Source: a virus. From it: a stretch of DNA of 57,972 bases. This document shows, one piece after another, positions 1 through 57,972 of the stretch. The notes under the pieces are model-generated. The model was given only the letters and a program-made list of their open reading frames with translations. It made no database searches and had not been told where the DNA came from. The position numbers were made by a program, and so were the translations under genes. The DNA lies in the IMG/VR virus record IMGVR_UViG_3300031227_000047, positions 1-57,972 of that record; one strand, written 5' to 3'. Each line of letters opens with the position of its first letter. Within the stretch, counting starts at the first letter, position 1.

Positions 1-2
1 AT

Positions 3-1235
3 GTTCCAGGTGGAGTATCAATTCAAATAGGAAATCCCGCTCCTGTAGAAAGTGAAATAGCAGAAGGGGGAGAGGATTTAACAGGAAGCCAAGTCTATCA
101 AGAAAGAAAAACACCAGCCCAAATTATCAGTAGTTTGATAGATGATTCTTTAACTAATCGAACAACGGATTGGGGATTTGAAAGCACTATTTTGGATCTG
201 ATTGATCCTGATTCTTATGATGATGGTTATTTGGATTCTACAGAATACATAATTTGGCAGAACCACACTGAAATTCCAGATGAACCCATTTATGGTAATT
301 TTGAAGATGCTTTAATAGCTGTATTAAGCCCGGATGAAATTTCAGATACTTTGAAAGAATTGTTAGAAGGAACTGGAGGGGATTCAGATCAAGTAATCCA
401 AAACACATCTGATATAGCAGATTTACAAGCTGATATGCCAAGTGCTGGAACGGGAGCAATGGAGCCGGTTACGTTTGATGTAGGAACGGCAGGTTCTTCT
501 ACTGATTATGCACCAATGACCCATGATCATCAAGGAATGCCTTTCATTTCAGGTGTGGACAGAGCTGCTTTGAAATCAGTTTTAGAAAATGGAGGAATTG
601 GATTTACTACATCGGCTCCAAAGGGCGTTTTTGTAAAAATTCATGATGATGTATACGCGATTCTAACGGCTTTTAGTACAACTGAAGCATTGCTAAAAGC
701 TATGATGGAAGATGGGGAGTTTGGGTACATTTCAGAAGAGCCACAAGCTGCTTACATTATGATAGACGGGGAATTAAAACCCATTTCTGTTGTGGTGAAT
801 GATCATGATACCATTATCAATGGAGCAACTTTATTAGACGGAACTTTAATATATGCAAATGGAAATCAAGATGATCAAGGTGATCTCCAGCATTTTATGG
901 TTCAAGACGGAAACTTAGTTCAAGTTCAACCGGGGGTAGAAAATGTAGCAATCTTGCCCAGCGTTCCTGAATATGGAATGAAAGAAGTTTTTTGGAGAAA
1001 ATCCGGTGGCGATGCAGGGGATGAAGGCGATAGAATTTATAGAGCTTATGCAGGGGATGAAAGATACACACCCGTTCAACCAGGTGTAGAAGAGGAAGCT
1101 TCCTTTCCAGCCATTCCCACTACAGGAACTCGGATTATTCGCAAAGGAGACCAAAATTGGATGGCTCATTTTGGTGATTCTATGTGGACAGCCATGCAAA
1201 GTCTAACAAATGAAGATGGAGCGCCCCCGGCATGA
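3..1235 (+). CDS. Tail fibre/baseplate-associated structural protein, 5' truncated
   Basis: The reading frame is open from the first bases of the window, so the true start lies upstream; a TTG at 135 is only the first possible internal start. The sequence is acidic and rich in Gly, Asp and Ser, with the segment DYAPMTHDHQG and two C-terminal repeats of the form VQPGVE..A..P..P..G....R. Such short Gly/Pro repeats are common in fibre and baseplate proteins, but I recognise no specific family. Its stop overlaps the next start (ATGA at 1232), so the two are translationally coupled. It sits with other virion genes and the lysis genes, which supports a structural role. Function is inferred from context. 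Confidence 0.55.
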   Translation, partial: VPGGVSIQIGNPAPVESEIAEGGEDLTGSQVYQERKTPAQIISSLIDDSLTNRTTDWGFESTILDLIDPDSYDDGYLDSTEYIIWQNHTEIPDEPIYGNFEDALIAVLSPDEISDTLKELLEGTGGDSDQVIQNTSDIADLQADMPSAGTGAMEPVTFDVGTAGSSTDYAPMTHDHQGMPFISGVDRAALKSVLENGGIGFTTSAPKGVFVKIHDDVYAILTAFSTTEALLKAMMEDGEFGYISEEPQAAYIMIDGELKPISVVVNDHDTIINGATLLDGTLIYANGNQDDQGDLQHFMVQDGNLVQVQPGVENVAILPSVPEYGMKEVFWRKSGGDAGDEGDRIYRAYAGDERYTPVQPGVEEEASFPAIPTTGTRIIRKGDQNWMAHFGDSMWTAMQSLTNEDGAPPA

Positions 1236-2398
1236 CTTGGCCTTATGATGGAGATTGGGATGGTAAAAGCACAAATTGCTTAGCAGCGATAGAAGCCTCC
1301 ATTATGATTGCTATAAATGAACGGTTGAATTGTTTAGGGGTTGATAAAAAAGAGTGGTATTATAATAATGAAGGGGATAAAAAAACAGATGTTACATCTT
1401 CAGATTTGGTTGGTTTGTCTATTTGGGGTAATTACAGCCAAAGAAATATAACACAAATGGTTCATGCTTTTCGCAAAACTTCAGGAGCGGGATATCTTCT
1501 TAAAGGAGGACATGGTAGTATCCGAGATTATGATTTTCATAGATACCATGCTATGGTTTCTTCTGATTCTGATGAAGTTGTTACATTAGGTTGGTTAATT
1601 TCTCAAATAGGTTTGGGGGACTTTCCGTATATTTCCTATTCCTCTCCTTATCTTGAAAATATTTTGAATACTAATTTTTGGCTACGAATGCAAAAGGCGT
1701 TTGATTATTTACTTCATTATCAAATCAAATTATGTCCCCAAGCCACAATAGAAACTGAATCTGGCTTTTCTGGTATGTGGCTTGGAAGTTCTCTTTATGA
1801 TTGGGCGGGAGCAATATCTCTTGCTTGGACAAATCGTTGGGCAATCCCAAGTTCTAGTTCATCTTCTACTGATAGTGTAGGAGTTCATTTTGAAACTTTT
1901 TTTGGGTATTATGATGGACAAGATCTTGCTGGAGCACAACTTAGTATTCATAAGATTGATGTTCCTTTTATTTTTTCAACATCAAAGCTTACAGGGGTTT
2001 TAGGAAAAACATTGATTCAATGGGGGTATTGGATTTTGGGGGCGGGTGATTCTGTTACAGGCGCAATTCAAGCGAGAATAGGCGATATTGTAAGTGGTAA
2101 TTATGAAACAGTAAATTCTCCATCATTGCCAGCACCAGCTGCAGCTGCATCAGGGGGAGCAAGAGGAAATGAATGGTTGGATGGTAATTTTGGCGTAACG
2201 CTAGGATCCGATTCAGAAATTTTTTTAGATTTAGAAGAGCCTGGAAATTGTCCTCTGTCTTTAGATGATGATGATAAGGATGATACAATAGCAAGATCTT
2301 ACCTTTTTTTTCACAGCGCAATAAATCCATATGGTTATCTTGGCCACATTAAACTTTGGATAGACGTATCCGGGGAATTAACGGATCAAGTTGTTTAA
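1232..2398 (+). CDS. Hypothetical virion protein, tail region
   Basis: 388 residues, start ATG overlapping the upstream stop. I do not recognise the family. It is rich in aromatic residues (many Trp, Tyr), has a serine run (SSSSSST, about residue 210) and an Ala-rich stretch (PAPAAAASGG) followed by an acidic segment (LDDDDKDD) near the C-terminus. No membrane segment or enzyme motif is apparent. It lies between two fibre-like genes with no terminator between, so a structural or receptor-binding accessory role is a fair guess, no more. Confidence 0.5.
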   Translation: MTWPYDGDWDGKSTNCLAAIEASIMIAINERLNCLGVDKKEWYYNNEGDKKTDVTSSDLVGLSIWGNYSQRNITQMVHAFRKTSGAGYLLKGGHGSIRDYDFHRYHAMVSSDSDEVVTLGWLISQIGLGDFPYISYSSPYLENILNTNFWLRMQKAFDYLLHYQIKLCPQATIETESGFSGMWLGSSLYDWAGAISLAWTNRWAIPSSSSSSTDSVGVHFETFFGYYDGQDLAGAQLSIHKIDVPFIFSTSKLTGVLGKTLIQWGYWILGAGDSVTGAIQARIGDIVSGNYETVNSPSLPAPAAAASGGARGNEWLDGNFGVTLGSDSEIFLDLEEPGNCPLSLDDDDKDDTIARSYLFFHSAINPYGYLGHIKLWIDVSGELTDQVV

Positions 2399-2422
2399 GA
2401 AATTTAAAAAGGAGAATATAAA

Positions 2423-4348
2423 ATGAGTTGGTTAAGTTTACTTTCAATTTTTGTCATGCTCACAACTTCAGTAACACCCTTCACAGCCATCAATTGGGGG
2501 ACTGGAGAGCATCCTACCTATGCCGGAGGTGGCGGAGCACTTACAGCGGCGGGGAATGTGGAAGCCCAAAATGTAACAACAAATCTGGATATTACAGCCG
2601 GTGATGATGTGATTGTTGGCGATGATTTAACGGTGGGCGATGATGCTACAGTTGCCGGAACTTTTCACGTTGATGGAACTGTAGATTTCGATCAAAGTTT
2701 GATTGTCGATGTTGATATTTTGGCTGGTGATGACATAATCACGTTAGGGGATTTTGATGCAAGGGGAGGGGATATCAAAAATTCTACAGGGAATTTAAAT
2801 ATTGATGCAGTGAACGCGGCAGCTCATTCCACTGTATATATTTTGAATTCAGATGGTACTTATGAAGCAAGTTTAGATATAGAAAGAAATTTGGCAGTTG
2901 CAGGAACAGGATTGATAACTGGGATTTTAACGACTACTGGAGGGATTATTTGTCCAGGCTTGCTTGCTATGGGAAGCGGAGTTCACTTTATTACAAATGG
3001 TGCGGGGCTTCTTGATGGAACTAAAATCCAGGATGATACGGTAAATAATGACACCATAGACAACACAGATTCCTACACCATTGTGGATTTAGTAACTACC
3101 GGGGACATTGATTTACAGGGGGGTGATTTAACCAATACTACGGGAAATATAAATATTGATGCTCAAAATGCTGTAGGAAATTCCACCGTTTATATCAAAA
3201 ATTCGGATGCTGTCTACAAAGCAAGTTTAAACGTAGAAAACAACATATATGCGGCTGGTGCTTTTAGGGTTGAAGGAAATTCTCAATTAAAAGGAAGTAC
3301 GGAATTTGGAGGTGGAAATGCAGGTTCCGGTGCTGAAATTGATACTGATGGAAATGGAACTTTCAATGGGGATATGGACATCGATGGAGAAACCACAGTA
3401 GGAACGGGCGTTGGAGCTGCTTCAGTGTATATAGATGGTGCGGCTGAAGAATATAGAGGGATTTACTTTTTAACAAACGATTCTGAGCGGTGGGCTGTCG
3501 TTACAGATATTACAGCAGAAGGTGGTGCGGATGCAGGTAGTAATTTAGTTGTGGCGAATTATGATGACTCTGGTAATTTGATTGGTGCTGCAATGACTAT
3601 CGAGCGAGCAACTGGTGATGTAGATTTTGTTAATGATATTAGTAATGGCGGCGATTTAGAGGTTGAGGGTGGGGCTATGACGGCTGGCGAAGATGGTGCG
3701 GAGCGTGGAGTAATTACAGTTCATGCGGGGGCTGGTGGGAACACTCCGGGCCATGCAATATTTCATTCACCAGATAAATCTGCTGCTTATTTGTTCGCCG
3801 ATGACAATGGTAGATTTCGGGTTGCAGGCGCGGTGCCCACGTTAACTACAGACGGTTACTCTTTAGGCGGTGCGCTTTATGTCGATGCTAATCACTCGAC
3901 CCTTTCCCCCGCTGGTGCAATCGAAGCACTTTTCGATGTAAACTTTACTTTACCCGCCAACTCTATGACGATGGGTTGTGTATTTAGGCTAACAGCCAGT
4001 TATAAGGTACTTGATAATAACGCGGCTGATACGCTTAAAATCAGGGTGCGAATTGGCGGATTGACTGGTAGTCTAATCTGCGAAACAACCGCATACAATC
4101 CAGACGACGATGATACAGGCGTGATTTTTGTAACAGGTACGCCGCACGCTGTTGGAGCTGGGGGAAGTGCTCACTCAACTTTCCAAATTTCGCAGACAAA
4201 AAACAGCGTCAATACTATGTTGGGTGGAATCAATCACCCAGCGTTAGATACAACCATAGCTAATATTCTATGTGTTACATACGAGTGGTCGGCGTCTCAT
4301 GCAGAAAACGATGTAGAGTTGCAGACCTTCATCCTTGAAAAGATGTAA
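2423..4348 (+). CDS. Putative tail fibre / receptor-binding protein
   Basis: 641 residues with a good ribosome site (aaaggag). Residues 1-25 are hydrophobic. From about 40 to 330 the protein is built of short Gly/Asp/Thr-rich beta repeats (VGDDLTVGDDATVAG type), including two copies of a roughly 100-residue module containing STGNLNIDA...STVYI.NSD and TTGNINIDA...STVYIKNSD. This pattern fits a beta-helical fibre shaft. From about residue 350 codon use becomes GC-richer, and the last 160 residues look like a compact beta-sandwich head (GYSLGGALYVDANHST onward). That layout is typical of phage fibres whose receptor-binding tips are exchanged between phages. The call rests on repeat character and position beside lysis genes. 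Confidence 0.65.
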   Translation: MSWLSLLSIFVMLTTSVTPFTAINWGTGEHPTYAGGGGALTAAGNVEAQNVTTNLDITAGDDVIVGDDLTVGDDATVAGTFHVDGTVDFDQSLIVDVDILAGDDIITLGDFDARGGDIKNSTGNLNIDAVNAAAHSTVYILNSDGTYEASLDIERNLAVAGTGLITGILTTTGGIICPGLLAMGSGVHFITNGAGLLDGTKIQDDTVNNDTIDNTDSYTIVDLVTTGDIDLQGGDLTNTTGNINIDAQNAVGNSTVYIKNSDAVYKASLNVENNIYAAGAFRVEGNSQLKGSTEFGGGNAGSGAEIDTDGNGTFNGDMDIDGETTVGTGVGAASVYIDGAAEEYRGIYFLTNDSERWAVVTDITAEGGADAGSNLVVANYDDSGNLIGAAMTIERATGDVDFVNDISNGGDLEVEGGAMTAGEDGAERGVITVHAGAGGNTPGHAIFHSPDKSAAYLFADDNGRFRVAGAVPTLTTDGYSLGGALYVDANHSTLSPAGAIEALFDVNFTLPANSMTMGCVFRLTASYKVLDNNAADTLKIRVRIGGLTGSLICETTAYNPDDDDTGVIFVTGTPHAVGAGGSAHSTFQISQTKNSVNTMLGGINHPALDTTIANILCVTYEWSASHAENDVELQTFILEKM

Positions 4349-4376
4349 TCAAACGTATAATATAGAAAGAAGGAAA

Positions 4377-4697
4377 GTGGCTGACTCTTTAGAAAATTAT
4401 ACAAACGCGATTGTGGGCGCTACAATTACCGTGAGCGGTCTTTTGTTTATAGTATGGAGGTTTGTTATAGGGGCAGTTGACAGAGCTGCTAAGAAGGAAG
4501 CAGAAGAAGTTGCTAAACAAGCTTTAATCGAGCGGGATCTAGCCTTAACAAACCAACGCATAGAAACTTGTGAGGCAAATCACAACGATTGTACAGACAA
4601 AATGCACAAGTCAGTAGAATTGCTCCATTCCAAAATAGATATTGTTACTACTGATGTGGCTAAAATAAAAGGGATTTTAGGTGAAAGAAAAAATTGA
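4377..4697 (+). CDS. Holin-like small membrane protein with coiled coil
   Basis: About 106 residues. One strong transmembrane segment (AIVGATITVSGLLFIVWRFV) near the N-terminus is followed by a charged helical tail predicted to form a coiled coil, with two Cys (CEANHNDC). Single-span proteins with a cytoplasmic coiled coil immediately before an endolysin are commonly holins or holin partners. The start is uncertain: GTG 4377 has AGAAGG three bases upstream, while the longer TTG start at 4335 has no ribosome site and would overlap the fibre gene. The gene overlaps the amidase start by 17 bases. Confidence 0.55.
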   Translation: MADSLENYTNAIVGATITVSGLLFIVWRFVIGAVDRAAKKEAEEVAKQALIERDLALTNQRIETCEANHNDCTDKMHKSVELLHSKIDIVTTDVAKIKGILGERKN

Positions 4698-5322
4698 AAT
4701 CAATGAAGGGCATATTTTAAAAGATACAGCTTTCATTCCGGCTGCCGATAAGGGTGGAGCTTTACGGGATCCTCACCTAATTGTTATTCATTATACAGCT
4801 GGAGGAAATGCAAGGGGTGCCGTTTCTTGGTTGACGATGAAAGATGATACTTTTGTTTCAGCTCATTTGATTATGGGAAGGGATGGAAAAATTCAGCAAA
4901 CTGTTCCTTTCGACAGAATAGCTTTTCACGCTGGCAGATCTGAATGGAATGGTTTCCAGAATTTGAATAATCACAGCATAGGAATTGAGTTGGTGAATTG
5001 GGGGCCTGTAGTATTAGGAAGTTCCCATTATTTTTCTTGGACAGGGGCAAAGGTTCCAAAAGAAGAGGTTTTAGAATCTCTTCACAGAAATGCTGGTAAT
5101 TTTTCAATAGGAAAAGATCTAAGGTTTTGGCAGAGATTTACTTCGTGTCAATATAAAGAAACAGCGGAAGTTTGTAGGGCTTTGATTAAAAAGTATCCCA
5201 CAATAAAAGAGATAGTTGGACATGATGATATAGCACCGAAAAGAAAAGTGGATCCAGGCCCTGCGTTTCCAATGGATTGGTTAAAGTATCAAGTTTTTGG
5301 AAAGGAAAATGAAAATGAGTAA
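4681..5322 (+). CDS. N-acetylmuramoyl-L-alanine amidase (endolysin)
   Basis: 213 residues, one Amidase_2/PGRP domain that cuts the amide bond between muramic acid and L-Ala in peptidoglycan. Visible family motifs are VIHYTAGG (about 34-41, first Zn ligand His), the conserved SIGIELVNWG (about 100-109), and GHDDIAPKRKVDPGP (about 179-193), which supplies the second His and the third ligand region. There is no cell-wall-binding domain and no signal peptide, so export would depend on the upstream holin-like protein. GTG start at 4681 is supported by AAGGGA seven bases upstream. The endolysin assignment is firm; cleavage specificity follows from the family. Confidence 0.92.
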   Translation: MKEKIEINEGHILKDTAFIPAADKGGALRDPHLIVIHYTAGGNARGAVSWLTMKDDTFVSAHLIMGRDGKIQQTVPFDRIAFHAGRSEWNGFQNLNNHSIGIELVNWGPVVLGSSHYFSWTGAKVPKEEVLESLHRNAGNFSIGKDLRFWQRFTSCQYKETAEVCRALIKKYPTIKEIVGHDDIAPKRKVDPGPAFPMDWLKYQVFGKENENE

Positions 5323-5896
5323 TGGAACATATTATGATGGAACAAGAGTTGTAAATAGAAGAGTTCCACGATATCAAATTTCTGTAACTATTTGGAAGGC
5401 TTTGTTTTCTTGGCTTCGCCATTTAGGAGTTTTAAGTGCTGCTGATTTAGCTATGTTTACTCCACCAGAAACTTTTGCTGAATTGAAAACACATTGGCCT
5501 GTTCTTTTGATTGCAGCGATTCCTGCTTTGTGGCGAACCTTGGAGAATATCAGGAAAAATTGGAATGATAATGGTAAACCACTTTGGAAATGGCCTTGGG
5601 ATAAAATTATTTCAGTTTCTGTTTTGTCTCTTTTGCTTTTAGGATGTGCTACGACGTCGGTTGAATTTGTCGATACAGACGGAGCAAATACAAGGCTTCG
5701 GAATACGGTAGTATTTGGAAAACAGGATGCTTCTGTTATCAATGCTGGATATGAATGGAATGAAGATGGCTCGGGAGAATGGAACGTAGGGGGAGAATCA
5801 ATAGGAACAGATGTAGAAAAAGCTTTGTCTGAAATTCGAGAAGCTTTATCCTCCTTAGTTTTACTCTTAATCAAAATGGGGCTATCCCCTATATAA
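5315..5896 (+). CDS. Lysis-cassette membrane protein with internal lipobox (holin/spanin-like)
   Basis: 193 residues. The first 100 residues contain a membrane segment (HWPVLLIAAIPALW) flanked by Trp and basic residues, like small phage holins. A second hydrophobic stretch ends in SLLLLGCATT, a good lipobox, about residue 105-117, followed by a soluble acidic domain and a final hydrophobic helix. A lipobox normally sits at the N-terminus; here it is mid-protein and I see no in-frame start codon just before it. It could be a holin fused to an Rz1-like lipoprotein, or the Cys may be incidental. ATG 5315 was chosen because AAAGGAAA sits at proper spacing; it overlaps the amidase stop. Confidence 0.55.
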   Translation: MSNGTYYDGTRVVNRRVPRYQISVTIWKALFSWLRHLGVLSAADLAMFTPPETFAELKTHWPVLLIAAIPALWRTLENIRKNWNDNGKPLWKWPWDKIISVSVLSLLLLGCATTSVEFVDTDGANTRLRNTVVFGKQDASVINAGYEWNEDGSGEWNVGGESIGTDVEKALSEIREALSSLVLLLIKMGLSPI

Positions 5897-5904
5897 ACAC
5901 AACA

Positions 5905-5961
5905 CGCACGGCTTATCCTCCGTGTGCTTCCCAAGAGAGCAGGTTCCCACCCTACCTGCTC
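5905..5961 (+). other. Two stable hairpins after the lysis genes
   Basis: Hairpin A pairs 5905-5911 with 5920-5926 (CGCACGG/CCGTGTG, one G-U). Hairpin B pairs 5937-5944 with 5954-5961 exactly (GAGCAGGT/ACCTGCTC). Together with the terminator just downstream they form a three-hairpin 3' end, which could stabilise the late mRNA against 3' exonucleases. Pairing is read directly; the role is inference. Confidence 0.6.
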
Positions 5962-5972
5962 GGCGTTGAGGG

Positions 5973-6010
5973 CGTATCAGACTAATCCCCCTGATACGTC
6001 CTTTTCCTTT
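5973..6010 (+). terminator. Rho-independent terminator of the late operon
   Basis: Arms CGTATCAG (5973-5980) and CTGATACG (5991-5998) pair perfectly with a 10-base loop and are followed by a T-rich run (tccttttccttt). It separates the tail/lysis genes from the first regulatory block. The T run is interrupted by C, so termination may be partial. Confidence 0.75.
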
Positions 6011-6123
6011 AATTAAATTCAGGGATATCTTTTATTCCATTTTATGCTTGTTTTTACTCAACTTACTTTCACTTTCTTTCCTATTCTATACTATAATCAT
6101 ATAGGTAAAAACAAGGATAGTCA

Positions 6124-6144
6124 ATGTTTATAAGGGTGTTATGA
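6124..6144 (+). CDS. Conserved mini-ORF, MFIRVL (copy 1)
   Basis: ATG, six codons and TGA, with AAGGA six bases before the ATG. The same mini-ORF and ribosome site occur in the other two regulatory blocks, with one conservative and one synonymous codon change in copy 3. It lies upstream of the strong promoter, so it would be translated only on transcripts starting further upstream. It may be a leader peptide or only part of a protein-binding DNA block; expression is unproven. Confidence 0.3.
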   Translation: MFIRVL

Positions 6145-6179
6145 GTCAAATTTAGTTAGAAATAGAATGAAAATAAAGC

Positions 6180-6208
6180 TTTACATTTTAAAAGGAATGG
6201 TTTATAAT
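6180..6208 (+). promoter_or_regulatory. Sigma-70-type promoter
   Basis: TTTACA, 17 bases, TATAAT: one mismatch to full consensus. It would start transcription near 6215 and drive the accessory/replication run from 6293 onward. Spacing and sequence match the promoters at 19937 and 35370. Confidence 0.85.
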
Positions 6209-6292
6209 AATCTTACATTTGAAGAGCACAGGGAACGAGGCAAAGCGAAAATTTAATAAACCTAACAGCCCGAAAGGGCAAGGAGCTTAGAC

Positions 6293-6541
6293 ATGAAAAC
6301 TTTAGCCAGCAAACTTACAGACACGCTCAAGAAGAACTTTTGGATCCTCCAAGTGGAGCAAGATACTAGCGACGCAACCTTGAGCCGTTATCTCTTCTGG
6401 ACCACCAAAGCAAGTGCTACAGTAACGGCCTGGAAAGATGGAAGGCTTGAGCTTGCAATCAATGGGGTTGCGATTAACATTAGTGCGGTATCGGATTGGG
6501 ATGCACTGGTTAAAGAAGTGACGGCAGGTCTGGCTGCCTAA
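6293..6541 (+). CDS. Hypothetical early protein
   Basis: 82 residues, first gene after promoter 6180, with ribosome site aaggag. No recognised family. The composition looks like a small soluble alpha/beta protein (repeated Trp, no Cys, no membrane segment). The gene is GC-richer than the replication genes, in common with the small genes that follow to 7852. First genes behind strong early promoters are often host-takeover proteins; nothing in the sequence proves that here. Confidence 0.6.
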   Translation: MKTLASKLTDTLKKNFWILQVEQDTSDATLSRYLFWTTKASATVTAWKDGRLELAINGVAINISAVSDWDALVKEVTAGLAA

Positions 6542-6571
6542 CCAGAGGTACACTCTGCGCCTCCCTGGGCA

Positions 6572-6620
6572 CCTTCGCCGAGGGTGTCAAGCGAAACGCA
6601 GAGCAAAGGAGATCGAGACA
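6572..6620 (+). repeat. Dispersed 5' leader repeat, full copy
   Basis: The 29 bases 6572-6600 recur exactly at 35839-35867, and the following CGAAACGCAGAGCAAAGGAGATCGA (6592-6616) recurs at 6936-6960, with variants at 7214-7232, 7396-7409 and 7664-7688. Each copy carries AAAGGAGATCGA as the ribosome site just before an ATG. The block also contains a small CACC/GGTG hairpin. It looks like a shared translation leader that travels with small genes. Confidence 0.75.
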
Positions 6621-6932
6621 ATGACTAAAGAACAAGCAGCCTATTGGCAGGACAAGTTAAAAGATGTTGGTGTATCGTCAAGTATTGAGCCGACAAATAT
6701 CTATTATCTACAATTGGCAGATGGTCGCAGGATCGAAACACGTAACGCAGCCAGCGGCTTCATTGTGACCAAACTAGATGAAATGATATCCAGCAGTACA
6801 AAACTAACGAAAGCTGGACGCGACGGCATCAACAGCGACCCTGGTGATTATTATGCCAGGATCACTGCTATACAGTTTGGCAATCGCACAGTTGATCAAG
6901 TAATTGAATCACTCAACAAACGAGCAAGTTAA
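6621..6932 (+). CDS. Hypothetical early protein
   Basis: 103 residues, preceded by the full leader repeat. No family recognised. It is soluble and mixed alpha/beta, with the pattern YYLQLADGRRIETRNAASGF near residues 28-47. GC-richer than the genome backbone. Its position in a row of small genes behind one promoter and with a common leader suggests an early accessory function, unknown. Confidence 0.6.
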   Translation: MTKEQAAYWQDKLKDVGVSSSIEPTNIYYLQLADGRRIETRNAASGFIVTKLDEMISSSTKLTKAGRDGINSDPGDYYARITAIQFGNRTVDQVIESLNKRAS

Positions 6933-6968
6933 CCTCGAAACGCAGAGCAAAGGAGATCGAAGGTAGCC

Positions 6969-7205
6969 ATGTATCAGATATTCTGGATTTCACGAACTGG
7001 CAGGCATTGGATTGAGACATGCTGTGGCCCGAATGCGATTGAGCGAATTATGAAATGCTATCGGCAACGGATTGAGTGTAGTGTATATTGTAAAGAGGAT
7101 CGGGATGGTGAAAATATTATTGGCGGTGTCCAGAAAGACGATTTTCATCATACACATAATCTGAAATGGATCTGGTGGTACGATTCGATTCTTGAAGAAA
7201 ATTAA
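6969..7205 (+). CDS. Hypothetical early protein
   Basis: 78 residues with five Trp and four Cys (CC near 18-19, later C and YC), possibly metal-binding, but no CxxC pair is present. Preceded by a copy of the leader repeat, here running into ggtagcc before the ATG. No family recognised. Confidence 0.55.
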   Translation: MYQIFWISRTGRHWIETCCGPNAIERIMKCYRQRIECSVYCKEDRDGENIIGGVQKDDFHHTHNLKWIWWYDSILEEN

Positions 7206-7232
7206 AATGCAAAACAAAAGGAGATCGAGACA

Positions 7233-7382
7233 ATGACTGAAGTTGAACAAGCAGAAGCGTTTGTGAGCGAAAAGCTGCATGATAAAGTCGATGCACGGAT
7301 TGAACTTAGCAGAGCCACAATCGCCCTTGAAAAAGCACGCGAGGAACATGAAGAAGTACTTCAAAGAACCTTGACAAATTAG
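7233..7382 (+). CDS. Small coiled-coil protein
   Basis: 49 residues, almost entirely predicted helix with heptad-like charge pattern (LSRATIALEKAREEHEEV). The ATG follows AAAAGGAGATCGAGACA, the standard leader used by its neighbours, which is the main support for so short a gene. Function unknown. Confidence 0.55.
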   Translation: MTEVEQAEAFVSEKLHDKVDARIELSRATIALEKAREEHEEVLQRTLTN

Positions 7383-7409
7383 ACACACAATACGTAAAGG
7401 AGATCGACA

Positions 7410-7658
7410 ATGAGCAGCGTAAACACGACGCGATACAGCTTATGCAAGGCTATTTTTACAGAAAGGCGCGAAGAAACACTTGCGGCAGCGTGGACAGAAT
7501 CTGGGAATTGTATCACGATCCCGTGGGAAAATGATTCGGGACGCGAGAACCTGCATCGGGCGGCACTTGCTTTGTGTGATGAAATGGGATGGAACGGTAA
7601 TTTGGTAGGTGGTTGGACTAACGCTGGTATAGTTTTTGTTTTTGTAGATGTAGCCTAG
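7410..7658 (+). CDS. Hypothetical early protein
   Basis: 82 residues, ribosome site AAAGGAGATCGACA. Soluble, with a hydrophobic C-terminal strand (AGIVFVFVDVA). No recognised motif. Part of the same run of leader-repeat genes. Confidence 0.55.
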   Translation: MSSVNTTRYSLCKAIFTERREETLAAAWTESGNCITIPWENDSGRENLHRAALALCDEMGWNGNLVGGWTNAGIVFVFVDVA

Positions 7659-7693
7659 CCACTGAAACGCAGAGACAAAAGGAGATCGCGACA

Positions 7694-7852
7694 ATGATTG
7701 AAAAAGCAGACAAACAGAAAGAGTGCTCATGTTGTGGCGAGACGTTTACCCCTGTTGGAAGCAGAGCGGCTTGTCCTGACTGCATAGACGCATACGAAAA
7801 CGCTCATGGCGATCCTGTTGTTATGGATATCAGGAAGGAGATTGGATCGTGA
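7694..7852 (+). CDS. Small zinc-ribbon protein
   Basis: 52 residues with CSCCGETF and CPDC, a plausible four-Cys zinc site about 20 residues apart. Start ATG 7694 follows GGAGATCGCGACA in the shared leader. The stop overlaps the next start as GTGA, so the two are coupled. Tiny zinc ribbons in phages often bind host RNA polymerase or nucleic acid; that is family-level expectation only. Confidence 0.6.
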   Translation: MIEKADKQKECSCCGETFTPVGSRAACPDCIDAYENAHGDPVVMDIRKEIGS

Positions 7853-8142
7853 AAATTAACATGTTAAAACTAGCAGAAACAGCCTTAATTTTACGAAGTA
7901 TTGCAACAAAAATTGCAGCTGTCTCTATGAGAGTTGCCCCCATCACTAGACAAAATTACTCAGTATTAGCCTTTAATATGGCTCAGACTGAAATCAATAG
8001 TCTTAATACGATCAAGCCCTGCGATGAAGAAAATGTTAAGAAATATCTTGGTGTTAGTTTAACTCATATGCAACAGAAAACATCAAGAAGATTGCAACGA
8101 GCCATTGATATTTGGGAAAACGAACAAAAGGAGGAAAGATGA
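7849..8142 (+). CDS. Hypothetical helical protein
   Basis: 97 residues, GTG start with AAGGAG upstream, overlapping the preceding stop. Predicted mostly helical and basic (SRRLQRAIDIWENEQKEER at the C-terminus). AT-rich, unlike the GC-richer genes before it, so the backbone composition resumes here. No family recognised. Confidence 0.5.
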   Translation: MKINMLKLAETALILRSIATKIAAVSMRVAPITRQNYSVLAFNMAQTEINSLNTIKPCDEENVKKYLGVSLTHMQQKTSRRLQRAIDIWENEQKEER

Positions 8143-8336
8143 AAAGGGTTAAGCACACATGTGAAGCTCTAAAGGCAGTAAGTGGATGGGAAACTTGTGG
8201 TAAACCGGCTCGTTTTTGTGTTTGGTTTAGTCCTATTCATTACGCAGAAAAAACTTATTATTGCCAACAGCATTTACCAAAAAGAGAAGAGTGGACAGAC
8301 AGACTCATAATAAAAGTGGAGGAAATCAGAACATGA
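8139..8336 (+). CDS. Small Cys/His-containing protein
   Basis: 65 residues. Cys and His spaced as HTCEAL, TCGKPARFC and YYCQQHL, suggesting one zinc site. ATG 8139 overlaps the preceding stop (ATGA) and follows AAAGGAGGAAAG, so it is preferred to an earlier in-frame ATG at 8112. The stop in turn overlaps the next ATG at 8333. Function unknown. Confidence 0.55.
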   Translation: MKRVKHTCEALKAVSGWETCGKPARFCVWFSPIHYAEKTYYCQQHLPKREEWTDRLIIKVEEIRT

Positions 8337-8662
8337 ATTTTTATGCAACAGTTCGACTATCAACCAAATTGTATATGGCTAGAAAGGAAATGTCTTCAGC
8401 CAGACTCGGAAAGGAATTAGGAGTAACCAGCGTTACTATTGGTTCATTCCTTTTCAGAAAGAATCCTTCCCGTTTAACTAAAAAAGTCATGGAAAAGTTG
8501 ATTTTGATTCTCCAAGAAAACGAGATTTTAAAAGAGAATCTTACAAAAGAAGGTGTTAATTACATGATCTTAGAAATGGAATATTTGAAAAAAGCTTATA
8601 TGAAAAAGAAGCATATTGGCCGAACCCTGAAAGTTTTTTCTGATGCAGAATTGGAAGCTTAA
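8333..8662 (+). CDS. Helix-turn-helix DNA-binding protein
   Basis: 109 residues. Residues 15-50 read as an XRE-like helix-turn-helix: RKEMSSARLGKELGVTSVTI with a recognition helix around GVTSVTIGSFLF. The C-terminal half is a helical, lysine-rich dimerisation-like region. Start chosen at the ATGA overlap with the upstream gene. It precedes the SNF2 helicase gene, overlapping it by 20 bases. It could regulate this operon; no operator was identified. Confidence 0.6.
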   Translation: MNFYATVRLSTKLYMARKEMSSARLGKELGVTSVTIGSFLFRKNPSRLTKKVMEKLILILQENEILKENLTKEGVNYMILEMEYLKKAYMKKKHIGRTLKVFSDAELEA

Positions 8663-10028
8663 ACATATCAAAAAACGGCTTGGAAGAAAGCTCTGGAAAT
8701 CCTTACGTCCATATCAGAGAAAAGGTGTTTCCTTCTTAGAGTACAAGAACGGGAGGGCACTTCTCGCCGATGATATGGGGCTTGGAAAGACTTTACAGGT
8801 TTTAGCCTGGCTCAGGCTCCATCCAAAGAAAAAAGCCGTTGTAGTCATGCCAGCGGTAGTTAAATGGAAATGGAAAGATGAAGTAGAAAAATGGACACCG
8901 GAAAGAAAAGTGGAAGTACTTTCCAGTAGAACTCCACATAGGATCAAGCTTTCCAAAAACTTACTCTTGATTAACTATGACATACTTCATGATTGGATAA
9001 ATGAGATCAAGATATGGGGGCCTGATGTTTTGGTTGTGGATGAGGCACACTATATCAAGAACGGAAAAACCAAGCGCACCAAGGCAGTTTATAAACTTCA
9101 TCATTTGTGTGAGCATTTTATTCCTCTTACAGGAACTCCGGTTGTGAATGCTCCTGTTGAGTTCTTCCAGATTTTGAAACGATTGGATCCTACTTTGTTT
9201 CCGAGTTTCTGGAAATATGCTCATAGATATTGTGCTGCAAAGCATAATGGGTTTGGTTGGGATTTTAAAGGCGCTTCCAACGAAGAGGAATTACATGAAA
9301 AGATTTCAAAGGAAAAGCGGTTGATGATTCGGCGTTTGAAAGAAGAGGTACAAGATCAAATGCCGGATATAGTAAAAACTGTACTCCCACTGAAATTGAA
9401 TTCCAAATCCTATGATATAGCTTTGTCTGATTTCAAAAAGAATGTATTCAAAAAAGACAAAACGACAGCAAACATTCTGGCTGAAATCTCAGAGTTGAGG
9501 CAAAATACTTTACAGATGAAATTACCGATGGTAGCGCAATGGTTGGAGGATTTCTTAGAAGATGGAGATCAAAAAATCGTAGTTTTTGGTCATCATAAAA
9601 TTGGCATAAATTTTTTGATGGATCACTTCGGGAAATTGGCTATCCGGATTGATGGATCGGTTCCTGTTAAAAAGCGCCATGAAGATGTGCAAAGGTTCAA
9701 TACCGATCCAAAAATCAGAATGGTTGCAGGAAATCTGAAAGCGGCTGGAGTAGGAATTGACTTAATCGGAGCCTCAAACGTATTATTTATTGAGCTTCCT
9801 TGGTCGCCGGCGGATTTAAAACAGGCCACGGATAGAATCAATCGAATCGGGCAAACAGCTAAAACCATTTTTGTGTACTATATGTTGGTAAAAGATTCTA
9901 TTGAAATGGACATGATGGATTTGATTGATTCAAAAGCTAAAGTACTTTCTCAGGTTTTGGATGGGAAGCAAATTGAGAAACAGGATTTGTTGAAAACTTT
10001 ATTAAAACGTTACAGAAAAGGAAACTGA
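8643..10028 (+). CDS. SNF2-family DNA-dependent ATPase/helicase
   Basis: 461 residues, superfamily 2 SWI/SNF-like ATPase. Motifs in order are Q-like LRPYQRKGV (21-29), Walker A DDMGLGKT (43-50), Walker B DEAH (about 132), motif III LTGTP (about 162), and C-lobe motif VI QATDRINRIGQ (about 393-403), all with intact key residues. Length fits compact phage/SMARCAL1-type enzymes that anneal, remodel or translocate on DNA at forks. No extra nuclease or HARP domain is visible. It lies upstream of the replication genes and probably acts in fork or recombination processing. Confidence 0.9.
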   Translation: MQNWKLKHIKKRLGRKLWKSLRPYQRKGVSFLEYKNGRALLADDMGLGKTLQVLAWLRLHPKKKAVVVMPAVVKWKWKDEVEKWTPERKVEVLSSRTPHRIKLSKNLLLINYDILHDWINEIKIWGPDVLVVDEAHYIKNGKTKRTKAVYKLHHLCEHFIPLTGTPVVNAPVEFFQILKRLDPTLFPSFWKYAHRYCAAKHNGFGWDFKGASNEEELHEKISKEKRLMIRRLKEEVQDQMPDIVKTVLPLKLNSKSYDIALSDFKKNVFKKDKTTANILAEISELRQNTLQMKLPMVAQWLEDFLEDGDQKIVVFGHHKIGINFLMDHFGKLAIRIDGSVPVKKRHEDVQRFNTDPKIRMVAGNLKAAGVGIDLIGASNVLFIELPWSPADLKQATDRINRIGQTAKTIFVYYMLVKDSIEMDMMDLIDSKAKVLSQVLDGKQIEKQDLLKTLLKRYRKGN

Positions 10029-10029
10029 C

Positions 10030-10299
10030 ATGACTGACATGAGCAAACACACACCGGGGCCGTGGAAATACAACAAGCTTAGCTATTTCAGCCTAGTCTT
10101 AGCAGGAGCAATACAAGTATGCAAATTGTTTTGTGGGGGTAAAGAACGTGATGAAGTAGAAGCCAACGCTTGTTTGATAGCCGCCGCGCCTGACATGCTG
10201 GAGGCGTTGGAAGCAATCGTTGAAAATCCCCATTCACTCTACAGCCGCCCCTCGCTAGATTTAGGAATAGCAGCAATCGCCAAGGCGAAAGGAAACTGA
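10030..10299 (+). CDS. SKHTPGPW-family small phage protein (copy 1)
   Basis: 89 residues beginning MTDMSKHTPGPW and containing the typical second block AN.CLIAAAPDMLEALEAI. This is a widespread short phage family of unknown function, recognised by those two blocks. It is followed two bases later by a paralogue, and the start regions share a long stretch of identical DNA (aaggaaactgacatgag onward), indicating tandem duplication. GC-richer than flanking genes. A nine-base repeat (tgacatgac) gives two in-frame ATGs; 10030 has the better spacing to aaagga. Confidence 0.75.
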   Translation: MTDMSKHTPGPWKYNKLSYFSLVLAGAIQVCKLFCGGKERDEVEANACLIAAAPDMLEALEAIVENPHSLYSRPSLDLGIAAIAKAKGN

Positions 10300-10300
10300 C

Positions 10301-10564
10301 ATGAGCAAACACACACCGGGGCCGTGGAGTCACGAATTCGGATACGTCTATATGGGGGCATTACAAATATGTAAATTGTTATGTGGCACCAAGTCGCGCG
10401 AGGAAACCAACGCCAACGCCCGCTTGATAGTCGCCGCGCCTGAAATGCTGGAGGCGTTGGAAATGGCGCAAAATTGGCTTGAGGAGGTTGTTTTTGAGGA
10501 GTGTGATTATAACCCCGTAAGACAAATAAAAGCTGCAATCACCAAGGCGAAAGGGGAAATCTAA
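10301..10564 (+). CDS. SKHTPGPW-family small phage protein (copy 2)
   Basis: 87 residues, MSKHTPGPW start and ANARLIVAAPEMLEALEMA block, paralogous to the gene just upstream and similar in the central ALQICKLLCG segment. Role unknown in the family. Stop overlaps the next ATG (10564). A further fragment starting MTSKHTGE survives at 39158. Confidence 0.75.
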   Translation: MSKHTPGPWSHEFGYVYMGALQICKLLCGTKSREETNANARLIVAAPEMLEALEMAQNWLEEVVFEECDYNPVRQIKAAITKAKGEI

Positions 10565-10770
10565 TGGATTTAATATTACGTAAGACTGCACAACGATTTA
10601 TGGCCGATAACGAGGTTATTTATGAGAGAATCACGTATCGATGGGGCGATGTTCATTGGAAGAAATATGCATCCTCAATAAGTAGTATGATCCCTATTGC
10701 GGTGGGTACTCCTGAATTTGTGGAACTTGAAGCTGCTTATCAAAAACTATTACAACCAAAGGAAGTATAA
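10564..10770 (+). CDS. Hypothetical protein
   Basis: 68 residues, ATG one base into the previous stop with AAAGGGGAA upstream. Soluble, mixed composition, no known motif. Coupled between two paralogous-family genes. Confidence 0.5.
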   Translation: MDLILRKTAQRFMADNEVIYERITYRWGDVHWKKYASSISSMIPIAVGTPEFVELEAAYQKLLQPKEV

Positions 10771-10772
10771 TT

Positions 10773-11444
10773 ATGAATGAAGATACGTATATCCGAAATA
10801 GTGACGGAGTTGAAGTTGAAGCAATTCAATTCGATGGGACAAAAAAAAGCGCCGCCAAAATTATGGCGCGGCGCGGTGTTAGTGAATATCTTGTTATACA
10901 AGACGCTTTTGCTACAGGTATTGTTTATTCATTGCCAAATCAAGAGTGCAGAGAGGAGTTGTTTAAAGGGAGTTGGCTTGTCAAATGGCCAAATGGTGAT
11001 TGGTCAATTGTTCTTGATATTGAGAAGGATTTCCACCGTCCCGAATCGCCCGAACGGGCCAAACTCAAAGCACAAGTAAAAGCTCTTGATGATTCAATTA
11101 TTCATTGGATGGAAAATTTATCGCTTCTAGAAAAGATTAATGTTGATTCAAATACTTGTGCGTGCTGTGCTTTATCACCAGAAGGTAAGGCCCCGGTATG
11201 TAGTCTTTGCCCTATATTTCAGAAAACTAAGCAAACAGGTTGTGTGAACACACCTTGGCGAAAAGCAGCGGATTGTTTAAGTAACGCATCGCTCGCTTTT
11301 GATGATGAAATTCAATTTCTATGTGGGATTCGATATGAATTACAGACCCGACTTGATGACAGTGCTGTTTTTGCCAATCTATTGAAGCGGTTCACAGAAA
11401 CAATTAGAAAGATAGAAGCAAAAAAATCTGAAAAGGATACTTGA
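10773..11444 (+). CDS. Two-part phage protein: EAIQF-type domain plus Cys-rich domain (paralogue A)
   Basis: 223 residues. The N-terminal part has VEAIQFDGTKKSAAKIMARR, followed by a strand ending GSWLVKWPNGDWSI. This resembles the small phage domain seen with AIQ(F/W)xG and W(L/I)VK...G. The C-terminal part is Cys-rich: CACCALSPEG, CSLCPIFQKTKQTGC and TPWRKAADC, a likely zinc or structural-Cys module followed by a helical tail. It is a clear paralogue of 14904-15548 and shares its N-terminal part with 21151-21540. Function unknown. Confidence 0.6.
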   Translation: MNEDTYIRNSDGVEVEAIQFDGTKKSAAKIMARRGVSEYLVIQDAFATGIVYSLPNQECREELFKGSWLVKWPNGDWSIVLDIEKDFHRPESPERAKLKAQVKALDDSIIHWMENLSLLEKINVDSNTCACCALSPEGKAPVCSLCPIFQKTKQTGCVNTPWRKAADCLSNASLAFDDEIQFLCGIRYELQTRLDDSAVFANLLKRFTETIRKIEAKKSEKDT

Positions 11445-11446
11445 TT

Positions 11447-11704
11447 ATGCAAAGCACAGATAAAAAGATCCCTAAAAAATTCACAGTTACTTCCAAAATA
11501 CCACCATTAAGGAAAAATGGATCTTGTAGTAGAAAATGCCCCTTGATGCACATTCGTTATTTTACAGATGCAGGAGATGCAGGGGGTAAATATGTAATGT
11601 GTCGTTGTAAATTGGATTGCTTTAAAGGACGATCATTAGGTAAGGAAACTTGGCCTGGCTCCAAGTGTCCAAGGTATCCAAACAAAAGAAAAACGGAGGT
11701 ATGA
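11447..11704 (+). CDS. Small Cys-rich protein (paralogue of 23154)
   Basis: 85 residues. Pattern IPPLRKNGSCSRKCP, then CRCKLDC, then PGSKCPRYPNK. The same IPPL...G.CSR.CP and PG..CPR.P.K blocks occur in the gene at 23154, so these are paralogues and the six Cys probably bind a metal. ATG 11447 preferred to TTG 11441 because AAGGAT is correctly spaced. Function unknown. Confidence 0.55.
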   Translation: MQSTDKKIPKKFTVTSKIPPLRKNGSCSRKCPLMHIRYFTDAGDAGGKYVMCRCKLDCFKGRSLGKETWPGSKCPRYPNKRKTEV

Positions 11705-11708
11705 AATT

Positions 11709-11942
11709 ATGTGTAGCAATCACATTTCAACCAGCGAAGAGCTTGAAGCAATTGAGACAATGTGTCCACATTGTAGAGCAAAATTAAATGAGTGTGTTCC
11801 TTTCAAAAGGCAAGGGGATCTTTTTTTAAAAAAGGGTGAATGGGAAAACACACCAACGTTCTGTTCTGCGTGTAAAAAAACCATAAACGTTGTCTTTATT
11901 AAAATGCCTCCCAAAATAATTACTGTTAGTTCTTCAGAGTGA
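11709..11942 (+). CDS. Small zinc-ribbon protein
   Basis: 77 residues with CPHCRAKLNEC and later FCSACKK, a four-Cys ribbon separated by about 32 residues. Ribosome site ACGGAGGT is slightly distant. Possibly nucleic-acid or RNA-polymerase binding; unproven. Confidence 0.55.
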   Translation: MCSNHISTSEELEAIETMCPHCRAKLNECVPFKRQGDLFLKKGEWENTPTFCSACKKTINVVFIKMPPKIITVSSSE

Positions 11943-11963
11943 AAATAAAAAAAGGGTAGAATT

Positions 11964-12458
11964 ATGACAGATTCACAGTTTCAGGATTTTATAGGATTAG
12001 TAAGAGAAAGAGCTTCTCAATTCAAAAGAAAAGTTTGTGGATTGGAATTTGAGGATTTGGAACAAGAAGGCTGGTTATTATTCATACACAAAGTGCTTCC
12101 AAATTTTGATGAAGCAAACGATACCAAACTTTCAACCTATTTTTATTCAGCACTCACTCACAAATTTATGTCTCTCACTAGTTATCATTCAAGGCGGATT
12201 TGTGAAGCTTTAAATCCAGCCATAGCAGCCCCGGTTGAAAAGCTAAGTATCTATCTGAGATTGGAACTTTCAGAAAAATCCTTGGAAGTTATTCATCTTT
12301 TGCTAGAGGAAAGCGTAGAATTGTATGGGGAAGGAATAAAGGAAATTCCAAAGCCAACTTTGGGTTTGATAAGAAATGCTTTGAGAAATCGAGGATGGAC
12401 ACATAAAGATATTGCAAGTTCATTCAAAGAAATAAAAGGAGCTTTAGCTTCATTGTGA
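11964..12458 (+). CDS. RNA polymerase sigma-factor-like protein
   Basis: 164 residues. The N-terminal half resembles sigma region 2: EFEDLEQEGWLLFIHKVLPN followed by KLSTYFYSALTHKFMSL, where the FEDLEQEGW helix and the aromatic YFY segment are typical. The C-terminal part ends in a helix-turn-helix-like stretch (NALRNRGWTHKDIASSF) like region 4. Compact two-region sigma-like proteins occur in phages and direct host polymerase to phage promoters. The thrice-repeated promoters still look like host sigma-70 sites, so its targets may be others, such as the structural operon. Its last ten codons lie in a 31-bp repeat. Confidence 0.6.
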   Translation: MTDSQFQDFIGLVRERASQFKRKVCGLEFEDLEQEGWLLFIHKVLPNFDEANDTKLSTYFYSALTHKFMSLTSYHSRRICEALNPAIAAPVEKLSIYLRLELSEKSLEVIHLLLEESVELYGEGIKEIPKPTLGLIRNALRNRGWTHKDIASSFKEIKGALASL

Positions 12459-12459
12459 A
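12429..12459 (+). repeat. 31-bp direct repeat, left copy
   Basis: Identical to 13112-13142. It encodes EIKGALASL and the stop of the upstream gene, and also contains the ribosome site AAAGGAG and the GTG start of the next gene. The two copies bracket one complete gene. Confidence 0.9.
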
Positions 12460-13141
12460 ATTTAATAAAGAATCAGACATGGCGGCCCCTGTAATCGCGC
12501 TCATGGAGGCGGAGGGCTGGGATGTATATCAGGAAGTACAGGCATGGGAGCACGGCCCCGTGTGCGACCTTGTAGGCCGTATGGGGGATTTGATCTGGTG
12601 TGTCGAAATGAAACTATCACTATCGCTCGCCTTGCTCGAGCAAGCATACGCATGGAAGCGGAGAGCCAGTTATGTTTCGATTGCCGTGCCGCTGAAAAAG
12701 TCTTTTCAGAAAAGACGTTTTGTGCATCAATTATGTAACGACTACGGGATAGGCATTATCTTAGCCAGGCCACATGTAGCATCTATAGAAGAGCCTGCTC
12801 TGTTGAATCGAACGCCGTGGACTGGAAGTTTCAAAAGCAGATTATGTGAGGATCACAAAACGTTTGCTGTGGCGGGCAATGCGGAGGGAGCTCGATATTC
12901 GCCATTTCAAAAAACTAAGCATGCCCTGATTGAGATTGTTATAAACAGTCCAGGCATTACAATGAAAGCCGCGGTTGAAACAATTTCGCACCATTATGTC
13001 AATGACCAATCGGCGAGATCTTCGCTTGCACATTGGATAAATGCTGGCAAGATTAAGGGCATACGCGCTGAGGGCAAGCCGTTACGGCTTTACTATGAAG
13101 AACCAGGAGGGGAAATAAAAGGAGCTTTAGCTTCATTGTGA
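12455..13141 (+). CDS. PD-(D/E)XK nuclease-like protein with C-terminal winged helix
   Basis: 228 residues. Residues 5-75 have the order ESDMAAPVIALMEAEGWDVYQEV ... CDLVGRMGD ... CVEMKLS, matching a restriction-fold core in which the D of CDLV and the E and K of EMK would be catalytic; this resembles the DUF2161-type putative phosphodiesterases. Residues about 150-225 look like a winged helix (ALIEIVINSPGITMKAAVE, then AHWINAGKIKGIRAEGKP). The gene is clearly GC-richer than its neighbours and ends with the same nine residues as the upstream sigma-like gene because of the 31-bp repeats. It overlaps and is coupled to the methyltransferase, so a restriction partner is possible, but a recombination nuclease is equally open. 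Confidence 0.6.
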   Translation: MKFNKESDMAAPVIALMEAEGWDVYQEVQAWEHGPVCDLVGRMGDLIWCVEMKLSLSLALLEQAYAWKRRASYVSIAVPLKKSFQKRRFVHQLCNDYGIGIILARPHVASIEEPALLNRTPWTGSFKSRLCEDHKTFAVAGNAEGARYSPFQKTKHALIEIVINSPGITMKAAVETISHHYVNDQSARSSLAHWINAGKIKGIRAEGKPLRLYYEEPGGEIKGALASL

Positions 13142-13142
13142 A
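13112..13142 (+). repeat. 31-bp direct repeat, right copy
   Basis: Second copy of the repeat at 12429. It provides the stop of the nuclease-like gene and the ribosome site and GTG start of the methyltransferase, preserving the same GTGA overlap. Confidence 0.9.
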
Positions 13143-13984
13143 TAAGAAAGATTTGAAAAGACAAATAAAAACAGCTCATTTTTTTGCTGGAGGTGGAGGT
13201 GGGATTCTTGCTTCTGAAATATTGGGTCATGAATCTGTGCTCGCTGTCGAAATAAATCAAAGGCGTTGTGCTATTTTAGAGGAACGTAAGTCTGAGGGTT
13301 GGTTTAAAAGCTTGGAGGTTGAATGCTGTGATATCAGAGAGTTTGACAACGAACAATGGAAAGGAAAAGTGGATTGCATCTCAGCGGGATTCCCTTGCCA
13401 GGATATTTCATCTGCCGGTTCGGGCACGGGAATTAAAGGGGAACAATCAGGGCTCGTATTCGATTTGCTCAAATCAATTGCCATTATTCAACCTGGGATT
13501 GTGTTCCTCGAAAACAGTCCCAATATCAGAACCAGAGGGCGTGATGTTGTCATCGGTGAACTCATGGCGCTTGGATATTCCTGGCGCGACGGAATGCTTG
13601 CAGCCGCTCATGTCGGCACGGGCCATCTCCGCAATCGCTGGTGGTGCCTTGCTGTTAACACTTCTGGCAAGCGATGCCTCCAGGAGTCCAAATCTATTCT
13701 CGAAAGAGCGCAATATAAATCTAGTAAAGGAGTTGTTGATCCTAAAATATTGTTTAGCCAACAACTTACGCACGCCATCGAGAGGGGGGGGATTGTCACG
13801 AGACGACACAGAAATTATTAGAGATGGGGCTATCTACACAGGGCGTTTCGGCTGGTCACCGCCTGACGCCGGCGTTTGCAGAGTGGTGGATGGGTTGGCC
13901 TCTCGGGTGGACCGGATTAAAACCTGCGGAGACGGACAAGTGCCGCTACAAGCGGCGTTAGCTTGGCTATTGTTGAGTGCATGA
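13138..13984 (+). CDS. C5-cytosine DNA methyltransferase, frame interrupted at a G8 tract
   Basis: Motifs of cytosine-5 methyltransferases appear in order: SAM-binding FAGGGGG (14-20), catalytic GFPCQD (84-89), ENSP (125-128) and RNRWW (165-169). As written, frame 1 stops at 13821 after a nonsense tail. The expected C-terminal motifs IX-X (VCRVVDGLASRVDRI ... VPLQAALAWLL) lie in the next frame, ending at 13984. Removing one G from the eight Gs at 13784-13791 joins them into a normal enzyme of about 281 residues. This may be a phase-variable switch, polymerase or ribosome slippage, or an assembly error. The 5' fifth is AT-rich and the rest GC-rich, suggesting a recombinant gene. It would protect phage DNA or mark host DNA. 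Confidence 0.8.
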
Positions 13985-13998
13985 AATGAGAAAAGAAA

Positions 13999-14880
13999 AT
14001 GATTGATTTAGAAAAAGCAGTTACAATTCTTGGAATAGAATTCCTTTCCTCTGGCGATAAACATTGTACACAGGGATGGATTCAATTTTCCTGTCCATAT
14101 TGTAAAGGTGAATGGTATTTAGGATGGAATATAGATGGGGGATATTTCCATTGTTGGTCTTGTGGAGGGGTTCCTGTTTGGAAGACTTTGAACCTACTTT
14201 CTAAATTTCCCTTAGAACACATTCAAGAAATTTGTAATCGATACACAATAGGCCCAAATTTTACTCATAAACCCGCTCAAAATGCTCTACAACGTGAGAT
14301 ATCACTCCCGACTTATACAAACTACATCTCAGATTATCACAGAGCTTACCTGCTCTCCAGGGGATTCGATCCAAAAGAGATTGAAGAGAGATATCAGATA
14401 AGGGGAAGTGAACACCTTGGGGAAATCAGGTGGTCTATTTTCATTCCGATTTATTGGGAAGGGATCATGGTTTCTTGGATTGCTCGAAGCATCAAAAAGA
14501 AATCAGAATTCTCATATATGTTTTGCCCTCCAGAACCAGATGCTCTTTCTGTTAAGAATATTTTGTATGGATGGGATTTTTTGTATACGAAAAAAGCGGT
14601 TTTGGTAGAAGGTGTTTTGGATATGTGGAAGTTAGGGCCGGGTGCTATAGCTTCATTTGGGGTTACTGTTACTTCTGAGCAAATAAAGTGGCTTTCCACT
14701 TTGGATTCTATTTACATTATGTTTGATTCAGATGTGCCTGGAATCAGGAGAGCAAAAAAGTTAGCAAAGCAATTGGCTTCGATTATGGATGTTGAAGTGA
14801 TAACTTTAGATACAGGGGATCCGGGGGATTTATCGAGGAAAGAAGCAAGGAAAATCATGGAAGAATTAGGATTTGTGTAA
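13999..14880 (+). CDS. DNA primase-like protein (zinc finger + TOPRIM)
   Basis: 293 residues. A zinc-ribbon (CPYC at about 31-34, CWSCGG at about 52-57) resembles the CHC2-type primase finger and is followed by a linker and a TOPRIM domain with VLVEGVLDMW (about 200; catalytic E) and FDSDVPG (about 242; DxD). It is much shorter than DnaG and has the layout of compact phage primases. It would make primers for the DnaB-like helicase and polymerase encoded further on. No helicase domain is fused. The start has a weak ribosome site (gagaaaag). Confidence 0.85.
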   Translation: MIDLEKAVTILGIEFLSSGDKHCTQGWIQFSCPYCKGEWYLGWNIDGGYFHCWSCGGVPVWKTLNLLSKFPLEHIQEICNRYTIGPNFTHKPAQNALQREISLPTYTNYISDYHRAYLLSRGFDPKEIEERYQIRGSEHLGEIRWSIFIPIYWEGIMVSWIARSIKKKSEFSYMFCPPEPDALSVKNILYGWDFLYTKKAVLVEGVLDMWKLGPGAIASFGVTVTSEQIKWLSTLDSIYIMFDSDVPGIRRAKKLAKQLASIMDVEVITLDTGDPGDLSRKEARKIMEELGFV

Positions 14881-14903
14881 CAATATAAAAAGGAGACACG
14901 GTA

Positions 14904-15548
14904 ATGAAAAATGAAAATGGTTCAAAAACTTACAATTGGATAGGTCACGGGATCCGAGTAACAGCACTTCAATTCAACGGCACAAATGCTCAAGCTGTAA
15001 TGGCGTTTCGTTGTTTAACATTTGAGGATTACCACCTTGCTTATGATGAAAATAATAATGTTATTGCGATTGTGTATTCTGTTCCTGTCGTGCCTCTTTG
15101 TCGTTTTAACAAAACCGATTGGTTTGTTAAAACGAATGATGGCAAATTTAAAAGATATAATGATCATGACTTCAATAATATCTACACTCTCGTGGATAGT
15201 ATTTGCTTTCCATTCTCGCTCTTGGAGTTAAAAGTGCAATTACGAGCTGTCAATGACTTGATTAAACATTGGAAACACAACTTAGTTCAATTAGAAGAAA
15301 TAAAAGTCCAAGGGGATTCTTGTACCTGTTGTGCTTTTTCGCCTCAAGGCGATCTATGCCATTCTTGTCCTATATTTCAAAAAACTAAACTAGATGCCTG
15401 TAAGGGTACGCCTTGGGGCCAGGCATATGATTGTCTTAAGATTGCAAAAACTGCATTTGAAAAGGAAATCGCCTTTTTGCATAACATTCGATCCGAACTA
15501 CAGGTTAAAGTTAATGAACATGAAAGTAAAAAGAAAAGATCTGAATAA
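14904..15548 (+). CDS. Two-part phage protein: EAIQF-type domain plus Cys-rich domain (paralogue B)
   Basis: 214 residues, with a strong ribosome site. N-terminal VTALQFNGTNAQAVMAF and TDWFVKTNDGKFKRY parallel the gene at 10773. The C-terminal Cys module CTCCAFSPQGDLCHSCP, IFQKTKLDAC and TPWGQAYDC is nearly the same as in that paralogue, and both end in a basic tail. The two copies flank the methyltransferase/primase stretch. Function unknown; the strict Cys spacing implies metal binding. Confidence 0.6.
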   Translation: MKNENGSKTYNWIGHGIRVTALQFNGTNAQAVMAFRCLTFEDYHLAYDENNNVIAIVYSVPVVPLCRFNKTDWFVKTNDGKFKRYNDHDFNNIYTLVDSICFPFSLLELKVQLRAVNDLIKHWKHNLVQLEEIKVQGDSCTCCAFSPQGDLCHSCPIFQKTKLDACKGTPWGQAYDCLKIAKTAFEKEIAFLHNIRSELQVKVNEHESKKKRSE

Positions 15549-15551
15549 TTT

Positions 15552-15583
15552 CACTTTACTTTCAAAGTGATTTGATATATAAT
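15552..15583 (+). promoter_or_regulatory. Sigma-70-type promoter with overlapping dyad
   Basis: TTTACT (15555-15560), 17 bases, TATAAT (15578-15583). The -35 box is embedded in the inverted repeat CACTTT-ACTTTC-AAAGTG (15552-15569), a plausible repressor operator. Transcription would begin near 15590, in a gene-free stretch. Confidence 0.75.
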
Positions 15584-15589
15584 AAATTT

Positions 15590-15730
15590 GACGATCAAGG
15601 TAAGCGACAATATGCGAAGTACAAAAAATCAAATCAATATAAAAACCCTTGCGGGGTTGGTGCGGGTTCTTGTCTCGTCAAACAAGATTCGCTTTTGTCG
15701 CACCTGTACCACCCCGCAAGGGTTTTTTGT
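15590..15730 (+). ncRNA. Candidate small RNA with nested-stem 3' terminator
   Basis: A promoter at 15555 and a strong terminator ending near 15728 bracket about 140 bases with no convincing gene. Three stacked helices can be read: 15641-15656 with 15712-15727 (16 bp, perfect), 15659-15664 with 15699-15704 (GGTGCG/CGCACC), and 15668-15673 with 15682-15687 (TCTTGT/ACAAGA, loop CTCGTCAA). The T-run then follows. It does not fold as a tRNA. It might be a free small RNA or a regulated leader of the initiator gene at 15747. Confidence 0.55.
15641..15728 (+). terminator. Strong bidirectional-looking terminator
   Basis: The outer 16-bp stem AAAAACCCTTGCGGGG/CCCCGCAAGGGTTTTT has A-run and T-run flanks, so it could stop transcription in both directions. 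It lies just 19 bases before the initiator gene, which would therefore need antitermination, read-through or its own start. Confidence 0.75.
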
Positions 15731-15746
15731 ATTTATGAGATGAAGA

Positions 15747-16667
15747 ATGAATGGTCCTTCCTCTTTAACAGAATTGTTTAAATCAAATGGATTTTTACAA
15801 GTTCATCGAGTTTTGATTTTGCGAATGGGACTTACTCCAGCTGTTTATCTTTCTTATATTTTTTCAATAATTAGACAAGAAAAAAAGAGCACAAACGACT
15901 GGATTTTGATTGACTTAAAAAAGGTAAGATTTGAAACTGGATTATCTTTTCATAATCAAAGAAAAAGCCGTTCTTTTTTGGAAGAAAAAGGCATGATGAA
16001 ATGTAGGGTAAAAGGGTATTTTCTTTATGCTCAATTAGCAGAAAAGAGGATTTTTTCTTTCTTGAAAAAAACCAAACCGATCAATATATTAACAGGTTTA
16101 GATGAAAAACCGATCAATATTTTAATCAAACCGATCAATATATTAACAGGATCCGATCAAAATATTGATCGCTCTTATAATAGTAAGAGAAAAGAAAGAG
16201 AAGAAAGAAAAAATAAACAAAAAGAAAATCCATTTTTTTCTGGAAAGTCCCATGAAAAGATCTTACTCAAAATTTCCAAAAATGAAATTATACTTTCTCC
16301 AAGAATCATTTTCAATTTGTGGAATGCAATTTCTAAAAAAACAGATTTAAAGAAATGTACTTTTTTGGATGTGAAGTTGAAAAAACAAATTTCCAGTTTA
16401 CTCAATTCATATCCACCGAAAGTTTGGGTATCTGCATTTGAAAATTTAAGTGGAAATGATTGGTTGCATTCCCAAAGTTGGTTTAGCCTGGATTGGTTAG
16501 TGAAAGATCAATCAAATCTCAGGAAAGTTGCGGAAGACCAGTATCATCAAAATGAGGATCAACCAAAAAAACAAAATAGACCAGCAAATGCGGCAGGATA
16601 TGATCAAGTTCCAGCTTTAATGGAAAAGGCTTGGAAAAACCGGATTAGATTGGATACAAAAGAATGA
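15747..16667 (+). CDS. Replication initiator-like protein (origin-binding, contains iterons)
   Basis: 306 residues. Residues 18-95 look like a winged helix (GLTPAVYLSYIFSIIRQ, then FETGLSFHNQRKSRSFLEEKGMM), as in phage replication initiators of the lambda O/replisome-organiser kind. The middle is repetitive (KPINILTG...KPINILIKPINILTG) because the DNA iterons are in frame, then comes a very basic segment. The C-terminal part (SAFENLSGNDWLHSQSWFSLDWLV) resembles the domain that recruits a helicase or loader. The loader and helicase genes follow downstream. Family naming is inference; the iteron coincidence is direct. Confidence 0.7.
   Translation: MNGPSSLTELFKSNGFLQVHRVLILRMGLTPAVYLSYIFSIIRQEKKSTNDWILIDLKKVRFETGLSFHNQRKSRSFLEEKGMMKCRVKGYFLYAQLAEKRIFSFLKKTKPINILTGLDEKPINILIKPINILTGSDQNIDRSYNSKRKEREERKNKQKENPFFSGKSHEKILLKISKNEIILSPRIIFNLWNAISKKTDLKKCTFLDVKLKKQISSLLNSYPPKVWVSAFENLSGNDWLHSQSWFSLDWLVKDQSNLRKVAEDQYHQNEDQPKKQNRPANAAGYDQVPALMEKAWKNRIRLDTKE
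16074..16171 (+). other. Candidate replication origin (iterons within initiator gene)
   Basis: Three exact copies of AAACCGATCAATAT start at 16074, 16107 and 16128, and a fourth degenerate site at 16154-16171 forms the dyad CGATCAA-AATA-TTGATCG. An A-rich tract with many A runs follows (about 16180-16245), suitable as an unwinding element. Iterons inside the initiator gene followed by an AT-rich region is the arrangement of the lambda origin in gene O. Confidence 0.75.
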
Positions 16668-16830
16668 AATCCCAATACCAGATTAAAATACTCAGGAACA
16701 CGTTCATTTCACTCTGTATGGGGTTTTCTTTCATTTTTACTAATAATACCTTGATAGAGGTTCTCAAACGCTTACAAACGATTACAGAGGTTTTTAGATA
16801 TTTGGAAAAACAAACAAGGAGAAAACAGTT

Positions 16831-17406
16831 ATGTCATTTGGATTACCAGGAAAAGTTTTAAAAGCAATCGGGACAATTGCAAGTAATGATCCTACCAGGG
16901 AAAATTTGAATTACGTTCATATTTTGCCAAAGGAGGAGAAAGTACTTATCGAAGCTACAAATGGGAGAGTTGCTTGTCGTTTAATAACCAGTCAATCAGT
17001 AGCTAATGAATGTTTTATAAGACGAGAAATATGTCTTGGATTGAAAGCAGTAGATATATGTGTTTTTACTGATACCTCGTTTTTAGCAGGACAAGCTACT
17101 TTTCCTCTTGTTTTAAAAGATGATTTTGAAAAAAAGGTAAAAGATCAATCAAATAGTAAGAAGTATCCAGACTTAGATCAAGTATTACCAAAAAAAGATG
17201 TAGAGTTTGGAATACCCGCCGTGGATTTTGCTTGTCCTGTTTTGTTATCTGTTTTTAAAATGATTCACGCACTTGAACCTAAATATGCAATCCGGTTTAA
17301 TTTTCTTCCAAATCGTATGATGTTTATGCAAGTTGAAACAGCTTATGGAAATCTTGAAGTTGTTGTAATGGGAGTGACAAGGGTGAATTGTAAATTAGAC
17401 TTGTAA
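16831..17406 (+). CDS. Short sliding-clamp-like protein (DNA polymerase III beta type)
   Basis: 191 residues. LKAIGTIASNDPTRENLNYV followed by ATNGRVACRL matches the beta-clamp middle-domain pattern (FAS.DETR....V..... ATDGHRLA), and YPDLDQVLPK matches the linker usually written FPDYEQVIP. The C-terminal EVVVMGVTR resembles the clamp C-terminal strand. It is about half the length of a normal beta clamp, so a ring would need more subunits or a different partner. A full-size clamp-like protein lies at 21647. The 163 bases before this gene hold no convincing gene: a 65-codon frame there lacks a ribosome site. Confidence 0.6.
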   Translation: MSFGLPGKVLKAIGTIASNDPTRENLNYVHILPKEEKVLIEATNGRVACRLITSQSVANECFIRREICLGLKAVDICVFTDTSFLAGQATFPLVLKDDFEKKVKDQSNSKKYPDLDQVLPKKDVEFGIPAVDFACPVLLSVFKMIHALEPKYAIRFNFLPNRMMFMQVETAYGNLEVVVMGVTRVNCKLDL

Positions 17407-17444
17407 AAATCATTATGGTTTTGAGGTTTGTAGAAGGTGAGATT

Positions 17445-18050
17445 TTGAAAAAAGAAAAATGTATGGTTTGCCAAAAAAATGAGGCTTTATGGGATCCAGG
17501 TTTAAAAGAGTTTGTTCCATGTTTGGATTGTCTCAAAGAAAAACGACGTGTTGGAATGGAACATATTCTAAATAGGTCTCTTCAAAGATCTGGTATTCCC
17601 AAACGATTTTTAGAAGCTAAGTTGCAAGATTTTAAAAAGCCAACTTGTGATCTTAATCCAAATACAGGATTTTTAGTCACTGGCCCTGTCGGTTGTGGGA
17701 AGACTCATTTGCTAGCAGCTTTAGCAAGGGAACTGATTTTAGATTCCAAGCAAGTTTTGTTTGTTCAATCCTCCACATTTTTAAAAAGGGTGAGAAATGA
17801 AATTCAGGGGAGCAAAACAGACCTAATAGAAAAAGCTATTTCAGTTCCATTTCTTTTCTTGGATGATTTTGGAACTGAAAAAGTAACGGATTGGGTTTAT
17901 GAGACTTGGTTCACACTTCTGAATGAGCGGTATTCAGAATGCAGATATATCAGTGTATCTGCAAATTCTCCAGATACTTTGGATGGAAGACTTTTCAGGC
18001 GTATTATTGATATGACCTTATTGGTGGATTTACCGGAGAGATTTGGATGA
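17445..18050 (+). CDS. DnaC/IstB-like helicase loader ATPase
   Basis: 201 residues. An N-terminal zinc motif (CMVCQKN ... PCLDCLKEK) precedes an AAA+ domain with Walker A GPVGCGKT (about 80-87) and Walker B FLFLDDFG (about 136-143), plus sensor SVSANSP. This is the layout of DnaC/DnaI-type loaders that open and place the replicative helicase. TTG 17445 is chosen because GAAGGTGAG stands seven bases before it and the product then begins MKKEKCMVC; ATG 17415 has no ribosome site. Its stop overlaps the helicase start. Confidence 0.85.
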   Translation: MKKEKCMVCQKNEALWDPGLKEFVPCLDCLKEKRRVGMEHILNRSLQRSGIPKRFLEAKLQDFKKPTCDLNPNTGFLVTGPVGCGKTHLLAALARELILDSKQVLFVQSSTFLKRVRNEIQGSKTDLIEKAISVPFLFLDDFGTEKVTDWVYETWFTLLNERYSECRYISVSANSPDTLDGRLFRRIIDMTLLVDLPERFG

Positions 18051-19573
18051 TAAGTAGAAGAAAGATTTCAGATAGTAAGGAATTGCAAATTTTAACAGCC
18101 GCTATTCACAGCGAGGGTTTTCTACTTCACCTCATTTCCTTGTATCAGCCGGGTTTGTTTGTAGACGAAAAAATAGACCTGATTTTATCTTGGTGCTTTG
18201 CTTATTTTGAAAAGTATGATAAGGCTCCAAAGGGTCATATTTGGGATTTGTTTTTGCAGGAAATGGATTCTGGAAAAATGAGGGATTCAATTTCTGAGTT
18301 GATTGAGAAAATCTTGGTCAAGGTAGATAAGATTTTAGAGCAAGGATTCAATGAAGCTTTTGTTAAGGATCTATGCTCTGATTTTTTTAGGGGAAAGGCT
18401 TTAGGAAATTTGACAGATAAGATTTCTGAGGCTGTAGATGGAGGTGAAGAGGAAGAAGCATTAAAGCATTTAGAAGAATTTTCCCTTCCCTGTAAAGAAA
18501 AAGCATATGTTGAACCGTTTCTTGATCCAGAATTGATTCGGGAAGCATTCGAGTTCAAATCAGTTCCTCTTTTTTCGTTTAAGGGTGCTTTAGGGGAATT
18601 GGTCAATCCATTTCTAACGAGAGATTCGTTTCTGAGTTTTATGGGGCCAGAAAAAAGAGGAAAAACTTGGTGGCTATTTGAATTTGCTATTCGGGCTTTG
18701 TTTGCTAGAAGGAAAGTAGCTTTTTTTCAGGTTGGTGATATGAGTGAGGATCAAGGAATTCGTAGAATGTTTACCCGGCTTGCTGGAAAGCCTAGCAGAG
18801 AAATGGATTGTGGGGAAATCCTAATTCCTGTTTTGGATTGTAAAAGTAATCAGGATGGAAGTTGTCCATCAACGCACAGAAAAAATGAAATCACGCTTTT
18901 GGATTCTGAAGGAGAAAAACCTTCATGGGAATCAAGGCCAAAAAGATATAAACCATGTACCAGATGTGAAAATCGAGGTATCAAATTTCCAGGGGCTTCA
19001 TGGTTTAAAAAAGTTCAGTATAAGGATGTTTTGGATTGGCGGGGAAGTGTCACTTTATCTGAAAAATTTCAGAGTCGGATTAAAGGTGGAAATTTTAGGT
19101 TGAGTACGCATTCAAATGGTTCAATTTCTGTATCAGATATTAGCAGAATTGTGAAGGGATGGAAAAAAGAGGGATGGATTCCAGATGTTATAGCAATTGA
19201 TTATGCAGATATTTTGGCTCCAGAAAAAAGTCATAAAGATCCGCGATATCAGGAAAATGAAAAATGGAAAGCACTAAGAAGATTATCACAGGATTATTCT
19301 TGCTTGGTTTTGACGGCTACTCAGTCTGCTACAAGTTCCTATGATTCAGATGATTTGAAACTTGGGGACTTTTCAGAGGACAAAAGAAAATATTCCCACG
19401 TAACAGGAATGCTTGCCTTGAATCAAAACAAAGAAGAAAAGCAGGAAGGGATTATGAGATTGGGTTGGTTAGTTTTGCGGGAAGGAGGATTCGCCGCATA
19501 TCGACAAGTAGCTTGTTTGCAATCATTAGTGTGTGGCCGTCCATATTTGGATGGGTATTGGGTAAATAGATAA
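18047..19573 (+). CDS. DnaB-like replicative helicase with Cys-rich insertion
   Basis: 508 residues. An N-terminal helical domain is followed by a RecA-type core with a Walker A variant GPEKRGKT (about 199-206), an IAIDYADIL Walker B strand (about 382-390) and the TATQSA sensor strand. This order fits DnaB-family helicases. Between the Walker A and B there is an insertion of about 50 residues with CKSNQDGSC and CTRCENRG (about 264-310), which looks like a zinc site and is not part of standard DnaB. It is translated from the overlap with the loader gene. It should unwind DNA at the fork 5' to 3', by family analogy. Confidence 0.8.
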   Translation: MISRRKISDSKELQILTAAIHSEGFLLHLISLYQPGLFVDEKIDLILSWCFAYFEKYDKAPKGHIWDLFLQEMDSGKMRDSISELIEKILVKVDKILEQGFNEAFVKDLCSDFFRGKALGNLTDKISEAVDGGEEEEALKHLEEFSLPCKEKAYVEPFLDPELIREAFEFKSVPLFSFKGALGELVNPFLTRDSFLSFMGPEKRGKTWWLFEFAIRALFARRKVAFFQVGDMSEDQGIRRMFTRLAGKPSREMDCGEILIPVLDCKSNQDGSCPSTHRKNEITLLDSEGEKPSWESRPKRYKPCTRCENRGIKFPGASWFKKVQYKDVLDWRGSVTLSEKFQSRIKGGNFRLSTHSNGSISVSDISRIVKGWKKEGWIPDVIAIDYADILAPEKSHKDPRYQENEKWKALRRLSQDYSCLVLTATQSATSSYDSDDLKLGDFSEDKRKYSHVTGMLALNQNKEEKQEGIMRLGWLVLREGGFAAYRQVACLQSLVCGRPYLDGYWVNR

Positions 19574-19584
19574 AGGAGAGTGAA

Positions 19585-19770
19585 ATGGAATGGTATCATT
19601 TTTGGAAAAATGGCTGTTTCCGCAAAACTTATCAAGAGGGTCAAAAACTAAAGGATGGATTTCCTGTAGATCGGGATCAAATGCTTGCTAGGTTTGATGA
19701 ATTGATAGGCATTGCAGAAAAGACAAATCAAAGTGCTACATGGACTTTGCGAATTACAAAAACGGTTTAA
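19585..19770 (+). CDS. Hypothetical small protein
   Basis: 61 residues with a strong ribosome site (aaaggagag). Starts MEWYHFWKNG; soluble, with a helical centre (MLARFDELIGIAEK). Last gene of this operon, just before a terminator. No family recognised. Confidence 0.55.
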   Translation: MEWYHFWKNGCFRKTYQEGQKLKDGFPVDRDQMLARFDELIGIAEKTNQSATWTLRITKTV

Positions 19771-19802
19771 TCCCATTTTAATTAAAAAAGCATATAAAAA
19801 TG

Positions 19803-19834
19803 CTCTGAGAATGGTAATTCTTAGGGTTTTTCTT
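19803..19834 (+). terminator. Rho-independent terminator
   Basis: CTCTGAGAAT (19803-19812) pairs with ATTCTTAGGG (19817-19826) across a GGTA loop with two G-U pairs, followed by tttttcttt. Its near twin stands at 35236 before regulatory block 3. Confidence 0.8.
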
Positions 19835-19879
19835 TATCATTCTGTATTATAACTATACAATCAAAAACAAGGATAGTCA

Positions 19880-19900
19880 ATGTTTATAAGGGTGTTATGA
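19880..19900 (+). CDS. Conserved mini-ORF, MFIRVL (copy 2)
   Basis: Identical 7-codon frame to that at 6124, with AAGGA six bases before the ATG. Translation is unproven. Confidence 0.3.
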   Translation: MFIRVL

Positions 19901-19936
19901 GCTAAATTTAGGTGAAAATAAAAGCAAAAATAAAGC

Positions 19937-19965
19937 TTTACTTTTGTAAAGATATACATTATAAT
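19937..19965 (+). promoter_or_regulatory. Sigma-70-type promoter
   Basis: TTTACT, 17 bases, TATAAT. Drives the operon from 20003, which includes DUF932, clamp, polymerase and recombination genes. Confidence 0.85.
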
Positions 19966-20002
19966 AATCTTACATTTGAAGCAAAACAAAGGAGACAAGG
20001 AA

Positions 20003-20161
20003 ATGAAGAAGATTGATAAATTGGAAGCAGCCATAAAAAAGGCTGAAAGAAAAGTAGCGGAAGCCTATAAGGAAAATGATCGGGTAGAGGCTGAGTATTG
20101 GGAAGGTGAGTTTATGGATTTGGAAGAGGAAATGAAAGCGTATTGGGATTCCAAGGAATAA
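20003..20161 (+). CDS. Small coiled-coil protein
   Basis: 52 residues, nearly all helix and highly charged (LEAAIKKAERKVAEAYKEND). First gene behind promoter 19937, ribosome site AAAGGAGACAAGGAA. Function unknown. Confidence 0.6.
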   Translation: MKKIDKLEAAIKKAERKVAEAYKENDRVEAEYWEGEFMDLEEEMKAYWDSKE

Positions 20162-20181
20162 ACAAAACAAGGAGATCTATT

Positions 20182-21138
20182 ATGGCGCACGAATTTGAAT
20201 CAGGGTTTTTTGTAAGGCAACCGGCATGGCACCGGTTGGGAGAGGTATTGGATCAAGAACCAAATCCGATTGAAGCATTTGAGCATTCGGGTTTGAATTG
20301 GAAAGTAAACAAGTGTCCACTTTTTGCTATCAATCCAGCGGAGGAGAGCATTTCCACAGACCATTTCGCAATTGTGCGAGGATCGGATGATAGGGTTTTG
20401 GGAGTAACGAAAGGACGTTGGACAAACTTCCAGAACTCAGACGCTTTTGAATGGTGTGTTCCACTTTTTGAATCAGGAAAGTGGACGTTTGAAACAGCGG
20501 GATCTTTACATAAAGGGGAGCGTTGTTGGGTCTTACTCAGGCAGGGACAAGTGGATATTGTTCCGGGTGACACTATCAATCAGTATTTGATGATTTGTTG
20601 GGCACACGATGGAAAAACAGCGAATTACATACAGCCGACTTCGGTTCGGGTTGTATGTAATAACACCCTGACTCAGGCTTTGAGATTGGGAAGTGAAAAC
20701 CGAAGAGTGGTCAGACATTCCAAGTTTGTTCATTTGCGGATGGATGAAGTCCGGGAGTTGTATGCAGAAACTTCTGAAATGTTTGAAAATCAGACCAATG
20801 TTTTTCGGGAAATGGCTCAGAGGAAATTGACGAAAAAGGAACGGGGTTTTCTTTTGGATGAGCTTTTTTCTCTGAAGGATTCTGAGGGGGAAGATTTGAA
20901 GGGAAAAGCGTATACAATAGCTAATCAGAATCGGGAATTGGTTGAGGCCACTATTAAGCATGGAAGCGGTATACAAGAGCATGAGCTGGCTGGAACGGCA
21001 TACGGTACGTTTATGGGTATCTCTGAGGCTGTGGAGCATTACATCGGCGGGGAGCGAGTAACGGATCGTGGTATCAATGTTTTGGAACGGAAAGCGCGAG
21101 AGGTAAATGATAGGGCTTTTGAGATTTTGAATAACTGA
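20182..21138 (+). CDS. DUF932 family phage/plasmid-like protein
   Basis: 318 residues from ATG 20182 (ggagat upstream). The N-terminal AHEFESGFFVRQPAWHRLGE and the later RWTNFQNSDAFEW, VRVVCNNTLTQAL and GTAYGTFMGISEAVEHY blocks are characteristic of the DUF932/TIGR03299 family found on many phages and plasmids. Its biochemical role is not established; it often accompanies replication and recombination genes, as here. No cofactor motif is evident. Confidence 0.85.
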   Translation: MAHEFESGFFVRQPAWHRLGEVLDQEPNPIEAFEHSGLNWKVNKCPLFAINPAEESISTDHFAIVRGSDDRVLGVTKGRWTNFQNSDAFEWCVPLFESGKWTFETAGSLHKGERCWVLLRQGQVDIVPGDTINQYLMICWAHDGKTANYIQPTSVRVVCNNTLTQALRLGSENRRVVRHSKFVHLRMDEVRELYAETSEMFENQTNVFREMAQRKLTKKERGFLLDELFSLKDSEGEDLKGKAYTIANQNRELVEATIKHGSGIQEHELAGTAYGTFMGISEAVEHYIGGERVTDRGINVLERKAREVNDRAFEILNN

Positions 21139-21150
21139 AGGAGAATGATC

Positions 21151-21540
21151 ATGAATAGGTTTATTGAAATAAGCACGGGCAAAGTGGTTTCTGCGTGGAG
21201 GTACACCGGGGATAACGCGAAAAAGATTATGGAAAGTATTGGTAATTGTCCGGGTAGTTATTATGAGGCATTAACTGTTAATGGGGTTTTTCTTGTTTTT
21301 TCTACTGCACTTTCCCCATCAAAGATTTTAGAAGTAAATGACTGGCTTGTTAGCAGCGAGGGAATGTTGACGTGTTATGGTTTAGGCTTTAAGAATCTTT
21401 ACCGTAAGGCTGATGCTCCTGAGCTTGTTAGATTAAAGTGTGAATTGAAGTCAATGCAGAAAAACTTGGGGATCTGGAAGAGGAGGGTTACTGAAATGCA
21501 AGCTTTAGTTAATAACTATGATAATGAAAAAGGAGAATGA
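21151..21540 (+). CDS. EAIQF-type domain protein lacking the Cys module (paralogue C)
   Basis: 129 residues. VVSAWRYTGDNAKKIMESIG and VNDWLVSSEGMLTCYG parallel the N-terminal domain of the genes at 10773 and 14904, and the helical C-terminus (LKSMQKNLGIWKRRVTEMQAL) parallels their tails, but the Cys-rich centre is missing. ATG 21151 chosen over 21145 because AAGGAG is then eight bases away. Confidence 0.55.
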   Translation: MNRFIEISTGKVVSAWRYTGDNAKKIMESIGNCPGSYYEALTVNGVFLVFSTALSPSKILEVNDWLVSSEGMLTCYGLGFKNLYRKADAPELVRLKCELKSMQKNLGIWKRRVTEMQALVNNYDNEKGE

Positions 21541-21556
21541 AAAAGAAGGATCCTTT

Positions 21557-21597
21557 AGTGTAGAGGGTTGAAACCAACCCTCTACACTTCCTTTTTG
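21557..21597 (+). terminator. Strong Rho-independent terminator
   Basis: A perfect 14-bp stem (21557-21570 with 21575-21588) closes a four-base loop AAAC and is followed by tccttttt. It divides this operon; the genes after it must rely on read-through or an unrecognised promoter. Confidence 0.9.
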
Positions 21598-21608
21598 ATT
21601 TTGTGTGG

Positions 21609-21632
21609 TTAGGCGTATTATTGAATAAGGAG
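21609..21632 (+). repeat. Leader repeat TTAGGCGTATT..., copy 1
   Basis: TTAGGCGTATTATTGAATAAGGAG recurs at 26772-26795 with two mismatches. Both copies end in the ribosome site of the following gene, clamp and 26802 respectively. Confidence 0.7.
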
Positions 21633-21646
21633 ACTTTGAAAAGAAA

Positions 21647-22894
21647 ATGAAGAATAAAAGCAAAAAGAGCAAGTTGAATTCCCTGATTTTGCAATGGATT
21701 AGAGAGGGGATTTCAGAAGAGGAAATCCGGATTTTCTGTAGAGTTTGGTATGCAGGAAAGGAAAAGTTTCAGGAGCTTGGTGAATGGGAAGTGGAAAGAA
21801 GAATAAATAAACGTTTTAAAAAAGTCAAAGAGTATATGGCAAAGCAAGAAACGAAGGGAAAGGAAATGAGTGAGGCAAGAGAAATTAGCCGAATGAGTTT
21901 GTTGGTAGTTTTGGAAAGTCTAAAGGATATTCTAATTCAAAAATCTATAATAGATGAACAGATTGGGGTTTTGTCTTTTGTCTATGGAAGATTTTTCTGC
22001 AAATCAGAAATGAGCCGAGCTTGCTCCCCTGTCATTTCTGAGATGGAAGGCTTTCCAAATTTTGCAGTAAATGGAAGTGATTTCTATCGATTTTTACAAC
22101 GCGGTAAAACAGAGATGATTCAAATTCGAGTAAAGGATTCAAAATTGCTCGTTTCTCATAAGAATACAAAAGCAAGTTTTGCTTGTACAGAATGCTTTTC
22201 TTTCAAGATCCCTGATAAGTGGGATGGCCTTATAGAAGAATTTGCAGAGTTATTCCACCGGGTTGCTGCTTATGCTTCCAAGTCATTTCTTAATCCTGTT
22301 CTCATGGCAGTTTCGATTCAGGAAAAAATAATGATGGCTGCGGATGGGTTTATGTTTTATCAAATCACAGGGGAAAAATCCCTTATGAAAAATCCGGTTT
22401 TGATACCAGCTTCCAGTTCCATTTTTTTGAAGTCTTTGAAACCAAATAAATGTAAAGGATATAAATCCCAGATTTACTTTAAAAATAGTGATGGATATAT
22501 TGGGGTTTGTTCTTTGTTAGGGGGAGAGCCTTTTCATATTGATCATATGGTGGAAGATCAATGGAAAGCAGAGAAAGTAAAATTTTCAAAAACAGCGATT
22601 CCGGCTTTGGATCGGTGTTCTGTTTTTGTGGAGAAACTTCGGTTTGATTCTCAAAAACAGATGACAGTTTCCTTGAAAGGTAATGTTGCTATTTTCCATG
22701 TGGAAACCTCTGAGGGTGGAATAAGGGAAAAAGTTGAGATCAAGTGTGAAGGTAAAGGAAAGGATAGAAAATTTTCTATCCGTCCTGATTTGTTTAAAGA
22801 GTGTTTGCAGAAAAACCGGGAAGTCCTTTTAGGGAAAAAGACCATGCAGATTAAGGGGGATGATTTCTGGTTTGTGTCTGCTTTGATTCAATAA
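21647..22894 (+). CDS. Sliding clamp (DNA polymerase III beta-like) with N-terminal extension
   Basis: 415 residues. After a basic 75-residue extension, domain 1 (SLLVVLESLKDILIQKSII), domain 2 (PVLMAVSIQEKIMMAADGFM) and domain 3 (FSIRPDLFKECLQ) follow the order of a three-domain beta-type clamp, with the usual length for the clamp part. It would dimerise into a ring tethering the polymerase encoded at 24544. The extension, rich in Lys and Arg, is unusual and may bind DNA or a partner. Similarity is by pattern; confidence is moderate. Confidence 0.65.
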   Translation: MKNKSKKSKLNSLILQWIREGISEEEIRIFCRVWYAGKEKFQELGEWEVERRINKRFKKVKEYMAKQETKGKEMSEAREISRMSLLVVLESLKDILIQKSIIDEQIGVLSFVYGRFFCKSEMSRACSPVISEMEGFPNFAVNGSDFYRFLQRGKTEMIQIRVKDSKLLVSHKNTKASFACTECFSFKIPDKWDGLIEEFAELFHRVAAYASKSFLNPVLMAVSIQEKIMMAADGFMFYQITGEKSLMKNPVLIPASSSIFLKSLKPNKCKGYKSQIYFKNSDGYIGVCSLLGGEPFHIDHMVEDQWKAEKVKFSKTAIPALDRCSVFVEKLRFDSQKQMTVSLKGNVAIFHVETSEGGIREKVEIKCEGKGKDRKFSIRPDLFKECLQKNREVLLGKKTMQIKGDDFWFVSALIQ

Positions 22895-22912
22895 AAGAGA
22901 AGGAGAAAGATA

Positions 22913-23134
22913 ATGGAATATGAAGGTTGGATAATTGTAGATAGTGATGGCTTAGCATATTTGGGTACGTGTAGAGATAGGCGTGTAGGATCGATTTGTG
23001 CTTTTCTTAATGTACCCTATTTGACAAAAAAGGGGCGTATTGTTTTGTCAGCTAAAACGAAGAGGGTATGGCGATCATATCATAATTTTCGCTGTGTCAA
23101 AGCTTCTATTACTTGTAGTTGGGGAAAAGAGTGA
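22913..23134 (+). CDS. Hypothetical protein
   Basis: 73 residues, ribosome site aggagaaaga. Basic C-terminal half (SAKTKRVWRSYHNFRC). No known family. Sits between clamp and UDG genes. Confidence 0.5.
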   Translation: MEYEGWIIVDSDGLAYLGTCRDRRVGSICAFLNVPYLTKKGRIVLSAKTKRVWRSYHNFRCVKASITCSWGKE

Positions 23135-23153
23135 TTCAATAGGGATTTTGAAA

Positions 23154-23345
23154 ATGAAAAAGAAATATGAGATCACAGTTTTAATTCCACCTTTAAATGA
23201 ATTTGGAAGGTGTTCCAGGCATTGTCCATTTTTTACTTTTGTTGGCAGAGGTGGTATTTGTATGATTGGATTATCAAGATTAGAAAAGTATGGATTTATG
23301 TTTCCTGGTAAGGGCTGTCCTAGGAATCCAGATAAAAAGGATTGA
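23154..23345 (+). CDS. Small Cys-rich protein (paralogue of 11447)
   Basis: 63 residues. IPPLNEFGRCSRHCP, a central Cys, and PGKGCPRNPDKKD match the gene at 11447 block by block. ATG 23154 has AGGGA upstream; the longer frame beginning 23040 overlaps the previous gene and lacks a ribosome site. Confidence 0.55.
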   Translation: MKKKYEITVLIPPLNEFGRCSRHCPFFTFVGRGGICMIGLSRLEKYGFMFPGKGCPRNPDKKD

Positions 23346-23348
23346 TTT

Positions 23349-24560
23349 GTGTTATTTTCTGAAACGGATTTATTGACTGCTACAGGTTGTCATTCATGCG
23401 GATTGTGGAGAAAGTGTTTAACTCCACGAATGAAAGTTTCTGGAAAAGGAAAGAAGAGGATCTTAATTGTTGGAGAAGCCCCGGGAGCTACCGAGGATGA
23501 CGTAGGAAAGCATTTTGTAGGGAAATCGGGTATATTACTTCGGAAGGAATTGAAACGCATACAAGTCGATTTAGAGCAAGATTGTAGAATTGTAAATGCT
23601 GTAAATTGCAGACCACCGAAAAACAGAAAAGTAACGTCAAAGGAAATCGACGCTTGTAGGTCTATGGTGTGGACTGAGATACGAAAAAACAAACCAAAAG
23701 TGGTTTTGTTATTGGGAAAATCTGCTATTGAATCAGTGATAGGGGTGAGGTGGAAAAAGGATTTAGGGGGAGTTTCCAGGTGGAGAGGGCTGGCAATTCC
23801 TGATAAAGAAGTTGGGGGTTGGATTGTTTCTACTTACCATCCAGCTTTTTTGTTGAGACAAACTCAGGGATTTGGGCAAAGGGAAAAGATAAATGAAGGG
23901 CTTCTAAAAATCTTTAGAAATGATTTGGTTCATGCTGTTTCTCTTGCTTGTGGAAATAAACAGATTCCCCCTTGCACTGGGATCTTGCCAGGGATTCATG
24001 TGCTTAAAACGGAAAAAGAAGCTTTGAGATATTTGGGGGATTTGATTAGACGTAGACCTCCTTTGATTGCTTTTGATTATGAAACTACAGGATTGAAACC
24101 ATATGAGAAGAATCAGGAAATCGTATCTGTAGCTTTTTCAGAAGATGGAAGAGAAGGAACAGCTATGATGCTTTCAAAATCTTTGATTCCTCTTCTTAGA
24201 ACGATTTTAAATGATCCAAACATTGAAAAAATAGCGGCAAATTTCAAATTTGAGGATGTATGGTCGAGGGTTTTTTTGAAAACAAAAGTGAGGGGTTGGG
24301 TTTGGGATACCATGCTTGCTGCTCATGTAGAGAATAACCGGGAGAAATATACATCCTTAAGTTTTCAATCATATATTCAGTTTGGGGTTCCTGATTATGA
24401 TTCTGAGATAGTTCCACTTTTGAAATCTAAAAAAGGGAAGCTAAATCGAGTTAGAGAAATCCCGGAAACAAAGCTTCTAATGTATAATGGAATAGACGCT
24501 GTATTTGAATTTCGATTGGCCCAATGGCAGAGAAGGATGTTAGATGGATGTTATAAATGA
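23349..24560 (+). CDS. Family 4 uracil-DNA glycosylase fused to 3'-5' exonuclease domain
   Basis: 403 residues. Residues 1-200 carry C14-x2-C17, C87 and C103, the 4Fe-4S spacing of family 4 uracil-DNA glycosylases, with GEAPGATEDDVGKHFVGKSG (42-61) and HPAFLLR. Residues about 235-403 are a DnaQ/Pol I-type proofreading domain: DYETTG (about 243), the NFKFEDVW block, and YNGIDA (about 379). The polymerase domain lies in the next gene, whose start overlaps this stop by 17 bases. Glycosylase-exonuclease-polymerase as a single chain is known from SPO1-type phages; here it is split. GTG start at 23349 with AAGGA. The enzyme could couple removal or sensing of uracil to proofreading. Confidence 0.85.
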   Translation: MLFSETDLLTATGCHSCGLWRKCLTPRMKVSGKGKKRILIVGEAPGATEDDVGKHFVGKSGILLRKELKRIQVDLEQDCRIVNAVNCRPPKNRKVTSKEIDACRSMVWTEIRKNKPKVVLLLGKSAIESVIGVRWKKDLGGVSRWRGLAIPDKEVGGWIVSTYHPAFLLRQTQGFGQREKINEGLLKIFRNDLVHAVSLACGNKQIPPCTGILPGIHVLKTEKEALRYLGDLIRRRPPLIAFDYETTGLKPYEKNQEIVSVAFSEDGREGTAMMLSKSLIPLLRTILNDPNIEKIAANFKFEDVWSRVFLKTKVRGWVWDTMLAAHVENNREKYTSLSFQSYIQFGVPDYDSEIVPLLKSKKGKLNRVREIPETKLLMYNGIDAVFEFRLAQWQRRMLDGCYK

Positions 24561-25869
24561 AAGAGCTTATCAGTTATTGCATGATGGAGCTTTGGCTTTT
24601 GCTCAGGCTGAACGCACTGGGATTCGGATAGATGTTTCCTATGTGGAAAAGCAAATTAAAAGATTGGAAAAAAAAGAGGAAAATATATCTAAACGTATTT
24701 TTGAAACTAAGTCAGGAAGAGTTTGGAGACAAAAATATGGAGCAACTGCCAAGATTGGGAGTGGAGAGCAATTGAGGGAAGTATTGGCGAAATCTTTAGG
24801 GATTCGAGAAACCGGATCTATGGACAAGCAGGTTTTAGCTACTTTAAAAAATCCCTTTGTTAATATGGTTTTGAAATATCGAAAATACAGGAAAGCCAGA
24901 ACTACTTACCTCCAGAATCTCATATCAGAAACTACGAATGGAATTTTACACCCGTTTTTTAACTTGCATATTGTACCTACGTATAGATCATCCTCTAATA
25001 AGCCAAACTTTCAAAATATTCCTATAAGGGATCCTTGGGTTGCAAAAATTGTCAGAAGGGCTTTTATCCCAAGGGAAGGAAATCGTTTAGTAGAGGCTGA
25101 TTACAGTGCGATAGAGGTAAGGATTGCAGCTTGTTATCATAAAGATCCTCGAATGCTTCGTTACTTGAAAAATGGACATGATCTACATAAAGAAATGGCG
25201 ATTGAATGTTACGATTGTAAGAGAAATGAAGTTTCAAAAGAGATGCGATATTGTGCAAAAAACCGATTCGTATTTCCAATTTTTTATGGTTCGTTTTATA
25301 AGAAAATAGCACCGGCTTTATGGGATTCGATTGAAGAGTTTGATTTAAAGTTAGTGGATGGAACTCCTCTTATGAGTCATTTGAAAAAAAGAGGAATGGG
25401 ATCTTATTCTGATTTCGAGGATCATATTGAAAACGTAGAGCATTTGTTTTGGACAAGCAAGTTTAAACGGTATCATGCTTGGAAAAAGGAGTGGTATAAA
25501 GCATATTTGAAACAGGGATATTTTGATCTGAAAACAGGTTTCAGATGTGGCGGATTTATGGGAAGGAATGAAGTAATAAATTATCCAATTCAGGGAGCGG
25601 CTTTTCATTGTTTGCTTTGGACTTTTATCGAGGTTCAAAAAGAGATTAGACAAAGGAAAATGAAAACGAAACTGATAGGTCAAATTCATGATTCGATATT
25701 AGCAGATGTTCCAGAAAATGAATTTGATGATTATTTGGAATTGATTTCAAGGGTAGGATCGAAGAAAATCAGGGAAGCTTGGAAGTGGATTATTTTACCT
25801 CTTGAAATGGAAATAGAAGCTTGTGAAGTTGGTGAAAGTTGGTTTGATAAGAAGGAGGTAAAAGTATGA
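24544..25869 (+). CDS. polA: Family A DNA polymerase (polymerase domain only)
   Basis: 441 residues, the thumb-palm-fingers part of a Pol I-type enzyme. TYRSSSNKPNFQNIPIRD, motif A LVEADYSAIEVRI (about 185-197, catalytic D), the fingers motif KNRFVFPIFYGSFYKKI and motif C GQIHDS (about 378-383) are intact. It has no exonuclease of its own; that activity is in the overlapping upstream gene. A TAG immediately precedes the ATG and AGAAGGA is seven bases upstream, so this is a true separate start, not a frameshift. It is the phage replicative polymerase, and is unusual in being accompanied by clamps and a clamp loader. Confidence 0.93.
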   Translation: MDVINERAYQLLHDGALAFAQAERTGIRIDVSYVEKQIKRLEKKEENISKRIFETKSGRVWRQKYGATAKIGSGEQLREVLAKSLGIRETGSMDKQVLATLKNPFVNMVLKYRKYRKARTTYLQNLISETTNGILHPFFNLHIVPTYRSSSNKPNFQNIPIRDPWVAKIVRRAFIPREGNRLVEADYSAIEVRIAACYHKDPRMLRYLKNGHDLHKEMAIECYDCKRNEVSKEMRYCAKNRFVFPIFYGSFYKKIAPALWDSIEEFDLKLVDGTPLMSHLKKRGMGSYSDFEDHIENVEHLFWTSKFKRYHAWKKEWYKAYLKQGYFDLKTGFRCGGFMGRNEVINYPIQGAAFHCLLWTFIEVQKEIRQRKMKTKLIGQIHDSILADVPENEFDDYLELISRVGSKKIREAWKWIILPLEMEIEACEVGESWFDKKEVKV

Positions 25870-26771
25870 GCTTGGCTATTCGATACCGCCCGAAGAATTG
25901 GGTAGATATGTTAGGAAATGAGGAAGTGATAAAAAGTTTAAGGTCTTTAGAATCTAAAAAGAACAGACCTTCTGCTTTTCTTCTTACAGGCCCTTCAGGT
26001 TGTGGGAAAACTACAGCGGCTCGGATACTTTCTCGTTATTTAGGTGCTATAAAATCTGATTTTGTAGAAATAGATTCAGGGGATTTTAGAGGGATTGACA
26101 CAATACGAATGATTCGGCAACAGGTTCCTCTTAAACCAATGTATGGGAGGGCAAGAGTTTGGCTTATTGATGAATGTCATAAGTTGACTAATGATGCTCA
26201 GAACGCTTTGTTGAAAGTGTTAGAAGAGCCCCCAAGCCATGTATCTTTTATTTTGGCTACAACCGATCCGAATAGGCTTTTGAAAACGATAAGGACAAGG
26301 TGTGTTTCGTTTGAATTTTCTTCTTTAGAAAAAGAGGAAATCAGAAAGCTTTTAAACAAAGTGTGTAAAGAAGAAAGTAAAAAAGTTCAGTCGAAGGTTC
26401 TATCTGCTATCTCAGAGGGTTGTCAAGGCTCTCCAAGGCAAGCATTATCAATGTTAGAGCAAGTGATCGACATTCCCTATCGAGAACAGACCACGAAGGT
26501 TTTAAAGGCTGCTACAGAGGAATCTCAGATTATTGATTTATGTCGGGCTTTGATAAATCAGAAGCCTTGGAAACAAGTAGCTCAAATTTTGAAAAAATTG
26601 GAATCAGATCCAGAGTCTGTGCGTAGGGCAGTGTTAGGATATTGCTCAGCTGTTCTTTTGAATGGACAGGATAGATCCTATTTGGTTTTGTCTGCTTTCC
26701 TTGATCCTTTTTACGATTCAGGAAAGCCGGGTTTGGTAGCTGCTTGTTTTGAGGCTCTAAATTCTGAGTGA
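25866..26771 (+). CDS. Clamp-loader ATPase (DnaX/RFC-like)
   Basis: 301 residues. SLAIRYRPKNWVDMLGNEEV opening, Walker A GPSGCGKT (about 42-49), Walker B DECHKL (about 101), arginine-finger region TIRTRC (about 142-147), and the helical collar domain at the C-terminus. This is the gamma/tau-type AAA+ subunit that opens a sliding clamp. No separate delta subunit is recognised in the window, so it may act as a homo-oligomer or borrow host subunits. Coupled to the polymerase by ATGA overlap. Confidence 0.92.
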   Translation: MSLAIRYRPKNWVDMLGNEEVIKSLRSLESKKNRPSAFLLTGPSGCGKTTAARILSRYLGAIKSDFVEIDSGDFRGIDTIRMIRQQVPLKPMYGRARVWLIDECHKLTNDAQNALLKVLEEPPSHVSFILATTDPNRLLKTIRTRCVSFEFSSLEKEEIRKLLNKVCKEESKKVQSKVLSAISEGCQGSPRQALSMLEQVIDIPYREQTTKVLKAATEESQIIDLCRALINQKPWKQVAQILKKLESDPESVRRAVLGYCSAVLLNGQDRSYLVLSAFLDPFYDSGKPGLVAACFEALNSE

Positions 26772-26795
26772 TTAGGCGTATTCTTAAATAAGGAG
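26772..26795 (+). repeat. Leader repeat TTAGGCGTATT..., copy 2
   Basis: Matches 21609-21632 at 22 of 24 positions and again supplies the AAGGAG ribosome site. Confidence 0.7.
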
Positions 26796-26801
26796 GATGC
26801 A

Positions 26802-27233
26802 ATGAAAGAGTTTACACCAGACGTTTTGGAAATAGATGAATTAGCCTTGGATAAAGAGTGGTTGAATCAGCCAGGCTTGTTTATGTTTTGGGCTGAACAA
26901 TCGACAAAGGCTCGATTGAGATTTGATAAGGCCAAATTTAACTTTGAAAAAGTGGAAGCTCAAATATCAGCGGATATTAGAAAAAATCCAAAAGAATACG
27001 AATTGAGTAAGGTTACGGAGGCTGCTATTGCAGAGGCTGTAAAGTGTTCGGAAGAGGTCGCAGAAGCGTTTCAAAAGATGGTGAAAGCCAAGTATCACTC
27101 AGAGCTTTTAATTAAGGCTGTGGCAGCATTAGAACAGCGTAGGAAGGCTTTAGAAAATCTAGTGTTTCTTCAGAATCAAGGATACTATGCGGAAACGCCG
27201 TCTAAGAAAATGAAAAGAAGGAATCCAAAATGA
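26802..27233 (+). CDS. Helical protein beside SSB and RecA genes (possible recombination mediator)
   Basis: 143 residues, predicted almost wholly helical (WAEQSTKARLRFDKAKFNFEKV; ALEQRRKALENLVFLQNQGYY) with a basic C-terminus. No signature motif. Size, helix content and location between clamp loader and the ssDNA-binding and recombinase genes are like UvsY-type mediators, but this is positional analogy only. Confidence 0.55.
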   Translation: MKEFTPDVLEIDELALDKEWLNQPGLFMFWAEQSTKARLRFDKAKFNFEKVEAQISADIRKNPKEYELSKVTEAAIAEAVKCSEEVAEAFQKMVKAKYHSELLIKAVAALEQRRKALENLVFLQNQGYYAETPSKKMKRRNPK

Positions 27234-27415
27234 TAGACCCTCAATTTATATTTATAGGTTTTATTAGTGGGATTTTTGGAATTGCTATTGTGTTTTATTT
27301 AGTGCCGATAGTTCTACGTTTTTGGACTATGCAGATAAGTGCTGGTTGGATTTTAGGAAAGAAAGTAGAAACAGAAACAGAAAAAGGAGAAAAGAAAGAT
27401 GGGAAAGAGAAGTAA
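27230..27415 (+). CDS. Small single-span membrane protein
   Basis: 61 residues. One transmembrane helix (IFIGFISGIFGIAIVFYLVP) and a lysine/glutamate tail. Overlaps both neighbours by a few bases. Function unknown. Confidence 0.55.
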   Translation: MIDPQFIFIGFISGIFGIAIVFYLVPIVLRFWTMQISAGWILGKKVETETEKGEKKDGKEK

Positions 27416-28919
27416 AAAGAAAGCACATACAAAGTCAATGAGAGATCGTGTTCGGTCTCATGCGAAAGAGTCAAGAAGCGGCTCCAGTTGTTTGACTTTA
27501 CCAAAGGGCACAGAGGTTTTTTGGCCGGATGATAAGGGAAGGTATTTTATAAATGTCATTCCTTATCGGGTTTCAAGCGATCATCACCCGGATGGAATTG
27601 ATAAGGGTGATTTGTGGTATCGGCGTCCGTATCAATTGCATTTTATTGATCGGAAAGCTGTAGTCTGTCCAAGGTCAATTGGGAAAAAGTGTCCTATTTG
27701 TGAAGAGGTGGATCGCCTATCACGGGATTTTGAAACAAACAAAGAAGTCATTCAACCAATTCGAGCAAAGAAAATGTGCTTGTTCAATATCATCGATGCG
27801 GATGATAAGAAAAAGACAATCAGAGTTTTTGATTGGTCTGCTTACAAATTTGCTGCTGATTTGGAACAGGAGTTGGATGAAGGTGAACTTGAAAATTGTG
27901 GCTTTGCGGATCTAACGGATGGATCTACTGTCCGATTCCGTGTTACTGAGGATTCCTTTGCTGGACACAAGTTTTTGAAAACGACTCGGATTGATTTCAT
28001 TGAAAGAGAGGATTATCCAGAGTCGATTTTGGATGATGTTGTGGATTTGGACACAGTTTTGAAAGTTATGTCCTATAAGGAAATCAAGAAGCTTTTCTTT
28101 GATATGGAAGAAGATGACGGTGATGAAGATGAAACCCCGAAAAGTAAAAAGGGGAAAAAGGTTGAAGAAGAGGAAGAAGATTTCGATGAAGATGAAGAGG
28201 AAGAGGAAGAGGAAGAGGATGAAGAGGAAGAGGAAGAGGCTCCGAAAAGTAAAAAGAGAAAGAAGGTAAAAAAAGAAGAAGAAGAAGAAGAGGAGAATGA
28301 AGATCTTGATTCTGATTTCGATGAGGATGAGGATGAGGATGAGGATGAGGATGAGGATGAGGATGAGGATGAGGATGATGGTGTTACAAAGCCTGAAGTT
28401 TCCCTTCCCGATGTGGATGAAATTTCTAGCATGAAGAAAAAAGGGATCTTGGAATTGTTGGTTGAAAGTGGAAAAGAGATGGGAAGCACCAAGCGAATCA
28501 AGATGCTCCAGAAAATGAAAGTAAAGGAGCTTAGAGCTTACGTTACAGAGTTATTGGAAGATGATGATGATGATGATGATGATGGGGATCTTGATTCTGA
28601 TTTCGACGATGACGACGATGATCTGGAAGAAGAAGGGGCTGGTTTTGGTAAAAAAGATGATGATGAAGAGGATGATGATTTTACCGAAGAGGAAACACAT
28701 CTTCCCGATGCAGATGATATCAAGATGATGAAGAAAAAAGAGATCTTGGAATTGTTAAAGCTAAAAAGAGAGTTGGGAAATTACAAAAAACCTAAAGATC
28801 TTCAGAAAATGAAAGTAAAGGAGCTTAGGGCTTACGTCATAGAGTTGTTGGAAGAAGAAGAAGATGAAGATGAAGATCTTGATTCTCATTTCGACGACGA
28901 TGATGATGACGATGAATAG
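27399..28919 (+). CDS. ssDNA-binding protein (gp32-like) with acidic tail and two SAP-like repeats
   Basis: 506 residues. Residues about 30-230 resemble the T4 gp32-type OB fold with its zinc site: CPRSIGKKCPICEEV (about 89-103) and an aromatic, basic first half. A long Asp/Glu tail follows. Embedded in the tail are two related 50-residue helical units, about 335-386 (MKKKGILELL ... KMKVKELRAYVTELL) and about 434-484 (MKKKEILELL ... KMKVKELRAYVIELL), each like a SAP-type helix-extension-helix. T4 gp32 is about 300 residues and has one short acidic tail, so this is a large elaboration. It precedes the recombinase gene, as expected for the replication/recombination SSB. Confidence 0.75.
   Translation: MGKRSKKKAHTKSMRDRVRSHAKESRSGSSCLTLPKGTEVFWPDDKGRYFINVIPYRVSSDHHPDGIDKGDLWYRRPYQLHFIDRKAVVCPRSIGKKCPICEEVDRLSRDFETNKEVIQPIRAKKMCLFNIIDADDKKKTIRVFDWSAYKFAADLEQELDEGELENCGFADLTDGSTVRFRVTEDSFAGHKFLKTTRIDFIEREDYPESILDDVVDLDTVLKVMSYKEIKKLFFDMEEDDGDEDETPKSKKGKKVEEEEEDFDEDEEEEEEEEDEEEEEEAPKSKKRKKVKKEEEEEEENEDLDSDFDEDEDEDEDEDEDEDEDEDDGVTKPEVSLPDVDEISSMKKKGILELLVESGKEMGSTKRIKMLQKMKVKELRAYVTELLEDDDDDDDDGDLDSDFDDDDDDLEEEGAGFGKKDDDEEDDDFTEEETHLPDADDIKMMKKKEILELLKLKRELGNYKKPKDLQKMKVKELRAYVIELLEEEEDEDEDLDSHFDDDDDDDE
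28320..28376 (+). repeat. Hexanucleotide microsatellite (GATGAG)n in SSB tail
   Basis: About nine tandem GATGAG units encoding alternating Asp-Glu. Slippage would alter tail length in steps of two residues without a frame change. Confidence 0.85.
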
Positions 28920-28933
28920 GATTTTTGCTTCAT

Positions 28934-29953
28934 ATGAAAAGTAAGAAAGGAAAGAGGGATCCGGTGGGATTCATTCCCACCGGGTCTACTTTATTAAATT
29001 TGGCTTGCTCTGACCATGCAGGAGCGGCTTTCAAGCCAGGTACTATGATAAACATAGTGGGGGATTCGGCGGCTGGAAAGTCTTTCTTGTCTATGTCTAT
29101 TCTGGCAGAGGTTGCTCAGAAAAAGGCGTTTTCAAAATACCGATTGATTTATGATGACGTGGAATCCGCTTTGTTCTTTGATATCCCCAAGTTATTTGGA
29201 AAGACTTTGGCTAAGCGTATTGAGGGGCCGGGTGGAAATGTAGGGGAAGCTTGCTCTAATTTCATTGAGGATTTTTACTACAATTTGGATGATTGTTTAA
29301 ATGGGGATCAACCTTTTATCTATGTTTTAGATAGTATGGACGGGTTAACTTCCTATTCTGAATTGGATAAGTTTGATAAAAGGAAAAAAGCACATAGGAA
29401 AGGGAAAGAGGCTCCGGGAATTATGACGGATGGAAAAGCTAAGGTGAATTCTTCAAACCTTCGTCAAGCCGTTCGTAGGCTTCGAGACACTAAGTCATTA
29501 TTGGTTATTGTTTCTCAGACTAGAGATAATATTGGAATGGGATTTTCTCCAAAAACTCACAGCGGTGGGAATGCTTTAACCTTTTATGCAAGCCATAAAA
29601 TGTGGCTTGCGGTAAAGGGAAAGATAAAGAAAACAGTAAAGAAAAAACCACGAACTTTAGGGATTGATGTAAGAATAAGAGTAACCAAAAATCGGATTAC
29701 AGGTAGACAGATGGAAGTCTCATTTCCCATTTATTATTCATATGGGATTGATGATATAGCTTCGTGTTGCTTGTTTTTGCAAGAAGAAGAATTTTCTGTA
29801 AAAAAGGAACTTGAATACAAGGATAAGATTTCCAGAATGCCGAAATGGGTAGAGGAAAATCAGATGGAAGAGAAAATAAGATCTTCCTGTCAAAAAGTTT
29901 GGGATGAGATTCGAGAAGCTACAAAAATGAAAAGGAAACCACGTTATGAATGA
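28934..29953 (+). CDS. RecA/UvsX-like recombinase
   Basis: 339 residues. FIPTGSTLLNLACSD opening, Walker A GDSAAGKS (about 42-49), Walker B YVLDSMDG (about 130-137), glutamine-containing switch VIVSQTRDNIG, then a C-terminal helical region. This is the order of phage RecA/UvsX proteins, which pair homologous strands. Loops L1 and L2 are unlike bacterial RecA. Start: ATG 28934, or TTG 28925 which is better spaced to AGGA; the two differ by three residues. Confidence 0.85.
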   Translation: MKSKKGKRDPVGFIPTGSTLLNLACSDHAGAAFKPGTMINIVGDSAAGKSFLSMSILAEVAQKKAFSKYRLIYDDVESALFFDIPKLFGKTLAKRIEGPGGNVGEACSNFIEDFYYNLDDCLNGDQPFIYVLDSMDGLTSYSELDKFDKRKKAHRKGKEAPGIMTDGKAKVNSSNLRQAVRRLRDTKSLLVIVSQTRDNIGMGFSPKTHSGGNALTFYASHKMWLAVKGKIKKTVKKKPRTLGIDVRIRVTKNRITGRQMEVSFPIYYSYGIDDIASCCLFLQEEEFSVKKELEYKDKISRMPKWVEENQMEEKIRSSCQKVWDEIREATKMKRKPRYE

Positions 29954-30071
29954 TGAAACATTGTATAAATGTAATGAAATAATGCAAGAGATTTTTAAAA
30001 TGTTGATTATTCTTCCTAAAAAGGAAAGGGAGCACATAATTAAGAATCTTTGTGTCCTTTTTAGAAATTAA
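29946..30071 (+). CDS. Hypothetical small protein
   Basis: 41 residues, overlapping the recombinase stop. Two short helices with Cys at 9 and 36. Its support is the overlap arrangement and that it fills the gap before 30074; ribosome site is weak (aaaggaaacc). Confidence 0.4.
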   Translation: MNDETLYKCNEIMQEIFKMLIILPKKEREHIIKNLCVLFRN

Positions 30072-30073
30072 TT

Positions 30074-30973
30074 ATGATCATGAGTAAGAAACTGATTTTA
30101 CTTGATTGTGGATTTCTAACAGCTCAGTCAAGAGCCACACTGAGTTCCCTTTCTACAGAGGATATGTGTACGGGTATCATTTTTGGTTTTTTGGGGAGGT
30201 TGCTTTTCTTCCATAAAATTATGGAACCTTGCCAGTTTGTTTTTCTTTGGGATTCAAAACATTCACATCGGAAAAAAGCGTATCCAGAATACAAAGCGAA
30301 TCGAAGGAGGGATCTTTCTAAAGAACAAAAACAAGAGGAAAAAAATTATCGTGATCAAGTTTTGCTTCTACGTAGAAAAATCATACCCTTTTTAGGATTT
30401 GCAAACACTTTCATTCAAAAAGGATTAGAAGCGGATGATTTAATAGCGCAAGCAATTCAGCAAACCAAAATTGAAGCAAATGAATGCGTGATTGTCTCTA
30501 TGGATTCGGATTTATACCAGTTGTTTTCAGATCGTGTTTCTATGTTTCGGCCTGGTGGACGGATGTGGTATTCAGAAAAGGATTTTGAAAGGGACAAGGG
30601 GATTTCTCCAAAGGACTGGTGGAGGGTAAAAGCAATCGCCGGGTGTGTTTCAGATAATGTAAAGGGCGTTCCTTTGGTGGGGGAGGTTTCCGCTATAAAA
30701 TACATCTTGAAACAATTGAACAAGGATCAAGCAAAATACAAAGCCATAAGAAAAAATTTAGACATCATAATGAGAAATGAAGAGCTGGTAAGACTTCCAC
30801 ATAAGGAAACAAGCGGATTAGTTTTAGGTGAAGATAGACTTTCTTATAAAGCATTTGAAAGAGTTTGTAAAAAGTATGAGTTTGATTCGTTTTTAGAAGG
30901 AGCAAGGGGAACGGAATGGAAATCCTTTTTTGGTGCTGGCAAAAGTGAAATAAGGAGAAGGTTGAATGGCTAA
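30074..30973 (+). CDS. 5'-3' exonuclease / flap endonuclease
   Basis: 299 residues, PIN/FEN-type nuclease. ILLDCGFL with the first metal-binding Asp, the arch-region KAYPEYKANRRRDL, EADDLIAQ (about 119), SMDSDLYQLF (about 142) and the helix-3-turn-helix DNA-binding motif AGCVSDNVKGVPLVGEVSA (about 188-206) appear in the usual order. It removes RNA primers and flaps, replacing the 5' nuclease domain absent from the phage polymerase. Confidence 0.9.
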   Translation: MIMSKKLILLDCGFLTAQSRATLSSLSTEDMCTGIIFGFLGRLLFFHKIMEPCQFVFLWDSKHSHRKKAYPEYKANRRRDLSKEQKQEEKNYRDQVLLLRRKIIPFLGFANTFIQKGLEADDLIAQAIQQTKIEANECVIVSMDSDLYQLFSDRVSMFRPGGRMWYSEKDFERDKGISPKDWWRVKAIAGCVSDNVKGVPLVGEVSAIKYILKQLNKDQAKYKAIRKNLDIIMRNEELVRLPHKETSGLVLGEDRLSYKAFERVCKKYEFDSFLEGARGTEWKSFFGAGKSEIRRRLNG

Positions 30974-31493
30974 GAATTCCAAGGCTAAAGGTTCAGCATT
31001 CGAGCGTGAAATTTGCAAGAAGTTGAATAAGTGGTGGGCACCGGGTGTAGCAGATCAAGTTTTTTGGAGGTCTGCTTCCTCTGGTGGAAGAGCTACGGTT
31101 TCTGGAAACGTGGATCAATATGGAGACATATGTGCTATCCATCCTTTAGGATTTGATTTTACAAAGAAGGTAATAATCGAAGCTAAAAAAGGTTATGGAA
31201 CTTGGAGTCCTTTTGATTGTATCGACGGATTAAGCGGGGTTTGGGATAAGTTCATAACTCAGGTTGAACGGGATAAAGCAGCTTCTAATAGACCTTATTT
31301 TTGGCTGATATTTCAAAGACCAAGGCGCAAGCCGGTTTTGGTTACATCTGTATCTTTTTATAAGAAATATTATTCAGAGAAATTTCAGAAAGCAAAGACT
31401 AAGTGTATTATTAGATCACAAGGAAGAAGGTTAGTAGCTATGACATTCGATGATTTTTTAAGCACTTGTCCATCAAGAAATATGAGGGACTAA
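30966..31493 (+). CDS. PD-(D/E)XK nuclease, Holliday-junction-resolvase-like
   Basis: 175 residues. KGSAFEREICKKL (conserved E), FWRSASSGGRAT, QYGDICAI (D) and KKVIIEAKKGYG (ExK) give the complete core of a restriction-fold nuclease. The arrangement is like phage resolvase/endonuclease proteins of the RecU/Hjc kind. Location after recombinase and flap nuclease fits branch resolution. Specificity cannot be told from sequence. Confidence 0.75.
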   Translation: MAKNSKAKGSAFEREICKKLNKWWAPGVADQVFWRSASSGGRATVSGNVDQYGDICAIHPLGFDFTKKVIIEAKKGYGTWSPFDCIDGLSGVWDKFITQVERDKAASNRPYFWLIFQRPRRKPVLVTSVSFYKKYYSEKFQKAKTKCIIRSQGRRLVAMTFDDFLSTCPSRNMRD

Positions 31494-31505
31494 GGAGAAT
31501 ATAAA

Positions 31506-31784
31506 ATGCGTAAGATAAGTTCACTTTCAATTATTACTGTTTTCTTGTGTGTATTTGTTTCTTTTCTTATTATTTTATCTGGTAGTCATCTTAGTTGGGC
31601 TGTAGGTATTGTTATTATGCTTTGGGTTTTTTGTGGCTATGGGGCTTTGGTTTACACTTTTTATATTATGTATGCTAGTGTAGGAAGAAGAAAAAGTGAA
31701 GAAGAACTAATCACTTTTGCTTGTTTTGCAACTTTAGTTTTGGGATTGATTATGTTTCTTACATACAAAGTGTTGAGTCCATGA
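31506..31784 (+). CDS. Three-span membrane protein
   Basis: 92 residues with three hydrophobic helices (SIITVFLCVFVSFLIILSG; SWAVGIVIMLWVFCGYGALV; FACFATLVLGLIMFLTYKVL) and a short charged loop. Good ribosome site. No family recognised; its place inside the recombination operon is odd. Confidence 0.6.
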   Translation: MRKISSLSIITVFLCVFVSFLIILSGSHLSWAVGIVIMLWVFCGYGALVYTFYIMYASVGRRKSEEELITFACFATLVLGLIMFLTYKVLSP

Positions 31785-32842
31785 TTACTCGATTGGCTTT
31801 ATCAGGATTTCAAAATCATAAGAAAACCAACATAAGATTAGATCCTATTACTGTTTTTAAGGGGAAATCCGATCAAGGAAAATCAGCGATAATCCGGGCT
31901 TTGTATTGGCTGATTTTCAATAAGCCTAATGGCGTTTCAGATTGGATTTATGAAGGCAAGAAACGAATGAGGGTAAGGATCAAAACGAGTGAAGGGGATA
32001 TAATAGAAAGAAATCGCTCGAAATCTGATGCCGGCATTTACAAGTTGAATGAAGAAGAATTTCATGCTATGGGTTTTTCAGTTCCTTCCCCGATAGCTGA
32101 TATATTGAATATTGAATCTCTAAATTTCTCTACTCAGTTTGACGGCCCTTTTTTGTTGAACTTATCCAGGCCGGAAGCTTCCCGGTATTTATCAAACTTG
32201 GTTGGATTAGAGCAGATGGATTTGGTGATGGGGAAGGTGAATCAGTGGAAACGATTCACAGCAAAAGAAATCGAAATCCATGAAAAACTTCGATTGAAGG
32301 TTCAAGAAGATTTAGAAGAGTTAAAATCTTTACCAAAGGCCTTGAAACAATTTCAAAAAATAGAAAAGGAGGTATCAAGTTATGAAAAGTTGGAAAAGGA
32401 TATTGAGGAGCTTGAAAATTCTCTTTCAAGCCATGATCAATTACATCATAGTTTTGATCCGTTACAAATGGTTGAACCGGCCATTCAAACCGTAAATGAA
32501 CTGGAAAGTGATTTTTGGAAAGTTGAAAGTTTCAAAGAAGAAAATATCATGTTGTTTTCTTGGGTTACGGCATTGAAACGGATTAAGGAGACGTACAAGG
32601 GATTAAAACAGGTGGTAAGTGCTCGAAAACAGCTCGTAACGTTAGATTCAAGCTCACATAACATATTATCACTAGAAAAAGGAGTTCATTCGTTACAGGG
32701 GATTGTAGAGAGGTTTTCAAAAGTTGAGAATCCGATTCCTTTCCTTAAAAAAGAGATAAAAGTGTTACAAGAAAAATGGAAGGAGTCCACAAAAGGATTC
32801 TGTCCTACTTGCGGTAAACGTATAATTGAGAAAGGGATTTAA
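31781..32842 (+). CDS. SbcC/gp46-like ATPase, N-terminal half
   Basis: 353 residues. LSGFQNHKKTNI and Walker A KGKSDQGKS (about 26-34) form the N-terminal ATP-binding lobe; a coiled coil follows, ending in CPTCGKRI (about 340), the zinc-hook motif. The chain stops there, whereas SbcC/Rad50 continues through a returning coil to Walker B. The missing C-terminal lobe is encoded at 34002. ATG 31781 is used; the earlier TTG lies inside the membrane-protein gene. Confidence 0.85.
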   Translation: MITRLALSGFQNHKKTNIRLDPITVFKGKSDQGKSAIIRALYWLIFNKPNGVSDWIYEGKKRMRVRIKTSEGDIIERNRSKSDAGIYKLNEEEFHAMGFSVPSPIADILNIESLNFSTQFDGPFLLNLSRPEASRYLSNLVGLEQMDLVMGKVNQWKRFTAKEIEIHEKLRLKVQEDLEELKSLPKALKQFQKIEKEVSSYEKLEKDIEELENSLSSHDQLHHSFDPLQMVEPAIQTVNELESDFWKVESFKEENIMLFSWVTALKRIKETYKGLKQVVSARKQLVTLDSSSHNILSLEKGVHSLQGIVERFSKVENPIPFLKKEIKVLQEKWKESTKGFCPTCGKRIIEKGI

Positions 32843-32845
32843 GTT

Positions 32846-33760
32846 ATGAGTAAAAGAAAACCGATTGGATTGTTTGTTTCAGATTTGCATTTGTCATCTA
32901 AAAGACCCTCATGCCGGGTGGATGATTGGATAAGAGTGCAGGAAGATTTACTATACAGAATTTCTGGTATAGCTGCAAAATATCAGGTTCCTATTTTTGC
33001 TTGTGGAGACATATTTGACAAGCCAAAAGAAGATCCTGTAATTGAGGCTTTGGCTATTAGGTGGATGAAAAAAAATAAATGGTATGGGATTCCTGGACAG
33101 CATGATTTGCCGGGGCATTCATTAAGTCGGATAGGAGAGTCTTCTTTTGGGGTTTTAATGGAAGCTGGAGTTTTACAATATGTGGAAGGCACAGGGCATG
33201 TAGATGATTTTTTAATCACTGGATTCCCTTATGGAATACATGCTACTTGTGCTGTTGATTCAAATAAATTAAAGGTTGCCATAGCTCATGAAATGGTGTG
33301 GAGAAAGCAACCGTTTCCAGGCGCTCCAGAAAAAGGGAATGTGAAAAAGCTTGTAAAGCGGTATCCGGGATTTGATGTTTTAGTTTTTGGGGATAATCAC
33401 AAAGGATTTTCTACAAGAGTAAAAGGCGTTTCCATTTTGAATTGTGGAACAGCTTTGCAAAGGACTGTAGTAGAACATGACTATTTTACGCAATGCTTTC
33501 TTCTTTATAGTGATGGTTCTCATAAAAGTATTCCATATATTCTTCAGTCTTCTTGGAGAACAGTGGATTTGGATTTGGCTAAGAGGGAAAAAGCTCTTGA
33601 TGATCGTATACGGGCTTTTGTAAAAACCATTCAAGGTGATAAGGAAGTTTCTTTGTCCTTCATTGACAACTTAAAAGAGTATCTGGAAAGTTCAGAGGTT
33701 TCCGATTCTGTAAAAGAAGTTATTTGGAAAGCTATGGAGGAAGTTGAAAGCAATGGATGA
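32846..33760 (+). CDS. SbcD/Mre11-like nuclease (gp47-type)
   Basis: 304 residues, calcineurin-like phosphoesterase. Metal-binding motifs are SDLHLSSKR (about 12), GDIFDKP (about 51), GQHD (about 90), AHEM and GDNHKG (about 181-186). It should pair with the split SbcC subunits as a DNA-end-processing nuclease that feeds the recombinase. It lies between the two SbcC halves. Confidence 0.9.
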   Translation: MSKRKPIGLFVSDLHLSSKRPSCRVDDWIRVQEDLLYRISGIAAKYQVPIFACGDIFDKPKEDPVIEALAIRWMKKNKWYGIPGQHDLPGHSLSRIGESSFGVLMEAGVLQYVEGTGHVDDFLITGFPYGIHATCAVDSNKLKVAIAHEMVWRKQPFPGAPEKGNVKKLVKRYPGFDVLVFGDNHKGFSTRVKGVSILNCGTALQRTVVEHDYFTQCFLLYSDGSHKSIPYILQSSWRTVDLDLAKREKALDDRIRAFVKTIQGDKEVSLSFIDNLKEYLESSEVSDSVKEVIWKAMEEVESNG

Positions 33761-33989
33761 AAAGTTAGCTAAGTTAAAAAAGAAAATCGAAGCAAAGGAA
33801 AAAGAGAAGATAGAACTTGAAGGGAGAATGTCTCAAATTCTATCGGATCTTAAAGCTAAGTTTGATATTGAAACGATAGAAGATGCGAAGTCTTTATTGA
33901 AAGAAAAACAAGAGGAACACAAAAGCAAAAGTAGAAAGCTTCAGAAAAGAATTGAGGATTTTGAAGAAGAGTTTGCAGATTTACTTTAA
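33753..33989 (+). CDS. Small coiled-coil protein between SbcD and SbcC C-half
   Basis: 78 residues, entirely helical with heptad-like Lys/Glu pattern (AKLKKKIEAKEKEKIELEGR; HKSKSRKLQKRIEDFEEEF). It could stand for part of the returning SbcC coil, or be a separate bridging subunit. ATG 33753 with GGAGG upstream. Confidence 0.6.
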   Translation: MDEKLAKLKKKIEAKEKEKIELEGRMSQILSDLKAKFDIETIEDAKSLLKEKQEEHKSKSRKLQKRIEDFEEEFADLL

Positions 33990-34001
33990 GGATTTTTGAA
34001 A

Positions 34002-34619
34002 ATGTCCTTTGATTTTCAGACACGAAAAATAAAAGAGAAATTGTTGGTAGAGGCTGCCCGATTTGAAAGTTTAGAAGAACAAAGAAAAAAATTGGAAAAA
34101 GAAATTATAGATTTAAGGGTTCAAAATGTAAATCAGGAAACGGCTCAGGGAATCCTACAAGAAATAGTTCAAGTTACTCAGGAACAGATCACGATTCATT
34201 TGAATGAATTGGTTTCCTCTTGTTTATCCTCGATTTTTAATGAGCCTTACATTTTCAAAATGTCCTATGTTCAAAAAAGGGGAAAGACAGAAGTAGAATA
34301 TGAATTGCAAAGGGGGAATTTAATTTGTGATGATCCATTACATTCAGTTGGTGGAGGGGTGATTGATGTGATTTCATTTGCTTTGAGAATAGCAGCTCTT
34401 TTGATTTCTGTAAAGCATCCAAGAAAAGTTTTGTTTTTGGATGAACCGTTTCGGTTTTTGTCGAAAGAATATCAATCGGCTTGTGGTTTATTAATGGAAG
34501 AGTTATCAGCTCGATTGGGGATTCAGTTTGTAATAATTACACATGAAGAATCTTTGGTGGAGTATGTGAAAAGTTTAACTTACCTGGTTGAGAATGGAAA
34601 AGTGGAAAAGGAGAATTGA
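34002..34619 (+). CDS. SbcC/gp46-like ATPase, C-terminal half
   Basis: 205 residues. A short coil, then the ABC signature variant VGGGVIDVISFALRIA (about 112-127), Walker B VLFLDEPFRFLS (about 142-153) and switch His ITHEE (about 178). These are exactly the parts missing from 31781-32842. ATG 34002 follows AAGGA at good spacing. The two halves presumably assemble into one ATPase head in trans. Confidence 0.85.
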   Translation: MSFDFQTRKIKEKLLVEAARFESLEEQRKKLEKEIIDLRVQNVNQETAQGILQEIVQVTQEQITIHLNELVSSCLSSIFNEPYIFKMSYVQKRGKTEVEYELQRGNLICDDPLHSVGGGVIDVISFALRIAALLISVKHPRKVLFLDEPFRFLSKEYQSACGLLMEELSARLGIQFVIITHEESLVEYVKSLTYLVENGKVEKEN

Positions 34620-34621
34620 AA

Positions 34622-34885
34622 ATGAATATCTGGGGAAAATCCAATAGAATAAGTGTAAGAAGAAATCATATTCCTTGGATGAATGCAGGAGCGGAAACTT
34701 CGGTTGCAGAAGTTTTTGCTTTTATAAAGGAAGTGCTACCGGAAGTGGATTTTGTTGAATTTGTTGAAAGAGATTATTTGGATTCCTATTATTTAAGTAA
34801 TAAGTCCGGTTCGATTCGGATGGTAATCCAGAAGGAACATCAATTAAAAAATAGTAAGCGCAAAAAGATTCTTAACATGACTTAG
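34622..34885 (+). CDS. Hypothetical protein (tandem paralogue 1)
   Basis: 87 residues. Shares with the next gene the pattern NPWM.A-like IPWMNAGAETSVAEVFAFI and a basic C-terminus ending Met-Thr. No family recognised. ATG 34622 with AAAGGAG. Confidence 0.55.
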   Translation: MNIWGKSNRISVRRNHIPWMNAGAETSVAEVFAFIKEVLPEVDFVEFVERDYLDSYYLSNKSGSIRMVIQKEHQLKNSKRKKILNMT

Positions 34886-34923
34886 TCCCATCTTGATTAA
34901 AAAGAGGAAAAGGAGGATTGAAA

Positions 34924-35205
34924 ATGAAAAGTACATTATGGAAAACTCCTATTACGGTATCAGTGAATAAAAGCCCTTGGATGAAGGCAAGAGTGGGGAT
35001 TACTATTCCTGAGATTCTTGAATTTTTCTACGAGACGTTTCCAGAACTGAAGGCAAAGAATGCAAAGGGCGCTAAGATGTGGAGTGGGGATGGGTTCGTT
35101 GAGTACATTTTAGAAAGTAGATTGGAAACCATTCGGGTTTTAATCAGGCAGGAGAATCCTAAAAGAAAGCATAAAGGAAAGAAAAAGACTGTATACATGA
35201 CTTAA
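34924..35205 (+). CDS. Hypothetical protein (tandem paralogue 2)
   Basis: 93 residues. SPWMKARVGITIPEILEFF, then IRVLIRQE and a lysine-rich tail ending MT, aligned with the preceding gene; the start contexts (gga-ttgaaaATG) and the sequences after both stops (acttagtccca/acttaatctta) also match, so a tandem duplication is likely. Function unknown. Confidence 0.55.
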   Translation: MKSTLWKTPITVSVNKSPWMKARVGITIPEILEFFYETFPELKAKNAKGAKMWSGDGFVEYILESRLETIRVLIRQENPKRKHKGKKKTVYMT

Positions 35206-35235
35206 TCTTATTTTAGTTAAAAAAGCACATAAAAT

Positions 35236-35270
35236 GCTCTGAGAATGGTAATTCTTAGAGCTTTTCTTTA
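35236..35270 (+). terminator. Rho-independent terminator
   Basis: GCTCTGAGAAT (35236-35246), loop GGTA, ATTCTTAGAGC (35251-35261), then ttttcttt. One G-U pair. Same structure as 19803. Confidence 0.85.
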
Positions 35271-35313
35271 TCATTCTATACTATATTTATATAATCAAAA
35301 ACAAGGATAGTCA

Positions 35314-35334
35314 ATGTTTACAAGGGTATTATGA
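35314..35334 (+). CDS. Conserved mini-ORF, MFTRVL (copy 3)
   Basis: Same length and ribosome site as the copies at 6124 and 19880. One codon changes Ile to Thr and one Val codon is changed silently. Translation unproven. Confidence 0.3.
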   Translation: MFTRVL

Positions 35335-35369
35335 GTCAAATTTAGTTGAAAATAAAAGTAAAATAAAGC

Positions 35370-35398
35370 TTTACTTTTGGAAACAAACCCTTTATAAT
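35370..35398 (+). promoter_or_regulatory. Sigma-70-type promoter
   Basis: TTTACT, 17 bases, TATAAT. Drives the accessory region from 35433. Confidence 0.85.
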
Positions 35399-35432
35399 GT
35401 AGTTACATTTGAAGCAAACAAGGAGCGAAACA

Positions 35433-35834
35433 ATGAACATTTATTTCAAAGAAAATAGCGACTTAGGCGATTGCGATTGCTGCAACGATGAAGAAACGAC
35501 AGTATGTGATCATAACGGCGAGACGCTTTGCCGCCGATGCCTGACAACTACCATTATTAATGAGACAGTCGATGAGATAAGGGAAGCCGCCGAGGAAATG
35601 GATTACAGCGTAAGAGAGCATCAAGCCGGGACAGGCACCATTTATATGACCTGCCAAATTTACGACGATGATAACGAGGATGAAGTCATCGAGGTGACGG
35701 TGAGGGTTGCCAACCATTCTGAATGCTACGTGCCGGACGATGGCGAACGGAAGTTGCTTGTAAGCCCCGATGAATTGACAGCCGCGCAAGCAATTGAGCG
35801 GTTACGCAAACCTAAAAATATTGAACGTTACTAA
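35433..35834 (+). CDS. Hypothetical Cys-rich protein
   Basis: 133 residues. N-terminal CDCCNDEETTVCDHNGETLCRRC may form one or two zinc sites; the rest is acidic and beta-like (DDDNEDEVIEVTVRV). GC-richer than the backbone, like other early accessory genes. First gene behind promoter 35370. Confidence 0.55.
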   Translation: MNIYFKENSDLGDCDCCNDEETTVCDHNGETLCRRCLTTTIINETVDEIREAAEEMDYSVREHQAGTGTIYMTCQIYDDDNEDEVIEVTVRVANHSECYVPDDGERKLLVSPDELTAAQAIERLRKPKNIERY

Positions 35835-35838
35835 GACT

Positions 35839-35894
35839 CCTTCGCCGAGGGTGTCAAGCGAAACGCAAAGACAAAAGGAAAAGGAGATCGAGAT
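35839..35894 (+). repeat. Dispersed 5' leader repeat, second full copy
   Basis: Its first 29 bases equal 6572-6600. It ends in AAAGGAGATCGAGAT and an ATG at 35895 that opens a frame of only 12 codons (MKIERLKTTGDK), apparently a leader whose gene has been lost or truncated. Confidence 0.75.
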
Positions 35895-35958
35895 ATGAAA
35901 ATTGAGCGGCTTAAGACTACTGGGGATAAGTGAAGTTGTTTTTGTAGCCAGTTGAAAA

Positions 35959-35986
35959 TTCACAAAAGCAGACTCAAACGTATAAT
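35959..35986 (+). promoter_or_regulatory. Possible promoter
   Basis: TTCACA, 16 bases, TATAAT upstream of the gene at 36008. Good -10, weaker -35. Confidence 0.4.
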
Positions 35987-36007
35987 TAAAAGAAGGGAGA
36001 CAAGAAA

Positions 36008-36265
36008 ATGGCAAGGGTAACAAAACGAGAGAAATTGATTTGGATTTTGACTAATCTTTATGGATGGGAAGTAACGGATAAGGGTAGAATCCGAAAGGAT
36101 ACAATTGTTTTACAGAATCCAAAGTTTGAGTATAAAGCATTCCTTGGGAGAAACGGGGGATTTAGAAGGGGGAAAACCAAGTCATCCTCCTACGGGGTGG
36201 ATGAAAGTATTGTTAGAAGGTACATTAAGCAGTATGAAGAAAAACATCAAACAAAAGAAGGATAA
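36008..36265 (+). CDS. Hypothetical basic protein
   Basis: 85 residues, very basic (KREKLIWILTNLYGWEVTDK; GGFRRGKTKSSSYG), possibly nucleic-acid binding. Ribosome site aagggag. No family recognised. Confidence 0.55.
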   Translation: MARVTKREKLIWILTNLYGWEVTDKGRIRKDTIVLQNPKFEYKAFLGRNGGFRRGKTKSSSYGVDESIVRRYIKQYEEKHQTKEG

Positions 36266-36270
36266 GAAAA

Positions 36271-36462
36271 ATGGCAGTCAAAGTTTCAGAAGAAGTTTTT
36301 GAGGGGTTGGAAGCTGCACGGGACATAGGAAGATTTAATATGTTTGCGTTTCTTCATGTGCATGATTTTGTGAAAAGTATGGGATTTAAAGAAACCGCAA
36401 AATGGATGGTAGAAAATTCTAGTTTGTATATTGAGGGTGTTTGGGAAGGATTTACCACTTAA
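36271..36462 (+). CDS. DUF5049-like small protein
   Basis: 63 residues. KVSEEVFEGLEAARDIGRFNMF then a helix ending MGFKETAKWMVEN follows the pattern of the short phage family DUF5049 (S..V...I..VR.SG..NMFD...V....... GF..L). Function unknown in the family. Confidence 0.6.
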   Translation: MAVKVSEEVFEGLEAARDIGRFNMFAFLHVHDFVKSMGFKETAKWMVENSSLYIEGVWEGFTT

Positions 36463-36575
36463 AACGTCCAGGAACAGTCCAATTTTGCTTTCTAAGGCAA
36501 AAACAAGGGTTTGATCATATATAATCATTAAGAACTGAAAAAAAGCGTTACAAACGATTTTAAGGAGAATGTGAA

Positions 36576-37337
36576 ATGATAGTAGGAAGAGGAGTTGGTT
36601 GGTCTATTTTGTTAAGTTTGGTTCTTTTAGTGGGATGTGTTTTTCTAGTTGTAGGTATTAGTTTGAGAATGGGGGGAGGTGCGGATGTTGTAAAGCTCAA
36701 AGAACAGTTATTGAAACTAGGCGTTGGTTTAGGAACATCCGAAGAGGGTGAGGAAGATGAACGTATATTGTTTACGCTTGATAGCTATGGGGTGTTAGCA
36801 GACCCCGAAAAGGTGTATAAACAGTTGTCAGATCTAGGCGTAGACATGAACATGCTCGAAGTCGGCGAGGGCGAGAGTGGCGATCCAGTAGCAGGTTATT
36901 ATGATGACTCTGGCAAGCTAGTCAATGCTGTGCTGACAATCGAGCGTAATGCTACAGAGGACTATAGCGGCCCTTACGATGTGTTTGTGGTAGATGGATG
37001 TGTAGTACTTCAACCGAAGGAGAGTGGAGATTCGTGGAATGATACTGGTAAAATAGTTACAGGCGAAGGCGAAGAAGTCGAAGGTGAGGGCACAGGCATT
37101 GACGAAGGTACTTACACGGATCAATCTCTCCACTCTACAGAGTTTTCTGGTGACTATCCTATCTGTGGGACTTATGTAATATCAGGTGGTGATAGTGAAA
37201 GCAACACATCTACGGGTGTGGCATACAGCCACACGGATGAAACCCTCCACTCAACAGAAATTCCAGTTGAATCAGGGGTATCAGTAAAGCCGGGGATGAC
37301 ATACATGGTCGAAGTGCGGATGATTGACGATGCTTAG
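36576..37337 (+). CDS. Membrane-anchored acidic protein with fibre-like segment
   Basis: 253 residues. A hydrophobic N-terminal helix (SILLSLVLLVGCVFLVVGIS) is followed by a long acidic Gly/Ser/Thr-rich domain. AGYYDDSGKLVNAVLTIER resembles the segment ANYDDSGNLIGAAMTIER of the tail fibre at 2423, and TDQSLHSTEF/TDETLHSTEI is an internal repeat. The N-terminal third is AT-rich, the rest GC-richer, so the gene looks like a fusion of a local membrane anchor to a fibre-derived module. It might be surface-exposed. Function unknown. Confidence 0.55.
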   Translation: MIVGRGVGWSILLSLVLLVGCVFLVVGISLRMGGGADVVKLKEQLLKLGVGLGTSEEGEEDERILFTLDSYGVLADPEKVYKQLSDLGVDMNMLEVGEGESGDPVAGYYDDSGKLVNAVLTIERNATEDYSGPYDVFVVDGCVVLQPKESGDSWNDTGKIVTGEGEEVEGEGTGIDEGTYTDQSLHSTEFSGDYPICGTYVISGGDSESNTSTGVAYSHTDETLHSTEIPVESGVSVKPGMTYMVEVRMIDDA

Positions 37338-37686
37338 CCTAATCCTGATAGTCGCCCAATTCGTGTCCCTCGATTGCATTATCGTAAACGCAAGTGCCTA
37401 CACGGCCTGCAAAGAAGAATGCGATGCAAGCCCGGACACAACGGCTGGCATGACCACGCCTACACCAGGGCGGACGTTAGGCATATCACGCGACTTGTGG
37501 CACCTACGCGGTAAGCTGGTGTATGTGCAAGGCGTAGGGCTTCGGCGGGTCGAGGATAAAATGGCTGAACGATTCCAGCAATCGATTGACGTGCTGTTTG
37601 CGAGCAAGCCGGAAGCTATGGAATATGGCAGGAAGGATGTGAAGCTGTGGGTTTTGAAACGAAAGGAAACGAAACGACATGACTAA
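37330..37686 (+). CDS. Secreted 3D-domain protein
   Basis: 118 residues. An N-terminal signal-like helix (MLSLILIVAQFVSLDCIIV) precedes a small double-psi beta-barrel 3D domain: ASAYTACKEECD ... GRTLGISRDLWHLRGKLVYV ... VEDKMAERFQQSIDVLF, where the E-D and I-D-V positions match the conserved Asp residues. Such domains occur in cell-wall-active and resuscitation-type proteins, so it may act on peptidoglycan. Overlaps the upstream stop. A fragment of its 3' end is duplicated at 39232. Confidence 0.65.
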   Translation: MLSLILIVAQFVSLDCIIVNASAYTACKEECDASPDTTAGMTTPTPGRTLGISRDLWHLRGKLVYVQGVGLRRVEDKMAERFQQSIDVLFASKPEAMEYGRKDVKLWVLKRKETKRHD

Positions 37687-37936
37687 GAAAGAACTCAAAC
37701 AAGTAGAGGCTATGGTTAGGTGTTTAGGGAAGCGGGGGCGTGGCTGTCCACGAGACCTCAACACACCATTCGGCCTTGATTGCGAGAATGTATGTGGCCT
37801 CGATGGACGACACGCGGACGATAGCTGTTGGAAGTGCTGGATGAACTGCTTTGGATTTGGCACAGGCAAGGAAACGCAAGGCGGTGCGGTTGTTGTGCTT
37901 GGCCGGCAAGGGCTATGCGGCACAGTTCACGCCTGA
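37679..37936 (+). CDS. Small Cys-rich protein (paralogue of 41838)
   Basis: 85 residues. GCPRDLNTPFGLDCENVCGLDGRHADDSCWKCW shares the framework CP.DL.....DC...CG..GR...D.C..CW with the gene at 41838. Six spaced Cys suggest metal binding. GC-rich. Confidence 0.55.
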   Translation: MTKKELKQVEAMVRCLGKRGRGCPRDLNTPFGLDCENVCGLDGRHADDSCWKCWMNCFGFGTGKETQGGAVVVLGRQGLCGTVHA

Positions 37937-37957
37937 ACTTGAAACGAAAGGGAAAAC

Positions 37958-38203
37958 ATGAAACATGAATGGATCTATGAGATTGGTGTTTATAAGACAG
38001 TTGTGGGAAACACAATAGCAATTGCTTGCGAGGGCGGTGAGGGAAACTATTGGTTATCGTGGGCTACAAGCAGCAGGGGTGGGAAAGAAATTTGCTTAGA
38101 GCTTTTTCAAGCATCCAAGACAGAATGCAAGGCCAAGCGTCTTGCAATCGAGCTGGCTAAGCAGGTAGAAATTATACGTAAGCAAATTAAGTGGCCTAAA
38201 TGA
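37958..38203 (+). CDS. Hypothetical protein
   Basis: 81 residues, ribosome site aaaggg. Mixed beta/alpha, C-terminal basic helix (LAKQVEIIRKQIKWPK). No family recognised. Confidence 0.5.
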   Translation: MKHEWIYEIGVYKTVVGNTIAIACEGGEGNYWLSWATSSRGGKEICLELFQASKTECKAKRLAIELAKQVEIIRKQIKWPK

Positions 38204-38256
38204 AATGAGTTTTAAAATAGAAGTAAAGTAAAACAAAAACAAAAGGAGAATGAGAG

Positions 38257-38691
38257 ATGGGAATCGGGACACGCAGAGAAATTGGGAAAAACTACATACG
38301 AATAAAGGATGTTATAAAAGGCATCGACACCATGCTTGTGCGAGAAAGCTTGCAGGCCGGTAAAATCATCGCCTTAGAGAAAAGGATAACCGGGCTTGAG
38401 GATGTGCGTGGCGCATGGCCGTGGAACAAGGAAAAAGTCCCAAAGCCCGTAAATTTGAAGAATAACATAGTAACACTTCTTGTTTCAGATATTAATAAAG
38501 ATTCAAATATGGAAAATGTCATACATGAATTATCTGAAAACATTTATTCTTTGGCAGTCTTGTATTTTGAAGGTGTGGAAGGCGCAAACAAAGCATTTGG
38601 AAATGGACACCATGCAGCACAGTCATTAGCAGAACACGCCAAGAAAATGTTACAGGATCGAGTAAAACAAATGGAGGATATTAAAAAATAA
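38257..38691 (+). CDS. Hypothetical protein (long paralogue of 39308)
   Basis: 144 residues. The C-terminal 80 residues, including ENIYSLAVLYFEGVE, GNGHHAAQ and HAKKMLQDRVKQMEDIKK, match the whole of the gene at 39308, so one is a duplication of the other with loss or gain of the N-terminal 60 residues. The DNA around both stops is nearly identical. Function unknown. Confidence 0.6.
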   Translation: MGIGTRREIGKNYIRIKDVIKGIDTMLVRESLQAGKIIALEKRITGLEDVRGAWPWNKEKVPKPVNLKNNIVTLLVSDINKDSNMENVIHELSENIYSLAVLYFEGVEGANKAFGNGHHAAQSLAEHAKKMLQDRVKQMEDIKK

Positions 38692-38692
38692 C

Positions 38693-38902
38693 ATGAATGA
38701 ATTAGAAAAAGTGAATGAATTATTGGAACTTTGTAAAGATTCTGGTGTGATATTACATCTTCTTTTGATAACCAATCATATTTCAGTAGAGGATATTAGA
38801 ACACTTTCTCATCCAATTCTTTATGCTAAGGAAAAATTGGAGAAAGAAAAAGATATTATTGAAAAAAAGACAATAGGCGAAATCCAAAAGAAATTTAAGT
38901 AA
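38693..38902 (+). CDS. Hypothetical helical protein
   Basis: 69 residues, helical and charged, starting MNELEKVNELLELC right after the preceding stop. Its start context (aaaaaataacATGAATGA) is copied at 39561. No family recognised. Confidence 0.5.
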   Translation: MNELEKVNELLELCKDSGVILHLLLITNHISVEDIRTLSHPILYAKEKLEKEKDIIEKKTIGEIQKKFK

Positions 38903-38919
38903 ACAAAAAGGAGAACGTA

Positions 38920-39144
38920 ATGGAGAACGTAATGGAAATTAAAAACGCCCTTGACTTGGATGATTTCAGGCAGCACACATGCGAGGAATGTAGATGGCGC
39001 GAAAGAATTCTTATATGGGATAAGTACAATAATAAATACAGCAATAAGCCTGCTTGCAGGTTGAAGGGCCATCTATTAGCGGGAGAGCAACCAAGTCGTG
39101 CTTGCCCGGATTTTGTATGGACTGAAAAGGACATGGATTATTAA
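38920..39144 (+). CDS. Small zinc-binding-like protein
   Basis: 74 residues. CEECRW, a distal C and ACPDFVW give four or five Cys in a zinc-ribbon-like order, as in many short phage proteins. ATG 38920 follows AAAAAGGAGAACGTA. Confidence 0.55.
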   Translation: MENVMEIKNALDLDDFRQHTCEECRWRERILIWDKYNNKYSNKPACRLKGHLLAGEQPSRACPDFVWTEKDMDY

Positions 39145-39164
39145 GCATGAAAGGAAAATGACAA

Positions 39165-39234
39165 GTAAACACACAGGGGAATAAGTAAAAGAAAAGCTTC
39201 TTACACAAAGTGTAAGGTGAGATTGTAAAGTAAG
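39165..39234 (+). repeat. 70-bp direct repeat with dyad, copy 1
   Basis: Identical over 70 bases to 40006-40075. Contains the perfect dyad CTTACAC-AAA-GTGTAAG. A tiny frame MTSKHTGE (39158-39184) runs into it and looks like a relic of an SKHTPGPW-family gene. Confidence 0.9.
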
Positions 39235-39285
39235 CCAACGGCCATGGAATATGGCAGGAAGTCAACTAAATTATGGGTTTTAAAA
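39232..39285 (+). pseudogene. 3' remnant of a 3D-domain gene
   Basis: In frame it reads KPTAMEYGRKSTKLWVLK and stop, matching KPEAMEYGRKDVKLWVLK near the end of the gene at 37330. The DNA stretch tggaatatggcaggaag is shared. No start or domain remains. With the 70-bp repeat it forms the gene-free stretch 39145-39307. Confidence 0.75.
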
Positions 39286-39307
39286 TGAAACAAAAGGAGA
39301 ATGGAAA

Positions 39308-39559
39308 ATGAGTGAGAAGAAAGAAGAATATTTCGAGATGCCGTTACGTGTTTTGGTGGTTGACCAAGATTCAGACCTTGAGAATGTGGCCCGCGTCTTG
39401 TCGAATAACATCTATATGCTGTCTGTCAAGTATTTCGAGAAGGCGGAAACCGCTGGCTTGATAAGCGGCAACGGTCACCACATGGCACAGGAATTAGGGA
39501 CACATGCGAAGAAAATGTTACTGGATAGAGTAAAACAAATGAAGGATATTAAAAAATAA
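39308..39559 (+). CDS. Hypothetical protein (short paralogue of 38257)
   Basis: 83 residues aligned along most of their length with residues 60-144 of the gene at 38257 (ISGNGHHMAQELGTHAKKML). Acidic N-terminus, helical C-terminus. Strong ribosome site. Confidence 0.6.
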   Translation: MSEKKEEYFEMPLRVLVVDQDSDLENVARVLSNNIYMLSVKYFEKAETAGLISGNGHHMAQELGTHAKKMLLDRVKQMKDIKK

Positions 39560-39560
39560 C

Positions 39561-40025
39561 ATGAATGAGGAAGAAAAACAGGCACAAAGAGAATTGGATT
39601 TGGGAATTCGACATCCATTTGATGAAGGGAAAATATATTATAAAGACTGGGCATATGAAGCAGCTTGTGGAATAATGTGTAATTTACAAGATCGAAGAGG
39701 CATTAAAAATGGATTCCAACAGTTGGATTTAGATATTCGATGTGAAATTATAGAATCTATGGTTGCTATTATCAGAAAAGCAAAAAGGGGAAGAACAAAA
39801 AGTGAAAAGGATAATACGTTTTTTCCACGTTGGATAGAAAATGGAAAAGGATTGGAAGGAACTCAAGAAAGGAAATTGCCCGAAGATTTTCTTAAAAATG
39901 TAAGAATTGATGCAAGAGCTATTAAAGAAGTAGAACCAGGTAAATTTAAAATAGGAAAATTTCTGATAGGTACGGGGAAAAGATTGAAACACATAAGAAA
40001 TTTAGGTAAACACACAGGGGAATAA
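39561..40025 (+). CDS. Hypothetical protein
   Basis: 154 residues, start copied from the context of 38693. Middle region has AYEAACGIMCNLQDRRG. The last codons (GKHTGE) and stop come from the 70-bp repeat, so the natural C-terminus may have been replaced by recombination. Confidence 0.5.
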   Translation: MNEEEKQAQRELDLGIRHPFDEGKIYYKDWAYEAACGIMCNLQDRRGIKNGFQQLDLDIRCEIIESMVAIIRKAKRGRTKSEKDNTFFPRWIENGKGLEGTQERKLPEDFLKNVRIDARAIKEVEPGKFKIGKFLIGTGKRLKHIRNLGKHTGE

Positions 40026-40075
40026 GTAAAAGAAAAGCTTCTTACACAAAGTGTAAGGTGAGATTGTAAAGTAAG
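40006..40075 (+). repeat. 70-bp direct repeat with dyad, copy 2
   Basis: Identical to 39165-39234. It lies immediately upstream of the promoter at 40103, so the dyad CTTACAC-AAA-GTGTAAG could be an operator or a weak terminator. Confidence 0.9.
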
Positions 40076-40077
40076 AG

Positions 40078-40131
40078 GATTTTTGTTGTATATAGAAATT
40101 TCTTTACAATTTTTGTTGTATAGGATAAAAT
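40078..40131 (+). promoter_or_regulatory. Promoter with tandem operator-like repeats
   Basis: TTTACA (40103-40108), 17 bases, TAAAAT (40126-40131). The 14-mer ATTTTTGTTGTATA occurs twice, at 40079-40092 and 40109-40122, about three helical turns apart, the second inside the spacer. That placement is typical of a regulator binding the same face of the helix. Confidence 0.7.
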
Positions 40132-40170
40132 TGAATAGAAAAATTAATAATAGAAGGAGGAAAAGGAAAA

Positions 40171-40443
40171 ATGAGGTGGAAAGTTTACGATCCAAATTTA
40201 AGGGATAGGTTGGGAGAAAAAAGAGTAGTAAGAAAATTTCTTTGGCTTCCAAGATTTTATAAAGGTAAATTTGCTTGGTTGGAGTATGCAAATATAATAG
40301 AGAGAGTTTGTTCTTTTTATGATGTCAGGCCGGGTGTAGGAGATATTCTTAGATGGGAAGAGATGGGATTTTCAAAAGAAAAAGACCTAACAGAAATAAA
40401 AGTACAAGAATGGGATAGTAAATTAAAGGAAACAAACCAATAA
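40171..40443 (+). CDS. Hypothetical protein
   Basis: 90 residues behind promoter 40103 with ribosome site gaaggagg. Basic and aromatic (RKFLWLPRFYKGKFAWLEY), otherwise unrecognised. Confidence 0.55.
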   Translation: MRWKVYDPNLRDRLGEKRVVRKFLWLPRFYKGKFAWLEYANIIERVCSFYDVRPGVGDILRWEEMGFSKEKDLTEIKVQEWDSKLKETNQ

Positions 40444-40455
40444 AGGAATGAAATC

Positions 40456-40704
40456 ATGGCTACAGAAGAAAGTACAGAGATAGAATTGAAACTTACTCAG
40501 GAGGATAAGATAGCAGCTTTAACCAAAGAAGTTGAAGAGTTGAAAAAGGGAATGGGGATGTTGGCAAAAAATATGGCCATTCAGGACAATACACAAGAAA
40601 AGGTAAATGGGGTTCTGGAAAGTATATTGCAATGGATAAGGGAGCATGAGGAACAGAAAAAACTCCTTGTAGAAAGAAATGAACTAAAAGTTCTTGTGCA
40701 ATGA
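40456..40704 (+). CDS. Small coiled-coil protein
   Basis: 82 residues; heptad-type helices (IAALTKEVEELKKGMGMLAK; VLESILQWIREHEEQKKL). The stop overlaps the next ATG. Function unknown. Confidence 0.55.
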   Translation: MATEESTEIELKLTQEDKIAALTKEVEELKKGMGMLAKNMAIQDNTQEKVNGVLESILQWIREHEEQKKLLVERNELKVLVQ

Positions 40705-40838
40705 AAAATAAAGAGAGATTTACTTGCAAAGAGTGTCGGTATTTTGGATGGATGGAAGTTGAATTTTGTGATTGGTGGTTGGAAAAGAGAGAAGGGAAAG
40801 AAGATGAAGAGTTTAAAGATCCAAGAGTACAAACGTAA
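40701..40838 (+). CDS. Small Cys protein
   Basis: 45 residues, coupled to the preceding gene (ATGA). FTCKECRYF and FCDWW give three Cys, in the style of the short zinc-like phage protein at 38920 (CEECRW). Overlaps the next gene by 35 bases. Confidence 0.45.
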   Translation: MKNKERFTCKECRYFGWMEVEFCDWWLEKREGKEDEEFKDPRVQT

Positions 40839-41124
40839 ACCGCAAATTGTACATGCCATGAAACTTGAAAAGAAGACGTGGCAAACCATGTGTAAATTTA
40901 TCAATCTGAATTCGATGAACCCAAATGGCCCAAAAGGGGTTTATGTTAAGGATGGAAAACAAATTGTAAAATGGGAGCCGGGAGCAGAGTTGATTCTTTT
41001 GCTTCCTGATGGTAAGAGTTATCGGAAGGTTCGTGAAGGAGAATGGGTTGTGCGTGATTGGGGAAACATATCTAAATATACACAAGAAGATTTTGATGCG
41101 ATGTTTGAAATAGTATTGGAATGA
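40804..41124 (+). CDS. EAIQF-type domain protein (paralogue D)
   Basis: 106 residues. KPQIVHAMKLEKKTWQTMCKF at the N-terminus and EGEWVVRDWGNISKYTQEDF near the end match the small phage domain in which A.(Q/K)L... is followed by G.W.V....G.... (Y/F)....F. Related in plan to 10773, 14904 and 21151. ATG 40804 has AAGGGA upstream. Confidence 0.55.
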   Translation: MKSLKIQEYKRKPQIVHAMKLEKKTWQTMCKFINLNSMNPNGPKGVYVKDGKQIVKWEPGAELILLLPDGKSYRKVREGEWVVRDWGNISKYTQEDFDAMFEIVLE

Positions 41125-41156
41125 ATATCAAGTGTTAAAAATAGGAGATTAGAAAG

Positions 41157-41402
41157 ATGGATGAAAGGATTCAGTTGCTTTGGAAGAATTGGGATAAAAT
41201 CCGTAAATTGGCTTTGACAGGCATGTTGACAGATGGTAAGCCCCAGCTTTGTTATCTAGATGAAGATAATAATCCTTGCAAGACTCGCCCCCGATCCGAG
41301 AAGCTTGGCTTATTGATTCCTACGGACGACGGGATTGAAACGGCTGTTGAGGGCGATTGGATTACTAAGAACGATCTTGGTGAGATTATCATTTGTAAAT
41401 GA
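41157..41402 (+). CDS. Hypothetical protein with EGDWI motif
   Basis: 81 residues. The C-terminal EGDWITKNDLGEIIICK resembles the last part of the EAIQF-type domain proteins, so it may be a diverged or truncated member. Ribosome site ggagat. Confidence 0.5.
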   Translation: MDERIQLLWKNWDKIRKLALTGMLTDGKPQLCYLDEDNNPCKTRPRSEKLGLLIPTDDGIETAVEGDWITKNDLGEIIICK

Positions 41403-41423
41403 AAATAAGAAAATTAGAATGAA

Positions 41424-41444
41424 ACACTTCACAATTGAAAGTGT
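41424..41444 (+). promoter_or_regulatory. Dyad ACACTT-N9-AAGTGT
   Basis: An inverted repeat in the intergenic gap before 41486, related to the CACTTT/AAAGTG dyad over the promoter at 15555. Could be a second site for the same regulator; weak evidence. Confidence 0.3.
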
Positions 41445-41485
41445 GATAGTATGTAAGCAGAGAAACTTTGGAAAGGAAAAAGCAA

Positions 41486-41851
41486 ATGAAGCAATTCACG
41501 ATAGAGCACAAAGAAATGTGTATTGAGTTTCTAATCTATGCTAAGAAAAGGGACATGATTAAAGGGGCATTGGCAAAATACAAACACGTAATAGAAAAAC
41601 CGTGCTGTGAGGTTTTTCCATTTAAGGCAAAGCCCCGGATTGCATTTTCTTCTAAAATTTATTTGGAAGAGAAAACACTTCATGCAGGAATGATATCTAA
41701 ATTGATTTGGGAAGCTATTCACTACGCTACTTACAAAGTTGGAATCAGAATGTCCGATGTAATAAGTGAAGAGATCGGTGATTACTTGGACGAATTCAAT
41801 TGTCAATTTTGGGTAGAGTATTATAAGGATGAAAAAGATGAAGATGACTGA
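41486..41851 (+). CDS. Zincin-like fold protein lacking HExxH (diverged paralogue of 47015)
   Basis: 121 residues. Order and spacing of AFSSKIYLEEKTLHAGMISK, IWEAIHYATYK, SEEIGDYLDEFNCQFW parallel the gene at 47015 (IYLNEE, HEIFHAVH, FEECAEFMEALTRHFW). The first metal-binding His and the Glu of HExxH are replaced (WEAIH), so if related it is probably not catalytic. ATG 41486. Confidence 0.5.
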   Translation: MKQFTIEHKEMCIEFLIYAKKRDMIKGALAKYKHVIEKPCCEVFPFKAKPRIAFSSKIYLEEKTLHAGMISKLIWEAIHYATYKVGIRMSDVISEEIGDYLDEFNCQFWVEYYKDEKDEDD

Positions 41852-42032
41852 GAGTATGGCAAGGTTTATAGGATTACAAACTGGAAGTTGTCCTTTGGAT
41901 CTTTTAGAGTATTTAGAAATTGATTGTGGGGAATTGTGTGGAACAGAAGGACGATCTACTGAGGACGATTGTTATCAGTGTTGGTTAGATTTTTTTATAG
42001 CAAAGGAGAAGCAAGAAAATGAAGATGAATGA
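41838..42032 (+). CDS. Small Cys-rich protein (paralogue of 37679)
   Basis: 64 residues. CPLDLLEYLEIDCGELCGTE, GRSTEDDCYQCW keep the six-Cys framework of the gene at 37679 in AT-rich backbone codons. ATG 41838 chosen for spacing to AAGG; 41829 and 41844 are alternatives. Confidence 0.5.
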   Translation: MKMTESMARFIGLQTGSCPLDLLEYLEIDCGELCGTEGRSTEDDCYQCWLDFFIAKEKQENEDE

Positions 42033-42075
42033 GAGTGCGGCAAGATTTATGGAAAAGCAAGAAAATGGAACTTAA
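42019..42075 (+). pseudogene. Truncated duplicate of the 41838 gene start
   Basis: Reads MKMNESAARFMEKQENGT and stop; the first eleven codons copy the start of 41838 (MKMTESMARFIG) and the ribosome region is intact. Only the first fifth of the gene is present. Confidence 0.55.
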
Positions 42076-42217
42076 AGAACTTATGAAAAACATAAATCCC
42101 CTTTTCTTTATGGCATTATCTGAAATGGATGTTGCATGGATTAAAGTGGCCAAAGTAGCGCAGGCACAAAAAGCAAAAGAGAAACTTATTAAGGAGGTTA
42201 TGGAAAATGGCTGGTAA
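42065..42217 (+). CDS. Small helical protein (paralogue 1)
   Basis: 50 residues. MDVAWIKVAKVAQAQKAKEKL parallels MLLWIKVARAIRVQREAAQQK of the next gene. Amphipathic helix; function unknown. Confidence 0.4.
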   Translation: MELKELMKNINPLFFMALSEMDVAWIKVAKVAQAQKAKEKLIKEVMENGW

Positions 42218-42229
42218 GGATACATTGAC

Positions 42230-42358
42230 ATGATTCGATATCTGCAATGGATGCTGCTATGGATTAAAGTAGCTAGAGCAATACGCGTTCAACGAGAAGC
42301 AGCCCAACAAAAAGCACTTGAAATAATACGCGCACAGTTAGAGGAGCCTCTGACATGA
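42230..42358 (+). CDS. Small helical protein (paralogue 2)
   Basis: 42 residues, stop overlapping the next ATG as ATGA, and sharing WIKVA(R/K) with the preceding gene. Starts MIRYLQWMLLW, like the MIRFW start of the gene after it. Function unknown. Confidence 0.4.
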   Translation: MIRYLQWMLLWIKVARAIRVQREAAQQKALEIIRAQLEEPLT

Positions 42359-43164
42359 TTCGATTCTGGACTGTACTTCAAAATCCTATGTTTCGTGCAG
42401 TTTTAATCGAAGACGGTAAAGAAGTAACAGGAATACCAGACCACGCTCCACACACTCCGGCTCGTTGGGTAGCCCAAATCGGCGAATACAATGGTAAACT
42501 CATAATGGCTTTAGTGAGTTCCTTCCAAATTTGGGAAAAAGATGCAAGCTGTTGTTTATGGCATTCATATCATCGGTTATGTTTCAGTGTCCACAGCATC
42601 GTTCAATATGGTGAGGATCTTCTTGTATGTGCAAGTGGACACGATTTATTTTTCCTAATGGATGCTCAAGGAAATGTAAAATGGGAATGGTGGGGACATA
42701 AAAATGGGATAGGTGGATACCCGAAACATCTTGATGATCCTAATTGGGAAGTTCATCACAATGCTGGATATGATAAAGCAATCGTGGACGGTGCTCATTT
42801 CAATTCGATATGGCTTGATCCTGAACAACCAGGTACCTTTCTTACCAGTGCATTGAAAAAACGTAAGATTATACGCATTGAAATTGGCAAGCAGGGTTAT
42901 GAACACGTAGCCGATGCTCATGAAGGCGTCCACAGTCCAGTATTTTATGATGGGCAACTTATTTACGGTACCAACAAAGGATTGGTTGTAGACGGCGTAC
43001 GCAAGCTACCAGAGCATTTGTGGGTGAAGTATGTAGCACGAACTCCGCAAGGATGGGTTTTCACTTCTGAAACTGCTGTAGTGTTTACAGACTTCGATTG
43101 GAAGGTAACACACGAATTCCCACTTCCACGCCCGTTTCAAGTAGCTTATTTGGAAATGACATAA
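42355..43164 (+). CDS. Beta-propeller-like protein
   Basis: 269 residues, Trp/His-rich, with several repeats of the form (S)IV.YG..LL....HDLFFLMDAQGNVKWEW, suggesting four to six blades of a beta-propeller. No catalytic motif is recognised. It precedes the terminase genes and is GC-richer than them, so it may be an acquired gene. Ribosome site GAGGAG. Role unknown; a virion or ligand-binding function is possible. Confidence 0.5.
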   Translation: MIRFWTVLQNPMFRAVLIEDGKEVTGIPDHAPHTPARWVAQIGEYNGKLIMALVSSFQIWEKDASCCLWHSYHRLCFSVHSIVQYGEDLLVCASGHDLFFLMDAQGNVKWEWWGHKNGIGGYPKHLDDPNWEVHHNAGYDKAIVDGAHFNSIWLDPEQPGTFLTSALKKRKIIRIEIGKQGYEHVADAHEGVHSPVFYDGQLIYGTNKGLVVDGVRKLPEHLWVKYVARTPQGWVFTSETAVVFTDFDWKVTHEFPLPRPFQVAYLEMT

Positions 43165-43179
43165 TAGGAGTTATAGAAA

Positions 43180-43281
43180 ATGGCTGATAAGGTAAAGAAG
43201 AAGAAAAAGAAAAGGCGAAGCGCATCTGCTACGGCATGGAGATCGCGCCTGAGTATGTGGCGGTCATACTGCAACGCATGA
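43180..43281 (+). CDS. Very small basic ORF
   Basis: 33 residues, lysine run KKKKKKRR, ribosome site ataggag. Its second half reads a methyltransferase relic in the wrong frame, so it is probably what is left of a fusion after a deletion rather than a designed gene. Confidence 0.3.
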   Translation: MADKVKKKKKKRRSASATAWRSRLSMWRSYCNA

Positions 43282-43370
43282 CAGATATGGGGCTTGAACC
43301 GAAACTTACACAGAAAATACATGGAATCAAATCAAATGTTAAAAGAAAAAGAAAAACTAAAAAAGCGTAG
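43215..43370 (+). pseudogene. C-terminal remnant of a DNA (adenine/N4) methyltransferase
   Basis: In the frame starting GCG 43215 the DNA reads AKRICYGMEIAPEYVAVILQ then RMTDMGLEPKL. The string CYGMEI.P.Y..VI..R is the C-terminal signature of amino-methyltransferases commonly found next to phage terminases. No catalytic motif remains and there is no start. GC-rich against an AT-rich background. Confidence 0.7.
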
Positions 43371-43896
43371 GGTTAAGTTTGCTCCTTATCACGTAGCCTT
43401 AATTCGTAAGATGATAGGGAAAGGATATACAGACGGCTCTGTAGCACGCCATATTGGAATCTCAGCATCTTTATTTTGGCGATGGAAGAAAGAACGTCCA
43501 GCAGTCACAAAGGCGTATGAAGAGGGAAAGAAAGCTGCAAACGAACTTGTAGAAAATGCCCTATTCAGACGGGCTGTAGGATATAAGGTTAAGGAGAAAA
43601 AGGTAGAAACAAATAGCGCCGGCCATACAAAAGTTACCATGCAAGAAAAGCAAATGTCTCCAAGTGTAGGAGCCGGAATTTTTTGGTTGTGCAATCGTTT
43701 GCCGGATAGGTGGAAGCAGATGAAGGAAATAGCAGTAGGTGGAACAGGCGTTCCAATTCCAGTCAATTTAGATAAAGAGATTGACCTCTCTGGTTTTACA
43801 GATGAAGAATTGAAAGCCTACCAAAATTTGTTAGATAAAGTTGTAAAGAAAGAAATACCCTCTGGATTTGATAAAAAGGATTTGGATGGAAAGTAG
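43321..43896 (+). CDS. terS: Terminase small subunit
   Basis: 191 residues. HVALIRKMIGKGYTDGSVARHIGISASLFWRWKK is a helix-turn-helix of the terminase small-subunit kind, followed by a helical oligomerisation region and a Lys-rich C-terminus. It recognises the packaging site and presents DNA to the large subunit. The start is uncertain: ATG 43321 or 43336, neither with a clear ribosome site. Overlaps TerL by 11 bases. Confidence 0.75.
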   Translation: MESNQMLKEKEKLKKRRVKFAPYHVALIRKMIGKGYTDGSVARHIGISASLFWRWKKERPAVTKAYEEGKKAANELVENALFRRAVGYKVKEKKVETNSAGHTKVTMQEKQMSPSVGAGIFWLCNRLPDRWKQMKEIAVGGTGVPIPVNLDKEIDLSGFTDEELKAYQNLLDKVVKKEIPSGFDKKDLDGK

Positions 43897-45352
43897 TGTA
43901 TTAGAAAGAGTTACACCCGAACAAATGCACACTCGAATACGGTGTGAACAATCCCGCCGTGATATTTTGGAGTTTGCTCAATATGTAAATCCAAGTTATC
44001 AGGTGGGATTCCCTCATTTAGAGATAGCAGAAAAACTACGTAGAATAGAATCAGGGGATTTACGTAGACTCATGGTAATGATGCCGCCAAGGCACGGTAA
44101 ATCCCTTTTAATCTCTCAAATCTTTCCATGTTGGATGTTAGGCCGTCATCCTTTATTGGAAATCGTGCAATCAGGATATGCAGCCCCAATTACTTTAGAA
44201 CACAGTAGAAAAGCAAGGGATATTTTCATTCATAAAGAGTGCCGGAATGTTTTTCCTGGTGCTACACATGTTCCGGGTAGAGAGGCACAAAAGCAAATAA
44301 GACCAGAACGTCAAGCTGCTCATGAATGGGGAACTGTTCAAGGTGGAAGATATTTAGCGGTTGGAGTCGATGGGGGTTTAACAGGACGCGGAGCAGATAT
44401 TGCAATTATCGATGATCCTGTTAAGAATCGAAAGGATGCAGAGTCAAGCACGGTGCGTCAAGGTGTTTATGATTGGTATAAATCCACTTTATACACCAGG
44501 CTTTCTCCAAAGGGAGTAATTATTCTTGTAATGACTCGCTGGCATCCTGAAGATCTTGCCGGGGTTTTATTGGAAGAGGCTAAACAGGAAGGGGAGAAAT
44601 GGGAAGTCATAAAATTCCCAGCTATCAATGAAAATGGAGAACCACTATGGCCGGAGCGTTGGGGTTTAGAAGCATTAGAACGTATTCGTAGGGCTTTAGG
44701 TACTTTTGAATGGGATGCTTTGTATCAGCAAGAACCAGCGGTAAGGGGAGGGAACTTATTTTCCAATGTGGATCAAATTTGGGTACATGAATCGGAAAAA
44801 GATTTTCCAAATATTGAATATGCAAGGGGATGGGATTTAGCTTCATCTGAAAAGGAAAGAACTTCTTCTGACCCAGATTATACAGTAGGAGTAAAAGCAG
44901 GGGTTGCTCATAAGGCTGAAAAAATTCCTGAGTTATGGGTTAAGGATTGTGTATACGGAAGGTGGGAAGCCCCAAAACGGAATCAAGTTATTCTTACCAC
45001 AGCTATTCAGGATGGAAAAGATGTAAGGGTAGGAGTGGAAGTTGTAGCTGGTTACAAGGATGCTTATACAACCGTGAAAAAGGCTTTAAAAGGAGTAAGG
45101 GCTGTAAAGAAAATCACAGTTGCAAAAGATAAAGTGGTAAACAGTGCATGTTTAGAGCCGATGTTTGAAGCGCGAACTGTTCATATTTTAAAGGCTCCTT
45201 GGAATGATTTTTGGTTAAGGCACTTTATGGAATTTCCAAAAGGGGCACATGATGATGCAGTGGATGGAACTTTGGTTGCATACAATACCTTGCAATTCAC
45301 TCAGACAAATGTAGATCAATATTCGCAAATAAGACAGATGCTTGGAGTTTAA
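43886..45352 (+). CDS. terL: Terminase large subunit
   Basis: 488 residues. ATPase: MPPRHGKS (about 66-73), Walker B AIIDDPVKN (about 172). Nuclease: RGWDLASSE (about 314) and HDDAVDG (about 455-461), giving the acidic residues of the RNase H-like domain. This motor packages DNA into the prohead and cuts it. ATG 43886 is five bases after AAAAAGGA; the longer TTG frame is not needed. Confidence 0.95.
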   Translation: MESSVLERVTPEQMHTRIRCEQSRRDILEFAQYVNPSYQVGFPHLEIAEKLRRIESGDLRRLMVMMPPRHGKSLLISQIFPCWMLGRHPLLEIVQSGYAAPITLEHSRKARDIFIHKECRNVFPGATHVPGREAQKQIRPERQAAHEWGTVQGGRYLAVGVDGGLTGRGADIAIIDDPVKNRKDAESSTVRQGVYDWYKSTLYTRLSPKGVIILVMTRWHPEDLAGVLLEEAKQEGEKWEVIKFPAINENGEPLWPERWGLEALERIRRALGTFEWDALYQQEPAVRGGNLFSNVDQIWVHESEKDFPNIEYARGWDLASSEKERTSSDPDYTVGVKAGVAHKAEKIPELWVKDCVYGRWEAPKRNQVILTTAIQDGKDVRVGVEVVAGYKDAYTTVKKALKGVRAVKKITVAKDKVVNSACLEPMFEARTVHILKAPWNDFWLRHFMEFPKGAHDDAVDGTLVAYNTLQFTQTNVDQYSQIRQMLGV

Positions 45353-45368
45353 GAAAAGGAGAATAGTC

Positions 45369-47012
45369 ATGACAGAAAATGTAGTTTTAGAAACAGGCTT
45401 AGAATTTGATGTAGGGCAATTAGATGATTTATGGGAAATGGAGAGTAAAACACGAAAGTATATTGTAAAAAGGTATAACTATTTTTCTGGAAATCACACT
45501 ACGATTACAACCCGTGATGAAAAGTTTAGTGATGGGACTAAAAAATCTAATGTAGTCACAAACTGGATTGAAGAAATTATAGAAACATTCGTAGGCTCCT
45601 TTTCTGAATCTCAAATTACAAAGGCAGATGAAGTTCCGTCCAGTGTTAAAGAGTTAGGATTGGATGAAATTCAAACTATAGAACGCGATAGGGATAATAA
45701 CTTAGGGGTAGAATCTTATCGTGAAGTTGCAAAGTATCAGCATTTGAATACTTTGGATACAGAACTTCGTAGGGATGCACTGCTTTATGGATACGCTGTT
45801 GAACTTCATTCTTATAATGCAGAAGAAAAGAAAATAAACGCCGTTCGTTACGAGCCGGATGAATGGGTTTTTGTAAAGGACACAGAAAACAAAGTTTTAA
45901 TAGCCATGCGGAGAGTGGTATTAGAAAAAGGAACTATATTTCAAAATGAAATGCTGGAAGACGAAACTGAAATCATGACAGTTTACACTTCCAATATGAT
46001 TTACACGTATTATCGAAAAGTTGACAATCGGAATGCTACAGAGATTCAAGAGAAGAAAAACGAAGAGGATTATCATTGGAAAGATTTAGACAATCCACAG
46101 GAACATTACTATGGACAGATTCCAGTTATCCAATGGCAAGTAAAACCTGGATTCACCTCTATTATCTCGGATGCTTTGATGTCACAAAATGATGAATATA
46201 ACGAAGTGGATTCAGCCAATGGCGATTCGGTAAAGCGGGATGTGGATTCCCTCTTGAAAATCATAGGTTTCGATGCAGAGGATGTGAAAAGCCACGAAGA
46301 CACAATTCGACAAAAAAGGATCTTAGCATTACCGGAAGATGCAAACGCGGAATACCTCACCAGGACTTTTGATACAGAGTGGATAAATGCAAGGCTGGAA
46401 AGAACCAGAAACCACATTCATTCAATGGCAAGAATCCCAGATGTCCAGAAAATTATCGGAGTAACAGGAAGCGCCTCCGGTATCGCTCTGAAGCTTATGT
46501 ATACGCCGATGGAAAATGCAGCGTCGGAATATATCAAGTGGATAAAACACGGCATAGAGAAGCGTGTAGAGCTTTTAAACGCCATGTGGTCAAAGTTTGG
46601 GGGAACTACTCTTGAGGATTATACAATCACGATTCAATTTCTAATGCCTGTAAATAAAATAGAGGAATGGCAATCGATAGGAAGCCTTGTAGGTGAGGTT
46701 TCTCATTTAACCCGTTTGGAATTACTTTCAGACATTTCAGATCCTACAAAAGAAATGGATGCTGTGATTAAGGAACGCGATGAAATGGGGTTAAGAGCAG
46801 GGATGGAAGAACCGGCCACTGAAGAGGGTATTCAACAACGTTCCGATGCTGAATTTGTTTTGGCGGCAAAAGAAGGATCCAATTTAGAGCCTCAAATAGG
46901 TGAATTGATTCAAACTCTATCAGATGCTGTAACAGATTACATAATGCAATCAGGGGCCATTGATAGAATCTTGAAAACAAGGAAAAAAGAAACTGAGAAA
47001 GGAACCAAGTAA
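45369..47012 (+). CDS. Portal protein (SPP1 gp6-like)
   Basis: 547 residues. The pattern with MSQNDEYNEVDSANGDSVKR, RIPDVQ and GSASGIALKLMYTPM, followed by a helical region and a long acidic C-terminus, matches Gp6-type portals. Position directly after TerL supports it. It forms the dodecameric DNA gate and head-tail vertex. ATG 45369 with aaaggag. Confidence 0.88.
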   Translation: MTENVVLETGLEFDVGQLDDLWEMESKTRKYIVKRYNYFSGNHTTITTRDEKFSDGTKKSNVVTNWIEEIIETFVGSFSESQITKADEVPSSVKELGLDEIQTIERDRDNNLGVESYREVAKYQHLNTLDTELRRDALLYGYAVELHSYNAEEKKINAVRYEPDEWVFVKDTENKVLIAMRRVVLEKGTIFQNEMLEDETEIMTVYTSNMIYTYYRKVDNRNATEIQEKKNEEDYHWKDLDNPQEHYYGQIPVIQWQVKPGFTSIISDALMSQNDEYNEVDSANGDSVKRDVDSLLKIIGFDAEDVKSHEDTIRQKRILALPEDANAEYLTRTFDTEWINARLERTRNHIHSMARIPDVQKIIGVTGSASGIALKLMYTPMENAASEYIKWIKHGIEKRVELLNAMWSKFGGTTLEDYTITIQFLMPVNKIEEWQSIGSLVGEVSHLTRLELLSDISDPTKEMDAVIKERDEMGLRAGMEEPATEEGIQQRSDAEFVLAAKEGSNLEPQIGELIQTLSDAVTDYIMQSGAIDRILKTRKKETEKGTK

Positions 47013-47014
47013 AA

Positions 47015-47371
47015 ATGAAAAGATGTTTTGTTACCTTTGAGAAATTTCAAGTGGAGTTTCGTGTTTACAAAACAGTAAAGGGAATGAGACGGTGCAAAGA
47101 TTTTTTAGGAAATGTAGACAGAAAAAAATTGATTGGATGTTGTAATTCTTTTGAAACAAAAGCTATTATTTATTTAAATGAAGAAAAAAGAGGAGTGGGA
47201 ATAGTAGCACATGAGATTTTTCATGCTGTTCATAGACTTATGATGTATAGAAAACGGAATGTTGATTTTGAAGAGTGTGCTGAATTTATGGAAGCTCTTA
47301 CGAGGCATTTTTGGGCTTGGTGGTGGGATTGTAAAGATAAGGGATATTGGAAAGAAGATTTAGGAGTTTAA
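47015..47371 (+). CDS. Small zincin-like putative metallopeptidase
   Basis: 118 residues with VGIVAHEIFHAVHRL: the HExxH is intact (HEIFH), with an acidic third-ligand candidate about 25 residues later (EECAEFMEAL). Placed between portal and MuF genes, it could process a head protein or be a structural accessory. A diverged copy without the motif is at 41486. Confidence 0.65.
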   Translation: MKRCFVTFEKFQVEFRVYKTVKGMRRCKDFLGNVDRKKLIGCCNSFETKAIIYLNEEKRGVGIVAHEIFHAVHRLMMYRKRNVDFEECAEFMEALTRHFWAWWWDCKDKGYWKEDLGV

Positions 47372-47374
47372 ATT

Positions 47375-48202
47375 ATGGCTACCGAAAAAGAAATCCAAGA
47401 TGTAGTAGATGCCGCTGCAATTCCTCCTATTTCTGAGGCTGAAATAAAGGGAATGCTCCTTGCAACTGGCTTAGCTGAATTGACGGAAGATACAGAACTT
47501 TTAAAGTATCTAAAAGATACCGTGAATGGGACAATGGAGGAAATGTCTCCTGCTTTTTATAGTGCTGTGAAAGACCAACTCTCTTTAGACGCTTCAGACC
47601 TTACCTTGAACGCTGCAAGAAATATAGCAGAATCCAGGGCTGAATTATTTGCTTCCAATATGACTAAAACAGAATTGAAGAAAATGGGAGAGGCAATAGC
47701 AAAAGGTTTAGAAGAAGGAAAACACCCGTTTGACGTTGCCAAGTCTTTAGATTCAGTACGAGGTTTGGATTCAGTAAGAGCAAAACAACTTGATAAATAC
47801 CAAGAATATCTTGCAGGTCTTGATATTTCGGATGCTGAATATCAAAGGCGTTATGAAAACCGATATGCAAAGCTTTTAAATGATAGGAAGAAAAGCATTG
47901 CTCATACTGAAATGAGATATGCCCAAAGTGAAGGTCACCATTTAGAAGCAGTTAATATGGGAATGAGGTATAAGGTTTGGATGACAGTGGGAGATCAAAG
48001 GGTCAGCGATGTTTGCCAATCCGCTGAAGGGGATGGATGGATTCCTATGAACAAATTCTTTTCAGGTGTTTCTTCTTTACACCCTCCCGGTCATCCAAAT
48101 TGCAGATGCACTTTATCCTATAGGTTTTTAGAACCAACTGGAGTAGCTAAAGAAAGAGCGGATGCAAGAATTGAACAAACCAAAATAGCGAAGGATGAAT
48201 AA
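47375..48202 (+). CDS. MuF-like minor head protein
   Basis: 275 residues. The C-terminal domain (KVWMTVGDQRVSDVCQSAEG ... FFSGVSSLHPPGHPNCRC, about 205-245) is the phage Mu gpF/SPP1 gp7 fold, with its Cys and HPPGHPNCRC hallmark. N-terminal half helical. These proteins bind the portal and help DNA entry or injection. Follows the portal as expected. Confidence 0.88.
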   Translation: MATEKEIQDVVDAAAIPPISEAEIKGMLLATGLAELTEDTELLKYLKDTVNGTMEEMSPAFYSAVKDQLSLDASDLTLNAARNIAESRAELFASNMTKTELKKMGEAIAKGLEEGKHPFDVAKSLDSVRGLDSVRAKQLDKYQEYLAGLDISDAEYQRRYENRYAKLLNDRKKSIAHTEMRYAQSEGHHLEAVNMGMRYKVWMTVGDQRVSDVCQSAEGDGWIPMNKFFSGVSSLHPPGHPNCRCTLSYRFLEPTGVAKERADARIEQTKIAKDE

Positions 48203-48423
48203 TGAAATGTCCTGATTGTGGCGGTGATTCTAGAGTTCGATCTACAATGAAGCCAACAGAAAAGGTTCCTTTTAAACGCCGGTATCGAATCTGTAAGAAG
48301 TGTGGTTTCAATTTTGTAACCTATGAAGGAATGATAAAAATGGATGCTGATTGTTCCAAGGATATTGAGAAAGCTGTGGAAATGTTGGATACAGCTTCAG
48401 ATATTCTGGATAAGTATTTTTAA
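48202..48423 (+). CDS. NrdR-like zinc-ribbon protein
   Basis: 73 residues. MKCPDCGGDSRVRSTMKP, RRYRICKKCGFNFVTYE is very like the N-terminal zinc ribbon of the NrdR repressor, but there is no ATP-cone domain. In NrdR this part binds DNA. Coupled to the MuF gene; it might be a regulator within the head operon. Confidence 0.7.
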   Translation: MKCPDCGGDSRVRSTMKPTEKVPFKRRYRICKKCGFNFVTYEGMIKMDADCSKDIEKAVEMLDTASDILDKYF

Positions 48424-48453
48424 ATGTAGGTTATTTTTTACATATTTCTATAG

Positions 48454-48490
48454 ATACACGCATTTTTCAAAAAGTGCGTGTATTCTTTTT
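48454..48490 (+). terminator. Internal terminator/attenuator before capsid genes
   Basis: ATACACGCA (48454-48462) pairs with TGCGTGTAT (48475-48483), then tcttttt. It lies in the 104-base gap before the scaffold gene and would lower expression of what follows unless a new promoter is present; I could not find a convincing one. Confidence 0.7.
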
Positions 48491-48527
48491 GTGAAGAAAT
48501 AAATTTTAAACCTAAGGAGAGGAAGTT

Positions 48528-49247
48528 ATGTTAGAAGAGAAAACGGGACTGGAAGGGGGAACTGGTATTCAGGATCCTTTGCCAGTAACGGAAAATGACC
48601 CTGCGAATAAGCCTTCGCTGGAAGAAATTATGGCTGGACTTGTCGAAGAGTATGGAGAAGATGCCGTGTCTTCGGCTCCTGTGGTTCAGCAAGTAGCAGA
48701 TCGTAGAGTTTCTCAGGCTATGACCAAAGCAGAACGCAAGATGCGGGAAGCTGAGGCAGCTGCGACAAAAAAAGCCCTTCGTACAGCTAAAGAAACTAAA
48801 CTTTTGGAAGATAAGCAATATGAAGAATTGCTTGCCTTGAAAGAAAAGGAAGCTTCTGAAGCCACTGCTGAATTGGAAAAGTATAAGCGAGATGAAAATG
48901 TAACGAAGCTTTTAAAAAAGAGAGGCATTGTAGATCCTGATTTAGATGCAATCTTTCATAGTATCCAAACGGAAGATCTAACTGAATTGGACACTTTGCT
49001 TGATTCTTTTTTAGAAGGTCGAGATCGAATGGTACAAGAAGGAATAGAGAAGAGGTTGACAACTAAACAGCCTCCAAAAAGTCCAAAAGACAAGAAACCA
49101 GAAGCGGATTCCGACGATCTATTTGCTCAGATTGCAAAGGCGGAAAGTGAAATGGACTATCCGTTGTCTATTCAATTGAAAGCCCAATTGAAAACAAAGT
49201 CATCTGAACATGGAACTGTTTATACCGTAGCGGAACCAGCTGGTTAA
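48528..49247 (+). CDS. Capsid scaffolding protein
   Basis: 239 residues, acidic, Ala/Glu/Lys-rich, with a long central coiled coil (RKMREAEAAATKKALRTAK) and Lys-rich tail; no Cys. This composition, and a position just before the capsid protein, is typical of GP20-type scaffolds. Strong ribosome site (aaggagagg). Confidence 0.75.
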   Translation: MLEEKTGLEGGTGIQDPLPVTENDPANKPSLEEIMAGLVEEYGEDAVSSAPVVQQVADRRVSQAMTKAERKMREAEAAATKKALRTAKETKLLEDKQYEELLALKEKEASEATAELEKYKRDENVTKLLKKRGIVDPDLDAIFHSIQTEDLTELDTLLDSFLEGRDRMVQEGIEKRLTTKQPPKSPKDKKPEADSDDLFAQIAKAESEMDYPLSIQLKAQLKTKSSEHGTVYTVAEPAG

Positions 49248-49268
49248 ATTTAACAGGAGAAAAAGAAA

Positions 49269-50225
49269 ATGGCGTTTCAATCAGAACCGATTACCACCAC
49301 CGATGTTCTAAACTATGTTGGTGAGGCTTTTTTTTATGGTCAGAAGTTTGGCAAAGCACCGTTGTTAGGACTTCGTGGCCTTTTAACTGGTTTTAAAGTA
49401 GCTACAGGGACTCAGTTTGTTATGGGTAATTTGATTACCGGTGATGATCCAAGTCAAGCAACGCAAACTGAGGATGCTTCGATTGCTACAATGACAGACA
49501 CAAATGTAGGCTCTGCTGACCAAAAAACAAATTACCTCCAGCAGTATCGTAAAACGTATACGATTTCGTATGCAGCCCAAGCGTTGGCTGGAGCAATTTC
49601 AGGAGTAGCTTTGCTTGGTGGTGCACAAACTATTATGCGAGCAATGCCTTTACAGCGAGAAGCTCAGCTGAAGCAGTTTATCAGTGACTTTGAATATTCT
49701 GCTTTGTATGGAACGGCGCAAGCATGGACGAATGCAGCCACAGCGGGAGCGATGGGAGGTATTCTAACAGCTATCGAAGCTGGTAGTGAAACAGCGGCTT
49801 CCGGTGCCACTTTGAGCAAAACTCTAATCGAAACTGAGATTGCTCGAATGGCGGTGGCTGGAGCGGAATTTGCAGATACTATCATTATGGGAAATGTTCA
49901 TCAGATTCAAGTGCTCAACTCCATTTATGGAAATGCTATCCAGTCCAGCTCAAGAGGTGGTTTGGATATTCAGACTGTGCAACTTCCTATTCTTGGTGAA
50001 AGCATGGTTGTTTACAATCCTCAAATGGACACAGACCATTTTGCTGTTATTGACATGGCTCATTTCTCTCCGGTGTTTGGTATTGTACCAGGCAAACCCC
50101 CAGTGTTTACTGAGCCGTTAGCGAAGATTGCAGCGGGAGATCAAGAGCAACTGTTTTCAATGATTTCCGTGGATTATACAGATATTCTGTATCACGGAAT
50201 GATTACTGGCTTGGCTACTTCGTAA
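49269..50225 (+). CDS. Major capsid protein (SU10/DUF5309-like)
   Basis: 318 residues, HK97 fold expected. NYLQQYRKTYTISYAAQALA in the N-terminal half, the FEYSALYGTAQAW block, and ANVHQ-like GNVHQIQVLNSIYGN match the SU10-type capsid family. It follows a scaffold gene and is the most codon-optimised, GC-balanced gene of the operon, as expected of an abundant protein. Confidence 0.8.
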   Translation: MAFQSEPITTTDVLNYVGEAFFYGQKFGKAPLLGLRGLLTGFKVATGTQFVMGNLITGDDPSQATQTEDASIATMTDTNVGSADQKTNYLQQYRKTYTISYAAQALAGAISGVALLGGAQTIMRAMPLQREAQLKQFISDFEYSALYGTAQAWTNAATAGAMGGILTAIEAGSETAASGATLSKTLIETEIARMAVAGAEFADTIIMGNVHQIQVLNSIYGNAIQSSSRGGLDIQTVQLPILGESMVVYNPQMDTDHFAVIDMAHFSPVFGIVPGKPPVFTEPLAKIAAGDQEQLFSMISVDYTDILYHGMITGLATS

Positions 50226-50265
50226 CAATTGAAAAAAGACCCTCTGGAGAGGAAGGAATGGACAA

Positions 50266-50703
50266 ATGGAAAATGAAACTCAGTACAAATGTATCAAACC
50301 GATAGGACAAGAGTCCCTAAGAGATCTGCAATGGATTGCTGAGGCTGTTCAGGAATTTGCAAAAATTATGAACGAAGCCTTAAAGAAATTTGTTGTGGCT
50401 GGAATCTCAGAAGAGGACATTGATTTTATTTTAGATGCCCTCAGAGAAAAAGAGCTATGGGGGCCTAAGAATGATGCTACGTTGAATCGTATGGCAGCAG
50501 GTATTGGACGTGGAGCGGCTTTAGGCGTGCTTATCCAAGGCAATGCCAAGACTTCAGCCATTATTCAAGAAACCTTAGCTGAAAAAACTAAAATGAAGTT
50601 TGATAGTAAACAAGAAGATCGAAAAAATAAGAAGGCTCTAAGAGCTGAACGAATTCATCGAAACGAAAACAGAGTTAGCGAAAAGAAAAAGCATAAAGAA
50701 TAA
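50266..50703 (+). CDS. Hypothetical head-region protein
   Basis: 145 residues. Helical N-terminal half, an Ala/Gly helix (MAAGIGRGAALGVLIQ) in the middle and a very basic C-terminus. No family recognised. Between the capsid and a probable decoration protein gene. Confidence 0.55.
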   Translation: MENETQYKCIKPIGQESLRDLQWIAEAVQEFAKIMNEALKKFVVAGISEEDIDFILDALREKELWGPKNDATLNRMAAGIGRGAALGVLIQGNAKTSAIIQETLAEKTKMKFDSKQEDRKNKKALRAERIHRNENRVSEKKKHKE

Positions 50704-50753
50704 CTTGTGGAACAAATGAATCTTTCATAGATCTACACAAAGGAGAATTAGAC

Positions 50754-51380
50754 ATGGCACACGCACCAGTTAATCACGGACAAATTTTTAATCCCCAATT
50801 GGCAGCAATCATGAGGGCGGAAAGTCTTCATACTGTAGACTTCGATGTTCCCACAGCAGATGATGATTATTTTTTGGCAGCGTCTCAGGTTACTACAGGC
50901 ACGGATCAAACGACAGAGGTTTCTTCTTTTACGAAAGATTCACCTGCCAATTATCCAGTTTGTCCAACTGTCACTGTTGTTGAAGACAGCGGAAGTGATA
51001 TCACAGCGGTTGAAGTTTCGTTAAGTGGAATTGACCAGTTTGGTGATTTCATAACAGAAACAGGATCGGCAACTTATACAAGTGGAACAGGTTGGGTTTA
51101 TGCTTGCAATAATGCCTTCCTGAAACTGGAACTGCTTTCTGTAGTTACCACTGGTGACACTGCAACAAACGACATAGTCCAAATCGGTTTTGCAAAGAAG
51201 TATGGACTTGGGCGAAGAATTGCAAAGACAGCCGAAGTTTATGCACATGAGTTTGATGGAAGCAATGATGCTGGAACCATAAATGCTGCTTATAGCACTT
51301 ATGACATAGCAGGAACACCAAACAGCGATAAAACATTCGGGCTTTTAATGCTTCCGACATTTTATACAGGTAGAGCTTAA
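50754..51380 (+). CDS. Putative head decoration/fibre protein
   Basis: 208 residues, Thr/Ser/Asp-rich and beta-strand dominated (VTVVEDSGSDITAVEVSLSG), with AHAPVNHGQIFNPQLAA at the start. Such composition immediately after the major capsid protein is common for decoration proteins. Inference from position and composition. Confidence 0.55.
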   Translation: MAHAPVNHGQIFNPQLAAIMRAESLHTVDFDVPTADDDYFLAASQVTTGTDQTTEVSSFTKDSPANYPVCPTVTVVEDSGSDITAVEVSLSGIDQFGDFITETGSATYTSGTGWVYACNNAFLKLELLSVVTTGDTATNDIVQIGFAKKYGLGRRIAKTAEVYAHEFDGSNDAGTINAAYSTYDIAGTPNSDKTFGLLMLPTFYTGRA

Positions 51381-51400
51381 ATTTATAGGAGGGATTAAAA

Positions 51401-54016
51401 ATGTCTGTAGATTTAAATACTCAGGATAATTTTCCTGAGAATATACCTGGTGCTTTGGAAACAAGCGATCCTCTCCAGAGGGCGAGGGGCCGTTACCTTC
51501 GATGTTTCATTGTTGGTGGCGGTTCCTCACTTTCTGGATTTGATTTTTCATCCTTGGATGATGAGTTTGTCATTTCTGTAAACGGGGCTTTTGAATTTTG
51601 TAAGGCCAATGCTGCAATTGGAATTGATAAGCGGTATTGGTCACGTTTATATCAAGGGGGATATGGGGATAAAGCCCTTCGGAAAGCACAAAATTCTAAG
51701 CTTAAAAAATATTGGGTTGAAACTCCGGCTGGACAAGATATAAAGGAAATTCCAAATGAAGTAATCAGAATCTCATCTGCAAGTAAGCAGAAAATGGTAT
51801 TTACACAAAACTTAAATGATGGTTTGATTTCAGGAGGAAATTCAGGCTTCGCTGCTTTGAATCTTGCAGTAGCATTTGGATTCAGACTGATTTATTTGCT
51901 TGGTTTTGATATGAAAGGGGATGGAAAAGGGAATCAAGCGTGGTTTCATAAAGGTCACCCAAACGTTCAGAAAGAAGATGTATACCTAAATTTCATAAAG
52001 CCATTTGAAGCAGTTGCACCTGAATTGAAAAAGCGTGGAATTCATGTAATCAATGTGAATGAAGAAAGCAAATTGACTTGCTTTCCATTTGAAGAATTTC
52101 CTTCCCGAAGCCGGGTTTCAGTTCCGGGTTTTCGTGGATTTGGGGATCACTTTTACATGAGAACATTGGTAGAATCTTTGGCTCGTAAGCATTTGAAAGT
52201 TTCTGTTCAATGTACCATGCCGGAAGCCTTTTGGGATTATCCTAATGTAGAATTCACAAATCCCCCTACAGAATTAAGAACTCAAAAGAAGCACATATTA
52301 AGTCTTGACAATAATTTATGGGGTAGGTTTGATGGCCTTCCAAAGGTAGCAGAAACCCCCGTTTCTTATGATTGGAAAAACCAACTTGCTCAAAAATCAA
52401 ATGAAAAATCAGTTGCTTATTCCTTTGCAAAATTAAATGGGGTTAATGATTTTGATTTTGGTTTTCCAGTCCCAAAAGTTTGGGGGGATAGAGGCAAAGA
52501 AATCTTAAAGAAGGTAGACAATCCCCAAGGAAAACCTGTTTGTATTGTACATCAATCAACAATTAGAAAAGAGTGGGATTGTCCTTCACGTAGTCCAAAG
52601 CCTGAATACTTTCAACACATTGTTTCCAAGTATAAAAAGCAGATTTGTTTTGTTTCTGTTTTGGATGTGGATGGAGTAAATGAAATTTATGATGGGGAAC
52701 AATTAGAAGGGATTTCTACTCGATTTGAACATGGGGAATTAAGTATTCCAGAGATTATAGGTTTGTGTGCGGAGAGTGGTTTGATCTTATCATATCCTTC
52801 CTTTTTCATGTTGCTTGGCGTAGCTCTTCGCACACCTACTTTTGTACTTTGGGGAGGTCATATTTCCCCTGAGATTCATTTAGATCCAATTATGGGATTA
52901 GAAAAAACTGATTTTGTTTCGCCTATCCCGGCTTGTAATTGTGGTCAAGCTGCTCATGATTGTCTTAAAGAAATCCCAATAAATAAAATTGATGAAGGGT
53001 TTCAAAATTTCCTATTAAAAAATAAGTTGGTGGATGTTCAAGAAGCAAAAGAAGTCTTAAAAAAGGTTTCAAAAGAAATAGAAAAGAAAGAGGAAAAAAA
53101 ATCCTACTTTAAAGAAATTCAGGAAACAACAAGAGTCGCTATTCCAGCAGGGATAGGGGATATGCACTGGATTCTTTTAAAATTGGAGGATTTTAAAAGG
53201 AAGAGAGGAATTAAACACCTTACTATTTCTGCTCATGAAGATTCCGGGCATAAAAATAGTCATGAATTTTTAAAGATGCTTCATTATGTTGATGCTGTGG
53301 AAGATCCAGGGCCGGATTTACCTTGGCCCTGGATAGGAGGAAAAAACAATCCTGATTTTCCATTAAGAGAAGATGTAAATGGATTAGATTTTTTGATGCA
53401 ATTTAATTCTTCTTTAGAAAAAGGAGTTTCTATACAGGATATTCTTCCAGAATATGAAATAGATTGGGAATATCAAATTCCAATTTTTCCAGAATCTATT
53501 AAATCAGCAAAAAATTTATGTCTTGATTGTGGAAAAAAGGTAATTCTTTTTTATGCTAGTTCTGTAGGTGGAAATAACAATTGGGCAAAGGGATTTTGGA
53601 GACCAGAAGATTGGAATGAATTAGCCAAATTTTTAATTTCAAGATATAGAACTCTTCCTATTTTATTAGGTTCTAATTGGGACTTAAATTATTGTGAGCT
53701 TCTTAATCTTTCTTTAATGAGGTCTTTAGTTGGGAAAACTAATGTTTCAGAACTATTTGCATTAACTCAAATGGCGGATGCTGTAGTTTCTTTTCCTTCA
53801 GGTGTTTCAATTATGTCTACTCATTTTAAAACACCTTCAATTATGTTTTGGCCACAAAATCAATGGAGTGAGAAATTTTCAACTGCATGGGTAGATCCAA
53901 AAATGCTTTCCGAAAAGAAATATATACCCATTCACTATGCTGAAAATGATTTTTGTAATGTTGATTTTGTAGCTAATCAATTAGTTAAATTCTTAGAAAT
54001 AGAAGATGATAATTGA
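51401..54016 (+). CDS. Three-domain glycosyltransferase-like protein in the head operon
   Basis: 871 residues. Residues about 25-225 resemble DUF115-type proteins linked to glycan synthesis: CFIVGGGSSLSGFDFS, ISVNGAFEF, GGNSGFAALNLAVAFGF and YLLGFDMKG. Two glycosyltransferase-9-like units follow: about 240-545 (PGFRGFGDHFYMRTLVESLA; SIPEIIGLCAESGLILSYPS) and about 585-871 (AIPAGIGDMHWILLKL; LGSNWD; ELFALTQMADAVVSFPSGVS). Family 9 enzymes transfer ADP-heptose in lipopolysaccharide synthesis. Here the gene is coupled to a SAM methyltransferase and lies among head genes, so glycosylation of virion proteins is a reasonable idea. Whether both GT units are active cannot be told. Confidence 0.7.
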   Translation: MSVDLNTQDNFPENIPGALETSDPLQRARGRYLRCFIVGGGSSLSGFDFSSLDDEFVISVNGAFEFCKANAAIGIDKRYWSRLYQGGYGDKALRKAQNSKLKKYWVETPAGQDIKEIPNEVIRISSASKQKMVFTQNLNDGLISGGNSGFAALNLAVAFGFRLIYLLGFDMKGDGKGNQAWFHKGHPNVQKEDVYLNFIKPFEAVAPELKKRGIHVINVNEESKLTCFPFEEFPSRSRVSVPGFRGFGDHFYMRTLVESLARKHLKVSVQCTMPEAFWDYPNVEFTNPPTELRTQKKHILSLDNNLWGRFDGLPKVAETPVSYDWKNQLAQKSNEKSVAYSFAKLNGVNDFDFGFPVPKVWGDRGKEILKKVDNPQGKPVCIVHQSTIRKEWDCPSRSPKPEYFQHIVSKYKKQICFVSVLDVDGVNEIYDGEQLEGISTRFEHGELSIPEIIGLCAESGLILSYPSFFMLLGVALRTPTFVLWGGHISPEIHLDPIMGLEKTDFVSPIPACNCGQAAHDCLKEIPINKIDEGFQNFLLKNKLVDVQEAKEVLKKVSKEIEKKEEKKSYFKEIQETTRVAIPAGIGDMHWILLKLEDFKRKRGIKHLTISAHEDSGHKNSHEFLKMLHYVDAVEDPGPDLPWPWIGGKNNPDFPLREDVNGLDFLMQFNSSLEKGVSIQDILPEYEIDWEYQIPIFPESIKSAKNLCLDCGKKVILFYASSVGGNNNWAKGFWRPEDWNELAKFLISRYRTLPILLGSNWDLNYCELLNLSLMRSLVGKTNVSELFALTQMADAVVSFPSGVSIMSTHFKTPSIMFWPQNQWSEKFSTAWVDPKMLSEKKYIPIHYAENDFCNVDFVANQLVKFLEIEDDN

Positions 54017-54645
54017 TTACGCTAGAAGAAAAAAGAGAAATGCTGCATTGGAATCCTACGTATGGTTTGGGTTACATAAACCTTCATTTTTCTGAACAAA
54101 AAGTGGATTATTTTGATGAATATATTGAGATGGAGAGGGAATCTGCAATTACTAAAGCCTTGAATAAATTCAGGGTGGTTTTGGTAAGAACACTTACACA
54201 GGAACAGGTATTAGATATTGGTATTGGATGTGGAACCTTTATCAGTTCATGCGGAAATGCTAAGGGATTTGATGTAGATAAAAAATCAATCGAATGGCTG
54301 GAAGTACGATCCTTATGGTTGGATCCATTCTTAGGTAATTTGAATGAGACAGAAGCTCTAACTTTCTGGGACTCGTTTGAGCACATTACAGATCCTTGGG
54401 AAATCATACGCAAATTTCATGGCAAATATGTATTCATTTCCATTCCGATTTTTGAGGACAAAGAGGATGCAGTTTCTTCCATTCATTTCAAGCCATTAGA
54501 GCATAGGTGGTACTTCACGGAATGGGGATTGATAAAGCAATTTAAACTTCGTGGATTTAAGTTACTAAAGAAAAGTAATTATGAATCTGAGATAGGAAGA
54601 CAAGGAATTGAAATCTTTGTCTTTAAACAGGAACTAAACAAATGA
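54013..54645 (+). CDS. SAM-dependent methyltransferase (class I)
   Basis: 210 residues. QVLDIGIGCGTFISS is the SAM-binding motif I; GFDVD follows as motif II; FWDSFEHITDPWEIIRKF is the typical post-III region of Methyltransf_23-type enzymes, which act on small molecules or sugars. TTG start overlaps the glycosyltransferase stop (TTGA); ATG 54040 is an alternative. Likely works with the upstream gene, perhaps methylating a glycan. Confidence 0.75.
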   Translation: MITLEEKREMLHWNPTYGLGYINLHFSEQKVDYFDEYIEMERESAITKALNKFRVVLVRTLTQEQVLDIGIGCGTFISSCGNAKGFDVDKKSIEWLEVRSLWLDPFLGNLNETEALTFWDSFEHITDPWEIIRKFHGKYVFISIPIFEDKEDAVSSIHFKPLEHRWYFTEWGLIKQFKLRGFKLLKKSNYESEIGRQGIEIFVFKQELNK

Positions 54646-55325
54646 GCGATGCTTCAATTCTAGCAGTAGTTCAAAAAAATCCTGAAATAGGTACTTCAGA
54701 TGAAGCTTATATCCAAGCGCTGATTACTCAGGCAAAAATTTATATCAAAGAATATTGTAAACTGGTTCGATATCCTGAATTGGAAAAGGGATATGCTAAA
54801 AGTGGAGCTACTCCGGACACAGATTTAACCAGTCTTTCTACAAATTGGTTATATGTGAGCATTGATGGAACTGGTTTTATCCAAGTTGATCTGACTTTAG
54901 CAAATTGTACAGATGGAGCAGCTACAGCGGCTGAATTACAAACTCAGATTAGAGTGAAAACAGATCACCTTGAATTTCTTGATGTTGTAGTTGAATACGA
55001 TTCTACAAGCGGGGCTGAATTTTACAAAATTACAAGCGATATTTATGGAACGGGTAGCAGTGTTTTAATTTCATTTTCCTCTTCCTATAAACACGTGGCC
55101 AAGGCGTTGAAATTAAGCACTCTTTATGGAGGGACAGAATTTCCAGGAGAGAATGAAGACACGTATTTGGATAGTGCTACGGTTCGTTTGGTTGAGATTC
55201 TTTACAACCGAGCTGGAATCGAAGGAATGGATAGTGTTTCGTTTATTGGTGGAATGAGTCTTCTGACAAAAGATATGGATCCTATGCTTTTGTCGATGTT
55301 ACAGACTAGACGGAAACTTATTTGA
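54642..55325 (+). CDS. Head-tail connector (gp6-like) with inserted beta domain
   Basis: 227 residues. The ends match short connector proteins: EAYIQALITQAKIYIKEYC at 20-40 and VRLVEILYNRAGIEGMDSVS near the C-terminus. Between them, residues about 55-165 hold a beta-rich module with TAAELQTQIRV and GAEFYKITSDIYGTGSSVLI, like the domains found in some tail-sheath and flagellar proteins. Usual connectors are about 100 residues. Confidence 0.7.
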   Translation: MSDASILAVVQKNPEIGTSDEAYIQALITQAKIYIKEYCKLVRYPELEKGYAKSGATPDTDLTSLSTNWLYVSIDGTGFIQVDLTLANCTDGAATAAELQTQIRVKTDHLEFLDVVVEYDSTSGAEFYKITSDIYGTGSSVLISFSSSYKHVAKALKLSTLYGGTEFPGENEDTYLDSATVRLVEILYNRAGIEGMDSVSFIGGMSLLTKDMDPMLLSMLQTRRKLI

Positions 55326-55326
55326 A

Positions 55327-55701
55327 ATGATTAGGGCTAGACATACATTTGAGCAACAGTTTATAGATACTGCTCAAATTGGAACTGAAACAGGAAGAGG
55401 TTTTGGTTCTAATCCCACTGCAAATTCTTGGGCTTATGATTCTGTAAATACGGTTGCTTGTAAAGTGGATGATTCAAAATCTAGAGAGGCAAAAGATGGA
55501 ACTGAGGTTTCTCTTACAGATGCTTTAATTTATTTTCCCTCTGATTCTACGGTAACAGGAAAAAACAGGATCAAGATCACACATCGTTACAGAGAAGCCC
55601 TAGGAACCGCCCAAATTTACGCTGTAATGGGAGATCCTAAAGATGCAAGGTGTGGATTAGTCCTACCTTGCAAGCTCGTTACAGGGGAATCTGTCCTATG
55701 A
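55327..55701 (+). CDS. Head-tail joining protein
   Basis: 124 residues, beta-rich, between connector and HK97-gp10-like genes, the normal place for a head-closure/adaptor protein. KVDDSKSREAKDGTEVSLTD and DRI.I-like NRIKITHRYR segments are typical of SPP1 gp16-like adaptors. No distinctive motif. Confidence 0.6.
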   Translation: MIRARHTFEQQFIDTAQIGTETGRGFGSNPTANSWAYDSVNTVACKVDDSKSREAKDGTEVSLTDALIYFPSDSTVTGKNRIKITHRYREALGTAQIYAVMGDPKDARCGLVLPCKLVTGESVL

Positions 55702-56033
55702 TGAAAATGAAAGTAAAAACACCGGAACAAATAGTGGATGAGGTTTTGTCTCATGTAGATAAAGCGATGTTTGATGCTTTTCCTGGAACTATGGTGGAAG
55801 TAGCAAAAGAAAAAAGTCCATTTTTGACAGGGAATAATATGAATTCCATTTGGTTTAAGAAAATGAAGAACTTAGCCAAAGGAATTATTGGATATATGAT
55901 AGGAACGGAAAGCGGATATGGAGCTTGGTTGGAGTTAGGCAGTTCAAATAGGGCTCCACGTCCATACTTCGCTCCAGGGTATCAAGTTGGGCATAACGAT
56001 TTTATGGCTTTGTTAAAAAGTTGGAAGAGATAG
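55698..56033 (+). CDS. HK97 gp10-like neck/tail-completion protein
   Basis: 111 residues. SPFLTGNNMNSIWF followed by GYGAWLELGSSNRAPRPYFAP has the family pattern (P..TG.L..SI, then YA..LE.G....R.RP.L.PA). Start overlaps the preceding stop (ATGA). Confidence 0.82.
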   Translation: MMKMKVKTPEQIVDEVLSHVDKAMFDAFPGTMVEVAKEKSPFLTGNNMNSIWFKKMKNLAKGIIGYMIGTESGYGAWLELGSSNRAPRPYFAPGYQVGHNDFMALLKSWKR

Positions 56034-56426
56034 ATGAAAGATTCTGTCAGAATTTTAGCTGAGTGGGCCGAAGTAACAGGAACCACCCTAAATACTTTGA
56101 TTGGTTCCAATGTTATGCGAGACCGACTTATTTCTTCTTTCAAAAATACAGTAAAAGCAATTTTGATTTTTAGGGGTGCTACTGGAACTGAGTATAAACC
56201 GGATATTGAAAATGGACGTTTTTATGTCAGTTGTTTTGGTGGTTCGGATGATATGAGAGATGCGGAAGAGGTGTACAGAGCCGTTGTAGAACGGTTCCAT
56301 GATAAAAGTGGAGACACAACTACAGGAGGAATCGTGGTATGTGAATTAGAGACGGCTTCCCCAATGTGGGATCCTGAAGAAGGTTGGCCAAGTATGGTTT
56401 GTATATTTAGAGTTTTGACAAAATAG
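56034..56426 (+). CDS. Tail terminator/completion protein
   Basis: 130 residues. The helix EEVYRAVVERFHDK followed by beta strands ending SMVCIFRVL, and the position before the tail tube, fit tail-terminator proteins of the gpU/gp17 group. Pattern-level evidence. Confidence 0.6.
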   Translation: MKDSVRILAEWAEVTGTTLNTLIGSNVMRDRLISSFKNTVKAILIFRGATGTEYKPDIENGRFYVSCFGGSDDMRDAEEVYRAVVERFHDKSGDTTTGGIVVCELETASPMWDPEEGWPSMVCIFRVLTK

Positions 56427-56443
56427 AAAAGGAGAATTTAGTT

Positions 56444-57007
56444 ATGGTATGGCAAACAGAAATTGAGACAGGGCGAGTAGTTGGAATCGCCTTTGCAGAT
56501 GAAGAGACAGTGGCTCCGGTTACTTTACCTAATACAGGTAGTTCCCTTGACTGGACAGCAATTGCCAGTGGAGAGAATTGTTTTGGATGGACAATAAATC
56601 CTTTCGAGTTGACAGCGGATGACTTGGAATTTGAAGACAATGAAGGAAATCCGATCATTGTCAAACCCCCGAAAGCTCAAAAGAAACGCGCCATTATCCG
56701 GGATGAAGTGGATTCACCGGATAAGGTAACTTTCACTTCGTTTGAAATCGGAGCAAAAGTTTTGGCGTGGGCTACGAATGTCACTATTGCTGGGGCAGTT
56801 GCTACGAAGTCCCCAACTTTCACACGTAAGGCTCTTATTGTAGAGATCGCTGGCTTAGGACTTCACTGGTTTCCAAGCGTTGAAATCAGGGTTGCAACTT
56901 CCAAGGCTGGTCTTAAAACTATAGGAACTCAAGTTGTAATTGCAGATGTTTTCGGAACGGATACGTATCCGACCGGACATACCTGGAATCAGTATGAAGA
57001 TGTGTAA
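56444..57007 (+). CDS. Major tail (tube) protein
   Basis: 187 residues, beta-rich, Thr/Val/Ile-rich with few charged runs (VTIAGAVATKSPTF; ALIVEIAGLGLHWFPSVEI). Strong ribosome site. Placed between the terminator and the chaperone/tape measure genes, where the tail tube is always encoded in siphoviruses. Confidence 0.7.
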   Translation: MVWQTEIETGRVVGIAFADEETVAPVTLPNTGSSLDWTAIASGENCFGWTINPFELTADDLEFEDNEGNPIIVKPPKAQKKRAIIRDEVDSPDKVTFTSFEIGAKVLAWATNVTIAGAVATKSPTFTRKALIVEIAGLGLHWFPSVEIRVATSKAGLKTIGTQVVIADVFGTDTYPTGHTWNQYEDV

Positions 57008-57037
57008 AAATCCCAATGGAGAGGACAATTTTTAATT

Positions 57038-57535
57038 ATGAATGACGAAACATTTCCAGAAACAGTAGCACAAGGCCCTTTATTTACGGAGTTTAAATTG
57101 GGCTCTGTTCATTTTAAATTTACAGAGCCAGAAGGACAACGTGAAGGGAGAAGGGCCTTGTCTGTAATGGCAAGTGCGGCGGAAAAGTATACGAAGTGGA
57201 TAAAATGGGAGAATGGTGAAGGTGAAATGACCGATCCTCCCATGTCTGAAAGTTTGGGCATGATAGATGATTTCCTTGATGCTCTTTTTGTAGTTTTGAA
57301 AGTGAATAAAAAAATGCAAAAGGTAATCGAGGATTCCGCTAAAGGGCCAAACATCACGGCTGTATTCACGGAGGTTACTCAAATGCTTCGCCGCCCTTTA
57401 TTTGGTTCGAGTCCAACTACGGAAGTGGAGCCGGAAGAGGTCACGGAAACTCCAGTAGAGGAGCCGGAAACTCAGGAGCCGGTGGCGGAAATTCTGGAAG
57501 AAACCTTGGAATCAGAACCAGAGCCGATTACTTAG
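57038..57535 (+). CDS. Tail assembly chaperone (gpG-like)
   Basis: 165 residues: a folded N-terminal domain and an acidic Glu/Pro/Thr tail (EVEPEEVTETPVEEPETQEP). It lies between tail tube and tape measure genes. The slippery heptamer CCCTTTA occurs in frame at 57394-57400, and the -1 frame is open from there to 57729, as in lambda G/GT. Confidence 0.8.
   Translation: MNDETFPETVAQGPLFTEFKLGSVHFKFTEPEGQREGRRALSVMASAAEKYTKWIKWENGEGEMTDPPMSESLGMIDDFLDALFVVLKVNKKMQKVIEDSAKGPNITAVFTEVTQMLRRPLFGSSPTTEVEPEEVTETPVEEPETQEPVAEILEETLESEPEPIT
57394..57400 (+). promoter_or_regulatory. Candidate -1 ribosomal slippery site CCCTTTA
   Basis: Heptamer X-XXY-YYZ aligned with frame C-CCT-TTA. A shift of -1 leads into an open frame of 109 codons. 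No downstream pseudoknot was worked out. Confidence 0.65.
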
Positions 57536-57729
57536 CTTACTGGAAAGGAATGGACAGTGTCATGCAGAGGTGGCATGTTCCATTTCATGTAATCGAGAAC
57601 GAATGGACTGTGAGCCAATGGGTTTGTTTAATGGCGGCTACGATAGAAAACGAGAATGAAAAGCAGAGAGAATCAAGTGGAAAAAAGACTATGGGACTTG
57701 AAGCTTTTACTTCCCGTTATATGAAATAA
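57400..57729 (+). CDS. Tail assembly chaperone extension (gpGT-like T part, by -1 frameshift)
   Basis: After slippage the chain continues IWFESNYGSGAG, a Gly/Ser-rich linker, then ADYLAYWKGMDSVMQRWHVP to the C-terminus (SRYMK), giving about 230 residues for the fusion. An ATG at 57550 exists but has AAAGGA almost touching it, too close for good initiation. In lambda the T domain binds the tape measure protein; the tape measure gene follows here. Confidence 0.7.
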   Translation: MWFESNYGSGAGRGHGNSSRGAGNSGAGGGNSGRNLGIRTRADYLAYWKGMDSVMQRWHVPFHVIENEWTVSQWVCLMAATIENENEKQRESSGKKTMGLEAFTSRYMK

Positions 57730-57740
57730 GTAGGTGAATT

Positions 57741-57972
57741 ATGGGCGGACCTGGAAGCGGTAGAAGAGCCGGTGGGGGAGGTGGAGCAGCAGCATTAGCT
57801 GGTGATATTCTTTATATAATCAAGGCAGACGCGACAAAATTATATGCTTCAATAACGACAGCCGAAACCAAATTCAAAGGCTTGTCTACCTTAATGCAGA
57901 CCCATGCTAAGAAGATTTCCTATGCTATGACTGGTATTGGGGTCGCTATTACTGGAGCTATGGCTTTGTCTA
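57741..57972 (+). CDS. Tape measure protein, 3' truncated by window end
   Basis: 77 residues are visible. A Gly-rich start (MGGPGSGRRAGGGGGAAALA) leads to TKLYASITTAETKFKGL, THAKKISYAMTGIGVAITGA, the typical N-terminal helix-plus-hydrophobic region of tape measure proteins. The rest, setting tail length, is outside the window. Confidence 0.85.
   Translation, partial: MGGPGSGRRAGGGGGAAALAGDILYIIKADATKLYASITTAETKFKGLSTLMQTHAKKISYAMTGIGVAITGAMALS

Follow-up and report, generated by a model that had tools for sequence, protein, structure and literature searches.

In the PAK_P1-like phages, repeats of 41 nt act as phage promoters present in a few copies, and the conservation around their -35 and -10 boxes has been called unusual (PMC4309531). 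Cluster K mycobacteriophages carry SAS/ESAS, conserved sequences that recur at gene starts, are extended at some of these sites and include 17-bp inverted repeats (PMC3203893), while in phages 7-11 and phiEco32 host and phage-specific promoters divide the genome (PMC4331800). In phage T4, gp55 resembles sigma factors in domain 2 only and reads an 8-bp TATA-type promoter lacking a -35 box, and late promoters use gp55, gp33 and the clamp (PMC2988020). The locus analysed here lies in a virus record of 57,972 bases (IMGVR_UViG_3300031227_000047, "the window"), the + strand of which carries nearly all plausible genes. Like the PAK_P1-type repeats, it consists of one promoter sequence present a few times, with conservation around the -35 and -10 boxes and perhaps specific to one phage group, and at least two intergenic copies of one sequence containing both boxes are present, as in that type. 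Unlike the PAK_P1 repeats, which are the 41-nt promoter itself and belong to the early region, the present element spans 150 nt, heads three large units, comes with terminators and has its 39-nt core between -108 and -70. It shares with SAS/ESAS the repetition of conserved sequences upstream of phage genes, but those elements stand at the translation starts of many small genes and contain inverted repeats, whereas no dyad is found here and the 17-bp imperfect inverted repeats of ESAS are absent from the core. The promoter classes that occupy separate sites in 7-11 and phiEco32 would here be stacked in one cassette. Compared with known repeated phage promoters, the element is new in its length, in its position at unit heads and in an upstream module that is also employed by itself in relatives.

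Three paralogous intergenic blocks, A (6073-6224), B (19829-19981) and C (35263-35414), match one another, at precisely the places given in a preliminary description of this DNA. Pairwise blastn aligns B with C over 219 bp (87%, E=1e-68), A with C over 183 bp (79%, E=3e-38) and A with B over 153 bp (82%, E=1e-35). The B/C homology extends from stop codon to ribosome-binding site and includes the terminator, which is common to these two copies and not to A. All blocks have the same orientation, with the terminator upstream and a gene downstream, and no fourth copy was found in the window, the next match of a three-block profile having E=1.3. Read from 5' to 3', an intrinsic terminator is followed in each block by a TATA stretch, by the core of 39 nt (AAAAACAAGGATAGTCAATGTTTAYAAGGGTRTTATGAG) and by an A-rich linker of lower conservation; then come the -35 box within AATAAAGCTTTAC, 17 nt of spacer, TATAAT and, around the start predicted for the host-type promoter (here termed P2), TTACATTTGAAG. 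The core position (about -108 to -70) is counted from that start (Table 1). The promoter boxes and the terminator ahead of each block were confirmed as described, as were the shared transcribed TTACATTTGAAG (12/12 in all three copies) and the distance from ACAAGGATAG to the -10 box, which is 92 in A (6111 to 6203), 93 in B (19867 to 19960) and 92 in C (35301 to 35393). The conserved upstream element is likewise real, but its near-invariant part measures 39-40 nt rather than the 60 bases first proposed, the linker towards P2 being conserved to a moderate degree only. The terminator before A had escaped a pattern scan because of its 10-nt loop, the hairpin being seen by folding. AAAGCTTTA resembles the T4 MotA-type box; it lies too far from the -10 box to be a likely site of that type. 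Promoter-like matches are no commoner in the window than in shuffled sequence, so the evidence lies in the triplicate conservation and not in the match to a consensus.

Table 1. Positions of the block components and of two further features in the window
Feature	Position	Strand	Remarks
Intrinsic terminator before A (GGGCGTATCAG..CTGATACGTCC TTTTCCTT)	5970..6009	+	sequence; fold z=-6.2 for 5904-6020
Block A, P1 TATA box TATAATCATATA, putative promoter	6092..6103	+	no conserved -35
Block A, conserved core AAAAACAAGGATAGTCAATGTTTATAAGGGTGTTATGAG	6107..6145	+	SD-like AAGGA; mini-ORF 6124-6144 MFIRVL*
Block A, P2 TTTACA-17-TATAAT	6180..6208	+	11/12 matches
Block A, start-site element TTACATTTGAAG	6213..6224	+	predicted +1 about 6215; invariant in three copies
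Intrinsic terminator before B	19802..19832	+	fold z=-4.3; homologous to that of C
Block B, P1 TATA box TATAACTATACA, putative promoter	19848..19859	+	
Block B, conserved core	19863..19901	+	mini-ORF 19880-19900 MFIRVL*
Block B, P2 TTTACT-17-TATAAT	19937..19965	+	
Block B, start-site element TTACATTTGAAG	19970..19981	+	predicted +1 about 19972
Intrinsic terminator before C	35236..35268	+	fold z=-3.6
Block C, P1 TATA box TATATTTATATA, putative promoter	35282..35293	+	
Block C, conserved core	35297..35335	+	mini-ORF 35314-35334 MFTRVL*
Block C, P2 TTTACT-17-TATAAT	35370..35398	+	
Block C, start-site element TTACATTTGAAG	35403..35414	+	predicted +1 about 35405
Lone P2-like promoter TTTACT-17-TATAAT	15555..15583	+	no core
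Sigma-70-region-2-only protein, 164 aa, candidate P1 specificity factor	11964..12458	+	Pfam Sigma70_r2 21.7 bits, below cutoff 24

The run headed by block A opens with small early-type genes, a helicase, a sigma-like ORF, a methyltransferase, a primase, a helicase loader and a dnaB-like helicase, and that headed by B with genes for a clamp, a split DNA polymerase, a clamp loader, UvsX-like, exonuclease, RusA-like and SbcC-like proteins. The run behind C had been described as accessory, which holds in part: many small genes come first, followed by genes for terminase, portal, capsid and tail up to the right end of the contig. An endolysin gene lies at the left end, before block A, and run C would continue into A if the genome is circularly permuted. 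Terminator-like hairpins inside the runs (15643-15732, 21557-21588 and 48453-48484) indicate that the genome is not strictly divided into three units. CCTTCGCCGAGGGTGTCAAGCGAAACGCAGAG occurs just after the first gene of runs A and C (6572-6603 and 35839-35870, 97%), and the parallel between these runs therefore extends past the promoter. Within run A, 10773-11441 and 14904-15545 encode paralogous proteins (39% identical) of no known function, and at 15549-15746 the lone P2-like promoter is followed by a non-coding stretch of about 140 nt that ends in a very stable hairpin and a T-run (fold z=-6.1) and has no match in Rfam; this is a probable small RNA gene. The ORF at 27399-28919 contains a long acidic repeat tract (28143-28915), the relatives' protein being similar to part of the ORF. 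Further to the right, an intergenic stretch of 70 nt that holds a small hairpin occurs twice without mismatch, at 39165-39234 and 40006-40075, and at 48424-48527 the strong hairpin at 48453-48484 stands before the capsid genes with a P1-like TATTTCTATAG ahead of it.

Variation among the three copies is distributed unevenly. Variable columns number 12/34 in the TATA part, 3/40 in the core, 8/29 in the linker, 1/14 in the -35 region, 9/17 in the spacer, 0/6 in the -10 box and 0/12 in the start-site element. The core differs strongly from unconstrained DNA, that is, the three unconstrained parts plus the 4-nt discriminator (33/84 variable columns; Fisher p=2e-4), and also from everything else in the block (p=0.0045; p=0.05 in a scan over all windows). 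Conservation so far beyond that of the unconstrained neighbours argues that selection, and not copying alone, maintains the core, and that the copies are old enough for the unconstrained parts to have drifted while the core, the -10 box and the start-site element were kept. The blocks are thus very probably copies of a selected cassette, triplicated to operon heads. The preliminary description had offered a shared regulatory site or an ancient duplication as alternatives; these do not exclude each other, as the copies are paralogous and the core is under selection.

The content of the core bears on its function. It starts a few bases past the TATA stretch and contains AAGGA, followed six bases on by an ATG, a 6-codon ORF, MF(I/T)RVL, and TGA, an arrangement found in 0.6% of dinucleotide shuffles in a post hoc test. 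The core holds no dyad and no consistent direct repeat: dyads and tandem half-sites do not exceed shuffles in A and B, and a direct repeat (8/9, p=0.03) occurs in copy C only. Its predicted RNA fold is no better than that of shuffles (z 0.7, -0.2 and 1.0), and the blocks have no match in Rfam. Because the core has a Shine-Dalgarno ORF and lacks an RNA fold, a dyad or a consistent direct repeat, two tandem promoters are tentatively preferred to a plain operator of P2. Each block would then be one copy of a phage-specific operon-head cassette, consisting of the terminator of the previous unit and two tandem promoters. P2, with A-rich DNA above it, would be read by the host RNA polymerase. Upstream of it, P1 would be a TATA-type promoter lacking a -35 box, its transcript beginning at the edge of the core, which would thereby form a conserved leader with Shine-Dalgarno sequence, short ORF and stop. 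P1 may be used later in infection, probably through a phage sigma-region-2 protein, so that the replication and structural units would stay transcribed once the polymerase has been altered by the phage. The strongest point against P1 is that the TATA region is less conserved than the core, which is odd if P1 needs only a -10 box. No stand-alone P1 was found before the structural genes of the window.

The next reading, judged less likely, is that P1 does not exist and that the core binds a DNA-binding regulator of phage or host, acting on P2 from its upstream position and co-regulating the three units like a small regulon. The better conservation of the core than of the TATA region and its constant distance (92-93 nt) from the -10 box speak for such an operator, as do lone P2-like promoters, such as that at 15555, which lack the core and so mark the latter as a separate module. 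The lack of a dyad and of a consistent direct repeat speaks against it, and among the ORFs searched no repressor or activator candidate besides the sigma-like ORF was found. It is also opposed by two relatives, G001 and G035, in which an upstream block of this kind precedes a gene without any P2. An upstream promoter with a leader fits the data at least as well as the activator, repressor or silencer site suggested earlier. What stands of that suggestion is a set of good promoters at operon heads, preceded by terminators, duplicated and conserved beyond the -35 and -10 boxes; a specific site of this kind does not follow from a core without dyad or consistent direct repeat.

The relatives concerned are distant. 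The collections hold no near relative (24 kb gave no megablast match), and the element has no match in IMG/VR, GTDB genomes, cultured phages, plasmids or relatives at about the 50% level, among which there is no close relative; the exact core pattern is likewise absent from IMG/VR and GTDB genomes. The few IMG/VR matches to an 18-mer of the core and to TATAAT-N4-TTACATTTGAAG all apparently fall within genes of unrelated contigs and were taken as chance, and blastn of block C against phages and plasmids gave short chance matches only. The clamp loader is common to 65 IMG/VR contigs at 38-50%, none of which contains the blocks (nhmmer E above 1), and a viral scan with the dnaB and 20143 proteins yielded no loci. 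G001 (58,137 bp) has a 150-nt block of its own, of unrelated sequence, in three copies (19362-19532 on the - strand, 2022-2173 on the - strand and 43535-43649 on the + strand). Two of these comprise a hairpin, TATATATTTATATAGGG, an A-rich leader, an ATG and then a P2-type CCTTAAATGAAA-N-GTATAAT, a type which recurs alone in G001, G002, G035 and G041. One P2-bearing copy immediately follows dnaB, a position corresponding to that of block B except that B lies one small ORF further on; the other is found close to where the replication module ends. In the third copy P2 is missing, and the block runs up to the ATG of a neck-region gene (122 aa), which is immediately followed by a Neck1-type gene and tail genes. 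A block in G035 matches this copy (nhmmer 6.6e-19); it likewise lacks P2, abuts the start codon of the orthologous gene and conserves the hairpin, AAAATCAATT, the TATA stretch and the A-rich leader. In that branch the upstream part, standing without P2, is most simply a promoter with a leader. The preliminary description had held that related phages conserving only the -35 and -10 boxes would speak against it; the relatives do lack the element, but G001 has an unrelated block of the same architecture with one syntenic copy. A search for repeated intergenic blocks over the complete or almost complete length of 18 contigs (G000-G011 and G035-G040) showed promoter blocks of such length in several copies only in the window and G001, and in none of 16 other related contigs. 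The similarity of the window P1 to that of G001 and G035 is too weak for detection by nhmmer; against the P1 motif of these relatives, one of four sub-motifs and chosen after the fact, the TATA and A-run of the window blocks rank 3, 258 (block B) and 11 among 115,894 positions. By inspection, a QueD-like gene appears to lie next after dnaB in G001 (19350-18943) and likewise in G003, G004, G005, G006, G008 and G009, and was not seen there in the window; its presence in the relatives suggests 7-deazaguanine DNA modification.

A candidate for the protein reading P1 is the sigma-like ORF, located between the genes for helicase and primase here as in the relatives. Its orthologues in G001, G002, G003 and G010, at the same place, score 27.9-44.9 bits with Sigma70_r2, above the cutoff of 24, and the orthologue profile matches PDB chains of sigma factors in their region 2; a structure model of the protein was too poor for a fold search. 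As in the T4 late system, the sigma likeness is confined to region 2 (the orthologues above the Pfam cutoff, the window copy just below it), and genes for a clamp and a clamp loader are present. By its resemblance to gp55, whose promoter also has no -35 box, the protein at 11964-12458 may read the TATA-only P1. The T4 late promoter sequence is TATAAATA, which is not enriched in the window (3 matches against 3.3 expected). Unlike in T4, this sequence does not mark late promoters before the structural genes, and the protein reading P1 is a candidate only.

The remaining explanations fare worse than tandem promoters or an operator. A plain duplication of a promoter region, its conservation due to recent copying or gene conversion only, would account for the B/C homology with its included terminator; it is improbable given the strongly uneven divergence of spacer, core and start-site element. 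A structured RNA or attenuator in the leader transcript is quite improbable: the core would be transcribed if P1 is real, and a leader ORF is present, but the fold does not surpass shuffles, the two core substitutions in C are not compensatory and Rfam gives no match. A divergent promoter, in which a minus-strand TTGACT in the core, 17 nt from TATGAT, TATAGT or TATAAA, fires toward the upstream terminator and yields a short antisense RNA, has minus-strand matches at 6124-6096 and 19880-19852 and terminators of B and C that appear two-faced by inspection; against it, the -10 box differs among the copies, with the poorest version in C, the core reaches past any -35 box and promoter-like matches are no commoner than in shuffles, which makes it highly improbable. 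Least probable of all are replication, packaging or recombination sites, for although three spaced copies stand at unit borders beside replication genes, each keeps a consensus promoter and start-site element in a fixed orientation between terminator and gene.

Taken together, the three blocks have the appearance of a single switch copied to three sites, a familiar type of phage design that is unusually elaborate here. A bolder proposal, which we consider doubtful, is that a phage not belonging to the T4 group stacks a late promoter lacking a -35 box, read by its own region-2-only sigma factor, directly upstream of a host-type promoter and copies the pair to every unit head, and that relatives have rebuilt this layout with unrelated sequence, the layout rather than the sequence being inherited. 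The blocks offer a clean way of splitting an uncultivated phage genome into transcription units, and for a phage group with little-known transcription they bring out a sigma-like gene and candidates for late promoters. They also present a case in which the layout of a promoter may persist while its sequence turns over completely.

Follow-up and report, generated by a model that had tools for sequence, protein, structure and literature searches.

The window, which is the whole 57,972-base stretch of a virus record, carries a C5-methyltransferase locus in which the same bases are read in two overlapping frames of the plus strand, here called alpha (the catalytic frame) and beta (+1 relative to alpha). 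A run of eight G residues interrupts both. The features of the locus are listed by position.

12455..13141, plus strand: gene immediately before alpha, function unknown (phrog_12193), sharing 4 bases with the start of alpha.
13138..13821, plus strand: N-terminal part of alpha as deposited, 227 aa from a GTG start, with C5-methyltransferase motifs I–VIII (PF00145, E 7e-30).
13319..13984, plus strand: open frame of the eight-G sequence, a chimera of the beta N-terminus and the alpha C-terminus, with motif X present and motif IX absent.
13328..13783, plus strand: N-terminal part of beta, +1 relative to alpha; WIASQRDSLARIF matches the beta family.
13784..13791, plus strand: G8 homopolymer, letters GGGGGGGG, one G above the register that leaves the two overlapping frames intact.
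13792..13961, plus strand: C-terminal part of beta, ending ...HRLTPAFAEWWMGWPLGWTGLKPAETDKCRYKRR, out of frame with the beta N-terminal part as deposited.
13792..13984, plus strand: C-terminal part of alpha including motif X, out of frame with 13138 as deposited; aligns with VCRVVDGLANRMDRIKCAGNGQVPLQAA of relatives.
13819..13826, plus strand: TAG-AG-ATG, the stop of truncated alpha followed two bases on by an ATG in the beta frame.
13881..13910, plus strand: motif IX-like core of beta, EWWMGWPLGW.
13928..13945, plus strand: motif X of alpha, GDGQVP, from the sequence.

Read from GTG 13138, the deposited eight-G sequence meets a stop at 13821 after 227 aa, between motif VIII and motif X, whereas seven Gs give 281 aa with the C-terminal end ...VCRVVDGLASRVDRIKTCGDGQVPLQAALAWLLLSA and a stop at 13984 (deposited coordinates). 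The preliminary description had placed the run and worked out both stops correctly, and its claim that the reading frame of a C5-methyltransferase depends on the tract is borne out by these two readings. The seven-G reading makes both frames whole, with beta extending from about 13328 to a stop at 13959–13961, and only in this reading is the motif IX-like EWWMGWPLGW continuous with the beta N-terminus. Seven-G alpha matches phrog_363 (E 4e-51), and seven-G beta matches phrog_26627 (E 7e-9) and phrog_1008 (E 1e-5). Translation of beta likely begins at GTG 13328, which stands behind a GGAGG at 13314–13318 with a 9-nt spacer. With eight Gs both frames are broken; the front half of beta runs into the alpha ending (13319–13984), and motif IX is absent from both the alpha and the beta-front products. 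A frameshift that would seem to damage one gene here breaks two. The eight-G form had also been said to lose the C-terminal motifs of the methyltransferase, which is true of motif X, lost from the catalytic frame, and not of motif IX, which never lay in that frame: window alpha lacks it in the seven-G reading too. Nine Gs were considered as an alternative full form and rejected, as they join the alpha N-terminal part to the beta ending without motif X and leave the enzyme incomplete. Apart from the extra G, neither frame contains a lesion.

The two-frame arrangement was examined in methyltransferase relatives from 80 viral loci, with tests on 49 dereplicated loci and an intactness count on the 79 loci with motif X (window included). 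In the relatives, the +1 frame is open over nearly the whole gene, usually for 170–400 codons, and ends in a block like LNPxWVEWLMGFPIGWTDLK, the same bases reading VGRVADGVANRVDRLKALGNGQVP in the catalytic frame. When the synonymous codons of the catalytic frame were redrawn across the 49 loci, 246 stops were expected in the +1 frame and 39 were observed; the +2 frame had 695 stops against 632 expected. An LMGFP-like motif IX block occurs in the +1 frame of 44 of the 49 loci (0.08 expected), and no xMGFP-like motif IX was found in the last 130 aa of alpha in any of the 49 dereplicated proteins. Synonymous sites are under strong constraint, with many fourfold positions almost invariant (CCT 95%, GTG 98% and GCC 100% among them). 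One stretch of DNA holds two overlapping frames on the same strand, both of them conserved. A single gene with an optional C-terminus, as first proposed for the window, was rejected on the conservation of the +1 frame across the whole gene; the locus consists instead of two overlapping genes that are broken together.

The catalytic frame is whole in 75 of the 79 loci, window included. Each of the four broken copies, namely the window and three contigs with G9 tracts, breaks at a G run, and with the window set aside the family has few frameshifts (3 of the other 78 loci). The two-frame methyltransferase occurs widely among phages and prophages: it accounts for nearly all of the 79 loci and is also present in Escherichia coli prophages and in named phages of Acinetobacter and Salmonella. 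Four annotated records, those of an E. coli prophage, two cultured phages and an environmental phage, contain both frames, but their annotation covers the catalytic frame only. In the E. coli prophage methyltransferase (L213:2991-3752), which is labelled a pseudogene for its internal stop, overlapping stops interrupt the two frames at a single spot. Among Streptomyces-type relatives (L102–L119), the catalytic frame is often short (about 170–270 aa), motif X was not found there, and a long +1 frame carries EWLMGLP; in these relatives the enzyme may be divided otherwise than in the phage type.

C5-methyltransferases need conserved motifs I–X, with motif IX sitting with the target recognition region. 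M.EcoHK31I (YGGCCR) is described as two polypeptides, the larger with motifs I–VIII and X and the smaller alone with motif IX (PMC3404938, which refers to Lee, Kam and Shaw 1995). The beta polypeptide of M.EcoHK31I is encoded within its alpha gene but in a different frame, and the second polypeptide of the phage locus likewise lies in an overlapping frame. The window locus resembles it in having motifs I–VIII and X in the larger subunit and motif IX in a second polypeptide, and differs in being phage-borne and in having a G run, common to both frames, that breaks both subunits. Motifs I–VIII and X lie together in the seven-G reading and in 75 of the 79 loci, and the deposited eight-G sequence has motif X out of frame. 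M.AquI has motifs I–VIII in one subunit and IX–X in the other (PMC3404938); it is likewise a split C5-methyltransferase, and the window locus differs by keeping motif X with I–VIII.

Beta may serve as the second subunit, a role suggested by its motif IX and by the parallel with M.EcoHK31I. A search of Pfam gave no match for beta, and a profile search found no relative in the PDB. Its AlphaFold model was poor (pLDDT 59), too weak for a fold search. The family phrog_1008, annotated as DNA methyltransferase, was matched by 33 of the 34 aligned beta members. In PHROG, phrog_363 (alpha) and phrog_1008 (beta) are separate families that both bear the label DNA methyltransferase, whereas here a single stretch of DNA holds both, each in its own frame.

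The G8 run at 13784–13791 is the sole run of at least seven G or C in the window. Dinucleotide shuffles of the window gave a mean of 0.95 runs of G8 or longer, with at least one in 58% of shuffles. Its existence is unremarkable because shuffles often produce a G8 somewhere in the window; what is notable is its position and its effect on two overlapping frames. At the run, the same bases spell R-G-G-L in alpha and R-G-G-D in beta, and relatives aligned across it read RGGLS or QGGLS, in register. Since GGG alone encodes Gly in both frames, a glycine pair in each produces a pure G run and therefore a slip-prone site. From the genetic code and the alignments, we infer that double coding accounts for the run without selection for instability. 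Glycine pairs that are read twice would explain simply why G runs prone to slippage arise in genes of this kind. Runs of at least eight G or C number 4 in 46 kb of this gene and 5 in 452 kb of flanks. Selection for long runs in the gene was considered and rejected: they are commoner than in the flanks but hardly above the dinucleotide expectation (4 versus 2.5), and selection for run instability is not supported.

A homologous tract (CAA-Gn-...ATGATACGCAAGGA) was found in several lineages of other phages, three of which are only 57–63% identical to each other in DNA. Its lengths and consequences were:

G10, both frames whole, the length seen in the three lineages of 57–63% identity: L043, L065/L066/L068/L069, L183-L185 and L209.
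G9, alpha front joined to the beta end: L059, L061 and L063, from three metagenomes.
G8, alpha truncated and the front of beta joined to the alpha end, as in the window: L187, which shares its contig with L212, from one metagenome.

In the G10 tracts, alpha reads QGGG and beta KGG or KGGG, so the double-glycine argument applies to them too. All three registers of the homologous tract exist among deposited sequences. Within each sampled lineage, tract length is uniform, being G9 in three contigs from three metagenomes and G10 in identical contigs from four metagenomes; the window's own lineage is represented by one sequence. The locus has the repeat-tract property of a phase-variable gene, in that the length of a tract within the reading frame sets the frame, and several tract lengths (G8, G9, G10) occur at one site in related genomes, namely at the homologous tract of other phages. 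The phase variation suggested in the preliminary description, which might give a mixed population of methylating and non-methylating particles, gains in part from this length variation and loses from the uniformity within each lineage. It had also named frame-fixed relatives without a homopolymer as evidence against switching, and these were found in part: the closest relative found (L002, 58% identical) has both frames intact and no run, and other lineages keep their tracts. Searches by methyltransferase DNA, tract pattern and the neighbouring primase found no close relative of the phage. Two further G runs were seen in related genes. A G19 run, extreme in length, lies in a methyltransferase-like gene of Actinacidiphila acididurans (L123:3376-3394), with a second frame downstream bearing an EWLMGLPAGW block, and a G10 run lies early in a related double-frame methyltransferase on a planctomycete chromosome (L101:3240-3249).

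Late changes of G-run length that switch a C-terminal sequence are known from Helicobacter canadensis, in which poly-G tracts give C-terminal phase variation in bacterial genes, with length variation at read level (PMC2823697). In the window, a single run is shared by two overlapping genes that are both conserved, and the ending in either frame is a methyltransferase motif that is itself conserved. Among the papers searched, none dealt with phase-variable phage C5-methyltransferases or with overlapping phage methyltransferase frames.

Based on these findings, we lean towards a model in which the window locus specifies an M.EcoHK31I-type cytosine-5 DNA methyltransferase made of two polypeptides and the eight Gs are a real OFF allele made by slippage. 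Alpha, the catalytic polypeptide with motifs I–VIII and X, and beta, the +1 polypeptide with the motif IX-like block, would both be produced from one stretch of DNA on the same strand. The G run lies in the variable region, at a point where both frames read glycine-glycine, double coding itself producing the slip-prone site. Eight Gs, presumably the true state of the genome, would put the allele one base out of register: alpha would stop before motif X, beta would acquire the wrong ending, and no complete enzyme would be expected. The same slippage could revert the OFF allele, making the tract a contingency-like locus that switches both subunits at once. If such switching is real, it would represent a phage contingency locus acting on DNA modification.

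The main rival account, which we consider less likely, is that the extra G is an assembly or sequencing error; the true phage sequence would then contain seven Gs, its two-subunit methyltransferase would be intact, and a homopolymer miscall or an amplification slip would have supplied the eighth. The sequence comes from a single contig, removal of one G makes both frames whole at once, relatives are in register at the site (RGGLS or QGGLS), and frameshifts are rare elsewhere in the family, all of which fit an error. However, the same contig has six A8/T8 runs, every one of them within a frame that stays open, and out-of-register lengths recur at the homologous tract, G9 in three metagenomes and G8 in one. 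Together with the otherwise undamaged alpha and beta frames, the A8/T8 runs argue against a generally indel-prone assembly, and general indel errors in the contig were rejected.

Two further accounts take the eight Gs as genuine and explain them differently from an OFF allele. The eight-G form could be functional, with transcriptional slippage or ribosomal frameshifting restoring some full-length alpha and beta, or with the pieces reassembling (alpha I–VIII, the beta-N/alpha-C product that carries motif X, and a peptide with motif IX made by re-initiation at 13824). A G_GGG_GGG slip site inside the run in the alpha frame would suit the former, and the TAG-AG-ATG stop/start at 13819–13826, in the motif IX frame, the latter; re-initiation there might conceivably yield a 45-aa motif IX peptide. 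The plain intact frames of L002, which has no run, indicate that slippage is no conserved requirement, and we consider this account improbable. It is about equally improbable that the gene is simply decaying, a recently acquired methyltransferase on its way to being lost, with the extra G as its first lesion and no role in switching. A G+C content of 48% in the gene against 39% in the window is what recent acquisition would give, and the run is no longer than chance allows, but neither frame has any other lesion, and other lineages repeatedly show out-of-register forms whose halves are otherwise intact.

Returning to the slippage-made OFF allele, the registers of the homologous tract would permit a broader and less likely extension, which we put forward only tentatively: that phages carry a three-position contingency switch inside the double-coded gene. 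One register would give both subunits, another the catalytic half with a motif IX ending, and the third a cut alpha together with beta bearing a motif X ending. If true, one slip would alter two overlapping proteins and could turn methylation off or change its specificity within a phage population.

The region from 12455 to 13984, comprising the upstream gene and the methyltransferase, has a G+C content of about 48%, above the 39% of the window and the 38% of the next gene, which suggests an acquired cassette. A homologue of the upstream gene precedes the methyltransferase in L005 (41% over 213 aa), and the upstream gene is a possible operon partner. Its product has a D...ExK-like stretch (DLVGRMGDLIWCVEMK), which could be a nuclease core, possibly that of a restriction or resolvase partner.

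Elsewhere in the window, positions 23349–25869 read by eye as one gene with a uracil-DNA glycosylase-like part and, after it, an exonuclease-like part, and a polymerase-like gene starts inside its last 17 bases; together these may be a DNA polymerase I in the form of two coupled genes. A protein encoded at 27399–28919 carries very long acidic repeats (D/E runs) over its C-terminal two thirds, of unusual length.
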